This document shows positions 1-64,000 of a DNA stretch of 64,000 bases, piece after piece; positions within the stretch are counted from its first letter, which is position 1; each line of letters begins with the position of its first letter. Origin of the DNA: Catellatospora vulcania (GTDB taxonomy: Bacteria; Actinomycetota; Actinomycetes; Mycobacteriales; Micromonosporaceae); the NCBI RefSeq assembly GCF_009720385.1, contig NZ_WARX01000001.1:1364001-1428000 (forward strand), given 5' to 3'. The notes below the pieces were generated by a model. That model was not told where the DNA came from. It ran no database searches and saw only the letters and a list, made by a program, of their open reading frames with translations. Position numbers and translations under genes: made by a program.

Positions 1-857
1 CCGACCTTCTGCAGCGACAGCTGGCGCAGGACGAAGACGGCGATCGCGGCCAGCCCGGCCACGACGATGCCGGCGGCCACGCCCATGCTGCCGCCCTGGA
101 ACTGGCTGAGCCCGTAGACCAAGCCGCCGAAGCCGAGGGCGGCCAGGACCACGCTGAACCAGTCGATGGCGCTGACCTCGGGCTCGCCGACGTTCTCGAG
201 CTGCTTCAGGCCGCCCCAGGTGATCAGGGCGGCGATGGGCAGCACCACGGCGAACAGCAGGCGCCAGGACCCGAAGTTGAGGATCACTCCCGAGATCGCC
301 GGGCCCATCGCGGGCGCGACCGAGATGGCCAGGCTGACGTTGCCCATCACCCTGCCCCGGTCCTGCTCGGGCACCACGTGCATCAGCGTGGTCATCAGCA
401 GCGGCATCATCACCGCCGTGCCCGACGCCTGGATGATGCGGGCGCCGAGGAGCACCTCGAAGGTCGGCGCGACGATGGCCGAGGCGGTGCCGAGCAGGAA
501 CAGGCCCATCGCCGTGGCGTAGACGCCGCGGGTGGACACCCGCTGCATGAACCACCCGGTGATCGGGATGACCGCCGCCATGGTGAGCATGAAGGCGGTC
601 GACAGCCACTGCGCGGTCTGCTCGGTGATGTTCAACGCGCCCATCAGGTTGGGGATCGCATTGATCATGATGGTCTCGTTGAGGATGACGACGAACGTGG
701 CCAGCACCAGAAGCCGGATCACGGGCGGGGTCCGGCCTGAAGCCGTGGTCGCGGATGTGGCGGGTGAGTCGAGCAGCTGGCTGGACACGGTACCTCGATC
801 AGGGTTGGGGGGCAGCAGGCGATCGGGATCGGCGGCCCTACTGGCAGTAGTCGTCAT
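1..857 (-). CDS. DHA2-family MFS drug efflux transporter (partial, C-terminal part off window)
   Basis: Reading the minus strand from an ATG at 857 gives an uninterrupted frame to the window edge, about 285 residues. A polar N-terminus (residues 1-45) is followed by hydrophobic membrane helices. Features typical of the 14-helix DHA2/EmrB-QacA family are visible: the first helix ending in LNETIMINAIPNL, WLSTAFMLTMAAVIPITGW in helix 2, an arginine-containing loop (RIIQASGTAVMMPL), and the motif-C type stretch SVAPAMGPAISG in helix 5. Such pumps export drugs or metabolites using the proton gradient. No regulator gene sits beside it on the visible side. The substrate is unknown. The gene is truncated only by the window. 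Confidence 0.9.
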   Translation of the reverse strand, partial: MTTTASRAADPDRLLPPNPDRGTVSSQLLDSPATSATTASGRTPPVIRLLVLATFVVILNETIMINAIPNLMGALNITEQTAQWLSTAFMLTMAAVIPITGWFMQRVSTRGVYATAMGLFLLGTASAIVAPTFEVLLGARIIQASGTAVMMPLLMTTLMHVVPEQDRGRVMGNVSLAISVAPAMGPAISGVILNFGSWRLLFAVVLPIAALITWGGLKQLENVGEPEVSAIDWFSVVLAALGFGGLVYGLSQFQGGSMGVAAGIVVAGLAAIAVFVLRQLSLQKV

Positions 858-973
858 ACCAACACTGACCGACGGGACCGACAAAACTCATCGCGGTGAG
901 TCACATTGCCGCAAGTTCTGCCAAATATCACCCGGTTTTTACCGATAGTGATTCCCGTTCGAGTGAACGAGGC

Positions 974-1399
974 CTACTTCGGCTTCTGGACTTTCGCCCG
1001 GCGCCCGGCGCGCAGCGCGATGAGGGTGGCGAGCGCGCCCGCCCCTTCCCAGGCCGCGACGGCGAGGAAACCGGCGGGGGCCGTGTCGGTGAGCACGAGG
1101 CCGGTGAAGACGGTGAAGGTCAGCAGCCGGAAGGCCACGGTGAAGGCGAAGAAGGCGGTCCAGTCCTTGGCCGCGGCGAGCAGGTAGTAGACGCCCATGT
1201 TGAACGAGGCCATCGCCGAGGTCCGGACGAACACGAGCGTGTAGTCGTCAGCGGCGCGGGCGGCGGTGCCGTCGGGGGTGAAGCCCATCGAGGCCAGCAG
1301 CGTCGTGGGGCTGATCAGGCCGATCGCGCCGAGCAGCAGCGCCGCGAGTCCGAAGGCCGCGATCGTCCATCCGGCAGGTGACAGGCGGGGCAGGCTCAT
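974..1399 (-). CDS. Small four-helix integral membrane protein, function unknown
   Basis: A 141-residue protein with about four hydrophobic segments (roughly residues 10-33, 57-75, 80-103 and 108-130) and a basic C-terminal tail (RAGRRAKVQKPK), suggesting a cytoplasmic C-terminus. The ATG at 1399 is preceded by GGAGG at a good distance, which supports this start. It lies head-to-tail with the MFS gene, 116 bp upstream of that gene's start, so the two may be co-transcribed. I do not recognise a named family with certainty and infer no function. Confidence 0.75.
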   Translation of the reverse strand: MSLPRLSPAGWTIAAFGLAALLLGAIGLISPTTLLASMGFTPDGTAARAADDYTLVFVRTSAMASFNMGVYYLLAAAKDWTAFFAFTVAFRLLTFTVFTGLVLTDTAPAGFLAVAAWEGAGALATLIALRAGRRAKVQKPK

Positions 1400-1567
1400 G
1401 GGGGTCCTCCGGAATGTGTGCTCGACTTGGCCGATCGCCCTGCCGGTGCGGGAGCCGCTGTGGCGGCAGGCGGCCGGGCCACAGTTTCGCGATCATCGCA
1501 GCGGCGGTCAATGCCGTCCGCGCGGTATTGTCGGGCCCATCGTAGTGATCATGATCGGAGTGTGTCC

Positions 1568-2377
1568 GTGACCGGATACCCGCCACCCGAGCCGCGGCCC
1601 ACCGTCACCTACGCCGACTGCACCGTCGCGGTCGTGCCAGGCTACCGGCCGCTGCACCTGGACCTGCACCTGCCGCCGGGCGACGGGCCGTTCCCGGTGC
1701 TGCTGTGGGTGCACGGCGGCGGCTGGCTGGAGGGCAGCCGGGTGGGCCTGCCGACGCCGGTCGCCCCGCACCGGTTCCACCAGCGCTTCCTCGACCGGGG
1801 CTGGGCCGTGGCCGACGTCGACTACCGGCTCGCGCTGGAAGCGCCGTATCCGGCGCAGCTGCTCGACGTCCAGTCGGCCGTGCGGTGGTTGCGGCTCCAC
1901 GCCGGGCAGCTGCGCATCGATCCGACCCGCTTCGCCACGCTCGGCGAGTCGGCCGGCGGGCACCTGGCCGCGATGGCGGGGCTGACCGGCACCGGCGACA
2001 CCGCGATCCAGGCGGTCGTCAACTGGTACGGCGCGGTCGACTTCTTCGCCTTCGACGACCTCGACGACCCGTCGTCCCCGCCGGCGATCCTGTTCGGCGG
2101 CCCGGTCAGCGGCCGGCGCGAGTTCGTCGCGTTCGGCAACGCCATCAACCGGGTGCACGCCGCGGCGCCGCCGTTCCTGACCGTGCACGGCACCGCCGAC
2201 CAGATCGTCCCGGCATGCCAGGGGGAGGCGCTCACCGAGGCGCTGCGCGCGGTCGGGGTGCGGGCCGACCTGGTGCTCGTGCCCGGGGCCGACCACTGCT
2301 TCGAGGGTTACGGCGACATCGGCGGGTTGATCGAGCAGGGCATCGACTTCCTGGACGAGGTGCTGCCGGGCAAGTGA
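1568..2377 (+). CDS. Alpha/beta-hydrolase, esterase/lipase (HSL/BD-FAE type)
   Basis: A 269-residue hydrolase. The oxyanion-hole motif HGGGW lies near residue 48, the nucleophile elbow is GESAGGH (Ser near residue 128), the acid is in HGTADQIVP and the catalytic His in GADHCF near the C-terminus. This is the complete Ser-Asp-His set of carboxylesterases related to hormone-sensitive lipase. I chose the GTG at 1568 because CGGAG ends about 8 nt upstream. A GTG at 1562 is too close to that ribosome site, and the open frame back to 1418 has no family similarity. The substrate cannot be told from sequence. No signal peptide is seen, so it is probably cytoplasmic. Confidence 0.85.
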   Translation: MTGYPPPEPRPTVTYADCTVAVVPGYRPLHLDLHLPPGDGPFPVLLWVHGGGWLEGSRVGLPTPVAPHRFHQRFLDRGWAVADVDYRLALEAPYPAQLLDVQSAVRWLRLHAGQLRIDPTRFATLGESAGGHLAAMAGLTGTGDTAIQAVVNWYGAVDFFAFDDLDDPSSPPAILFGGPVSGRREFVAFGNAINRVHAAAPPFLTVHGTADQIVPACQGEALTEALRAVGVRADLVLVPGADHCFEGYGDIGGLIEQGIDFLDEVLPGK

Positions 2378-2386
2378 GCGCAGCGT

Positions 2387-3076
2387 GTGGTGAGCCGATC
2401 GACGCTGTTGCGGCTTGCCGTCGAGAAGTTCCTTGCCGATGCTGTTGTGGTGCAGCAGACTCCGTGGCGTCGTGATTGGACCATTCCCGTAGTGGTGGGC
2501 GTGGTGGTGCTGGTTGTGCTCCTGGTGCTCTGCGTGGGCGGCGGTGCCGCGGCCTACCTGACCCTTCGTGGCGAGCCGGCCTCGTCACCCAGCCCCTCGA
2601 CCGCCGCGTCGCCGTCGCCGTCGCCTTCGCCGGTGCCGTCGCCCAGCGCCGCTCCGGCCGCCTGCCTGATCGGCAGCTGGCGGGAGACCTCGTTCACCGC
2701 CAATTGGATGATGTACGGCAGCAAGGTCCAGTTCACCGGTTCGGGCACGCTGATGCGGATCAACGCCGACGGCACGATGGCCACCGTCGACAAGACGATC
2801 AGGCGCGGCGCGGCGCACGGCGACCGCTACGAGATGATCCACAACGGCACGACCAAGCTCCACTACGTCGCCGATGACAAGACCATCAACTACAGCGCTC
2901 CGCAGACGACGGGCACGACCACCCTGAAGGTGAACGGAAGCCGGCGGGCGTCGGAGAAGCTCAGAGCGACGATCACGCCTGAGACGTACTCCTGCAAGGG
3001 CGACGAGCTGCGGCTGTTCGGCGAGGTCTACTCCAGCGAATGGGAGCGGATCCTGCCGCCCGGCCGGCCCGTCTAG
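2387..3076 (+). CDS. Membrane-anchored hypothetical protein with Ser/Pro-rich stalk
   Basis: A 229-residue protein starting at GTG, 9 bp after the esterase stop, so possibly translationally coupled. The exact start is uncertain because no clear ribosome site is seen. Residues about 33-60 form one strongly hydrophobic helix. It is followed by a PSPSPSP-type stalk (about 66-92) and a 135-residue outside domain beginning ACLIGSWRETSF. That opening and the alternating strands resemble lipocalin-like domains, where GxW opens the barrel, but this is a weak resemblance. Topology: short cytoplasmic N-terminus, extracytoplasmic C-terminal domain. Function unknown. Confidence 0.7.
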   Translation: MVSRSTLLRLAVEKFLADAVVVQQTPWRRDWTIPVVVGVVVLVVLLVLCVGGGAAAYLTLRGEPASSPSPSTAASPSPSPSPVPSPSAAPAACLIGSWRETSFTANWMMYGSKVQFTGSGTLMRINADGTMATVDKTIRRGAAHGDRYEMIHNGTTKLHYVADDKTINYSAPQTTGTTTLKVNGSRRASEKLRATITPETYSCKGDELRLFGEVYSSEWERILPPGRPV

Positions 3077-3085
3077 CCGGGCGCC

Positions 3086-3114
3086 GGGGCGGACCGCCGG
3101 TGACGGCCCGCCCC
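3086..3114. terminator. Hairpin between convergent genes
   Basis: GGGGCGG pairs with CCGCCCC, continuing through one mismatch into CCG/CGG, around a 7-nt loop. It sits between the convergent ends of the membrane-anchored hypothetical (stop 3076) and namZ (stop 3122). It has no U-tract, so it is a GC-rich actinobacterial-type terminator candidate working for both directions. Confidence 0.5.
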
Positions 3115-3121
3115 GCGTGAA

Positions 3122-4408
3122 TCAGTAGAGCAGGTACGGCCGCCGCCGCCGCTCGAACTCCGCCACCTCCGCAGACCAGGCGTCCACGACGTCGTTCACG
3201 TCGGCACCCGCGTCGATCATCGTGCGGAGCCGGGTCGAGCCGGTGAGCTTGTCGACCCAGTAGGGCCGGACCGGGTCGTAGGAGTCGGCCCGCCACGCGA
3301 ACGCCGGATACTTGCGCGCCTCGACCAGCATCGCGACCGCGGTGCGGATCGGGTCGTACGCCGCCCGGTCGGTCACCTTGACCTCCACCCCGGCGCACAG
3401 CTTGTTGAGCAGCGGCGGGTGGTGCCCGGCGATCGTCGGCACGAAGTACGCCTCCCGGAACCGCACGCCGGGCAGGTCGCGGGCGTTGAGCCGGTCGGAC
3501 CAGTGGTAGTCGAAGTCGGTGGCCAGGCCGCCGACCAGCTCGAACGGCCGGGTGGTGCCCCGGCCCTCGCTGATCGAGGCGACGCCCTCGAACAGTCCGG
3601 TGCCCGGGTAGGTCAGCGCGGTGTCCGGGGTCGGCATGTTGGGGCTGGGCATCACCCACGGCACGTCGGTGTCGGCGGCGAACATGTCGCGCTTCCAGTG
3701 CTTGCAGGCCACCACCTCCAGGTCGACCTGGCGTCCGGCCTCGGCGGGCAGGAACTCGGCGTTGAAGAAGCGGGCGAGCTCGCCGACGGTCATGCCGTGC
3801 TGCTGGATGATCTCCTTGAGGCCGACGCCGGAGGTGAACTCCGGGGTCATCATCGGTCCGTAGGCGCGCCCGCCGATCGGGTTCGGCCGGTCGAGCACCA
3901 CGTAGCGCAGGCCCAGCCGGGCCGCGGCGACCATCGAGGTGTACATGGTCCAGATGTAGGTGTAGAAGCGGACGCCGACGTCCTGGATGTCGAACACGAC
4001 GGTCTCGACGCCGGCCCGGGTCATCAGCTCCCCCCATTTGGCCTGGGAGGCGCCGTAGGCGTCGTACACGGTGATGCCGGTGCGGGCGTCGACGCCGGTG
4101 CCTTCGCTGCCGCCGGCCTGCGCGGAGCCGCGGAAGCCGTGTTCGGGCCCGAATGCCGCGACCAGGTTGACCCGGCCGGATTCGTGGATGAGGTCGACCA
4201 GGTGCCGGTAGTCGGCGTCGACGCCGGTCGGGTTCGACACGACGCCGACCTTCTGCCCGGCGAGGACGGCGAAGCCGTCGGCGACGAGCTGGTCGAGTCC
4301 GGTCTGGACGCGGCGCGGCTTGGGCGCGGCTTGCGCGGGCATCGTGAACGCGGTCGCGCCGAGTGCGCCGGCCGCGGCGGCGCCGGTGATGAGGTTTCTG
4401 CGTCGCAA
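3122..4408 (-). CDS. namZ: Secreted exo-beta-N-acetylmuramidase NamZ-like (DUF1343)
   Basis: A 428-residue protein. The N-terminus MRRRNLITGAAAAGA...AQAAP looks like a Tat-type signal peptide cut near residue 28. The body carries the DUF1343 signatures: GQKVGVVSNPTGVD, AFGPEHGFRG, FDIQDVGVRFYTYIWTM, LDRPNPIGG and a C-terminal YLLY. In Bacillus and Tannerella this family removes terminal MurNAc from peptidoglycan fragments (GH171). It lies 9 bp downstream of nagZ on the same strand, matching the natural reaction order, since NagZ removes GlcNAc and NamZ then removes MurNAc. Family assignment is strong; activity in this organism is inferred. Confidence 0.88.
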   Translation of the reverse strand: MRRRNLITGAAAAGALGATAFTMPAQAAPKPRRVQTGLDQLVADGFAVLAGQKVGVVSNPTGVDADYRHLVDLIHESGRVNLVAAFGPEHGFRGSAQAGGSEGTGVDARTGITVYDAYGASQAKWGELMTRAGVETVVFDIQDVGVRFYTYIWTMYTSMVAAARLGLRYVVLDRPNPIGGRAYGPMMTPEFTSGVGLKEIIQQHGMTVGELARFFNAEFLPAEAGRQVDLEVVACKHWKRDMFAADTDVPWVMPSPNMPTPDTALTYPGTGLFEGVASISEGRGTTRPFELVGGLATDFDYHWSDRLNARDLPGVRFREAYFVPTIAGHHPPLLNKLCAGVEVKVTDRAAYDPIRTAVAMLVEARKYPAFAWRADSYDPVRPYWVDKLTGSTRLRTMIDAGADVNDVVDAWSAEVAEFERRRRPYLLY

Positions 4409-4417
4409 GGGATTCTC

Positions 4418-6223
4418 CTACCAGGTGAGGCCGTGGCCGATGGGGTAGAGGGTGGTCGCGGGGTCGGCGGCGGCGACGATCGTGACGGGGAGCCGTCCGC
4501 GGGGGGACAGGTCGCCGTGCAGGACGCGGACCAGGGTGTCCATGGCCGCCGGCGTGTAGGTGTAGGCCGCCAGGTAGGTGGTCACGGCGGGCAGGTAGGC
4601 GATGTCGTACGGGTCGCGCACGGCCACGACGATGACGGGCTTGCCGGTGCCGACGAGCGCGGCGACCAGTTGCCGCTGGCTGGCTCGCGGGTCGCCGACG
4701 GCCGTGTCCCAGGCCTTGTTGACCAGTACGACGGTGAGGTCGTGCTGGGCGGCCCGGGCGGCGGCCGCCGCGATCGCCTGGGCCGACGGCAGCGTCGCGG
4801 GCAGCGCTGTGGTGCGCGAGCCGCGGCTGCTGAAGCCGTCGGCGAGCCTGCCGATCGGGTTGAACGCCGCGTTGTTCCAGCCGGTGACGAGCACGGACCG
4901 GTCGGCCCCGGACAGTGGCAGCAGCCCGGCGTCGTTGCGGACGGCGGTCAGCGTCTGGTCGGTGACCTGGGCGACCGCTGCCAGGTGTGCGCTGTTGCCG
5001 ACCGAGGCGACGGCCGCTTCGGCGTCGACGTACGGCGACCCGGCCAGGCCCTGGCGGTACTTGACCGACAGGATCCGGCGCACCGACTCGTCGATGCGGT
5101 GCTCGGTCAGTTCTCCGCCGCGCACAGCCTGGAGCACGGCGTCGTAGGCCAGGCCGAGGTTCGGCGGCATGAGCAGCTGGTCGGCGCCGGCCTTCAGGGC
5201 GAGCACCGGCACGCGGGCGTCGCCGTACTTGGTCCGGACGCCGGCCATGTTGAGCGCGTCGGTGACGACGACGCCCTGGTAGCCGAACTCCTGGCGGAGC
5301 ACTCCGGTGAGGATGGTCGGCGACAGGGTGGCGGGGTCGCCGGACGGGTCGAGCGCGGGCACCACGATGTGCGCCGTCATGATCGAGTCGACGCCGGCGG
5401 CGATCGCGGCCCGGAACGCCGGGGCGTCGATGCGCTCCCACTGCTCGCGGGTGTGGTGGATGACAGGCAGGCCGGTGTGGCTGTCGGTGGCGGTGTCGCC
5501 GTGGCCGGGGAAGTGCTTGGCGACCGCGGTGACGCCAGCACCCTGCTCGAACCCGGCCACCTGCGCCTTGGTCAGGTCGGAGACGAGGTCGGGGTCGGCG
5601 CCGAAGGACCGGACGCCGATGACCGGGTTGGCGGGGTTGACGTTGACGTCGGCGACCGGCGCGTACGGCTGGCGGATGCCGACCGCGCCCAGTTCACGTC
5701 CGGTGGTTTCGGCGGCGAGGTGGGCCGCGGCAGTGGACCGGGACGCCCCGAGTGCCATCGAGCCGGGGAACTGCGCGGCCGGTGCGGGCATCCGCTGCAC
5801 CACGCCCTGCTCCTGGTCGGTGGAGATGAGCAGGGGCACCTCGTCCTTGCCGCCGTCGCCGAGTGCGGCGGCCTGCAGTCCGTTGGACAGCGTCGCGATC
5901 TGCCGGACGTTGTCGAGGTTGTGCGACCAGGCGAAGTAGACCACGCCGCCGAGGTGGTACCGGTCGACGATCTCGGCCGGGGTCTCGAGGCCGAAGGTCG
6001 CCAGGTTCGCGGTGCGGTCGGCGGGGGCGGGGTCGGTGGCGTCTGCGCCGTAGACGTAGCTGACGAAGAGCTGGCCGACCTTCTGTTCGAGGGTCATGTG
6101 CCGCAGGGTCGAGGTCACCCAGCCGTGTTCGGCGGCGGGGGGATGGGCGGGTTGCGCTGCTGCCGGGGCTGGTGCGGAGAGGGCGACCGCCAGGGCGGCG
6201 ACGGCGGCGAGGAAGCGATTCAT
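4418..6223 (-). CDS. nagZ: Secreted beta-N-acetylglucosaminidase, GH3 (NagZ type)
   Basis: A 601-residue protein with a Sec signal peptide (about residues 1-24). Residues 40-390 are the GH3 TIM barrel with the NagZ hallmark KHFPGHGDTATDSH (K236 to H249; the D-S-H holds the Asp/His acid-base dyad) and the nucleophile in VVVTDALNM (D322). Residues about 400-601 form the C-terminal GH3 domain, as in two-domain Gram-positive NagZ enzymes. The expected reaction is release of terminal GlcNAc from muropeptides outside the cell. The downstream namZ follows after 9 bp, so the two form an operon for cell-wall sugar recovery. Confidence 0.9.
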   Translation of the reverse strand: MNRFLAAVAALAVALSAPAPAAAQPAHPPAAEHGWVTSTLRHMTLEQKVGQLFVSYVYGADATDPAPADRTANLATFGLETPAEIVDRYHLGGVVYFAWSHNLDNVRQIATLSNGLQAAALGDGGKDEVPLLISTDQEQGVVQRMPAPAAQFPGSMALGASRSTAAAHLAAETTGRELGAVGIRQPYAPVADVNVNPANPVIGVRSFGADPDLVSDLTKAQVAGFEQGAGVTAVAKHFPGHGDTATDSHTGLPVIHHTREQWERIDAPAFRAAIAAGVDSIMTAHIVVPALDPSGDPATLSPTILTGVLRQEFGYQGVVVTDALNMAGVRTKYGDARVPVLALKAGADQLLMPPNLGLAYDAVLQAVRGGELTEHRIDESVRRILSVKYRQGLAGSPYVDAEAAVASVGNSAHLAAVAQVTDQTLTAVRNDAGLLPLSGADRSVLVTGWNNAAFNPIGRLADGFSSRGSRTTALPATLPSAQAIAAAAARAAQHDLTVVLVNKAWDTAVGDPRASQRQLVAALVGTGKPVIVVAVRDPYDIAYLPAVTTYLAAYTYTPAAMDTLVRVLHGDLSPRGRLPVTIVAAADPATTLYPIGHGLTW

Positions 6224-6636
6224 CGACGGCCTCCGAGGGAGAGTTGTTCGACTATGTGAAAGTTAGCTACATATATGGACAAGGTCAAGAAGCTAAGTTT
6301 CATTTCCCCCGGGGCTGCCGGATGGCGACATGTGCGGACAGTGAGTGCCCGCGGGGTCAGGTGTGGGCCCTGACCGGCGCGGCGTACCCGTTGGGCGGGA
6401 CGTTCTCGCATGTGCGAACTGCGGATATCGACCGTCCACTGTGTACCTCGGAGTGGGATGGGTTTGGATGGCCCGAACTCCGCGGTTACTGTGTGGAGAA
6501 CTGGCACGAACGAAGGACGTGCGTTCTGTAATCACGGCGTAACTTTGGGTTGGTACAAGTTCGCGTGACCCGGTCAATGCCGCACAGCCGCACGAACCGT
6601 CCTCATGTCAGCGAAAGCTTGGAAAGGGGGCACCCG
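6224..6636. promoter_or_regulatory. Divergent promoter region nagZ / otsA (no gene seen)
   Basis: This 413-bp gap separates nagZ (leftward) and otsA (rightward). The nagZ-proximal part (about 6240-6300) is unusually AT-rich for this genome and includes TAGCTACATATATGG, a likely promoter/operator for the nagZ-namZ operon. Near otsA there is a GTTAC/GTAAC inverted pair (about 6484 and 6539). Open frames here lack family similarity and normal codon bias, so I call no gene. Confidence 0.5.
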
Positions 6637-8034
<1,398 letters not shown>

Positions 8035-8120
8035 CCCTCACCCGGGCCGACGGTGCGCCCCGACGCGGCGCCTGCCCGCCCGACGACTGAAGAAGAGCCA
8101 TGGCTGACGCTTGGTGACGG

Positions 8121-8154
8121 CCCGTGGCACCCACCGCGTGGTGGGTGCCACGGG
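8121..8154. terminator. Perfect 15-bp stem, bidirectional terminator
   Basis: CCCGTGGCACCCACC pairs fully with GGTGGGTGCCACGGG around the loop GCGT. It lies between the convergent stops of otsA (8034) and the sigma-factor gene (8163), so it can end transcripts from both sides. Confidence 0.75.
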
Positions 8155-8162
8155 GCGCTCTG

Positions 8163-9788
8163 TCAGGGGGACTTCCGGTAACCGGCCTCCAGCCGGCAAC
8201 CGGCGAGGTGATAGGAGAAGCCGTCGACCGGCAGCTCGAGCGCGGCGCCGCCGGTCGTCGTCCCGAAGGCGGCCTGCCGCAGCACCTGCCCGTCGCTCCA
8301 GATCAGGTCGCGGCCCTGCAGGCAGGCGAACGCCGAGAGCTCGGCCGACCCGCGGTGCCCCGACAGGTCTATCCGGTGTGCCGCCTTGCCGTCCAGCAGT
8401 GAGAATTCGACGTATGTCGCGCGGTGGCCGCTGTCGTCGGGCGAGTGGACCAGGACCGCGGCGGTGCTGCCGGTGACGGGGACGATCGCCGGTTGGTCCC
8501 CGATGCTGAGCACGTGGTCATCCGGTTTCAGCAGACCGCTCACGTCCACGTCGATGCGGCGGGAACGGCCGGTACGCGGATCGGTCAGCGACAGGGAGAA
8601 GGACGTCCTGCCGGGTTTGTCGTCGGTGCCGCGCAGCACCTCGCCGGTGTCGAGCACGCCCTTGATGCCGTCCCACCGGCCTCTGGTGGTCAGCTCGCGC
8701 TCCTTCCCGCCGGTCAGCGGGACGAGCCACGTGCCATAGCGATCCGCCGGGTAGGGGATGTCGATGATGACCCAGTCGCCAGAGCGGGACCAGTGGATGA
8801 TGGTCCCGGCCAGGCGCCGCTGGGAGGTGCCGGTCAGGTCGCGCAGCATCACCTGCCCGTCCCGCTCGCCCCAGCCAAGCCAGCGGCCGTCGGGCGACAG
8901 CCAGATGGCTCCCTCCGACTCCTCGAGGGTCCTCCGCAGCTGGTACCAGCCTGACTCGGCGGCGATCTGCACCGTCATCACGCCGCGGACGACGCTCCTG
9001 CGCAGCAGCGACGCGCGCCCGACAGCACGATTGCCCGGCAGGTCGGGCACCACCGCCCCGGCCGCCGGCACGCTGGTCGGCAGAGCGGGTGAGCTGGGCG
9101 GCGCCACGAGCGACGGGCGAGGCGACGAGGTGGGCGAGGGTGTGCCGGTCAGCGGCGGCGGGACCGGCGCGCGGCCGAGTGCCGCGTAGACGATCAGCCC
9201 GAGGGCCAGCGGAACCAGCGCCAGCGCCGCGACCACGGCCGTGCGTCGGCTCCGCCGCCGGCCCGCGGCGGCCACCGCGGCGCTCGCGTCGGCGTAGTGG
9301 CCGGCCTGCTCGGCGAACAGCGGCAGCGCGCGGCGCAGGTGGCCGAGGGCCACGTGGGTCTGGCTCTTGACGGTGCCGATCGAGCAGCCCATGGCGGTCG
9401 CGGTCTCCGCCTCGGAGAGGTCTTCGTAGAAGCGCAGCACCACGACGGTGCGCTGGCGCGGGGTCAGGGTGTCCAGCGCCTGCCCGAGCGCGATCCGGTC
9501 GACGATCTGATGCGGCTCGTCGGGGCCGGGCCGTTCGGGCACCTGCGCGACCGGCCGCGCCGGGCGACGCCGCCACCACGTGATCCGCTCGTTGATCATG
9601 ATACGGCGCACGTACGCCTCGGGCTGGCCCTGCTCCGTGATCTGCCGCCACCGCGCCGCCGCCTTGGCCAGCGCGGTCTGCACCAGATCCTCCGCGGCGT
9701 GGTGCTCACCCGTCAGCAGGTATGCCGTGCGCGACAGCGCACCACCTCGCGCGACGACGAAGTCGTGGAAACCGTCGTACCTGTCCAT
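8163..9788 (-). CDS. SigE-family ECF sigma factor fused to a transmembrane helix and propeller-like sensor domain
   Basis: A 541-residue fusion. Residues 1-160 are a SigE-type ECF sigma factor: region 2 (FVVARGGALSRTAYLLTG, then AEDLVQTALAKAAARWR and YVRRIMINERITWWRR) and region 4 (LDTLTPRQRTVVVLRFYEDL, helix-turn-helix AMGCSIGTVKSQTHVALGHL). A basic cluster RRRSRR (177-182) is followed by one membrane helix (about 183-203), a Pro/Ser-rich stalk (206-245) and an outside domain of about 300 residues. That domain has repeats such as LSPDGRWLGWGERDG that resemble WD40/TolB-like propellers. In related loci the sensor is a separate anti-sigma-like gene; here it is fused. No separate anti-sigma gene is adjacent. 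The fusion is continuous in sequence; the sensing role is inferred. Confidence 0.85.
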   Translation of the reverse strand: MDRYDGFHDFVVARGGALSRTAYLLTGEHHAAEDLVQTALAKAAARWRQITEQGQPEAYVRRIMINERITWWRRRPARPVAQVPERPGPDEPHQIVDRIALGQALDTLTPRQRTVVVLRFYEDLSEAETATAMGCSIGTVKSQTHVALGHLRRALPLFAEQAGHYADASAAVAAAGRRRSRRTAVVAALALVPLALGLIVYAALGRAPVPPPLTGTPSPTSSPRPSLVAPPSSPALPTSVPAAGAVVPDLPGNRAVGRASLLRRSVVRGVMTVQIAAESGWYQLRRTLEESEGAIWLSPDGRWLGWGERDGQVMLRDLTGTSQRRLAGTIIHWSRSGDWVIIDIPYPADRYGTWLVPLTGGKERELTTRGRWDGIKGVLDTGEVLRGTDDKPGRTSFSLSLTDPRTGRSRRIDVDVSGLLKPDDHVLSIGDQPAIVPVTGSTAAVLVHSPDDSGHRATYVEFSLLDGKAAHRIDLSGHRGSAELSAFACLQGRDLIWSDGQVLRQAAFGTTTGGAALELPVDGFSYHLAGCRLEAGYRKSP

Positions 9789-9922
9789 CCGTCACCTCCG
9801 CCACCAACACGCGGCACGCCACCGGCAGGTTGGGGATTCGCGCACGAGTTTTTCGCCCGGTGTCGGGCGACGCGTTCGCGCGCTCCGGGCTCGCGGACCA
9901 GCAGAGAATACGGATGGGAGGA

Positions 9923-10714
9923 TCAGCCGGGTTTGCGGCCGGACCAGATGCCGGTGGCCCGGTGCAGGACCCGGTCCTCGGCGGGAAGTGCCAGCACCCG
10001 GCGGTGGAACTCGGCGCGGTGCTCGTCGGGCAGGTCCTCGATGAACGCCCGGTAGCCGTGGCTCATCGCCCACCGCCACAGCGTCTCGTGGTCCCTGAAC
10101 TCGATGGCGACCTGGGCGGATTCCTCGCGGAGGTCCTCGAAGCCCGCCTCTTCCAGCAGCTCGGCGGCGTCGACCGGCGTTCCCATGCTCCCGTTCGGGG
10201 GCAGATGGACCGCGAACTCCCCGAACAGGGCGTCCAACCGGGGACCGAGCGGGAACGCCGGGGCGTCCGGCTTCCCGCCGCCCCGGTGGCTGGTGCGGGC
10301 GCTGCCGCCGGTGAACGCGAACCGGCCGCCGGGCGCCAGCACGCGGTATGCCTCGGCGACGCCGGCCGCAGGACGGTCGAGGACATGGATGACGAACGAC
10401 GAGACGACGAGATCGAAGCTGTCAGCGGGAAGGTCCAGGTCCTCCGCGTCCATGACGTACGCGGTCGCCGCCGGATGATCGGCCGACAGCCGCTCGACCA
10501 TCGCCGGCGCCGCGTCGACGGCGGTCACGGCACAGCCGCGCGCCAGGGCCGGCGCTGTCAGCGCACCCCGCCCGGCGCCCAGGTCGAGGACCCGGCAGCC
10601 CGCGGGCGGGTCGAGCACGTCCATGATGGCTCTGCCGTACTCGGCGAAGAACGGAGCGACCTGGTCGTAGTCCCCGGCGACACGGTCGAACAACTTCCAG
10701 GCTGATTCATCCAC
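9923..10714 (-). CDS. Class I SAM-dependent methyltransferase
   Basis: About 263 residues with the Rossmann-fold methyltransferase layout. Motif I is VLDLGAGRGALT, motif II VTAVDAAPAMVERL, then VMDAEDLDLPADSFDLVVSSFVIHVL (motif IV region) and YRVLAPGGRFAFTGG. It resembles the UbiE/Methyltransf_11 group acting on small molecules. The frame opens to a TTG at 10750, with GTGs at 10732, 10729 and 10714. I use 10714, just before the first family-like residues, but the start is uncertain. It faces the DUF3224 gene across a 189-bp divergent gap. The substrate is unknown. Confidence 0.8.
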   Translation of the reverse strand: MDESAWKLFDRVAGDYDQVAPFFAEYGRAIMDVLDPPAGCRVLDLGAGRGALTAPALARGCAVTAVDAAPAMVERLSADHPAATAYVMDAEDLDLPADSFDLVVSSFVIHVLDRPAAGVAEAYRVLAPGGRFAFTGGSARTSHRGGGKPDAPAFPLGPRLDALFGEFAVHLPPNGSMGTPVDAAELLEEAGFEDLREESAQVAIEFRDHETLWRWAMSHGYRAFIEDLPDEHRAEFHRRVLALPAEDRVLHRATGIWSGRKPG

Positions 10715-10903
10715 AGCGGCGAGTCTCACCACGATCGACGGCACCCGCAAGGCGTTTTCCGCGCTGGTTCCCGGCGTTCACTCACGTTCGCCGCGGGTGG
10801 CCCTTCCCCGTCGCGCGCACCGTGCCGGACCAGCGGAAAACGAGTGCGGGCGACGTGCAGTCGTGAGCAGGGACTTCGAGTCTCGTGATTTAGTATCGGC
10901 GGC

Positions 10904-11329
10904 ATGAGCGAACAGTCGTCGGCGACCATGACCGAGATCATCGCCGAGTTCAAGGTGACCCGTTGGGACGAGACCCCCTATGACGAGCCCGCGGAGGGCC
11001 CGAAGCTGACGCGCGTAGAGGTGGACAAGACGTTCACCGGTCTGATCGAGGGCACCAGCGTTGCCGAGATCCTGACCTCGCAGGCCGCGAAGGGCCGCGG
11101 TTATGTCGGTTCGGAGCGCTTCGTCGGCACCGTCATGGGCAAACGCGGGTCTCTGGTGTTCCAGCACGGCGGCCTGGACAACGGCCGCGAGACGCCGAGC
11201 ACGTTCGGCAGCATCGTCCCGGGCTCGGGCACCGGGGACCTGGAAGGCTACGAAGGACTGATCAAGTTCGTGCACGACGACTCGGGTGCCCGCGCGATCA
11301 TGGAAGTGGCGTTTCCCGAGGGACGCTGA
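10904..11329 (+). CDS. DUF3224 domain protein
   Basis: A 141-residue protein. The pattern with TFTGLIEGTSVAEIL, YVGSERFVGTVMGKRGSLVFQHGG, IVPGSGTGDLEGYEGLIKF and a terminal EVAFPEG matches the DUF3224 family, small beta-barrel proteins resembling allene-oxide-cyclase-like barrels, common in actinobacteria and of unknown function. The ATG lies just after GGCGGC. It is monocistronic, closed by a strong terminator at 11367-11398. Confidence 0.85.
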   Translation: MSEQSSATMTEIIAEFKVTRWDETPYDEPAEGPKLTRVEVDKTFTGLIEGTSVAEILTSQAAKGRGYVGSERFVGTVMGKRGSLVFQHGGLDNGRETPSTFGSIVPGSGTGDLEGYEGLIKFVHDDSGARAIMEVAFPEGR

Positions 11330-11366
11330 CGGCAGGACCGACCGGAACTGACGACCTTGCACAGGC

Positions 11367-11398
11367 GGGGCCGGGGGCGTGTGCCCCCGGCCCCTTTT
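11367..11398 (+). terminator. Rho-independent terminator after DUF3224 gene
   Basis: GGGGCCGGGGGC pairs perfectly with GCCCCCGGCCCC around a GTGT loop and is followed at once by TTTT. This is a textbook intrinsic terminator, unusual in this GC-rich window for having a T-tract. Confidence 0.85.
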
Positions 11399-11434
11399 CC
11401 ACGCATGCCGATGATTGGTCCGGGCGTCGGTGAT

Positions 11435-11451
11435 CGCGCACATTTGAGCAG
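11435..11451. promoter_or_regulatory. Possible Crp-like operator upstream of the ABC operon
   Basis: CGCGC, a six-base spacer (ACATTT), then GAGCAG. The right half equals the arm of the strong site at 19712-19733; the left half matches 3 of 5 bases. It lies about 105 bp upstream of the substrate-binding-protein start. Weak alone; reported because of geometry and AT-rich spacer shared with the other sites. Confidence 0.3.
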
Positions 11452-11549
11452 ACGTCGGGGGTTTGCCGCCGCATCCTGATGCGTTGAACAGCCCGTGAGC
11501 ACAGTGCCTCGGCTCGCGGGCGCCACCCCGAAGTCCTAAGGAGCCGATC

Positions 11550-13073
11550 ATGAGCAACGGTGTGCACATGGATCGACGTCAACTCTTGCGGCTGAGCCTG
11601 CTGGCGGCGGGCGCCACCGCCGCGGTCCCCCTGGTGGCCGGCTGCGGTGACGACAGCGACGCGGCCACGCCCACCAGCCGGCTGCGGGTCGGTGCGGCCG
11701 ACGCCATCAACAGCACCGGCCTGGACCCGCGCACGACCAGCATCGGCGCCAGCCTCATCGTGGTGCGGCACGTCTACGACTCGCTGATGATGCTCGAGAA
11801 CGGCGAGTACGTGCTGCGCCTGGCCGAGTCCGTGGAACCCAACGCCGAAGCCACGAAGTGGACCATCCGCATCCGCGAGGGCGTGAAGTTCCACGACGGC
11901 AAGCCGGTGACCTCCGCCGACGTGGCCTACAGCATCCGCACCCTGGCCACTCCGCCGAGCAACCGCGCATCGGTGTACAGCGCCGTGGACCTGGCCAACA
12001 TCAAGGTCGTCGACGACCGGACGGTAGAGGTCCCGCTCGTCGCCCCGCGCGGGGACTTCCGCGAGTCGACGCTGGTGGTCTTCTCGATCGTGTTCCCCGA
12101 CGGCACGACCGACTTCGCCAAGGCGATCGGCTCCGGCCCGTACAAGCTGGCCTCCAACGAGGAGACCACGGTGCGGCTGGTCGCCAACGAGTCCTACTGG
12201 GGCGAGAAGCCGAAGATCGCCGAGCTGGAGATCACCCGCATCCGCGACGCCTCGGCGCGGCTCAACGCGCTCAAGGCCGGCCAGATCGACTACGCGGTGG
12301 CGATCAGCGCCACCGGCGCGCAGACCGAGCGCCACAACAGCGCCATCAAGATCGTCCGTGGTGGGGCGGCCAACTCCAACGCGCTCAGCTTCGCCATGAA
12401 CCAGCGGCTGGCGCCGTTCGACGACGAGCGCGTCCGCCGGGCCGTGCGGCTGGCCGTGGACCGCCAGGCCCTGGTTGACAACGCCCTGCTGGGACTCGGC
12501 CTGCCCGCCGACGACGTGGTGGGCAAGGAACTGCCCGGCTACGCGCAGCTGGCCACGCGCTCCCGTGACGTCGCGCAGGCCCGCAGCCTCTTCCAGGCGG
12601 CCGGGGTCAGCAAGCTCACCCTGCGCACCTCCGAGATCGTGCCCGGCATGCTCAACGCCAGCAAGCTGTTCGCCCAGCAGCTGGCCGAGGCGGGCGTGAC
12701 CGTGGAACTCCAGCAGATCCCGCCGGACGCCTACTACACCAACCTCAAGGCCCTGCAGACCTACCCGTTCCAGGCGTTCTACTACGTCAACCGGCCGGCC
12801 GCGGTGCACCTGGCCGCGGTCACGCACAGCAAGGCCCCGTTCAACGTCACCGGCACCGGTGAGAAGTACTGGGCGAGCCTGGCCGCCGCGCAGGCCAACG
12901 GCGACGACAAGGCCCGGGAGAAGGCGTTCGAGCAGCTGCAGACGGAGTTCTACGAGTCCGGCGGCGACGTGCTGTGGGCATACCAGGAACAGCTCGACGC
13001 CTCGGTGCCCGGCGTGTCCGGCGTACGGGTCAGCCAGTCGTCGCAGATGTTCGACCAAGCAGTCCTCCGATGA
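11550..13073 (+). CDS. ABC transporter substrate-binding lipoprotein (oligopeptide/nickel family 5)
   Basis: A 507-residue family-5 extracellular solute-binding protein. The N-terminus has twin-Arg-like DRRQLLRLSLLAAGA and a lipobox ending VAGC, so it is predicted to be exported and lipid-anchored. The SBP_bac_5 signature is present: WTIRIREGVKFHDGKPVTSADVAYS, followed by IGSGPYKL and FDDERVRRAVRLAVDRQALV. AAGGAG precedes the ATG. It is the first gene of a four-gene operon (binding protein, two permeases, double ATPase) joined by ATGA overlaps. Family members bind peptides, nickel-chelates or other small ligands; the ligand is not predictable. Confidence 0.92.
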   Translation: MSNGVHMDRRQLLRLSLLAAGATAAVPLVAGCGDDSDAATPTSRLRVGAADAINSTGLDPRTTSIGASLIVVRHVYDSLMMLENGEYVLRLAESVEPNAEATKWTIRIREGVKFHDGKPVTSADVAYSIRTLATPPSNRASVYSAVDLANIKVVDDRTVEVPLVAPRGDFRESTLVVFSIVFPDGTTDFAKAIGSGPYKLASNEETTVRLVANESYWGEKPKIAELEITRIRDASARLNALKAGQIDYAVAISATGAQTERHNSAIKIVRGGAANSNALSFAMNQRLAPFDDERVRRAVRLAVDRQALVDNALLGLGLPADDVVGKELPGYAQLATRSRDVAQARSLFQAAGVSKLTLRTSEIVPGMLNASKLFAQQLAEAGVTVELQQIPPDAYYTNLKALQTYPFQAFYYVNRPAAVHLAAVTHSKAPFNVTGTGEKYWASLAAAQANGDDKAREKAFEQLQTEFYESGGDVLWAYQEQLDASVPGVSGVRVSQSSQMFDQAVLR

Positions 13074-14026
13074 CGATGCTGTACTACATCGGCCGGCGAG
13101 TGGCTGCCGCGCTGCTCACGCTGATCGCGGTCTCCGCGGTCCTGCTCGCCGCGTCCGAAGTGCTGCCCGGCGACGCCGCTTCGGCGTCGCTGGGCATCAC
13201 CTCCACCCCCGAGGAGGTGCAGGCGCTGCGCGACCAGCTGGGGCTGGACCGGCCTCTGCCCGTCCGCTACGTCGAGTGGATGGGCGGGGCGCTGCGCGGG
13301 GACCTGGGCGTCAGTATCATGGCCCGGCGTCCGGTCACCGAGGTGGTCTCCGCGCCGCTGGCCGACACCACCCTGCTGGTGTTCCTGGCGGCCGCGGTCA
13401 CCGTGCCGCTGTCGGTGCTCATCGGCGTGCTGGGCGCCGTTCGCCGCGGACGCCGCCTGGACCGCGCACTGACCGCGGGCGCCGTGGTGACCGTGTCGGT
13501 GCCCCAGTTCGTGATGGCCAGCCTGCTGGTGCTCGTGTTCTCGTCGACCCTGCACCTGCTGCCCGCGGTGTCGCTGGCCCCGGTCGGCGGAGGCCCGCTG
13601 GACCGGCCGGAGATCCTGGTGCTGCCCGTGCTGGCGCTGGCCGGGTTCGCCACGGCGTGGGCCAGCCGGCTGGTGCGCGCCGCGGTCATCGACGCCAACG
13701 CAGCCCCCAACGTCGAGGCCGCACGGCTGGCCGGGCTGCCCGAGCGCGTCGTGGTGTGGCGCCACGTGCTGCCCGCCACCGTCGGCCCGTGCGTGCAGGC
13801 CTTCGCCTGGCTGATCAGCGGCCTGTTCGGCGGCACCGCCGTCGTCGAGCAGGTCTTCAACTACCGCGGCCTGTCATATGTGCTCGTCGACGCGGTGCGC
13901 AACCACGACACCGCGGTGCTGGAAGGGGTCGGGCTGCTGCTGGCCACCATCATTCTGGTCGCTTTCATCATCGCCGACGTGCTGGCGCTGCTGGCCAACC
14001 CGAAGCTGCGGACGGCCACGGCATGA
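13070..14026 (+). CDS. ABC transporter permease (DppB type)
   Basis: A 318-residue integral membrane protein starting at the ATG that overlaps the previous stop (ATGA). It opens MTMLYYIGRRVAAALLTL, then DQLGLDRPLPVRYVEWMGGALRGDLG, the conserved outside segment of DppB/OppB permeases. About six hydrophobic helices follow, with the EAA-type loop around EAARLAGLPERVVVWRHVLPA that contacts the ATPase. The open frame extends upstream to 12974, but that part overlaps the binding protein and has no family similarity. The start of the next permease overlaps its stop. Confidence 0.92.
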   Translation: MTMLYYIGRRVAAALLTLIAVSAVLLAASEVLPGDAASASLGITSTPEEVQALRDQLGLDRPLPVRYVEWMGGALRGDLGVSIMARRPVTEVVSAPLADTTLLVFLAAAVTVPLSVLIGVLGAVRRGRRLDRALTAGAVVTVSVPQFVMASLLVLVFSSTLHLLPAVSLAPVGGGPLDRPEILVLPVLALAGFATAWASRLVRAAVIDANAAPNVEAARLAGLPERVVVWRHVLPATVGPCVQAFAWLISGLFGGTAVVEQVFNYRGLSYVLVDAVRNHDTAVLEGVGLLLATIILVAFIIADVLALLANPKLRTATA

Positions 14027-14829
14027 GGGCGGCGCGGATGCTGTGGCGCGCCGTCACCGTGCTGCTGGCGGTCGTGGCGCTGGCCGTGGTGCTGGTGGCC
14101 GTCTTCGGTGACCTGCTGGTGTCCGGCGACCCCGGACGCATCGTCGCGATCCCGTACTCGCCGCCCGGACCCGGCCTGCCGCTGGGTACGGACTACGCCG
14201 GCCGCGACGTGCTGCCCAGGGTGCTGGCCGGCGGCCGGTTCCTGGTGCTTGTCCCGCTGTTCGCGACCGCGCTGGCCGCGGTCCTGGGCACCGCGCTGGG
14301 CATGCTCGGCGGCTACCTCGGCGGCGTCGCCAACGTGCTGACCTCGCGCCTGGACACGCTCATGCTGGCCGTGCCGCCGATCCTCGTGCTGCTCGTGCTG
14401 CTCAACGGCTGGGGATACAGCACCGCGACCCTGATCGCGATCGTCGTGATCACCGGTGCGCCGTTCGTGTCCCGGGTGGCCCGCGCCTCCACGCTGCAGG
14501 TGATGCAGAACGACTACGTCACCCAGTCGATCGCGCTCGGCGAGAGCCGGCTGTCGACCGTGGTGCGCGAGATCCTGCCCAACATCGCCCACCCGGTGCT
14601 GGCCGACGCCGGCACCCGGCTCGCGATCGCGGTGACGCTCACCGCGTCGGCGGGCTTCCTGGGCTTCGGTCCCGACGCACCGAACTGGGGCGCCATGATC
14701 AGCCAGAACATCGAGGGAATCTCGCTGACCCCCTGGGGGGTCGTGGTCCCGGCGGTGCTGCTGGCGGTCGTCACCGTGTCGGCGAACATCCTCCTCGACC
14801 GCTTCGCAGCGAAGGCGTTCTCACGATGA
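14023..14829 (+). CDS. ABC transporter permease (DppC type)
   Basis: A 268-residue permease starting at ATG 14023, which overlaps the DppB-type stop (ATGA). Typical DppC features: an N-terminal helix, then GDLLVSGDPGRI and LPLGTDYAGRDVLPRVLAGGR (the LGTDxxGRDxxSRxxxG signature), LGTALGMLGGYLGG, and the EAA-like loop IALGESRLSTVVREILPN. It ends in an ATGA overlap with the ATPase gene. It forms the heterodimeric membrane channel with the previous permease. Confidence 0.92.
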   Translation: MRAARMLWRAVTVLLAVVALAVVLVAVFGDLLVSGDPGRIVAIPYSPPGPGLPLGTDYAGRDVLPRVLAGGRFLVLVPLFATALAAVLGTALGMLGGYLGGVANVLTSRLDTLMLAVPPILVLLVLLNGWGYSTATLIAIVVITGAPFVSRVARASTLQVMQNDYVTQSIALGESRLSTVVREILPNIAHPVLADAGTRLAIAVTLTASAGFLGFGPDAPNWGAMISQNIEGISLTPWGVVVPAVLLAVVTVSANILLDRFAAKAFSR

Positions 14830-16397
14830 TCTCGATTGACGACCTGTGCGTGGCAGACAACGAAGGCCGCCGGGTGCTCGACGGCGTCCATCTCGAACTC
14901 GCCGCCGGCCAGCGGCTGGCCATCGTCGGGCAGACCGGGTCGGGCAAGACCACCCTCGCGCTGAGCCTGCTCGGCGCGGTGCGCCCAGGGCTGCGGGTGG
15001 TCGGCGGGCAGGTCAACGTCGCCCGTGACGACGTGCTCGCACTCGCCCCGGCCGGACTGCGGCGGCTACGCCGCGACCTCGTGGCGTACGTGCCGCAGGA
15101 CCCGGCGGCCAGCCTGACCCCGACGCTGCGGGTGTACCGCCAGATCGGCGAGTTCGCGGCCGACCGGTCGCCCGGCGCGGTCGGCCGGCGGCTGGCCGAG
15201 GTCGACCTGCCCGACGACGAGCGCTTCCAGCGCAGGTACCCGCACCAGCTGTCCGGCGGTCAGCAGCGCCGGCTGGCGCTGGCCCGGTCCATGGCCCGTG
15301 ACCCGCGGCTGCTGGTGCTGGACGAGCCGACCGCCGGGCTGGACGGCCCGGTCCGGGGACGGGTGCTCGACCAGATCACCCGGCTGGTCGAGACCCGCGG
15401 CATGACCCTGGTCATGATCACCCATGATCTGCACGTGGCCGCCCGCGCCGCCGACCGGATCCTGGTGCTCAACGAGGGCCGGGTCGAGGAGCAGGGCACC
15501 ACCTCGGCGGTGCTGCTGCAGCCCGAGGCGGCGTACACGCGCGAGCTGCTGGCCGCCGTGCCCGACCTGTCGGAGCTGCAGCAGCGGGTGCTGGTCGACG
15601 ACCGGCCCGGTGCCGCGCCGGTGCTGCGGGTGGCGAACCTGGTGGCCAGCTACGGCAGCCGAGCGCAGCGCCGGCGGGTAGTTGACGACGTGTCGTTCGA
15701 CGTGGCGCCCGGGGAGTGCGTGGCGCTGCTGGGCATGTCGGGCAGCGGCAAGACCACCGTGGCCCGCTGTGTCATCGGCACCCACGTGCCCGACTCCGGC
15801 GAGGTGCGGCTGGGGGAGCAGGCGCTGACCCCGGACGTGTCCCGGCGCTCGATCGACGAGCGGCGGCGGGTGCAGCTGGTGCCGCAGGATTCGGCCGGTT
15901 CGCTGAACCCGCGGCGGCGGGTGGCCGCCACCATCACCCGGGTGCTGCGCGTGCTGCGGGGTTTGCCGGCCGAGGAGGCCGCCGAGGAGACGTTGCGCCT
16001 GCTGGGCCTGGTCGGCCTGCCCGCCCGGCTGGCCGACCGGTTCCCGGCCGAACTGTCGGGCGGGCAGCGCCAGCGGGTGACCATCGCGCGGGCGCTGGCC
16101 GCGGGGCCGCAGGTGCTGGTGTGCGACGAGATGACCTCCAGTCTCGACGTGCGGGTGCAGGCGGCGGTGCTGGATCTGATCGACGGGCTGCGCCGCGACC
16201 TTCAGCTGGCGGTCGTGCTCATCACGCACGACCTCGGCGTCGTCGCGCGCATGGCCGACCAGGTCGTCGTGCTGCACGAGGCGAAGGTGTGCGAGCAGGG
16301 CCGGGTGGGCGACGTGCTCGGCGATCCGCAGCACGAGTGGACGCGCGAGCTGGTGCGCGCGGCCTCGGTCAACCTCGACGTCGTGTCTCGACCATAG
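14826..16397 (+). CDS. Double ABC ATPase (DppD-DppF fusion)
   Basis: A 523-residue protein with two complete nucleotide-binding domains. Domain 1 (about 1-250): Walker A GQTGSGKTT, signature LSGGQQRRLALARSM, Walker B LLVLDEPTAGLD, switch His in MITHDLHVAA. Domain 2 (about 262-523): Walker A GMSGSGKTT, signature LSGGQRQRVTIARAL, Walker B VLVCDEMTSSLD, His in LITHDLGVVA. In most Dpp/Opp systems these are two genes. It ends the ABC operon; its last 29 bp overlap the convergent Suc/Fer-like gene. Import is expected because a binding protein is present. Confidence 0.93.
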   Translation: MISIDDLCVADNEGRRVLDGVHLELAAGQRLAIVGQTGSGKTTLALSLLGAVRPGLRVVGGQVNVARDDVLALAPAGLRRLRRDLVAYVPQDPAASLTPTLRVYRQIGEFAADRSPGAVGRRLAEVDLPDDERFQRRYPHQLSGGQQRRLALARSMARDPRLLVLDEPTAGLDGPVRGRVLDQITRLVETRGMTLVMITHDLHVAARAADRILVLNEGRVEEQGTTSAVLLQPEAAYTRELLAAVPDLSELQQRVLVDDRPGAAPVLRVANLVASYGSRAQRRRVVDDVSFDVAPGECVALLGMSGSGKTTVARCVIGTHVPDSGEVRLGEQALTPDVSRRSIDERRRVQLVPQDSAGSLNPRRRVAATITRVLRVLRGLPAEEAAEETLRLLGLVGLPARLADRFPAELSGGQRQRVTIARALAAGPQVLVCDEMTSSLDVRVQAAVLDLIDGLRRDLQLAVVLITHDLGVVARMADQVVVLHEAKVCEQGRVGDVLGDPQHEWTRELVRAASVNLDVVSRP

Positions 16398-17325
16398 ACA
16401 CCACCTGCAGATCTCCGGAGTGCTGCCGGCGCTCCGGAGGGCAGGTGGCGGCGTGCGGGGCCGGCGGCCGGTCCCGCAGCAGCAGCGTGTAGTGCGCCCA
16501 GTCCGAGGTGAACTCCACGTGGTGGAGGCCGTTGCCGTCGTGCAGGGCCTTCACCAGTTTGATCGCCTCGGTGCCGGCGAGGTTGATCGCGTGGCGCAGG
16601 AAGGCGTCGGCGGTTTGTCCCGAGGCGGGCAGGCCGACCCGCCCGCGGTACCACGCGGGCGCGATCCGGCCCTCGCGGGTGGCCTCGACGATCCGGCCGG
16701 CGTCGGCCGGTGGGACGTAGCCGTAGTAGACGCCGGCCGGCAGGCAGACGACGTTGGCCGCGAACCGGCAGCCGCCGACGTGGGTCGACTCCCAGACCCG
16801 CCCGGGTGCGGCGGCGGTCAGCTCGCGGGCCACCGGCCGGCCCCGGACCGCGCACGCCGCCTCGACGCGGCCGTGGCTGCACACCAGGTACAGCGGCTCG
16901 TCGCCGAGGCGGCCGAGGCCGCTGGGCCGGCCCTGGGCCAGCAGCTCGATCGCCTGGTCGGTGAGCTGGTCCTGGTGGGTGAGGGTCAGTTCCTCGACGA
17001 ACCTGCCCGACTCGCGCAGGCCGACCAGGAAGCAGCTGAACGTGCCGGGCGGCCCGTCCGGCCGCGGCCGCTGCCGGCCGTAGCGGCGGATGAGGTTCAG
17101 CGACAGCCGGTGCCGTGCGGCGGCCTCGCGGATGCGCGGCTCGACCAGCGCGCTGCGGGCCGCCGGAAGCTGGCCCCACGGACCAGGGTGCTCGATGAGG
17201 ATCCACCCCGCGGTGACCGGTGTCTGTGGTGACAGGACGTCGTATCCCATGAGTCGGCATCCGACGCACCCGCCGCCGGTGGGCTGGACAGATGCACCGG
17301 ACGCGGCGGACTTCCCGGCGAGCAT
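16369..17325 (-). CDS. Sucrase/ferredoxin-like (Suc_Fer) thioredoxin-fold iron-sulfur protein
   Basis: A 318-residue protein matching the Suc_Fer-like family: an N-terminal CVGC, WILIEHPGPWG, LVCSHGRVEAACAVRGRPVAREL and WESTHVGGCRFAANVVCLPAGVYYG. The spaced cysteines (C-V-G-C near residue 20; C-x8-C in the CSHGR motif) could bind a [2Fe-2S] cluster in a thioredoxin-like fold. Family members are mostly unstudied; a redox-partner role is inferred. It is convergent with the ABC operon (29-bp overlap) and divergent from the first Crp gene (173-bp gap). A P450 lies nearby, so electron supply to it is conceivable but unproven. Confidence 0.8.
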   Translation of the reverse strand: MLAGKSAASGASVQPTGGGCVGCRLMGYDVLSPQTPVTAGWILIEHPGPWGQLPAARSALVEPRIREAAARHRLSLNLIRRYGRQRPRPDGPPGTFSCFLVGLRESGRFVEELTLTHQDQLTDQAIELLAQGRPSGLGRLGDEPLYLVCSHGRVEAACAVRGRPVARELTAAAPGRVWESTHVGGCRFAANVVCLPAGVYYGYVPPADAGRIVEATREGRIAPAWYRGRVGLPASGQTADAFLRHAINLAGTEAIKLVKALHDGNGLHHVEFTSDWAHYTLLLRDRPPAPHAATCPPERRQHSGDLQVVSMVETRRRG

Positions 17326-17391
17326 GCGATCTCCCCTGCAGCGTCGGAACTGTCGAGTTGCCCGATCCTAGGCGCGGGTGGATGGGGGGTC

Positions 17392-17407
17392 CGCCCAATT
17401 CTGAGCA
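17392..17407. promoter_or_regulatory. Possible Crp-like operator between Suc_Fer and crp1
   Basis: CGCCC, six-base AT-rich spacer (AATTCT), then GAGCA. It has the same half-site/spacer geometry as the strong site at 19712-19733, with a degenerate left half (3 of 5). It lies about 90 bp upstream of the first Crp ATG, where autoregulation is common. Confidence 0.3.
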
Positions 17408-17498
17408 TCCCCAGATAGTAGACGATCACGTTCCTTCGCGGCCCGATTGGGGCTATAGTCCTGAAGCGGCACTGGCGTCGGTGGGGAGGCGGCAACGC

Positions 17499-18167
17499 AT
17501 GCAGGAGTACAACCGGTGGTCATTTCACGATCACCTTCGCGAGGTGATGCGAACGGAGTGGATCTCGGCCTCGGCGACGAGGCTCTCCAAAGACGAGAAT
17601 GCCTACTCCGTTGGCGACAGCGACGGCAAGATCTATTTCATTGAGGAAGGCCAGGTCAAGATCGTTTCTTATTCGCGAGACGGCAAACGCTGTCTGCTGG
17701 CCGTGTGTGTGGCGGGGGAGAGTTTCGGTGAGCTCGGCATCCTGCCGTGTCCCCGGGGCGAGACCGCGACGGCCATGACGAACACCGTGCTGCGCCGCAT
17801 GTCGGCCGCACGTTTCAAGCAGGCCCTGCAGAAAGCGGATCTGGCCGAGGAATTCGCGATGCATCTGGTCGGCAGGCTGTCCGAACAGCAGCGCGTCATC
17901 ACCAACATGGTGACGATGAACTGCGAGCAGCGACTGGCTGCCACCCTGCTGGAGCTGGCCCGCAAAATGGGCATCCGGCAGGGCAACCAACTGCGCATCG
18001 ACCACCCCATCACCCATGAGGATCTCTCGGCCATGGTGGGCACGACTCGGTCGCGCATCGGCGTCTTTCTCAAGCGATTCCGCGACAACGGCCTCGTGGT
18101 GCCGCACCGTTCGGCGTCGTTCGCCATCGACGAGCCGCAGATGCAGCAGTACGTCGAGGCCGTCTGA
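17499..18167 (+). CDS. Crp/Fnr-family transcriptional regulator 1
   Basis: A 222-residue regulator starting at ATG 17499. An effector domain (about 20-125) has the cyclic-nucleotide-type barrel, GKIYFIEEGQVKIV and GESFGELGILPCPRGETATAM. The phosphate-binding cassette has Arg-Gly where E. coli CRP has Arg-Ser, so cAMP binding is uncertain. A dimer helix (125-150) leads to a winged helix-turn-helix: HEDLSAMVGTTRSRIGVFLKRF (positions about 177-198). That recognition helix is almost the same as in the second regulator at 20000-20722. LnmO, the leinamycin cluster regulator, is also Crp-type (family knowledge). The longer frame from 17292 has no family similarity. Confidence 0.9.
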   Translation: MQEYNRWSFHDHLREVMRTEWISASATRLSKDENAYSVGDSDGKIYFIEEGQVKIVSYSRDGKRCLLAVCVAGESFGELGILPCPRGETATAMTNTVLRRMSAARFKQALQKADLAEEFAMHLVGRLSEQQRVITNMVTMNCEQRLAATLLELARKMGIRQGNQLRIDHPITHEDLSAMVGTTRSRIGVFLKRFRDNGLVVPHRSASFAIDEPQMQQYVEAV

Positions 18168-18309
18168 AACGAAACGACTCGGGGTCCGGCGGCCGGCCGG
18201 GCGCCTGTGACGGCCGCGTGCCGTGCCGCCCCCCGCGTCGACCGACGCACCGGGCGGCACAGCGCGCGGCCGTGCTGTCTTCCGCTGCGCGATGCCCGTC
18301 CGGGGGCCG

Positions 18310-18344
18310 TCGGGTGCCGCCCGGTGCTGCCGGGCGGCACCCGA
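18310..18344. terminator. Perfect 15-bp stem between convergent crp1 and P450
   Basis: TCGGGTGCCGCCCGG pairs fully with CCGGGCGGCACCCGA around the loop TGCTG. It ends 4 bp before the P450 stop codon. The rest of the gap (18168-18309) is plain GC-rich sequence in which I see nothing else. Confidence 0.75.
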
Positions 18345-18348
18345 GTGA

Positions 18349-19611
18349 TCAGCTTTGCGGGATCGGCCGGACCGGAAGGCGGGTCAGGCCCCGCATGATC
18401 CGGGTGGGCCGCCACGCCAGCTCGTCGCGCCCGCACGCCAGCGCGATGTCCGGGAAGCGGTTCAGCAGGGCCTCGACGGCCACCTGCGCCTCCAGCCGCG
18501 CCAGCGGCGCGCCGACGCACAGGTGGATGCCGTGGCCGAAGGCCAGGTGCGAATGGTCGTTGCGGGTGACGTCGAGCCGGTCCGGGTCGGGGAAGTGCCG
18601 CTCGTCGCGCCCGGCCGAGGCGATGGACACGGTGACCTGGCTGCCGGCCGGGATGAGGTGGCCGGCGATCTCGACGTCCTCGGTGGCGAACCGCATGGTG
18701 GACAGCTCCACCGGCGGGTCGTAGCGCAGGAACTCCTCGACCGCCGAGGGCACCAGGTCGGGCCGCTCCCGCAGCAGGCCCACCTGGTCGGGGTGGGACA
18801 GCAGCGCCAGCATGCCGTTGCAGATGAGGTTGACGGTCGGCTCCTGGCCCGCGCTGAGCAGCAGCATCACGGTGGAGATGACCTCGGCCTCGGTGAGCTT
18901 GTCACCCTCGTCGGAGGCCACGATCAGGGCGGTGAGCACGTCGCCCTGCGGTGTGCCGGCGGCGATCTCGGCGCGCTTGTGCTGCAGCAGCTCGGTGAAG
19001 AAGCCGTGCATCGCCGCGTGCCCCTCCTGCGGGCTCATGGCGCCTTCGACGACCATGTCCGGCGCGGTGAGCATCGCCGTCGCCCAGATCCGGAACATGC
19101 CCCGGTCGCCGTCGGGCACCCCGATCATCTCGCAGATGATCGTGGTCGACAGCGGGTGGGCGTAGACGTCCACGAGGTCCACGACATCGTGGCCCATGCC
19201 GTCCAGCAGGGCTTCGGCCACCTCGCGCACCCGCGGGCGCAGCTCCTCCACCCGGCGGGAGGTGAAGGCCTTGCTCACCAGCCTGCGGAGCCGGGTGTGG
19301 TCCGGCGGATCAGTGTTGAGCAGGTGGTAGAGGTAGTCCGAGCGGCTGTCCTGCTCGCTCTTGACGTATCCCGCGGCGCGCAGCTGGTCCCACTGCTTGC
19401 GCGGGTCCTTGGCGAACCGGGGGTCGTTGAGCACCTCGCGGGCCTCGGCGTAGCGCAGCACCAGCTGACGGCGCAGGCCGTTGGGCTCGCGGATCAGGTG
19501 GACCACGGCTTCGTCGCGCATCTCGGCATACATCCGGTATGGGTCGACGCGCGGACCGGTGGGCAGGATGGGCGGCTCTTGTACTTCGGTCGACGGGGGT
19601 GGGGTCGGCAT
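18349..19611 (-). CDS. Cytochrome P450 (bacterial CYP107-like)
   Basis: A 420-residue soluble P450. The haem-binding loop is FGHGIHLCVGAPLARLE with the Cys ligand. The I-helix is MLLLSAGQEPTVNLI, where AGQEPT stands at the usual A/G-G-x-D/E-T-T, so the acid is kept but the second Thr region is altered. The K-helix ExxR is EEFLRYDPP. The ATG at 19611 (MPTPPPSTEV) is favoured because GGAG lies 7-10 nt upstream; ATGs at 19617 and 19629 are alternatives, and the frame is open to 19869. It is monocistronic, with a strong palindrome about 100 bp upstream. It is probably a tailoring oxidase of the cluster (leinamycin-type clusters contain P450s), but substrate and position are unknown. Confidence 0.9.
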   Translation of the reverse strand: MPTPPPSTEVQEPPILPTGPRVDPYRMYAEMRDEAVVHLIREPNGLRRQLVLRYAEAREVLNDPRFAKDPRKQWDQLRAAGYVKSEQDSRSDYLYHLLNTDPPDHTRLRRLVSKAFTSRRVEELRPRVREVAEALLDGMGHDVVDLVDVYAHPLSTTIICEMIGVPDGDRGMFRIWATAMLTAPDMVVEGAMSPQEGHAAMHGFFTELLQHKRAEIAAGTPQGDVLTALIVASDEGDKLTEAEVISTVMLLLSAGQEPTVNLICNGMLALLSHPDQVGLLRERPDLVPSAVEEFLRYDPPVELSTMRFATEDVEIAGHLIPAGSQVTVSIASAGRDERHFPDPDRLDVTRNDHSHLAFGHGIHLCVGAPLARLEAQVAVEALLNRFPDIALACGRDELAWRPTRIMRGLTRLPVRPIPQS

Positions 19612-19711
19612 CCGCATTCTCCGTTCCATGGCGTGGCCTGGCCCTGACGGCCCGGTTACACGCGAAGACCTTCGGATAGGATGGGGATCCTGCCGGATGT
19701 CGCCGCTGAGC

Positions 19712-19733
19712 TTCTGCTCCAAATTGAGCAGAA
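19712..19733. promoter_or_regulatory. 22-bp CRP-geometry palindrome (strongest operator candidate)
   Basis: TTCTGCTC, six-base spacer CAAATT, GAGCAGAA: a perfect 8-bp inverted repeat. The total length of 22 bp with TGCTC-N6-GAGCA is the same frame as the E. coli CRP site (TGTGA-N6-TCACA), with changed half-site bases. It is centred about 111 bp upstream of the P450 start, and 277 bp upstream of the second Crp gene transcribed the other way. This arrangement suits a Crp-family dimer acting on one or both promoters. Confidence 0.65.
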
Positions 19734-19999
19734 CCGTCTGGTTACGATCGTTAACGGCTGCCGCGCCGGCCATCTGCCGTCGTGATGACCACCCCGGTGT
19801 GATCGCTCGTCCCGTTCGAGGTCGGCCGCGTGCCGACCGGCCGATGGCGGGGATGTGGACAGGCGCCATGGGCGGTTAAAGGTTGATGAAGCATCTGAAA
19901 ACGATCTGTGGCATTAATTAATTCACATGTATGATTACGCGCGGTGGTCTCGGGGTAGACCAGGGGTATCGACGACTTTTCTGCCACCGGGGGTAACGC
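19734..19999. promoter_or_regulatory. P450 / crp2 divergent intergenic region, remainder
   Basis: The non-coding gap from 19612 to 19999 holds the palindrome at 19712-19733 and, on the crp2 side, an AT-rich block (about 19885-19935, including ATTAATTAATTCACATG) that is rare in this genome and probably contains the crp2 promoter. A short open frame from 19927 has no family similarity and is not called. Confidence 0.5.
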
Positions 20000-20722
20000 A
20001 TGACACCGGTTTCGCGCGCACATCTGCCGTCACCGCACTACGAGCCCGACGTGCCGATGTCCTCGGCCGCCGCGGAATTCCGCGACACGATGCAGAAGTT
20101 GTGTACGGATCGTTTCCGTGACGCGCCGACCATCGTGCTGCAGCGCAGGGGGCACGTCTACACCGGCGGCCGAGCCGGCCGGGATGTGTACATCGTGCGC
20201 AGTGGGCTGGTCAAGACGCTCGCCGTCGCGGCGACCGGCAAGCGGTGCCTGCTGTCGATCTTCGTCGGCGGTGACGTCTTCGGCGAGATAAGCCTGCTGG
20301 GCCAGCAGCGCACGGAGACCGCGGTGGCCATCAGCCGCGCCGTGCTGTGCCAGGTGCCCGCCCAGCGCTTCCTGTCCGAGCTGTCCGAGCGCGGCCAGCT
20401 CGAGCAGCTGCTGGCGCACCTCGGCGAGCGGGTGCTCAGCCAGCAGAACATCATCGTGGACATGGTCACGCTGGAGAGCGAGCGCCGGCTGGCCGCCCGG
20501 CTGCTGCTGCTCGCCCAGCACATCGGCGCCCGCGACGGCTATCGTCTGCACATCGACGCGCGGATCACGCAGGAGGAACTGGCCGAGATGGTGGGCACCA
20601 CGCGGTCCCGGGTGGGCTTCTTCCTCAAGCGGTTCCGGCAGGCGGGTCTGGTCGACGTGCGCGCCCGGGTGCTGGCCGTGCACGAGCAGCGGCTGTCGGC
20701 CTTCGTGGAGCACTGCTCATAG
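20000..20722 (+). CDS. Crp/Fnr-family transcriptional regulator 2
   Basis: A 240-residue regulator. The effector barrel (about 45-140) shows GRAGRDVYIVRSGLVKTL and GGDVFGEISLLGQQRTETAVA, an Arg-Thr pair at the phosphate cassette closer to CRP's Arg-Ser than in regulator 1. The DNA-binding part is QEELAEMVGTTRSRVGFFLK (about 195-214). Compared with E. coli CRP, the base-contact positions Arg-Glu...Arg become Arg-Ser...Phe, which would fit a half-site other than TGTGA. An alternative start at Met20 is possible. Two regulators with the same recognition helix flank the P450, and both are likely cluster regulators. Confidence 0.9.
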   Translation: MTPVSRAHLPSPHYEPDVPMSSAAAEFRDTMQKLCTDRFRDAPTIVLQRRGHVYTGGRAGRDVYIVRSGLVKTLAVAATGKRCLLSIFVGGDVFGEISLLGQQRTETAVAISRAVLCQVPAQRFLSELSERGQLEQLLAHLGERVLSQQNIIVDMVTLESERRLAARLLLLAQHIGARDGYRLHIDARITQEELAEMVGTTRSRVGFFLKRFRQAGLVDVRARVLAVHEQRLSAFVEHCS

Positions 20723-20811
20723 CGATGATGCTCAATAGTGGCTAGTCGCGGTCTCGCCTCCCGGCCGATGCTCGGACGTCGGCGCTCCTCCGGAGGCGAA
20801 AGGATCGAAAG

Positions 20812-22128
20812 ATGTCGATCGGTTCCCATGTTGTCCTCGTCTTCACGCTTCAGGTCGCGGTCCTGCTCGCCGTCGCGCTCTGCCTGAGCAGGCTGGCCGC
20901 CCGGATCGGCGTACCCTCCGTCGTCGCCGAACTGATGACCGGCGTGCTGCTCGGACCGTCCGTGCTCGGGTTCGTCCCCGGCCACAGCTGGCTGTGGCCG
21001 AACGACCCCGCCCAGGCGCGGATGATGGACGCGGTGACGCAGCTGGGGGTGCTGCTGTTCATCGGCATCGCCGGCGCGCACATCGATCTGCCGCTGATCC
21101 GCCGCCGGGGCCGGACCGTCGTCGTGCTGGGCGGGTTCGCGATGGCGCTGCCGCTGGCGCTCGGCATCGCCCTCGGTTACGGCCTGCCGTCGCAGTTCGT
21201 CGGCGACGGTGCCGACCGCCTGCGATTCGCCCTGCTGCTGGGCGTCGTGATGGCGGTCAGTGCCATCCCCGTGATCGCCAAGACCTTCATCGAGCTGCGC
21301 ATGCTCCACCGCGACGTCGGGCAGCTGACGCTCGTCGCGGCAGCCGTCGGCGACGTGATCGCCTGGCTGCTGCTCTCGGTGGTCGCATCCATGGCGGTGG
21401 CCGGCCTGCACGGGCCGCACCTGCTGATGGGCCTGCTCTACCTGGCCGGCTTCCTGCTGCTGGCGGCCCTGGTCATCCGGCCGCTGGCGGGGCGCGCGCT
21501 GAAACGGGCCGCCGACGACGAGGGGTCCGGCACGACCATCAGTGTGGCTGTGGTCGTCATCCTGGCCAGCGCCGCGGCCAGCCACGCGCTCGGGCTGGAG
21601 GCCGTGCTGGGCGCATTCGTCGCCGGCATCGTGCTGAGCTCGTCGGGCAGCGCCGTCGCGGCCAAGCTCGCCCCGCTGCGCACCGTCGTGCTGGCCGTGT
21701 TCGCGCCGCTGTTCCTGGCCGGAGCCGGGCTGAAGATGGACCTGTCGGTGCTGGGCGAGCCGTCGGTCGTCGTGGTCGCGGCAGCCGTGCTGGCGCTGGC
21801 GGTCGCGGGCAAGTTCGCCGGGGCCTACCTGGGCGCACGGCTCAGCCGCCTCAGCCACTGGGAAGGGCTGGCGCTGGGCGCCGGACTGAACGCCCGCGGC
21901 GCCGTGGAGATCGTCGTGGCCACCATCGGCCTGCAGATCGGCGTGCTCAACACCACCATGTACACGATCGTGGTGCTGGTCGCCGTGGTCACCTCCCTCA
22001 TGGCGCCGCCGATGCTGCGCTGGGCCATGGCGCGCGTCGAGCAGCGCGCCGAGGAGAACCTGCGCGAGACCGAGATGGCGGTGTGGTCGGACCAGCCGGC
22101 CTACGCCAACCGATCTGCGCAGAATTGA
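20812..22128 (+). CDS. Cation:proton antiporter (CPA2/Kef-like)
   Basis: A 438-residue membrane protein with about 12 hydrophobic helices. CPA2 features: RIGVPSVVAELMTGVLLGPSVLG near the N-terminus, GVLLFIGIAGAHIDL, the exchanger-type acidic helix VAAAVGDVIAWLLL, and a late SHWEGLALGAGLNARGAVEIV. There is no C-terminal TrkA-N domain, so it is the short form. AGGCGAAAGGA precedes the ATG. The gene follows crp2 by 89 bp. Such exchangers occur inside polyketide clusters, where ion homeostasis, self-protection or export are guesses. Minus-strand half-sites TATTGAGCAT and TATGAGCAG (20713-20737) lie about 80 bp upstream. Confidence 0.9.
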   Translation: MSIGSHVVLVFTLQVAVLLAVALCLSRLAARIGVPSVVAELMTGVLLGPSVLGFVPGHSWLWPNDPAQARMMDAVTQLGVLLFIGIAGAHIDLPLIRRRGRTVVVLGGFAMALPLALGIALGYGLPSQFVGDGADRLRFALLLGVVMAVSAIPVIAKTFIELRMLHRDVGQLTLVAAAVGDVIAWLLLSVVASMAVAGLHGPHLLMGLLYLAGFLLLAALVIRPLAGRALKRAADDEGSGTTISVAVVVILASAAASHALGLEAVLGAFVAGIVLSSSGSAVAAKLAPLRTVVLAVFAPLFLAGAGLKMDLSVLGEPSVVVVAAAVLALAVAGKFAGAYLGARLSRLSHWEGLALGAGLNARGAVEIVVATIGLQIGVLNTTMYTIVVLVAVVTSLMAPPMLRWAMARVEQRAEENLRETEMAVWSDQPAYANRSAQN

Positions 22129-22132
22129 GCAG
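22115..22132. promoter_or_regulatory. Crp-like operator upstream of the HMG-synthase operon
   Basis: CTGCGC, spacer AGAATT, GAGCAG: 5 of 6 arm bases pair, with the same N6 spacing and AT-rich spacer as the site at 19712-19733. It overlaps the antiporter stop codon and is centred about 78 bp before the next ATG (22202), a usual distance for a Crp-type activator. Confidence 0.55.
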
Positions 22133-22201
22133 TATCACGGCAATTCCGCGGTTAGTGTCAGTTGCGGTGATCGATATCTGTAAGCAGGAAGGCTCACACC
22201 G

Positions 22202-23101
22202 ATGACAGAGCACGGCGGCAAGCGATTCGCGCCCCTCCCGGCGTACCACCAGACCTCCGTTCCGGCGGAGAAGCTCCTGAACTCCGCGAACGCCGGTTTC
22301 CTCATCCACCGGGTGGGCCAGCTGCGCGCCGAGTTCCGCGACGAGGGCCTGAAGTTCTCCACCGAGCTCGTCGAGCTCATCAACAGCGCCCAGGCCGGGC
22401 ACATCTCGATCTTCACGTTCGAGGAGCTGTTCGGGACTGAGAACCGCCTGCACTGGCTGCTGCACCTCAAGCAGCCCAACGACTACCAGCGCATGCTGGA
22501 GATGGTCGACCACTCCAAGCGGTGGCGCGACGTGGCCACCAAGGACCGGCTGCCGTCGCGCGGCGGCGGCAACTGGGAGCGCATCTTCGTCGAGGGCAGC
22601 ATGCGCGAGACGATCATCTGCCCGCAGCACGGCCTCGGCCACCACGACGATGACGACGACGACACGCTGGACACCTTCCAGCCGGCAGCCATGTTCCAGA
22701 CCACCCTGCCCCCCGAGCAGCTGCTGCACTCGGTCAACTCCGCGCTGACCGTGCACCGCCGGATGCAGGTGCGGTACAAGTACCGCGAGGAGGCGCGCCA
22801 GTTCTGGTTCGGGTGGTGCGCGCGGGTCACCGAGGCGCTGACCGGCCGGGCCACCGCGTTCCTCTACGAGGAGATGTGGGGCCAGCAGGACACCCTGCAC
22901 CTGCTCATCCACCTGGCCGACCTGGAGGCCTACACCGAGGTCAAGGCCCTGGCCCAGCACGACCAGCAGATGCGTGAGCTGCTGGGCTCGCAAGTGGCCC
23001 CCGGTGAGGGCAGCGGGCTGTGGCACGAGACGGTGCTCGACGGCACGATGGCCGACACCCTGTGGGCGCCGCTGCCGGGTCGCGCCGCACCCGCGGCCTA
23101 G
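22202..23101 (+). CDS. Tandem-domain protein of unknown function, copy A (possibly DUF6039)
   Basis: A 299-residue soluble protein made of two similar halves (about 18-146 and 166-294), joined by an Asp-rich linker (HHDDDDDDTLD). Each half has the same order: LLxSxNx, HRxxQxRxExR, FxxEExxG, LHxLxHL, then an acidic or Gly-rich turn and a terminal block with G-x-M-x-x-T. The halves look like ferredoxin-like alpha-beta domains of the dimeric barrel sort, fused in tandem. Its closest relative in the window is the protein at 27676-28632. I think this is the family catalogued as DUF6039, but cannot confirm it. It is the first gene of the beta-branching operon. No catalytic residues are obvious; a role as enzyme, chaperone or binder is open. 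Confidence 0.75.
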   Translation: MTEHGGKRFAPLPAYHQTSVPAEKLLNSANAGFLIHRVGQLRAEFRDEGLKFSTELVELINSAQAGHISIFTFEELFGTENRLHWLLHLKQPNDYQRMLEMVDHSKRWRDVATKDRLPSRGGGNWERIFVEGSMRETIICPQHGLGHHDDDDDDTLDTFQPAAMFQTTLPPEQLLHSVNSALTVHRRMQVRYKYREEARQFWFGWCARVTEALTGRATAFLYEEMWGQQDTLHLLIHLADLEAYTEVKALAQHDQQMRELLGSQVAPGEGSGLWHETVLDGTMADTLWAPLPGRAAPAA

Positions 23102-23104
23102 CCG

Positions 23105-24334
23105 ATGGCCGGCGTGGAGGCGATGTCCGCGTACGCGGGGCGCGCGTTCGTCGATGTGCGCACGCTGTTCGAGGCACGCGGGCTGGACATGGCGCGGTTC
23201 GCCAACCTGATGATGGAGCAGAAGTCGGTCAACCTGCCCAACGAGGACGCGGTCACCAACGCGGTCAACGCCGCCCGGCCGCTCGTCGACGCGCTGAGCG
23301 ACCGCGAGCGCGACAGCATCGAGGCCGTCATCGTCGGCACCGAGTCGGGACTGGACTTCGGCAAGCCCATCAGCACCTACGTGCACCACTACCTGCAACT
23401 GGGCCGCCGCTGCCGGTCGTTCGAGGTCAAGCACGCCTGCTACGGCGGCACGGCGGCGCTGCGTACGGCACTGGGTCTGGTCGCCACCAGCGCGAACCCC
23501 GACGCCCGCGCCCTGGTCATCGCCGCCGACGCCGGCGGTGAGGTGACCGGCATGCCCTACTGGGAGCCGTCACACGGGGCCGGGGCCGTCGCGCTGCTCG
23601 TCGGGGCGCGCCCGGCGATCCTCGACCTCGACCCCGGCGCGGCCGGGCTCTACAGCTACGAGGTGATGGACACCTGCCGGCCGCGTTCGGACCTGGCCGC
23701 CGGCGACTCCGACCTGTCGCTGCTGGCCTACCTGGAATGCCTGGACCGCACCTTCGCCGACTACCAGACCCGGGTGCACGGCGCCGACATCGTCGACACC
23801 TTCGACTACCTGGCGTTCCACACGCCCTTCGCCGGCATGGTCCAGGGCGCCCACCGGCAGCTGCTGCGCAAGACCAAGCGGCTGGCCGCCCCGGACATCC
23901 AGCACGACTTCACCACGCGGATGGCCCCGTCGCTGGCGTACCCGGCACGGATCGGCAACACCTATGCCGCCGGGCTGTTCATGGCGCTGTGCTCGCTGCT
24001 GGACCACGGCGACTTCAGCCGCCCGCGCCGGATCGGCCTGTTCGCCTACGGCTCGGGCTGCGCCTCGGAGTTCTTCAGCGGCGTGGTCGACCCCGAGGCG
24101 CCGGACCGCTTCGGCGCGTACAAGCTGCGCGAGCAACTCGACGCCCGCTACCCGCTGTCGCTGCCGGAGTACGAGCACCTGTCGCGATTCAGCAACCAGT
24201 CGGCGGCCGGCATCGCCGACGGCGACGCCGACGTGTCCGGCTACGCCGACACCTACCAGGCGACGCTGGCGGGACGGGGCCACCTGGTGCTGGACGGGAT
24301 CCGGGGCTTCCACCGCCGCTACCGATGGAGCTGA
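23105..24334 (+). CDS. HMG-CoA synthase homologue for polyketide beta-branching (PksG/LnmM type)
   Basis: A 409-residue HMGS-family enzyme. Catalytic residues are visible: Glu80 in VIVGTESG, Cys112 in EVKHACYGGTAAL, and His239 in YLAFHTPFAGM. In trans-AT systems such enzymes add an acetyl (or propionyl) carbanion from a donor ACP to a beta-keto group on the assembly line, making an HMG-like intermediate. It starts 4 bp after the previous stop and overlaps the start region of the next gene. ECH1 follows at once and ECH2 is a domain in the second giant PKS. A donor ACP and a decarboxylase are not in the window. Confidence 0.92.
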   Translation: MAGVEAMSAYAGRAFVDVRTLFEARGLDMARFANLMMEQKSVNLPNEDAVTNAVNAARPLVDALSDRERDSIEAVIVGTESGLDFGKPISTYVHHYLQLGRRCRSFEVKHACYGGTAALRTALGLVATSANPDARALVIAADAGGEVTGMPYWEPSHGAGAVALLVGARPAILDLDPGAAGLYSYEVMDTCRPRSDLAAGDSDLSLLAYLECLDRTFADYQTRVHGADIVDTFDYLAFHTPFAGMVQGAHRQLLRKTKRLAAPDIQHDFTTRMAPSLAYPARIGNTYAAGLFMALCSLLDHGDFSRPRRIGLFAYGSGCASEFFSGVVDPEAPDRFGAYKLREQLDARYPLSLPEYEHLSRFSNQSAAGIADGDADVSGYADTYQATLAGRGHLVLDGIRGFHRRYRWS

Positions 24335-24336
24335 CC

Positions 24337-25107
24337 ATGGGCTACGAGACCATTGAGACCGCGCCGCGCAACGCGACCCTGACGATCACGCTGCGCCGGC
24401 CCGAGGCCGAGAACAGCATCGACGACACGATGGTGCGCGAGCTCGGCGAGGCCCTGGACGAGGCGGAGGCCGACGCCGCCTGCCGCGTCGTGGTTATCGA
24501 GGGCGGCGACGGGGTGTTCTCCACCGGCATGGACCTCGTCGGCGCGGCCGACGGCATGGTCGACCACGACCGGGCCACCCGCGGCGGGGCCGCGTTCTTC
24601 GGCCTGCTCAAACGGCTGACCACGATCCCGCGGGTGGTGGTGGCCAAGGTGGACGGGCGGGTGGCCGGCGGCGGGGTGGGGCTGGCGGCGGCCAGCGACT
24701 TCGTGTTCGCCACCCCGCGCAGCACGTTCAGCCTGCCGGAGGCGCTGTGGGGGCTGCTGCCCTGCTGCGTGGCGCCGTTCCTGATCCGGCGGGTCGGGTT
24801 CCAGAAGGCGTACGCGATGAGCCTGAGCACGCAGCCGGTGTCCGCGCTGCAGGCGGAGGCATGCAGCCTGGCCGACCAGGTGTCCGGCGATCTCGACCCG
24901 GTGGTGCGCAGGCTGACCTTCCGCAGCAGCAAGCTGCAGGAGAGCACGATCGCCGACCTCAAGCGCTACTACGCCCGGATGTGGATCATGTCGGCGGAGA
25001 CCGAGCAGGCCGCGGTCGGCGAGCTGGCCCGGCTCATGTCCTCCGGCGACGTGAAAGGCCGCCTGTCGGACTTCGCCCGGCGGCAACGTTTCCCCTGGGA
25101 GGGATAG
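24337..25107 (+). CDS. Enoyl-CoA hydratase homologue, ECH1 dehydratase (PksH/LnmF type)
   Basis: A 256-residue crotonase-fold protein. It shows RPEAENSIDD, VVVIEGGDGVFSTGMDL (oxyanion hole 1), KVDGRVAGGGVGLAAASDF (oxyanion hole 2) and FSLPEALWGLLPCCVAPFLI. The last block closely follows the Bacillus PksH pattern FSLxELxxGLxPxCVxPFLI, which points to ECH1 (dehydration of the HMG-like branch) rather than ECH2 (decarboxylation). I choose ATG 24337, because GGAG lies 7 nt upstream, over ATG 24325. Genes on both sides are nearly touching, so this is one operon. Confidence 0.88.
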   Translation: MGYETIETAPRNATLTITLRRPEAENSIDDTMVRELGEALDEAEADAACRVVVIEGGDGVFSTGMDLVGAADGMVDHDRATRGGAAFFGLLKRLTTIPRVVVAKVDGRVAGGGVGLAAASDFVFATPRSTFSLPEALWGLLPCCVAPFLIRRVGFQKAYAMSLSTQPVSALQAEACSLADQVSGDLDPVVRRLTFRSSKLQESTIADLKRYYARMWIMSAETEQAAVGELARLMSSGDVKGRLSDFARRQRFPWEG

Positions 25108-25109
25108 TC

Positions 25110-27521
25110 GTGGCAGCGACGGCATGGGTGTTTCCGGGGCAGGGCGCGCAGCACAAGGGCATGGGGGCTGACCTGTTCGGCAGGTATCCCGAGCAGTGCG
25201 CGGCCGCCGACGCCGTGCTGGGCTTCTCCGTGGAGCAGCTGTGCCTGGGCGACGACAGCGCCCGCCTGACCGACACGGCGAACCTGCAGCCGGCCCTGTT
25301 CATCGTCAACGCGCTGCACTTCTGGGACCGCGCCGAGCGCGAGCCGATGCCCGGCTACCTCGCCGGGCACAGCCTGGGGGAGTTCAACGCGCTGCTGGCG
25401 GCGGGCGCGTTCGACTTCGAGACCGGGGTGCGCCTGGTGCGCCGGCGCGGTGAGCTGATGGCCCAGGCCGTGGGCGGGGCGATGGCCGCGGCCGTCGGGC
25501 CGCAGGTGTCGCGGATTCCCGACCTGCTGCGCGACGAGGGCGTGGCCGACGTGGACGTCGCCAACTACAACTCCTCCGAGCAGCTCGTGCTGTCGGGGCC
25601 GGTGGAGTCGGTGCGCCGGGCCGGTGAGCTGGTGACGCGGGCGAAGGCCGGCCGGGTGGTGCCGCTGCGGGTGAGCGCGGCGTTCCACTCCCGGCAGATG
25701 ACGCAGGCCGCCGACCGGTTCGGCGAGTTCCTGGCGGGTTTCGCGATGAGCGACCCGCGGATCCCGGTCATCGCCAACGTGACCGCCCGGCCGTACGCGC
25801 CGGGCGAGGTGGCGCGGACCCTGGCCGCCCAGGTCCGCAACAGTGTGCGCTGGGCCGACACCATGCGCTACCTCATGGCACACGGCATCGACACGGTCGC
25901 CGAGGTGGGACCGGGCCGGGTGCTGACCGGCCTGTGGGCCGCCGAGCACAGGACGTGGCTGGCCGAACGCGCCGCCGAGCCGCCGGCCGCAGCCGCGGCC
26001 GCGCCGCAGCCGGGAGATCGTGCCGAGCCTGCGCCGCAGGTCCCCAAGCAGCGCGAACCCGAGCCCGCATCCGCGCCCGCATCCGCACCTGTGGTGGCCG
26101 TCCGGCCGGAAGCCGGTGTGTCGCAGGTGGCGATCCGGCCCGACACCAGCCGATCCATGACGGCGGTGGATCCGGGGCGGCTGGGCGATCCGGGGTTCCG
26201 CCGGGACTACGGCATCCGTTACGCCTACCTCGCCGGCTCCATGTACAAGGGCATCGCGTCCACCGAGCTCGTGGTCCGGATGGCGCGGGCGGGCCTGATG
26301 GGCTTCTTCGGGGCGGGCGGGCTGCGCCCGGACCGGCTGGAGCAGGCGCTGCTGACGTTGCGCGAGCAGCTCGGGCCGCAGGGCAGGTTCGGCATGAACC
26401 TGCTGCACGCCATGCACGATCCGCGGATCGAGGAGCGCACGGTCGAGCTGTACCTGCGCCATGACGTCAGGTTCGTCGAGGCGGCGGGCTTCGTGCAGCT
26501 GACTCCGGCCCTGGTGCGCTACCGGCTGAGCGGGGCGTACCGCGGGGCCGACGGCAGGCCGGTCGCGCCGCGGCGGCTGCTGGCCAAGGTCTCCCGGCCG
26601 GAGGTGGCCGCCGCGTTCATGCGCCCGGCGCCGGAGGCCGTGGTGCGCAGGCTGGTCGAGCAGGGCGCGCTGACGCCGCAGGAGGCCGAGGCCGGGCTGG
26701 GACTTCCGGTCAGCGACGACGTCTGCGTGGAGGCCGACTCCGGCGGGCACACCGACGGCGGCGTGGCCTACGCGCTGATGCCGGCGATGCTGCGGCTGCG
26801 CGACGAGATCGCCGGGCAGCACGCCTACCCGGGCCCGATCCGGGTCGGCGCGGCGGGCGGTCTGGGCTCGCCGGAGAGCATCGCGGCGGCGTTCGTGCTC
26901 GGCGCGGACTTCGTGGTGACCGGGTCGGTCAACCAGTGCTCGGTGGAGGCGGGAGTCTCGCCGCTGGTCAAGACGATGCTCGCGCAGTGCGACGTGCAGG
27001 ACACGGCGTACGCGCCGGCCGGCGACATGTTCGAGGCCGGGGCGCGGGTGCAGGTGCTGCGCAAGGGCACGCTGTTCGCCGCGCGCGCCAACAAGCTGAT
27101 GCAGCTGTACCGGCAGTGCGGCGGCCTCGACGACATCGACGCGCAGACCCGCACCACGATCGAGGAGACGTACTTCCGGTGCGGCTTCGACCAGGTGTGG
27201 AAGGAAACCCGCGAGTACTACCTGGCCGCCGGGCGCCCCGAGGAGGTCACCCGGGCCGAACGCGATCCCCGGCACCTGATGGCGCTGGTGTTCCGGTGGT
27301 ACTTCGTGCACACGACGCGGGCGGCGATCCACGGTGACGACAGCGAGAAGGTGAACTTCCAGATCCACACCGGCCCGGCCATGGGTGCGTTCAACCGCTT
27401 CGTGCGCGGCACCGAGCTGGAGGACTGGCGCGGGCGGCACGTCGACGAGATCGCCGAGCGGCTGATGCGCGGCGCGGCCGAGGTGCTCAGCGCGCGGATG
27501 GGCCTGCTCGTCAATCAATAG
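25110..27521 (+). CDS. Fused trans-acyltransferase and PfaD-type enoylreductase (LnmG-like)
   Basis: An 803-residue, two-enzyme protein starting at GTG 25110 with GGAGGG just upstream. Residues 1-300: malonyl-type acyltransferase with WVFPGQGAQHKGMG, nucleophile GHSLGEF (Ser88), AAFHSRQM (His), then VAEVGPGRVLTGLW. A Pro/Ala-rich linker (about 305-345) follows. Residues about 350-803: the FMN-dependent PfaD/ER family (LAGSMYKGIASTELVVRMAR, FGMNLLHAMHDPRIEE, EADSGGHTDGG, GAAGGLGSPESIAAAFVLGA, TGSVNQCSVEAG). It loads malonyl units on the AT-less modules in trans and may reduce enoyl intermediates. AT-ER fusions of this kind include LnmG of leinamycin (family knowledge). Confidence 0.93.
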   Translation: MAATAWVFPGQGAQHKGMGADLFGRYPEQCAAADAVLGFSVEQLCLGDDSARLTDTANLQPALFIVNALHFWDRAEREPMPGYLAGHSLGEFNALLAAGAFDFETGVRLVRRRGELMAQAVGGAMAAAVGPQVSRIPDLLRDEGVADVDVANYNSSEQLVLSGPVESVRRAGELVTRAKAGRVVPLRVSAAFHSRQMTQAADRFGEFLAGFAMSDPRIPVIANVTARPYAPGEVARTLAAQVRNSVRWADTMRYLMAHGIDTVAEVGPGRVLTGLWAAEHRTWLAERAAEPPAAAAAAPQPGDRAEPAPQVPKQREPEPASAPASAPVVAVRPEAGVSQVAIRPDTSRSMTAVDPGRLGDPGFRRDYGIRYAYLAGSMYKGIASTELVVRMARAGLMGFFGAGGLRPDRLEQALLTLREQLGPQGRFGMNLLHAMHDPRIEERTVELYLRHDVRFVEAAGFVQLTPALVRYRLSGAYRGADGRPVAPRRLLAKVSRPEVAAAFMRPAPEAVVRRLVEQGALTPQEAEAGLGLPVSDDVCVEADSGGHTDGGVAYALMPAMLRLRDEIAGQHAYPGPIRVGAAGGLGSPESIAAAFVLGADFVVTGSVNQCSVEAGVSPLVKTMLAQCDVQDTAYAPAGDMFEAGARVQVLRKGTLFAARANKLMQLYRQCGGLDDIDAQTRTTIEETYFRCGFDQVWKETREYYLAAGRPEEVTRAERDPRHLMALVFRWYFVHTTRAAIHGDDSEKVNFQIHTGPAMGAFNRFVRGTELEDWRGRHVDEIAERLMRGAAEVLSARMGLLVNQ

Positions 27522-27528
27522 ATCGAAA

Positions 27529-27546
27529 CTGTTCAATATTGAGCGG
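27529..27546. promoter_or_regulatory. Crp-like operator upstream of the main biosynthetic operon
   Basis: CTGTTC, spacer AATATT, GAGCGG. The core TCAATATTGA is a perfect 10-bp palindrome, the spacing is N6, and arms match 4 of 6. It lies in the 154-bp gap after the AT-ER gene and about 138 bp before the next ATG. It marks a probable second promoter for the A-PCP / halogenase / giant PKS genes. Confidence 0.5.
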
Positions 27547-27675
27547 CGCTGAGCGCCCGGTGAATGGCGTAATTGACGCAGTGGATGGCCAGGTCGAGCA
27601 CGGCTCGTCCGGCATTGCACGGACCATGCGCCGGCGCCGATCGACGTGCTCGGCCCAGATCAGGAGAGTGCCCTC

Positions 27676-28632
27676 ATGCCACCAGAAAACGACGCGCCCG
27701 CCATCGCCGTGGCCGCGCAGCAGACGTCGCTGCCCGCGCACGACATCCTGCACTCCGGCAACTCCGGAGTGATCATGGAGCGGACGGGCCAGCTGCGCGC
27801 CGAGTTCCGCTCCGAGGGCCGCCAGTTCGCCCGCGAGCTGTCGGAGTACATCAACACCAAGTACAGCGGTGTCGCCAGCGTCTTCGTGTACGAGGAGACC
27901 TTCGGCGTCAAGGACCGCATCCACTGGCTGATGCACATCAAGTCGCTGGAGGCCTACGAGACGCTGGTGGCCATGGGCTCCCGCGACGAGGGCTGGCGGG
28001 AGATCATGTTCCGCGAGCGCATCGCGCCCGAGCGCGGCGGCGGCTCCTGGGACCGCATGTTCCTCGACGCCGGGCTGCAGGAGACCGTGCTCATCCCGCA
28101 GAGCTTCGGCATGTACGGCACCGCCGACACCCGCCCGGACACCGTGTCCCAGGCCGAGGGGGAGGTCGGCCGCTTCGAGGTGCCGACCGCCCAGCACCAG
28201 ACCTCGCAGTCACCGGACCGGTCGTTCAACTCCGCCAACTGCGGCATCATCATGCACCGCACCGGCGAGCTGAAGTACGAGTTCCGCGCCGAGGGCCGCC
28301 AGTTCGCCCGCGCGCTGACCGACGCCTGGAACGACAGCCTCGGCGACGTGGCGACGATCTTCCTCTACGAGGAGGCGTTCGGCCTGTCCGACCGGATCCA
28401 CTGGTTCATCCACCTCAAGCAGCTCAGCTCGTACTACAACCTGATGGGCCTGCGCGCGCGGGTCGACCCCAAGGCCCGCGAGGCGTTCACCAAGCAGTGG
28501 ATCGCCGACGACAAGGGCGGCGGCGGCTGGGAGCGCATGTTCGTGCAGGGCAGCCTCCAGGACATGGCCCTCACCCCGCAGCACTGGGGCATGTACGCCA
28601 CCAAGTCGGCCGGCGGCCAGGACCGCGCCTGA
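27676..28632 (+). CDS. Tandem-domain protein of unknown function, copy B (possibly DUF6039)
   Basis: A 318-residue paralogue of the protein at 22202-23101. Two halves (about 17-145 and 175-308) repeat the same motif chain: LHSGNSGVIMERTGQLRAEF in half 1 and FNSANCGIIMHRTGELKYEF in half 2, then FVYEETFG / FLYEEAFG, RIHWLMHIK / RIHWFIHLK, RGGGSWDRMF / GGGGWERMF and QSFGMYG / QHWGMYA. The halves here are more alike than in copy A, so this copy is closer to the ancestral duplication. GGAGAG precedes ATG 27676. It is the first gene downstream of an operator-like site, as copy A is. Function unknown. Confidence 0.75.
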   Translation: MPPENDAPAIAVAAQQTSLPAHDILHSGNSGVIMERTGQLRAEFRSEGRQFARELSEYINTKYSGVASVFVYEETFGVKDRIHWLMHIKSLEAYETLVAMGSRDEGWREIMFRERIAPERGGGSWDRMFLDAGLQETVLIPQSFGMYGTADTRPDTVSQAEGEVGRFEVPTAQHQTSQSPDRSFNSANCGIIMHRTGELKYEFRAEGRQFARALTDAWNDSLGDVATIFLYEEAFGLSDRIHWFIHLKQLSSYYNLMGLRARVDPKAREAFTKQWIADDKGGGGWERMFVQGSLQDMALTPQHWGMYATKSAGGQDRA

Positions 28633-28638
28633 TCACGT

Positions 28639-28674
28639 TCCCGCCGCGCGGGCGGAGCACGCCGCGCGGCGGGA
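28639..28674 (+). terminator. Strong intercistronic hairpin before the A-PCP gene
   Basis: CCCGCCGCGCGG pairs with CCGCGCGGCGGG (plus a T-A pair) around a 10-nt loop. It lies 7 bp after the copy-B stop and 30 bp before the next ATG. There is no T-tract. It may be a partial terminator, attenuator or mRNA-stabilising element that sets copy B at a higher level than the downstream genes. Confidence 0.45.
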
Positions 28675-28703
28675 CCGAATGCGTCGTACCGGATGGGAGA
28701 TCC

Positions 28704-30485
28704 ATGTTCTCGGGCAAGACCCTGCATGAACTGTTCGCGGCACAGGCGGCGCGCACCGGCGACCGCGTCGCGGTGACCGACGGCGTCCGCAGCCTCACCT
28801 ACCGCCAGCTCGACGAGCGGGCCAACGGCGTCGCCGTGCGCCTGGTCGAGCTCGGCACCGCACTCGACGACATGGTCGGGCTGTGCGCCGAACGCGGCAT
28901 CGACATGATCGTGGGGATGCTCGGCATCCTCAAGGCCGGCGCGGCATACGTGCCCGTCGACCCCGGCTATCCCGCCGACCGCGTCGCGTTCCTGCTCCGC
29001 GACAGCGGCGTCACCACGGTCGTGGCGACCACGGCCGTGGCCGACCGGCTGACCGCGCCGGACACCCGGGTGCTGCTCGTCGACCGCGACACGACCCCGG
29101 TGCCGGCGGTGCCGCCGGTCGCGGCGAGCGAGGACAACCTGGCCTACGTCATCTACACCTCCGGCTCCACCGGCACCCCCAAGGGCGTGCTGATCGAGCA
29201 CCGCAACGCGGTGAAGCTGTTCGAGCAGACCACCGACCTCGTCGGGTTCCGCGACGACGACGTGTGGACGCTGTTCCACTCCCTCAGCTTCGACTTCTCC
29301 GTCTGGGAGGTGTGGGGCGCGCTGCTGTTCGGCGGCCGGCTCGTCGTCGTCGACACCGACACCGCCCGCTCGCCCGCGCTGCTGCGCAAACTGCTGGTCG
29401 ACCAGCGGGTCACCGTGCTCAACCAGACGCCGTCGGCGTTCCGCCGGCTCGTGGCCGAGGAGCTGACCCACCCCGAGGGACGGCTGGCGCTGCGGCTGGT
29501 GATCTTCGGCGGCGAGCGCCTGGACGTCAAGGCGCTGGAGCCGTGGTTCGCCCGCTACCCCGACAACCCTGTGCTGATCAACATGTACGGCATCACCGAG
29601 ACCACCGTGCACGTCACGCACCGGCGCATCACCGGTGCCGACCTGGACGAGCCGGGAGCCAGCCCGATCGGCGACGCCCTGCCGGAGTACGGCATCCACC
29701 TGCTCGACTCCGCCGGGCAGCCGGTGGCCGACGGCGGCGTGGGCGAGATGTACGTCGGCGGCACCGGCGTCGCCCGCGGCTACCACCAGCGCCCCGAGCT
29801 GACCGCGGAGCGCTTCACGACCCTGGGCGACGCCCGCGTCTACCGCTCCGGCGACCTGGCCCGGCGCACCGCCGACGGCGGATACGTCTACCTCGGCCGC
29901 GCCGACGACCAGATCAAGATCCGGGGATTCCGGGTCGAGCCGTTCGAGATCGAGGCGCTGCTGGTCGACGACCCCCGCGTGGCCTCGGCCATCGTGGCGC
30001 CGGAGGACTTCGGCGACGGCGACGTGCGGCTGCTGGCCCACCTGGTCGCCGCACCCGGCCGCGAGATCCCCGACGGTGAGCTGGCCACGCTGGTGGCGGA
30101 CCTGTCCGCGCGGTGCGCGGCGACCCTGCCCGAACACATGCGCCCGTCGCGCTACCGGCTCATCGCCGAGGTGCCGCTCACCCCGCAGGGCAAGGTCGAC
30201 CGCGAGGCGCTGCGCGGCCTGGCCTACCGCGAGGCCCCGGCCGACTCGCCGCAGGCCGCCGGCCTCACCGCCACCCAGGCACTGGTCACCGAGATCGTCA
30301 CCGAGGTGCTCGCCCGCGGCGGCATCGGCCTCGACGACGACCTGTTCGACTGCGGCGCCACCTCGCTGGCGTTCATGCGCATCATCGCCTCCGTCAACCA
30401 GCGCTGCCACACGTCGCTGACCGGCGCCGAACTCGACGAAGCGACGGTCGCCTGCCTGGCGGCCTGCATCGACGAGCAGGCGTGA
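28704..30485 (+). CDS. Free-standing NRPS adenylation-carrier protein, threonine-specific (SyrB1-like)
   Basis: A 593-residue A-PCP didomain. Core motifs: AYVIYTSGSTGTPKGVLIEH (A3), FDFSVWEVWG (A4), NMYGITETTVHVT (A5), YRSGDLARRTADGGYVYLGR (A7-A8) and the A10 lysine in PQGKVDREAL. Reading the specificity pocket gives D-F-W-N-I-G-M-V-H-K, the standard threonine code. Residues about 520-593 are the carrier, with the phosphopantetheine Ser in DCGATSLAF. It lacks a condensation domain, so the Thr stays on this carrier for tailoring. The next two genes are a SyrB2-type halogenase and a SyrC-type shuttle, in the same order of function as in syringomycin. ATG 28704 has GGGAGA upstream. Confidence 0.93.
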   Translation: MFSGKTLHELFAAQAARTGDRVAVTDGVRSLTYRQLDERANGVAVRLVELGTALDDMVGLCAERGIDMIVGMLGILKAGAAYVPVDPGYPADRVAFLLRDSGVTTVVATTAVADRLTAPDTRVLLVDRDTTPVPAVPPVAASEDNLAYVIYTSGSTGTPKGVLIEHRNAVKLFEQTTDLVGFRDDDVWTLFHSLSFDFSVWEVWGALLFGGRLVVVDTDTARSPALLRKLLVDQRVTVLNQTPSAFRRLVAEELTHPEGRLALRLVIFGGERLDVKALEPWFARYPDNPVLINMYGITETTVHVTHRRITGADLDEPGASPIGDALPEYGIHLLDSAGQPVADGGVGEMYVGGTGVARGYHQRPELTAERFTTLGDARVYRSGDLARRTADGGYVYLGRADDQIKIRGFRVEPFEIEALLVDDPRVASAIVAPEDFGDGDVRLLAHLVAAPGREIPDGELATLVADLSARCAATLPEHMRPSRYRLIAEVPLTPQGKVDREALRGLAYREAPADSPQAAGLTATQALVTEIVTEVLARGGIGLDDDLFDCGATSLAFMRIIASVNQRCHTSLTGAELDEATVACLAACIDEQA

Positions 30486-30512
30486 CCCCCACATCCAAGG
30501 AGAGGAACGGCA

Positions 30513-31463
30513 ATGTCTGACGCCCCGGCCCGCGAATCGTTCAGCCTGAGTCCCGAAGAGCTCGACAGCTTCCGCCGCAACGGCTACTTCGGCCCGTTCA
30601 AGGTCTACGAGATCGAGGAGATGAAGGCGATCTGGCGCAAGGAGCGCCTGCGCCTGCTCGACCGCAGCAACGCCGTCTACCAGGACGAGGCCGCCCAGTC
30701 GGGCAACACCAACATCTCCAACTACGACCGGCACCTGGACAACACGTTCCTGGCCGACCACATCATGCGCCCGCAGATCGTCGACCGCGTCCGCGGCGCC
30801 CTCGGCCCCGACGTGCTGTGCTGGCGCACCGAGTTCTTCCCCAAGTACCCCGGTGACGAGGGTACCGACTGGCACCAGGCCGACACGTTCGCCAACGCCT
30901 CCGGCAAGCCGCAGATCCTCTGGCCCGACGAGTTCAAGGAGTTCGGCGGCACCATCACCGTGTGGGCCGCGCTGACCGAGGCCAACGAGGACAACGGCTG
31001 CCTGCAGTTCATCCCCGGCACGCACGAGCAGATGAACTACGACGAGACCAAGAAGATGGAGTACGAGCCCGACGCCATCAACCAGATGGACAAGGAGGGC
31101 ATCCGCCGCGGCTTCTTCGGCTACGACTACCGGGAGCTGCAGAAGGACCCGAACTGGAAGCCCGACGAGTCCAAGGCCGTCTCGATGGTGATGCGACCCG
31201 GCGAGGCCATCATGTTCTGGTCCACGCTGATGCACGCCTCCTGGCCGCACAGCGGCAAGACCGACGAGATGCGGCTCGGGTTCGCCGCCCGCTACGTGCC
31301 CACCTGCGTGCAGATCTACCCCGACACCGACATCATCGAGGAGTACGGCGGCGCGGTGTCCCTGGACAACTACGGCGCGGTGCTCGTCGCGGGCGACAAC
31401 GACTACGACCACAACCGGATGGTCACCGAGACCAACACCGGCCACCCGTTCACGGTCCGCTGA
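30513..31463 (+). CDS. Fe(II)/2-oxoglutarate halogenase acting on carrier-bound Thr (SyrB2-like)
   Basis: A 316-residue PhyH-superfamily protein of SyrB2 length. The metal site is His121-Gln-Ala123 in [19 protein letters not shown], where hydroxylases have His-x-Asp/Glu. Ala at this position leaves room for chloride and is the hallmark of aliphatic halogenases. The distal His is in [12 protein letters not shown] (about 241), and Arg254 in DEMRLGF is a candidate 2-oxoglutarate/chloride contact. Given the Thr-loading partner just upstream, the predicted product is 4-chloro-threonyl-S-carrier. AAGGAGAGG precedes the ATG. The regiochemistry (C4) is inferred from SyrB2. Confidence 0.92.
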
Positions 31464-31476
31464 GGCGACGGATCCG

Positions 31477-32658
31477 ATGACCATCGATGAGGCACGGCCG
31501 GCCGTGGCGGCCCTGGCGGACGCGGTGCGCGCGCTGGCGCCGCTGGTCGGAGCCCTGCAACGTCCCGTGCGGGTGCCGGTCCCGGCCGGCGCCCGCACCG
31601 CCGGCCACCTCGGGCCGGGCGAGCTGCTGACCCACATCGCCCGGAACCTGGGCGTCGCACTCGTCGCCGACCCCGAGGCCGGCGCCGACCAGACGGACGC
31701 CTTCGAGGTGGTCATCCACCGCTGGCTGGAACCGCTGCTGGGCGCAGCCGCCCTGGACGTCCCGGCCGAACTCGCCGGTGACGTCGACAAGATCGTGGCG
31801 GATACCGTGGCCGGCAGCTTCGACCGGTACCGCTCGCCGGTCGACGTGGTGGCCGACGACGGCGCCCTGCTGCCGGTCTACACCGCCGGCGACCCGTCGG
31901 CCCCCGCGATCGTGCTGGCCTCGGCCTGCGGCATGCCGGCCGAACTGTGTGAGCCCTGGCTCACCCGGCTCGGCCGGGACCACTTCGTGGTCACCTGGGA
32001 GAGCCGGGGACTGTTCCGGCCCCAGGAGAAGTTCGACGACCTGGCGTACGACGCCGGTGCGCAGGCCGAGGACGTCTTCGCGGTGATGGACCACTTCGGC
32101 CTGCGTACCGCCCACCTGATGGGCTTCTGCGGCGGCAGCGTCGTCGGCCTGGCCGCGGCCGGGCGACGGCCCGAGCGGATCTCGTCGCTGAGCCTGTGGC
32201 ACGGCGCCTACGAGCTCGGACCCGACTCCCCGAAACTGGACCACCACCGCAACATCCAGGCCCTCATGGCGATGGCTGCGGAGAGCCGGCAGGCCGCCGC
32301 CGCGGTCCACTCCGTCTTCCTGCAGACCATGCTCGGCAGCGCACCGCTGGACATGGCGCACCTGGTGCTTTACCCGTTCGCCACCCCCGAGCTGTTCTAC
32401 CGCTACTGCCGGGTCAACGGCGCCATCACCGACATCGACGTCAGCCCGCTGCTGGACCACGTGCCCCAACCCACCCTCGTGGTCACCAGCGACGACGACA
32501 ACACGGCGAATCCGCTGGGCTCCAAGCACGTCGCGGCGCGGCTGCCGGACGCGGTCCTGCAGGTCGAGCCGCACGGCAATCACCTGTCGCTGTTCAAGAT
32601 GGGCGGCCGCCTGGACGAGGTCGCCACCGGCTTCCTACGCCGGCACGCCCAGCGCTGA
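31477..32658 (+). CDS. Alpha/beta-hydrolase aminoacyltransferase, carrier-to-carrier shuttle (SyrC/CmaE-like)
   Basis: A 393-residue protein. The N-terminal 120 residues are helical; residues 125-393 are an alpha/beta-hydrolase fold. The nucleophile elbow is LMGFCGGSVVGLA with Cys218 in place of the usual Ser. An acid candidate is in VVTSDDDN and the His is in EPHGNHLS. A Cys elbow is known from SyrC and CmaE, which move chlorinated amino acids from the tailoring carrier to the assembly-line carrier as a thioester. Here the donor would be the A-PCP at 28704 and the acceptor the N-terminal carrier of the first giant protein, 25 bp downstream. A thioesterase-like hydrolase is the main alternative. 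Confidence 0.85.
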   Translation: MTIDEARPAVAALADAVRALAPLVGALQRPVRVPVPAGARTAGHLGPGELLTHIARNLGVALVADPEAGADQTDAFEVVIHRWLEPLLGAAALDVPAELAGDVDKIVADTVAGSFDRYRSPVDVVADDGALLPVYTAGDPSAPAIVLASACGMPAELCEPWLTRLGRDHFVVTWESRGLFRPQEKFDDLAYDAGAQAEDVFAVMDHFGLRTAHLMGFCGGSVVGLAAAGRRPERISSLSLWHGAYELGPDSPKLDHHRNIQALMAMAAESRQAAAAVHSVFLQTMLGSAPLDMAHLVLYPFATPELFYRYCRVNGAITDIDVSPLLDHVPQPTLVVTSDDDNTANPLGSKHVAARLPDAVLQVEPHGNHLSLFKMGGRLDEVATGFLRRHAQR

Positions 32659-32682
32659 AACGACGCACGAACGGAGAAGTCG

Positions 32683-45536
<12,854 letters not shown>

Positions 45537-45540
<4 letters not shown>

Positions 45541-48090
45541 GCGACTCCCGCATCGAATGCCTGCTGGTGCTGCGTGATGACGACTTCATCATGCGCAACC
45601 ACCACGTCCACGGCGTGTCCGTCATGCCCGGCGTCACGTTCCTGGACATCCTGTACCGCGCCCTGGCCGCGCAGGGAGTCGACACCGCCGCCGTCGAGCT
45701 GCGCGGCATCGTCTTCGAAGAGGCCATCGTCACCGCCGAGGGCTACGACCGGCAGATCCGGCTCGTCGTCGACGAAGCCGTGGGCGGCCTGCGGCCGGTG
45801 CTCGGCGAGAGCCGCTGGCTGCGCGACGGCGAACCGTGCTCGCCGTGGCGCGAGAACTTCCGGGCCTCGCTGGCCCCGGCCGTTGCACCGGTGCCGCCGC
45901 CGCTGGACGTCGCCGGCCTGACCTCCGGCGCGGTCCGGCGCCGGGCGATGGCCGACATGTACGCCCACACCCGGTCGCGGCACATCGTGCACGGCCCGGC
46001 GATGCGCTGCCAGGGGCCGCTGCACATCGGCGACGCCTACCTGCTGGCCGAGCTGGCGCAGGAGGAGACGAGCGCCGACGCCGCGGCGTTCCACCTGCAC
46101 CCGGCCAAGCTCGACGCCGCCACGATCGCCGCCTACGGGCAGGCCCCGGTCGCGACCGCCGAGCCCTACATCCCGATGTTCATCGAGCGCTTCCGTGCCG
46201 TGGGACCGCTGCGGGGCCGGTTCTACGTGCACGTCTCGGGCACCGAGACGCTCACTGCGTCCGGGGAGCTGTACCACAGCGACTTCGCCCTGTACGACGA
46301 GCACGGCCGGTACGTCGCCGAGTTCGCGCGCCTGACCTGCAAGCGGATCCGCCAGCCCGAACTGATCCGGGAGCTGCTGCGCGAGGTGCGACCCGCGGCC
46401 GTGCCCGCTGCGCCGTCGCCGCAGCCGACCGGTGCGGTCCTCAACGGCACCGCCCCGGCCGCGGGCTACCAGGACTGGCTCACGCAGCGGATCGCCGTGG
46501 TGCTCGACACCACGCCGGGCGCGGTCGACACCAGGGCGGGCTTCTACGACATGGGGCTGTCGTCGGTGGCGATGCTCGGCGTCAGCCGGGAGCTGGAAGA
46601 GGTGGTCGGCGCGACGCTGTACCCCACCCTGCTGTTCGAACACCCCACCATCGAAGCCCTGACCCGGCACCTGTTCGAGACCTACGGCGAATTCCGGCCG
46701 CCCGCCACACCGCCCGGCGGCGACGACGGGACCGGCGGCGAGCAGCCGGCCGAGGTGCCGCCCTCGCACACCGCGGTCTGTCTGCGGCCGACGTGGGCCC
46801 AGGCTCCCGCCCCGGACCCCACGTCGGCCCCCGCCGTGATCCTGCTCGACGCCCCGGACCAGCTGCAGCGGGAGCTGCGGCAGCGGGTCGAGGCCGCCGG
46901 CGGCCTGCTGCACGGCCTCACCTGGCACGGCGCGTCGGCCGGGGACACCGGCCGGCAGCAGCTCGCCCGGCTGCTCGCCGGCGTCGACCTGTCCGGCGAC
47001 AGGCAATGGACGATCGTGTACGCGGGCATGCTCGACGCCGACGGCGACCCCGAGACGGCCGCACTGACCGCCTGGGCCGTCTGCGCCGCCGCCGGTGACC
47101 TGCGCGAGGTCCGCCCCCAGGCCGCGCTGTTCCTCCACCGTGGCACGTCACCGGCCCACGCCGCCGTCGCGGCGCTGGCCCGCACCGTCACCGCCGAACT
47201 GCCGATGCTGCGCTGCCGCAGCGTCGGCCTGCCCGCGGACACCTCCGCCACGCAGGCAGCCGCAGCGATCATCGAGGAGATCGCCGACCGCGCGAACGAA
47301 CCCGAGGTCGACTACGACGGCGCTACACGGCGGGTACGCCGGCACGCCCCGGCCGCGCTCGGCGCCGGACGGCTGCTGCGCGACGGCGGCGTCTACCTGA
47401 TCACCGGCGGCGCCGGCGGGCTCGGCCGGCTGCTCGCCGACCACCTGGCCCGCACCCACCGCGCCCGCCTGATCCTCACCGGCCGGGCGCAGGCCACCCC
47501 GGCGCTGCAGGAACAGCTGCGGCAGTGGGCGGACCTCGGCGCGGACGTGCGGTACCTGCCCGCCGACGTACGCCGCCGCGAAGACGTCACCGAGCTGGTG
47601 GCCCACGCCCGCGACGCGTTCGGCGTGATCAACGGTGTGATCCACTGCGCCGGCACCGTGCACGACGGACTCTTCACCGGCAAGCAGCCCGCCGAGATCC
47701 GCACCGTGCTCGGCCCCAAGGTGCACGGCGTCGCGCACCTGGACGAGGCCACGGCAGGCGACGAGCTGGACTTCTTCGCCGCTTTCTCGTCGCTGGCCGG
47801 GACGACCGGCAACCCGGGACAGTGCGACTACGCGTACGCCAACGCCTATCTGGACCACTTCATGGCCGCCCGCGCCGCCCGCGGGGACCGCGCCGGGCGC
47901 AGCCTGTCCATCGCCTGGCCGCTGTGGGCCGACGGGGGAATGCAGGTGACGCGCGACGTCGTCGACCACGCGATCCGGGTACGCGGCATGAGCCCGCTGC
48001 CCAGCGGGGCGGGTCTGGACCTGTTCGCGCGGGCCCTCGACTCCGGGCACCAGCGCGTCGTCGTCGTGCACGGCGATCCGGAGCGGGTCG
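45537..48090 (+). other. Assembly line 2: DH-ACP-KR completing the KS3 module
   Basis: DH (1-280): His23 in HHVHGVSVMPG. The second motif LDAATIAA has Asp193 but Ile197 where Gln/His is usual, so activity is uncertain. ACP Ser343 (MGLSSVAML) comes before the KR, an unusual order. The KR (about 410-850) has GGAGGLG and FSSLAGTTGNPG...DYAYANA, with the B-type Asp in TVHDG. Confidence 0.85.
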
Positions 48091-51000
48091 CCGAGCAGTT
48101 CGACGTGCGCAGTGAACCCGATCCCGACACCGCTGCGCAGGCGGCGTCTCACCCGGCAGCCGTGCCGGCCGCGGCCGCCGCCCGCGTCACCGCCGGGCTG
48201 GATCCGCGCGAACCCGCCGACGCCATCGCGGTCATCGGCATGGCCGGACAGTATCCGCAGGCCCCGGACCTGGTCGCGTTCTGGGAGAACCTGAAGGAAG
48301 GCCGTGACTGCATCACCGAGGTCCCCGCCGACCGCTGGGACCACGACGCGATCTTCGACCCCGGGCAGGACCAGGCGGGCAAGACCTACAGCCGCTGGGG
48401 CGGCTTCCTCGACGGCGTGGACCGGTTCGACCCGACGTACTTCGGCATCTCCCGCCGCGACGCCGAACGCATGGACCCGCAGGAGCGGCTGTACCTGCGG
48501 ACCTGCTGGCAGACGCTGGAGTCGGCCGGCTACCCCTCCGCGCAGCTGGCGCAGACCGCCGTCGGGGTGTTCGTCGGCGTCATGTGGAACCACTACCAGC
48601 TGGTCGACAGCGCCGCCGACGGCGTGCTGCCCACCGCGATGCACGCCGCCATCGCCAACCGGGTCTCCTACACGCTGAACCTGACCGGGCCCAGCATGGC
48701 CGTCGACACGGCCTGCTCCTCGTCGCTGACGGCCGTGCACCTGGCGGTGGAGAGCCTGCGCCGCGGCGAGTGCGACATGGCGCTGGCGGGCGGTGTGAAC
48801 GTCAGCGTGCACCCGCAGAAGTACCTGCAGCTCGCGCAGGGCCGCTTCCTGTCCGAGGACGGACGCTGCCGCAGCTTCGGCAAGGGCGGCAGCGGCTACG
48901 TGCCGGGCGAAGGGGTCGGCGCGGTGCTGCTCAAGCCACTGTCGCGGGCGCGCGCCGACGGCGACCACATCTACGGGATCATCAGAGCGACCTGCGTCAA
49001 CCACACCGGCCGCACCAGCGGGTTCACCGTGCCCAGCCCGGTGTCCCAGGCGGCGCTCGTACGCGGCGCGCTCGACCTGGCCGGCATCAATCCCAGCAGC
49101 ATCGGCTACATCGAGGCGCACGGCACCGGAACCGCGCTCGGCGACCCCATCGAGATCGACGGCCTGCGCAAGGCCTTCGAACTCAACGGGCAGGCCCTGC
49201 CCGGATCGTGTGCGATCGGGTCGGTGAAGTCCAACATCGGCCACCTGGAGAGCGCCGCCGGTGTCGCGGGCCTGACCAAGACACTGCTGCAGCTGCACCA
49301 CGCGCAGCTGGTGCCGTCGCTGCATGCCGCTGAGCTGAACCCGAACATCGACCTCGCCGGAACCCCGTTCGCCATCCAGCACGAACTGCGGGCCTGGCCG
49401 GAGCCTGCCGACGGCCGCACCCGCCTGGCCGGGATCAGCGCCTTCGGCGCGGGCGGCGCCAACGCCCACGTCGTCGTCGAGGAGTTCCGCAACCCCGCGC
49501 CCGTGCCGCAGACGGGCCCGGCCGTGGTCGTCCTGTCGGCCCGCGACGACGACACGCTGCGCCGCTACGCCTCGCAGTTGCTGGCCGCGGTGGACGGCGC
49601 CGGGCCGAGCGCCGAGGCCGAGGTACGCCACCAGATCGTCAGCGCGACCGCCGACGTGCTCGGCGTGCCCGCGGACGCCGTCGACCCGGCCGAGACACTC
49701 GCCGACCTGGGCGTGGACCTGGCCGGGCTGGCCGCCATCTGGCAGACCGTGCGGGCGAACCAGCCCACCGCCGGCGTCACCCCGCCGCTGGGCGTCTCGA
49801 TCGCCGAACTCGCCCGGCAGGTGGCCTCGGCCGACGCCGGCCCGTCACCGGTCGACCTGGCCTACACCCTGCAGGTCGGGCGTACCCAGCTGAACACGCG
49901 CATGGCGCTGGTGGTCACCGACCTGCCGCAGCTGTGCCAAGGGCTGACCGCCTTCCTGGGCGGCGAAGCACCCGCGCCGGGGCGGCACTGGCGGGCCGCC
50001 GCCCCGGCGACGGCGACACCGCAGGACTGCCTGCGGCTGTGGCAGCAGGGCAGGCTCGACGAACTCGCCGCCGCGTGGGCGGCCGGGGCCGACGTGCCCT
50101 GGGCGCAGTGCTACCCGGCCGGGCACGGCCGGCGGCGGCTGCCGCTGCCCACGCCGCCGATGCGCGAGGAGCGCTACTGGCTCGGCGCCTGGCGGGCCGG
50201 TGCCGACATCGCCGCCCCGGCCCGGCTCGTGGCCGCCACCCCGGCCCCCGCCGACACCGCCGCCCCGGCCCGGCTCGCGGCTGCCACCCCGGCCCCGGCC
50301 GAGCCCGCCGCCCCGGCCATCGCGCGCGCCGTCGAGCCGTACCACGGCACCGAGGTCGAACTCAGCCTGCTGCAGCACGGCATCGCCCTGGTCACGCTGC
50401 GGGACAGCATGTTCAGCGCGGGCCTGATGCACGGGCTGGAGGCGACCTTCGCCGAGATCGAGACCCGCGCCGACATCCGGGCCGTCGTGCTGACCGGCAC
50501 CGAGACCGTGTTCAGCCTCGGCGCGACGCCGCAGGCGCTGGAGCAGCTGGCCGCCCGGGAGACCCGGTTCACCGACACGCCCTTCGTCTACGAGGGCCTG
50601 CTGCGCTGCACCCGGCCGGTGATCGCGGCCCTGCGCGGGCGCGCCTCAGGCGGCGGCCTGGCCTTCGGGCTGTACGCCGACCTGGTGGTGCTGTCCGCCG
50701 ACGGCAGCTACGGCGCGAACTTCATGACCTACGGCTTCACCCCCGGCATGGGCGCCACCCACATCCTCGAGAACCGGTTCGGCCGCTCGCTGGCCACCGA
50801 GATGTTCCTGACCGGCCGCAGCTACGCGGGCGACGAGCTCGCCCGGCGCGGCGCGACCGTGCCCGTCGTGCCCGCCGACCAGGTGCTGGCCACGGCGCTG
50901 GACCTCGCCAAGTCCATCGCCGACAAGCCCGCCGCCGCGGTCGCCGTACTGAAACAGGAGCTGGCCGGCAGGCTGCTCGCGCAGCTGCCCGACATCGTGC

Positions 51001-54000
51001 GGCGCGAGGCGCGGATGCACGAGCAGGTGCTCGGCGACGAGTCCATGCAGCGGGTGCAGGAGCACTTCCGCAAGGTACGCGACTTCGACTCCCCGCAGCC
51101 GCAGCCGCAGCCGCAGCCGCAGCCGCACCCGCAGCCGCAGCCGCAGCCGGTGGTGGTGCCCGCCGCCGACCGGGCACCACGGCCCGCAGCCGTCGCCGTG
51201 ACGGCGGCCCCTCCCGTGCCTGCGCAGCGTCCCGCGCTGGCCGACGAGGACCTGCGGCGCACCATCGTCGCTTCCCTGTGCGCGATCCTCTACGCCGAGC
51301 CGGGCGAGATCGACGCCAAGCTGAGCTTCAACGAGATGGGCGTGGACTCCATCGGCGCGGTCGAGATCGTCCGCGACCTGAACCGCCGCTTCGGCCTCGA
51401 CATCGACTCGGTGGCCGTCTACGACCACCCGACGATCCCGCGCCTGGCCGAGCACGCGCAGGACATCCACGCCCAGGCCGGCTTGCTGCACGCGTCGGCA
51501 CTCGCCCACGCCGACGCCACCGCCCCCATGCCACCGGTCGACACTGTCGCCGCTGCGCCGCCGACCGCCGCCGAGCCGATGCCACCCGTCAGCGCTGCGC
51601 CGCCGGTCGTCGCCGAGCCGATGCCGGTCGGCGCCACGGCGCGCCCGGCCGTTGCCGAACCGGCTCCGCCCGTCGCCGTCGCGCTGCGGGCCGTCGCCGG
51701 GCCGGCCCAGCCGGAACGTGCCGCGCTTCCGACGCCGGCCGCCGCACCGCCTGGGATGGTGGCGCTGCGGCCGCTGGGCACGCCCGCGGCCCGGCCGGTG
51801 CACGCCGTCGCACCCGTGGCCGTCACCGCGCCCGCCGACGTGCGCGCCGACCGTGCACCCTCCGCCGTGACCGACGAGCCGATCGCCGTGATCGGCATGG
51901 CCGGGCGGTTCCCCGACGCCGACGACCTCGACCAGTACTGGGCGAACATCGCCGAGGGCCGGTGCAGTGTCACCGAGGTGCCCGACGCCCGCTGGGAGCG
52001 GTCGAGCTACTTCGACCCCGACCGCCGCGCCGAGGACCGGTCGTACAGCAAATGGGCCGCGCTGCTGTCGGACGTGGACCTGTTCGACCCCCGGTTCTTC
52101 CACATGTCACCGGTCGAAGCCGAGGCCATGGACCCGCAGCAGCGGCAGTTCCTGCAGCAGGCCTGGGCCGCGCTGGAGGACGCGGGCTACGCCGTGACCG
52201 GCGCCGCGCCGCGCACCGGCGTCTACGTCGGAGCCAGCGCCGGGGACTACTCGTACCTGCTGCGCGAGGCGGGCCTGGGCGACACCGGCCAGGCGTTCCT
52301 CGGCAACAACGTCGCCATCCTCGCCGCGCGCATCGCGTACCTGCTCGACCTGCGTGGACCCACCATGACCGTCGACACCGCGTGCTCGTCGTCGCTGGTC
52401 GCCGTCCACCTGGCCTGCCAGGCGATCCGCTCCGGCGAGTGCGACCTGGCCCTGGCGGGCGGGGTGGCGCTGATGAACACCCCGCAGATGCAGGTGTGGA
52501 CGAGCCGGGTGGGGATGCTCTCGCCGACCGGCCGGTCCGCGCCGTTCAGCGACAGCGCCGACGGCATCGTGCTCGGCGAGGGCGTCGGGGTCGTCGTGCT
52601 CAAGAGCCTGCGCCGCGCGCTGGCCGACGGCGACCACGTACACGCCGTGATCAGGGCCAGCGGCGTCAACGGCGACGGCCGCACCAACGGCATCACCGCG
52701 CCGAGCGCGGCGTCGCAGGCCCGGCTGCTGCACGAGGTGCACCAGCGGGCGGGTATCGCCGCAGACGACCTCGGCTACCTCGAAGCACACGGCACGGGCA
52801 CCCACCTCGGCGACCCGATCGAGGTCAAGGCCCTCAACGAGGTGCTCGGCACGGCGAGCCGGCGGGCGTTCTGCGGCCTGGGGTCGGCGAAGGCGAACAT
52901 CGGCCACACCACCACCGCCGCCGGGATCGCCGGACTGATCAAGACGGTGCTGGCGCTGCGCCACCGCCAGCTGCCCCCGCTGCCCGGCTTCGACGCCGCC
53001 AACCCGAAACTCGACCTGGCCGACAGCCCGCTGTTCGTCGTACGCGAACTGCAGCCGTGGGCGGCCGGACCGGGCGGGGCCCGGGTCGGGGCGGTCAGCA
53101 GCTTCGGCTTCAGCGGCACCAACTGCCACGTCGTGCTCGCCGAAGCACCGGAGCGCGCACCGGTCGAGCAGGCCGGGCCGGACCTGTTCCTGCTGCCGGT
53201 CTCGGCCCGCACCGAGCAGGAACTGCCCGCCGTCGCCGCCGCGCTCGCCGCCGCCGTCGCCGCCGGCGAGCACCGCCTGCGCGACATCGCCTACACCCTC
53301 AGCATCGGCCGGACCCACCTGTCGGCCCGCGCCGCGCTGCTCGCCGCCGACCGCGACGAGCTGGTCACCCAGCTGCGTGCGCTGGCCGCCGGGCAAGCCG
53401 CGAACCTCGTCCCGACGGCGACTCCGGAGCTGGCGGCGCTGGCCCAGGCATACCTGCGCGGCGACTCCCCGGACTGGACCCCGCACGTCGCGGGCGGTCG
53501 CCGCATCCCGCTGCCGCCCTACCCGTTCGCCCGCGAGCACCACCGGGTGCAGGCACCGGGCTCGGCGCAGCCCCGGCGCATCGGCCCCGATCACGTGCTG
53601 GCCGCCGACCACGTCATGGGCGGCACCCCGCTGCTGCCCGGCATGGCGAGCGTGGCGCTGGCGATCGACGCCGCCGCCGCACGCGGGATCGCCGGTCCGC
53701 TGCGGCTGACCGGCGTGCGCTGGCTGCGGCCGTGCGAGCTGACCCGCCCCCGCGCGCTCGTGCTGGGCGGAAAGCCCGGCCCGGACGGCGTCTGGCCGTT
53801 CGACCTGACCATCCAGGGCGAGACCGAACCGCTGGTACGCGGCTCGCTGCGCCAGGCCGCCGACGCCCCCGCCGAGACCGTCGACCTCGGGAAGCTCACC
53901 GCACGCTGCCCGGCCCGCCGCGACGGCCGACAGCTGTACGACTCCCTTACCGCCGCCGGGCTGTCCTACGGGCCCGCGCTGCGGCGCATCCAGCACGTGC

Positions 54001-57000
54001 TGGTCGGCGACGGCGAGGCGCTCGGCGTCCTGGACGCGCCCGCCCCGGCCGACCCCTGGGTCCGTGACACGGCACAGCTGGACGCGGCCCTGCAGGTCAT
54101 CGCCGCGCTGACCGCGCAGGAGCGCGCCGAGACCCTGGTGCCGTTCGCGGTCGCCGCCGTCACCGTGCAACGCGCCCCGGCGCAGGCCCGCTACGCCCAC
54201 GTGCGCCGTGACGCCGAGGGCACGTACACGGTCACCGCCTGCGACGCCGACGGGCGGGTGTGCGTACGGCTCGACGGCGTGGCACTGCGCCCGCTGCCCG
54301 CGCCGCGCGACCCGGCGAGCCTGCTGTACGTGCCGCAGTGGCGTCAGCTCCCGACCGTGACCGCCGACGGCGCACGGGGCCGCGCCGTGATCTGGCACCC
54401 GCCGGGCGGGCAGGCGCTCGCCGACGCGTTGGCGGCCGCACACGGCCCGGACGCGGTCGCGGTCGCCTACCACGGGTCCGACGCCGACCTGGGCCCCGAC
54501 GGCGACGTGCCGGACATCGCCTACTTCCTGTGCGAGACCGGCCCGGTCGGCCCGCCGGAGGACGACCAGAGCGCGGCGGCGCTGCTCAGCCTGGTGCGGC
54601 GGCTGCTCGCCCGGGACGGGGCGCACCGCTCGGTCACCCTCAAGGCCGTGATCGCCGGCGCCGTCACGGTCGCCGAGGGGGAGGCGGCACAGCCGCACGC
54701 GGCAGGGGTGCTCGGCCTGTGCGCCAGCATCGCCGCCGAGCTGCCACGCTGGTCCGTCGGCTGCGTCGACGTCGGGTCGCAGCCGTGGAGTGCGTCCGAA
54801 CTCGCCGCCGCGCTGTACGCCGAGCCGGCCGACACCCGCCTGGTCGCGCTGCGCGACGGCCACCGCTGGACACGCGGCCTGAGCCCGCTGCCCGCGGACG
54901 GCCCGCCGACCTCGAACGGCCCGCTGCCCGCGGACGGCCCGTCGGCCTCGAACGGCCTGGCATCCCTGAACGGCCTGGCACCTCTGGATGGACCGGCACC
55001 CGGGGACGGGTCGCTGTGGCGGCGGGGCGGCTGCTACGTCATCCTCGGCGGCACCGGCGGGCTGGGCATGGCCGTGGGCCGCCACCTGGCCCGCACCGCC
55101 GCCGCCCGCCTCGCGCTCATCGGCCGCCGGCCGCTGGACGCCGAGGTGCAGCAGCGACTCGACGAGCTGCACGCCCTGGGCGGCGAGGCGATCTACCTAC
55201 AGGCCGATGCCGTGGACCTCGAGCAGCTGCGCCGAGCCGTCGAGGCGGCCCGCGCCAGGTTTGGACCCGTCAACGGCGCTGTGCATGCGGCGGGTGTGCT
55301 GCGGGACAGGACGCTGGCCAACCTGGGCGCCGACACGTTCGGCGCGGTGTACGGGCCCAAGGCCGCCGGGACGGCCGCGTTCGCGCAGGCCCTGCGCGAC
55401 GAACCGCTCGACTTCCTGGCGCTGTTCTCCTCGGCGGTGTCGTTCACGGACGCGGCCGGTCAGGCCAACTACGCGGCGGCCAGCACCTTCCAGGACGCCT
55501 ACGCCCACCACCTGCGTGCGCGGGGCGTGCCGGCGGTGGCCGTCAACTGGGGCTACTGGGGCAGCGTCGGCCTGGCCGCCCAGGACCACCACAAGCAGCG
55601 GATGGGACAGTTCGGTGTCGACTCGCTCGAACCGGCCGAGGCCATGGCGGCCTTCGAACAGGTGCTCGCCCGGCGGCTCGGGCAGGCAGTCGTGATCAAG
55701 GCAGACCGGTCCGGCCTGGCACGCCTGGGCGTCTTCGACCGTCCCGGTGACAGTCAACCCGCACCGGCCGCGCAGCCGGTACCGGTCGCGCAGCCGCGAG
55801 CGGCGGCCGGCGGGCACACCGGCGAGGTCGGCGACGCGGCGGCACGCGCGTACGTACGGCGGATCTTCGCCGAGGTGCTCAGGTTCTCCGCATCCGAACT
55901 GGACGACGAGTCGACGTTCGACGTCTACGGCGTCGACTCGCTGCTCAGCCAGAACATCGTGTACCGGCTGGAGCAGGATCTGGGCGAGCTGCCGGCGACG
56001 CTGCTGTTCGAGCAACTCACCATCGCGCAGCTGGCCGGGCACCTGGCCCGTACCCGGTCGGCGCGGTTGGCCGCGGTGCTGGGACCCGTCGCGCCGCAGG
56101 AGGCGACGCCCGTCGCGGCGGCCGGGCCGGTCCGGGTCGTGGAGAAACCACGGGAGACGACCGGCGGCGACATCGCCGTCATCGGCGTGAGCGGCCGCTA
56201 CCCGGGCGCGGCGGACATCGACGAGTTCTGGGCCAACCTGTCCGGGGGCGTCGCCAGCATCCGGGAGGTCCCGCCGGACCGGTGGGACTGGCGTCCCCAC
56301 TACGACCCGCAGAAGGGCACGCCGCAGCGCAGCTGCAGCAAGTGGGCGGGCTTCATGGACGGCGTCGACCAGTTCGACGCGCCGTTCTTCCAGATCCTGC
56401 CCCGCGACGCCGCCGACATCGACCCGCAGGAGCGGCTGTTCCTGGAGAACTGCTGGAACCTGCTCGACCGGGCCGGATATCTCGGCGACACCACCCATGA
56501 GCCGATGACCGGCGTGTTCGCCGGGGTCATGTACGGCTCGTACGGTCGGATGGCCGCCGCGGGCTGGGCCAGGGGCAAGCTCGCCGGGGCGCACTCGGCC
56601 TACTGGTCGGTGGCCAACCGCGTGTCGTACCACTTCGACCTGCGCGGCCCGAGCTTCGCCGTCGACTCGGCGTGCTCGTCGTCGCTCACCGCCATCCACC
56701 TGGCCTGCGAGAGCCTGCGCCGCGGCGAGTGCCGGATGGCCATCGCGGGCGGCGTCAACCTGGTGCTGCACCCGTCGCACCACGTCGCCCTGTCCGGCCT
56801 GAACATGCTGTCGGCCGACGGCGCCTGCAAGGTGTTCGACGAACGCGCCGACGGGTTCGTCCCCGGCGAAGGCGTCGGGGCTGTGCTGCTCAAGCCGCTG
56901 GCCGACGCCGAGCGCGACGGCGACGACATCATCGCCGTGATCAAGGGCAGCCTCGTCAACGCCGGCGGCAAGACCGGCGGGTACACCGTGCCCAACCCCA

Positions 57001-60000
57001 ACGCCCAGGCCGAGCTCATCGCCGAGGCCGTACGCCGGTCCGGGGTGGAGCCCCGGTCCGTCGGCTACATCGAGGCGCACGGCACCGGCACCAGCCTCGG
57101 CGACCCGATCGAGGTGTCCAGCCTGATCCGGGCCTTCGACGACCTCGGGGACGCGCCCGAACGGTGCGCCGTGTCGTCGGTCAAGGCCAACATCGGGCAC
57201 CTGGAGGGCGCGGCCGGCATCGCCGGGTTCACCCGGGCGCTGCTGCACCTGCACCACGCGACGGTCACCCCCTGCGTGAACCTGCAGACGCTCAACCCGC
57301 GGATCGACTTCGGCGACTCGCCGTTCTACCCGCCGCGCGAACTCGCGGCCTGGCCGCAGCCGACCGATCGCACGGGACGGCCGCTGCCGCGCCGCGCCGG
57401 AGTCAGCTCGTTCGGCGCGGGCGGCGCCAACGCCCACGTGATGCTGGAGGAATACATGCGGCCAGACGACGCCGACACCGACCGCGCGGGCGAAGAACAG
57501 CTGTTCCTGCTCTCCGCCCGCACCCCCGAGCAGCTCAGGCAGTCCGCCGCCGACGTCGCTGACCTGCTCGACCGGCCCACCGCCGATGTGGACCTGCGCC
57601 GGCTGGCATACACCAGCCAGGTCGGGCGCAAGGACATGGCCGAACGGGTCGCGGTGCTCGCCACCGACGTCGGCGAGCTGCGCGACCGCCTGCGCGCCTA
57701 CGCCCGGGGCGAGGACGTCGCGCAGGTCGTCGGCGGAACCGTGGGCCGCGACGAGGCCAGCCGGTCCCTGCTGTCCGGCGACGACGGCGTCGACTTCGTC
57801 GGCTCGCTGCTGGCCCGCCGGCAGCTGGCCAAGCTGGCCAGGATCTGGGTCGCCGGGGTGAAGGTCGACTGGAGCGGCTGGTGGCCGCAGCCCCGCCCGC
57901 GCCGGGTGGCGCTGCCGGCGTACCCGTTCGACCGCCGCCGCTACTGGCTCGACGACGACGCGACCACGGCACCGGCCTTCACCTCGGCACCGGCACCGGC
58001 ACTGGCATCGGCACCGCAGCAGGCGAACGCACCGGCCGAGCAGCAGGTGCGGGTGGCTCTCGGCACGGGCCCGCACCTGAGCGACCACCGCGTCGGCGGC
58101 GCCCGCTGGCTGCCCGGCGTCGCCGCCCTGGACCTGGTGGGCGCCGCCTACCAAGGCGCAGGCGGCCCGATCACGCTGCAGGACGTGTCATGGCCCGCCC
58201 CGATGATCCTCGACGGCACCGCCGTGGCGGCGACCGTGACGCTCACCCACGCCGGGCCGGGCACGTCGTTCGAGGTCCAGGCGGACGACGCGCAGCACAC
58301 CGTGGTGGCCCGGGGACGGGTGGCGTCCGCGACCGCGGCCCCAGCCGAACGGGCCGACCTGGCCGCGGCGCGGCGGCGGTGCGCCATAGCCGCCGACGTC
58401 GAGGCCTTCTACACCGGCTTCGCCCGCGGCGGTCTGGACTACGGGCCGGGCATGCGCGTGGTACGCGAGCTGTGGCGCGGCGACGGCGAGGCGCTGGCGC
58501 GGCTGGCCCCGGTCGCGCCCGCCGCCGGAGCCCTGTTCGACCCGGCACTGGCCGACGGAGCCCTGCAGGTCATCGCGGCCGTCGTCGCGGGGGAGGGGAC
58601 TTACCTGCCTGTCGGATGCGAGAAGATCACCGCGTACGAGCCGGCAGCCGGACCGTGCTGGGCCCTGGTACGCGAGGCGGCAGGCCACGCTCCCGACGGC
58701 AGCCGGTTCTTCGACGTGCTACTCGTCGGCGACGACGGGCAGATCCTGGTCCGGTCGGCGGCGGTACGGGTCGCCCCGGCGCTGCGGGCCGCCCGCCGCG
58801 ACACCGGCGCGCCGACCTCCTGCCGCTACCTGCGTCCCGGATGGGAACGAGCGCCCCTGGCCAAGGGCGGCGCGCTGCCGCGCACGGTAGCCGTCTACGG
58901 CGACGACCCCGCCCTGATCACCGCGCTGACCAAGCGGCTGACCGAACACGACGTACGGGTCCTGCCCGCACCGGCGAGTAGCCGCGAGGACCACCGGCGG
59001 CTGGTGGAGCAGTGGCAGGCGCAGGGGATCGTGCCCGACGCGATCGTCCACCTGCCCGCGACCGCCCCGCTGGACGCCGCCGGCCTGGACCGGGCCCTGG
59101 ACACCGGTTTCTACCCGTTCCTGTGGTCGGCCACCGCGCTGCTGTCACGCGGCCCGGCCACACCGCTGCGGGCGGTGTTCGCCTGCGCCGAGCACGGCGG
59201 GCATGCCCAGCCACAGCACGCGGCGATGAGCGGGCTCATGAAGACCCTCGCCCTGGAGCACAGCGGCTTGCGCGGCACCGTGCTGCGGGTCGCGGCACCC
59301 AGCCCGGACGACCTGGCCGCCGCCGTCGCCGTCGAGCTGTCCGACACCGGGTCCGCGATCACCGAGATCGCCTACCGCGACGGCGACCGCCTGCTCCGCA
59401 CACTGGAACAGTTCACGCCGCGTACCACCGGCGAACCCGGCGAGCTGCCGATGCGGCCGGGTGGCACCTACCTCGTCACCGGCGGCACCGGGGCGCTCGG
59501 CCTGCACGTCGCCGAGTTCCTCGCCCGCAACGCCGGGCCCCTCGACCTCGTACTGGTCAGCCGGAGCGGGCCCGGCGAGCAGGCCCGCACCCGCATGGAC
59601 CGGCTGACCGGCGACGGCGTCCAGGTGCACTGGGCGCAGGCCGACATCACCGACCCGGCACAGGTGCGGCAGCTCGTCGCCCGGACCACCGAACGCCACG
59701 GCCCGATCCACGGCATCGTCCACGCGGCCGGGGTGCTGCGCGACGGCCTGGCCGCGCGCAAGGACCGCGCCGACATCGAGCAGGTGCTCGCGCCGAAACT
59801 CACCGGAGCCCTGCTGCTCGACGAGGCCGTCGGCGAGTCCCCGCTGGACTTCTTCGTGCTGTTCTCGTCGATCGTCGGCGAGACGGGCAACATCGGCCAG
59901 GCCGACTACGCGTACGCCAACGCGTTCCTCAACCAGCTCGCCGTCGACCGGCAACAGCGGGTCGCCCAGGGCCTCCGGCACGGCCGGACGGTGTCGATCG

Positions 60001-63000
60001 GCTGGCCGCTGTGGCAGGACGGCGGCATGGCGGTCGACGAGGGAACCCGGCGCATGTTCGCCCAGCGCTGGAACATGGTGCCCATGCGCACCGAGCTGGC
60101 GCTGCGCGTGTTCTGCCAGGCGGTCGCCAGTGCCGAGCCGGTGCTGCTGGCCGTCGAGGGCGCAGGCGAGCAGGCGGCCCCGCCGCCCGTACCGGCACCC
60201 GTACCGGCGGTGACGGTGAGCGGCGAGCCGCAGACCCGGGCCGCCGTCGAAGCTGAACTGCGGCGCATCGCCGCGGGTTTCCTGCTGGTCGAGCCGGCCG
60301 AAGTGGACCTGCGGGCGGAGCTGTTCGAGCAGGGGTTCGACTCCATCTCGCTGACGCAGCTCGTCAACGCCGTCAACGACAGCTACGGACTGGCCCTGCT
60401 GCCGACCGTGCTGTTCGAGTGCCCGAACCTGGAGGCGTTCGCCCGCTACCTGTGCGAGCACCACGCACCGGAGGTCACCCCGGCGGTTGCGGCCGCCGCG
60501 CCCGTCGCGGCGGTTGCCGAGGTGACGCCGATCGCCGTGCCGGTTGCGGAGGTGACGCCGATCGCCGTGCCGGTTGCCGAGGTCGTGCCGGCCGCGGTGA
60601 CCGAGCCCGCCGCCGCACCGGCCGTCCGGGTCCGTGACCACGGCACCACGCCCATCGCCGTGATCGGGATGGCCGGGCTGCTGCCGGGCTCGGCCGACCT
60701 CGACGAGTTCTGGCAGCACCTGATGGCCGGTGACCACCTCGTCCGGCCGGTGCCCGCCGATCGCCACGATCTGCTGTCCGACACCAGGACCCGGGACGTC
60801 AGTGGCGGCTTCGTCGACGGCGTGGCGGACTTCGACGCCGCGTTCTTCGGCATCTCCGCCGCCGAGGCCGCCCTGATGGACCCGCAGCAGCGGCTGTTCC
60901 TGGAGGTCACCTGGCGGGCCGTGGAGGACGCCGGATACCGCCCCAGCGCGCTGGCGGGCAGCCGCACCGGCCTGTTCGCGGGCGTGTCCACCTCGGACTA
61001 CCTCGACCTGCTGCACCGCAACGGGGTCGACGTGCAGGCGCACACCGCGACCGGGCTGTCCCACTCGATCCTGGCCAACCGCGTGTCGCGCCTGCTGGAC
61101 CTGCGCGGGCCCAGCGAGGCGATGGACACCGCCTGTTCCAGCGCCCTGGTGGCGATCCACCGTGCCGCCCGCGCCATCCTCGACGGCGACTGCGACCTGG
61201 CCATCGCGGGCGGCGTCAACGTCACCCTCAGCCCGGGTCTGTTCGTCGCGTTCGTGAAGTCGGGCATGCTGGCCGCCGACGGGCGGTGCAAGACGTTCGA
61301 CAAGTCCGCCGACGGTTACGTACGCGGCGAGGGCGCCGGGGCGGTGCTGCTCAAGCGGCTCGACCACGCCGAACGTGACGGCGACGCCGTCTATGCGGTG
61401 CTGCGGGCCAGCGCGGTCAACCACGGCGGGCGCTCCACCTCGCTGACCGCCCCGAATCCCGAAGCCCAGTCGCAGGTGCTGATCCAGGCGTACGAGCGGG
61501 CCGGGGTCGACCCGAGCACCGTCACCTACATCGAGACGCACGGCACCGGCACGTCGCTGGGCGACCCGGTCGAGGTCGAGGGGCTCAAGCGCGCCTTCGA
61601 CCACCTGTACACCACCGCCGGGCTGGCCAGGCCGCAGCGGCCGCACATCGGGCTGGGCTCGGTGAAGACGAACGTCGGCCACCTGGAGTCCGCGGCGGGC
61701 ATCGCCGGGGTGCTCAAGGTGCTGCTGTGCCTCAAGCACGAGCAGTTGCCGCCCATGCTGCACTTCCAGGAGCTCAACCCGTACCTGCGGCTGGAGGGCA
61801 CGCCGTTCTTCATTCAAAACCAGGGCGGTGCGTGGACCGGAGCGACCGAGCACGGCGTCCGGGTACGCCGGGCCGGGGTGAGCTCGTTCGGATTCGGCGG
61901 CTCCAACGCGCACGTGGTGCTGGAGGACTACGCCGCCCCGCCGGTCGACGGGCCCGCGACGCCCGCGACGCCGTCGGTCGCGTCGCACCTGTTCGTGCTG
62001 TCCGCTCCCCGCCTGGACACGCTGCGCGGCTACGCGGCGAACCTGGCCGGGTTCGTGAAGGACAACCCGGACGCCGACCTGAGCCGCATCGCGTACACCC
62101 TGCAGACCGGTCGTGAGGCCTACCGTGAGCGGCTGGCCGTGCTCGCCCCCGACGCGCAGCGGCTGGTCGAGGCGCTGTCGGCGGCGGCGCGTGACCTGCC
62201 CGGCGGCGACACGCTCTTCCTGCAGGCTACCGCCGACGAGGCGGCCCCACCGGCCGAACCCGACGCCGACGCCGCCGACCTCGCCGAGGCGTGGGTCAAC
62301 GGCGCGCTGGTGGAATGGGAGCTGCTCTGGGCAGACCAGCGTCCGCGGCTCATGTCGCTGCCCGGCGTCCCGTTCACCAAGGTGCGCCACTGGTTCAAGG
62401 TGCCCGCGGCCCAGGCCGCCGTCGCTCAGGCTCCTGCTGCTCAGGCTTCCGTTGCTCAGGCGGCGACTGCTCAGGCCGCTGTCGCTCCGGCCCCTGTCGC
62501 TGCGGCGACCGTCGCCAAGGAGGCTGCGGTCCAGCCGTCCGCGGCCGTGACCGGGCCGTCCGCGGCTGCGGCACTCCCGTCACCGGGATCTGCGGCAGCC
62601 GGGGGCACGCAGGTCACCGACCGTCGCCGCCCGGCAGGCGAGAAGATCCGGCTGGCCGCGGCCCCGGCGCGCGGCCGAGGCGGTCTCACCCTGGCAGCGC
62701 GGCCAGGCAGCGCCGCGTCGCCGCCCCGCGAAGCCGGCGGCGAAACCACGCCGACAGCACCCGAGCAGCCGCAGACCACCGCGCCCGCTACGGCACCGGC
62801 GAGCCATCGGGAGCCCGACGCCGACGCTCGCGGCGGTGCGGCCGGCGCGGCCGAGGTCGACGGCCTGATCCGGGACAGCCTGGCCGAGGTGCTCGATCTC
62901 CCCGCCGAATCGATCACGCCGACCAGCTCCTTCACCGGCATCGGCCTGGACTCGATCTTCCGCATGGAACTGGTACGCCGCATCAACACCGCCTACGGGC

Positions 63001-64000
63001 TGGAGCTGAAGGCCTCGGAGCTGTACGACTTCGACACCGTCGCCGAGCTCACCAGGGAGGTGCTGGCCGCGATCGCCGCCTCGCCGCAGGCCGCACCTGC
63101 CGTACCCGACCCGGCGCCCGCCGTGCCGGAGCCTGCACCGGCCGCCGAGGCGCTGCCCACACCTGCCCTCACCCCGCCGCCCGCACCCGCCGTGCGTCCT
63201 GCCCCGGCCGCACCCGCGGCGGCCCCCGTCGCCGGGCCCACGACCGGGGGCGATCACGCCGCGGCGCAGGCGCACCTGGCCAGGCTGCTGTCCACGGTGG
63301 CCGGCCGGGCGCTGCCCGCCGACGCCGGTCTCGCCGACGGCGGGCTGACCTCGTTCGACATGCTGCGCAGCGTGAGCGTGCTGGAGAAGCGGTTCGGCGC
63401 GTTGCGCAAGACGCTGCTGTTCGACCACCCGACGATGCCGCAGCTGGCCGGTCACCTGATCGAGCAGTACGGGTCCGGCGCGGTGGCCCGCCTGGCCGAG
63501 GCCGCCGACCTGGCCGAGGCCGGCTCGGCGGGCAGCGCCGACGGCGTCGCGCTCACCCCGGCGGCCCCACCGCCCGCGGGCGGGTGCGCCATCGTGCGCA
63601 AACGCAGCCTGCCGGAGTATCCGGAGCTGGCCGAACTGGTCGCGACCCTGGACAGCCGCTGGGCCAAGGAAGGCGGCCTGGCCGGACGCGACATCGCCCC
63701 GCTGATATTCCTCGGGGCCGAACGGGAGGGCTACTTCAACTTCTCCCGGCGCGACGACGTCCTGTTCGCCTGGAGCTACGTCGGCTCGCGCGAATACCTG
63801 CCCGTCCTGGTCGAGCAGTACGTCGCCTACGCCGACCGGCACCGGCTGCGGCCCAACTTCCTGTCGATGGAACGTATCGAGCAGGTGGCGGGCGTCGACT
63901 ACACCGCCACGCCGTTCGGCGCGATCCAGCGGCTGGAGGACCTGGGCTCGTTCACCCTGTCCGGCAGCCGTATGCAGCGGCTGCGCTACATGGTGGGCAA
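45537..64000 (+). CDS. Trans-AT PKS assembly-line protein 2 (LnmJ-like), partial at window end
   Basis: One open frame runs from ATG 45537 to the window end; I checked that the ketosynthase blocks at 48.2, 51.9, 56.2 and 60.7 kb and the final domain are all in this frame. At least 6154 residues are present. Domain order: DH - ACP - KR - KS4 - ECH2 - ACP - KS5 - DH - KR - ACP - KS6 - DH - KR - ACP - KS7 - ACP - ACP - C-terminal domain (cut). There is no AT and no methyltransferase. KS4-KS7 all keep Cys-His-His, so with KS2 and KS3 there are six elongations. The start overlaps the previous stop (ATGA), with GGAG 11 nt upstream. No thioesterase is seen yet; it should lie beyond 64000. Confidence 0.92.
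50205..50300 (+). repeat. 48-bp in-frame tandem duplication in linker
   Basis: Two copies of a 48-bp unit coding for a 16-residue Ala/Pro-rich block (D-x-AAPARL-x-AATPAPA), followed by a partial third. It lies just before ECH2 and is a flexible spacer made by recent duplication. Confidence 0.85.
51093..51149 (+). repeat. CCGCAG hexamer repeat encoding (Pro-Gln)n linker
   Basis: CCGCAG is repeated about nine times with one CCGCAC variant, giving a Pro-Gln hinge between ECH2 and the ACP. This is the same style of hexamer expansion as the Pro-Thr linker at 43864. Confidence 0.9.
51873..56070 (+). other. Assembly line 2: KS5-DH-KR-ACP module
   Basis: KS5: Cys2283 (DTACSSSLVAVH), EAHGTGTHLGDP, KANIGHTTTAAG. 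DH: His2692 in DHVMGGTPLLPG and Asp2849/Gln2853 in DAALQVIAAL, a complete pair. KR: GGTGGLG, LFSSAVSF and QANYAAAS, with the B-type Asp in VLRDRT. ACP: Ser3468 (YGVDSLLSQN). Expected output: an enoyl unit. Confidence 0.87.
54885..54956 (+). repeat. 36-bp in-frame tandem duplication
   Basis: Two 36-bp units differing at two positions, each coding for PLPADGPxxSNG, inside the structural half of the KR in the KS5 module. Degenerate relatives (LASLNG, LAPLDG) follow. Confidence 0.85.
56163..60460 (+). other. Assembly line 2: KS6-DH-KR-ACP module
   Basis: KS6: Cys3713 (DSACSSSLTAIH), EAHGTGTSLGDP, KANIGHLEGAAG. DH: His4184 in DHRVGGARWLPG and Asp4340/Gln4344 in DGALQVIAAV. KR: GGTGALG, LFSSIVGETGNIG and DYAYANAF, with the B-type Asp in VLRDGL. 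ACP: Ser4936 (QGFDSISLTQ). Expected output: an enoyl unit conjugated with the previous one. Confidence 0.87.
60512..60590 (+). repeat. 30-bp in-frame tandem repeat in ACP-KS7 linker
   Basis: Two near-identical 30-bp units coding for VAEVTPIAVP and a diverging third (VAEVVPAAV). It is a linker expansion between the KS6-module ACP and KS7. Confidence 0.85.
60648..63470 (+). other. Assembly line 2: KS7-ACP-ACP module
   Basis: KS7: Cys5200 (DTACSSALVAIH), ETHGTGTSLGDP (Thr for Ala beside the His), KTNVGHLESAAG. There is no reductive domain. Two carriers follow: Ser5806 (GIGLDSIFRMEL) and Ser5939 (DGGLTSFDMLRS), separated by about 80 Pro/Ala-rich residues. Tandem carriers without a KR are typical of modules where HMG-synthase chemistry acts on the beta-keto, so a second branching site is possible. 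Confidence 0.85.
62407..62505 (+). repeat. Degenerate Ala/Gln-rich linker repeat
   Basis: A 15-bp-periodic degenerate repeat built on GCTCAGGC, coding for repeating VAQA / AAQA units between KS7 and the tandem carriers. Confidence 0.7.
63582..64000 (+). other. Assembly line 2: C-terminal domain of unknown function (cut by window)
   Basis: From about residue 6016 the sequence has no PKS-domain motif: FLGAEREGYFNFSRRDDVLF, AWSYVGSREYLPVLVEQYV, RPNFLSMERIEQ and YTATPFGAIQRLEDL. It resembles GNAT-fold DUF2156/lysylphosphatidylglycerol-synthase-like domains (tentative). In leinamycin-type synthases a DUF precedes the SH cysteine-lyase and thioesterase domains; whether this is that DUF needs the sequence beyond 64000. 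Confidence 0.5.

Follow-up and report, generated by a model that had tools for sequence, protein, structure and literature searches.

The stretch of 64,000 nucleotides analysed here (the window; C1:1364001-1428000 of an 8.83 Mb genome) very probably carries most of a largimycin-type gene cluster with a trans-AT NRPS-PKS line, belonging to the leinamycin family. The host is probably not a Streptomyces, as its genus counts 11 genomes, its own included, in the collection used. Leinamycin itself is a DNA-alkylating compound with antitumour activity, and its family has few known members. The first-pass annotation of the window knew of no described member with a chlorothreonine starter, but this novelty falls because priming by 4-chloro-threonine has already been shown experimentally in the largimycin pathway, the largimycins of Streptomyces argillaceus being leinamycin-family compounds with that starter (PMC9396626, 2022). 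The window cluster is a new relative of this known chlorinated branch. Domains, motifs, gene order and relatives were obtained here, and the chemistry of individual steps follows what has been published on largimycins and leinamycin. The largimycin cluster lrg (MIBiG BGC0001853) was compared through its published descriptions and gene order; among the matches listed in sequence searches, which exclude records near the window's own genome, none came from S. argillaceus.

The assignment to the leinamycin family, already proposed in the first-pass annotation, holds because of the end of the last PKS protein, the LnmK gene and the KS clades. The LrgJ/LnmJ-like PKS gene begins at position 45537 on the forward strand and is cut by the window end at 64000; the whole protein has 7132 aa and ends at 66935. 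Examination of the sequence past 64000 revealed SH and TE domains at this end, which reads ACP-ACP-DUF(PF09924)-SH(PF01212)-TE, the last module thus carrying the DUF-SH didomain followed by TE. The LnmK gene lies at 66959-67912 (TIGR04098, 278 bits for a cut-off of 100) and is adjoined by the ACP and HMG synthase of the C3 branch. A tree of 79 KS domains was built from the window, a Kitasatospora plasmid cluster (KIT), three plasmid clusters free of the halogenase (N1361, N1445 and XAN) and eight further genomes, and compares DUF-SH clusters with one another, these standing in for LnmI/LnmJ. In this tree 7 of the 7 window KSs grouped with their positional counterparts of other DUF-SH clusters, one of them weakly, in clades of 9 to 12 tips each. 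Clade supports were 1.0, 0.78 and 0.99 for the KSs of the NRPS-PKS protein, and 0.22, 1.0, 1.0 and 0.94 for those of the PKS protein. The clades of the first and fourth PKS KSs comprised halogenase-bearing clusters only, and that of the second NRPS-PKS KS lacked G014 and G076. Within this comparison the family call withstood both refutations named in the first-pass annotation, KS clades matching a different trans-AT family and a downstream end devoid of SH/TE domains.

The leinamycin (lnm) and guangnanmycin (gnm) clusters share with the window the trans-AT line, the LnmK/L/M branch and the DUF-SH-TE end; the lnm cluster is loaded with Ala and is not known to have a halogenase. The weishanmycin cluster (wsm), known here by description, resembles the window in its two HMG synthases, its C9 exomethylene and its tandem ACPs in module 8, but has one donor ACP where the window has two, and words in halogen- or chlor- are absent from the available part of its text (PMC7618002).

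Judged by the genes common to relatives, the cluster extends in window coordinates from about 10.9 kb to about 76-78 kb, the right end being 76 kb, or possibly 78 kb if one TetR and one MFS gene are counted. It had been annotated as spanning 28704..64000: the loader, halogenase, shuttle, NRPS and PKS named there were all found, in the order given, but the cluster is larger than this interval. The AT-ER fusion, HMG synthase, ECH and Crp genes, also named, were all recovered upstream by profile matches. A Cas3-like helicase gene with an HD domain was noticed downstream of the cluster, at window coordinate 83068-85227.

At the left end, an ABC transporter operon (11550..16397, forward strand) comprises a binding protein, two permeases and an ATPase (SBP_bac_5 and ABC_tran matches, the permeases being named from homology and context). 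It likely serves transport for the pathway. Of the 12 other DUF-SH clusters whose surroundings could be read, 9 have a homologous operon at 33-70% identity (KIT, G126, G155, G076, G082, N1361, N1445, XAN and G440), and none was found in the other three (G119, G014 and G052). A cytochrome P450 gene (18349..19617, reverse strand, PF00067) then occupies the lrgC2 position of the published lrg order. It is followed on the forward strand by a Crp-type regulator (20057..20722; cNMP_binding and HTH_Crp_2) at the lrgR2 position, one of two Crp-type genes left of the loader, and by a cation:proton antiporter (20812..22128; PF00999, with TIGR00932 under its cut-off) at the lrgT2 position. Next come, still on the forward strand, a DUF6039 gene (22202..23101; PF19505) standing at the lrgE place, an LrgM2-like HMG synthase for the C9 beta-branch (23105..24334; HMG_CoA_synt, 63% to its Kitasatospora counterpart), an LrgF-like ECH1 dehydratase (24325..25107; ECH_1), the LnmG/LrgG-like trans-acting AT-ER protein (25161..27521) and a second DUF6039 gene (27676..28632; PF19505). 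The AT-ER protein scored 258.7 bits with fabD, just under the cut-off of 260.9, and above the cut-off with the PfaD family. On the right, the LnmK gene is followed by ACP, HMG synthase, ACP, KS and TEII genes (to 71708) and then, in order, by genes for a DUF3224 protein, acyl ligase, DUF427 protein, VOC protein and FAD oxidoreductase (74706-75926). Five published lrg junctions could be compared, and all are matched in this arrangement, C2-R2-T2, T2-E-M2, M2-F-G, J-K and M1-A-D-N (PMC9396626, and the methods of PMC13200230).

The starter cassette opens with an LrgS-like A-PCP loader (28704..30485, forward strand; AMP-binding and PP-binding), whose A code reads DFWNIGMVH over nine positions (the tenth, Lys517, lies outside the reading), which we take to be the standard Thr code. 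It is followed on the same strand by an LrgH/SyrB2-like iron/alpha-ketoglutarate chlorinating enzyme (30513..31463), with 467 bits to TIGR01762 for a cut-off of 226, 493 bits in the SyrB2 alignment and the HxA iron motif retained, and by an LrgY-like, SyrC-like aminoacyl shuttle of alpha/beta hydrolase fold (31477..32658; PF00561), a homologue of which occurs in all 10 halogenase-bearing DUF-SH clusters, that of the window included. Code, profile and motif thus support the earlier reading of this cassette as a Thr-coded A-PCP with halogenase and SyrC-like shuttle. In syringomycin biosynthesis, SyrB1, SyrB2 and SyrC load Thr, chlorinate it at position 4 on the carrier and transfer it through an alpha/beta hydrolase. 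The logic of loading, chlorination and shuttling is the same in the window, the likeness to SyrB2 coming from the alignment, but here the loader primes a leinamycin-type line, whereas the chlorinated Thr of syringomycin supplies another residue of the peptide. For largimycins, LrgS, LrgH and LrgY are described as activating Thr, chlorinating it and handing it over to LrgI; deletion of lrgH leaves a plain Thr side chain, with loss of both the chlorine and the C18/C19 epoxide, and mutants stalled at other steps accumulate C19-chlorinated compounds (PMC9396626). The same authors proposed that the chlorohydrin is converted to the epoxide at C18/C19, and dehalogenation has been proposed to precede release (PMC13200230). 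Our results, together with this proposal, support the suggestion that the predicted chlorohydrin of the window is a possible epoxide precursor.

The LrgI/LnmI-like hybrid NRPS-PKS (32683..45540, forward strand) is organised as Cy-Cy-A-PCP-Ox-KS0-ACP-KS-KR-ACP-KS. Its two condensation stretches have D-x4-D in place of HHxxxD, and its Ox domain is of the nitroreductase type. The first KS (38245..39333, forward strand) keeps the active-site Cys and lacks HGTGT, and is therefore assigned as KS0; in the other six the Cys is accompanied by the two His motifs. Motif reading of all seven KSs thus bears out the annotated count of one KS0 and six KS modules. Four of these KSs, together with an ECH domain, belong to the PKS protein. 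In neither protein did the domain scan report an AT domain, in agreement with AT-less modules served by the AT-ER protein. The two frames, of 4285 and 7132 aa, are uninterrupted and packed with domain matches, which puts them far beyond chance. The in-line ECH2 domain of the PKS (50373..51080, forward strand; PF00378) belongs to the C9 branch, and was found in 10/10 halogenase-bearing and 0/3 halogenase-free DUF-SH clusters, these three relatives thereby differing from the window. With the second HMG synthase, ECH1, a donor ACP and a KS, it makes the C9-branch set complete.

The window and lrg are thus alike in their Thr loader, SyrB2-like halogenase, shuttle and NRPS-PKS pair, and both have two sets of HMG synthase along with ECH1, in-line ECH2 and an ACP of their own. 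To the decarboxylating KS of lrg corresponds a KS gene of the window, whose decarboxylating role is putative. By analogy, the published largimycin and leinamycin chemistry would also run in the window strain, for which any tailoring is likewise a prediction. The A-PCP would load L-threonine onto its own carrier, the iron halogenase would chlorinate the threonine methyl group, and the SyrC-like enzyme would carry the 4-chloro-threonine to the NRPS, where Cy-Cy-A-PCP-Ox would add a second residue and make the azole. KS0 would then hand the chain on to the six AT-less modules, which would lengthen it by malonyl units supplied by the AT-ER protein. An exomethylene at C9 would be installed by the second HMG synthase set and the in-line ECH, and a propionyl-derived branch at C3 by LnmK with ACP and first HMG synthase; the DUF-SH didomain would place sulfur on C3, and TE would close the ring. 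The chlorohydrin may finally give an epoxide or a diol, as in largimycins.

The nature of the azole is less easily predicted. The A2 domain (35521..36981, forward strand) has the pocket DLFNCALVW, while DLFNFSLVW or DLFNYSLVW is found in the 11 other DUF-SH clusters compared (KIT, N1361, N1445, XAN, G126, G155, G076, G082, G119, G014 and, read by eye, G440), which amount to nine independent ones at most since N1361 equals N1445 in the A2 domain and G126 and G155 are 97% alike. The Ser at position 301, common to the relatives, is lost in the window. For comparison, PchE has the Cys code DLFNLSLIWK (PMC11253843), and largimycins carry an oxazole, as from a Ser-type second residue, though the LrgI code resembles a Cys code (PMC13200230). 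As the A2 pocket departs from those of the 11 relatives, the thiazole foreseen by the first-pass annotation is not assured.

Ring closure is the second point on which the product could deviate. Largimycins close through an oxime ester, and the window cluster has a candidate oxime enzyme, so the macrolactam initially annotated is not established. This candidate, the FAD oxidoreductase at 74706-75926, truly belongs to such clusters: in G126, G155 and G076 it immediately follows the genes for halogenase, ACP and KS, all on one strand, and in G014 it is located near the start of the cluster, with identities across these four relatives of 61-68%. It is regarded here as the best, still unproven, LrgO candidate. 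Counting the window, it occurs in 5 of the 10 halogenase-bearing DUF-SH clusters. Its best curated families are of geranylgeranyl-reductase and aromatic hydroxylase types, all below cut-off, and the closest matches among solved structures are two flavin halogenases (about 55 bits).

We therefore weighed what the cluster might yield. It has nearly an even chance of making a true largimycin, the FAD enzyme being LrgO and closure proceeding through the oxime ester: LrgO has been described as an FAD-dependent oxidoreductase (PMC9396626), the FAD gene is the sole FAD oxidoreductase among the scanned cluster genes, and its counterparts adjoin the halogenase, ACP and KS genes in G126, G155 and G076 and lie near the cluster start in G014. 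The sub-threshold family matches and flavin-halogenase structures argue in the other direction, as do its presence in just half of the halogenase-bearing clusters and the P450 complement: lrg has three P450s, C1, C2 and C3, all essential (PMC13200230), whereas the motif scan of 130 kb around the window cluster gave no P450 signature beyond the gene at 18349..19617, leaving two of the three missing. These missing P450s, together with the changed A2 pocket, point to a different end product, which could quite possibly, though at somewhat less than an even chance, be an 18-membered macrolactam whose arm bears a chlorohydrin, diol or epoxide and which would fall outside the largimycin group. The FAD gene would in that case not be LrgO, and closure would proceed via the amine, as for largimycin O1 in the lrgO mutant (PMC13200230); the constant presence of the FAD gene in several such clusters speaks against this. 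A decayed or silent cluster giving no product is very unlikely: silence under standard conditions has been described for lrg (PMC13200230), but both long frames are free of internal stops and the KS motifs are intact except for the usual KS0.

According to PMC13200230, the lnm-type clusters described to date all contain one P450 or more. With a simple pattern, and in stretches that may be incomplete, we detected no P450 signature in G082, G119 and G014 (80 kb each) or in G052 (60 + 20 kb).

LrgB, a VOC protein, has been suggested as the missing dehalogenase (PMC9396626). A VOC gene was found in 6 of the 7 Thr-coded halogenase-bearing DUF-SH clusters (the window, G126, G155, G076, KIT and G440, not G014), and no match with E below 1 was obtained in G082, G119, N1361, N1445 and XAN; in G052 one lies about 33 kb from the LnmK gene. 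The link to dehalogenation is nevertheless weak, because a clear VOC gene also occurs in 4 of 7 LnmK regions without DUF-SH (G069, G046, G180 and G182), the six VOC proteins fall into two unlike groups, and G126, G155 and G076 are close relatives. Among the questions raised by largimycins are the enzyme turning the chlorohydrin into the epoxide and the role of LrgC3 (PMC9396626, PMC13200230). Since the window cluster and its relatives naturally lack some of the genes concerned, a comparison of their products would shorten the list of candidates with no need to construct mutants; the ten halogenase-bearing DUF-SH clusters offer a starting list, and the tailoring differences of the window cluster deserve chemical study.

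The distribution of such clusters was surveyed by a search with the LnmK profile PF18238 followed by tblastn on the fetched regions, a procedure that can miss clusters lacking LnmK or split between contigs. PF18238 was detected in 15 of 200 genomes of the window's family, that of the window included. Among the 14 others, 7 have a halogenase and the same 7 a DUF-SH in the fetched regions, while neither was found there in the remaining 7; DUF-SH clusters found through LnmK in this family sample thus bear a halogenase in 8/8 cases. The G052 cluster is split between two contigs, and its halogenase adjoins the PKS start. A class-wide sample of 394 genomes had LnmK in 3, the window included, and both others bear a halogenase; one of the clusters, G440, is complete, halogenase-bearing and laid out much as the window. 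Left out of the counts were G446, with DUF-SH and halogenase on separate contigs, and SID, whose stretch ends before the PKS.

A Thr-coded loader was not found in three halogenase-bearing DUF-SH clusters, G082, G119 and G052. Their halogenase is flanked by a small free-standing gene, which encodes a PCP in G082. The opposite strand carries an A protein with the code DIWQSTADD plus a gene set that in G082, the one cluster scanned with Pfam, comprises A-PCP-TE, ATP-grasp ligase, lyase, PALP and GHMP-type proteins. No paper containing DIWQSTADD or the window code DLFNCALVW was found in the literature searched. We tentatively propose, giving the whole slightly less than even credence, that a chlorinated amino-acid start is the norm for leinamycin-type lines in the window's bacterial family and that diversification took place around it, the window keeping chloro-threonine with a changed A2 domain and a single P450, and the three relatives having swapped the Thr loader for another A domain while retaining the halogenase. 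If so, the window product would have a new azole and tailoring pattern beside a chlorine-derived warhead.

Among the matches listed, at least four plasmid records contain DUF-SH over most of the query. These four leinamycin-type clusters are carried by large linear plasmids found in Streptomyces and Kitasatospora, which makes plasmid transfer of the family plausible. Among the matches listed, the halogenase was present in Kitasatospora sp. NBC_00039; it was not found in the other three clusters (73-85 kb fetched for each). A Streptomyces mirabilis plasmid (NZ_CP108478.1) bears a cassette of Thr A-PCP, halogenase (71%) and SyrC-like genes near other A domains, at 18000-22200 of the 41 kb fetched, in which no leinamycin-type PKS was seen. 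On the Kitasatospora plasmid (NZ_CP108290.1) lies a DUF-SH cluster that is complete, bears a halogenase (76%) and shares its core order with the window, but it is without the extra ACP and KS genes, and has two P450s, a different VOC group and the A2 pocket DLFNFSLVW. Near it, at NZ_CP108290.1:541589-542728, stands a gene annotated as a winged helix DNA-binding domain protein, a name often given to AlkZ-type DNA glycosylases. This gene could provide self-protection; two such genes have been reported in C-1027/leinamycin-like clusters (PMC9040887).
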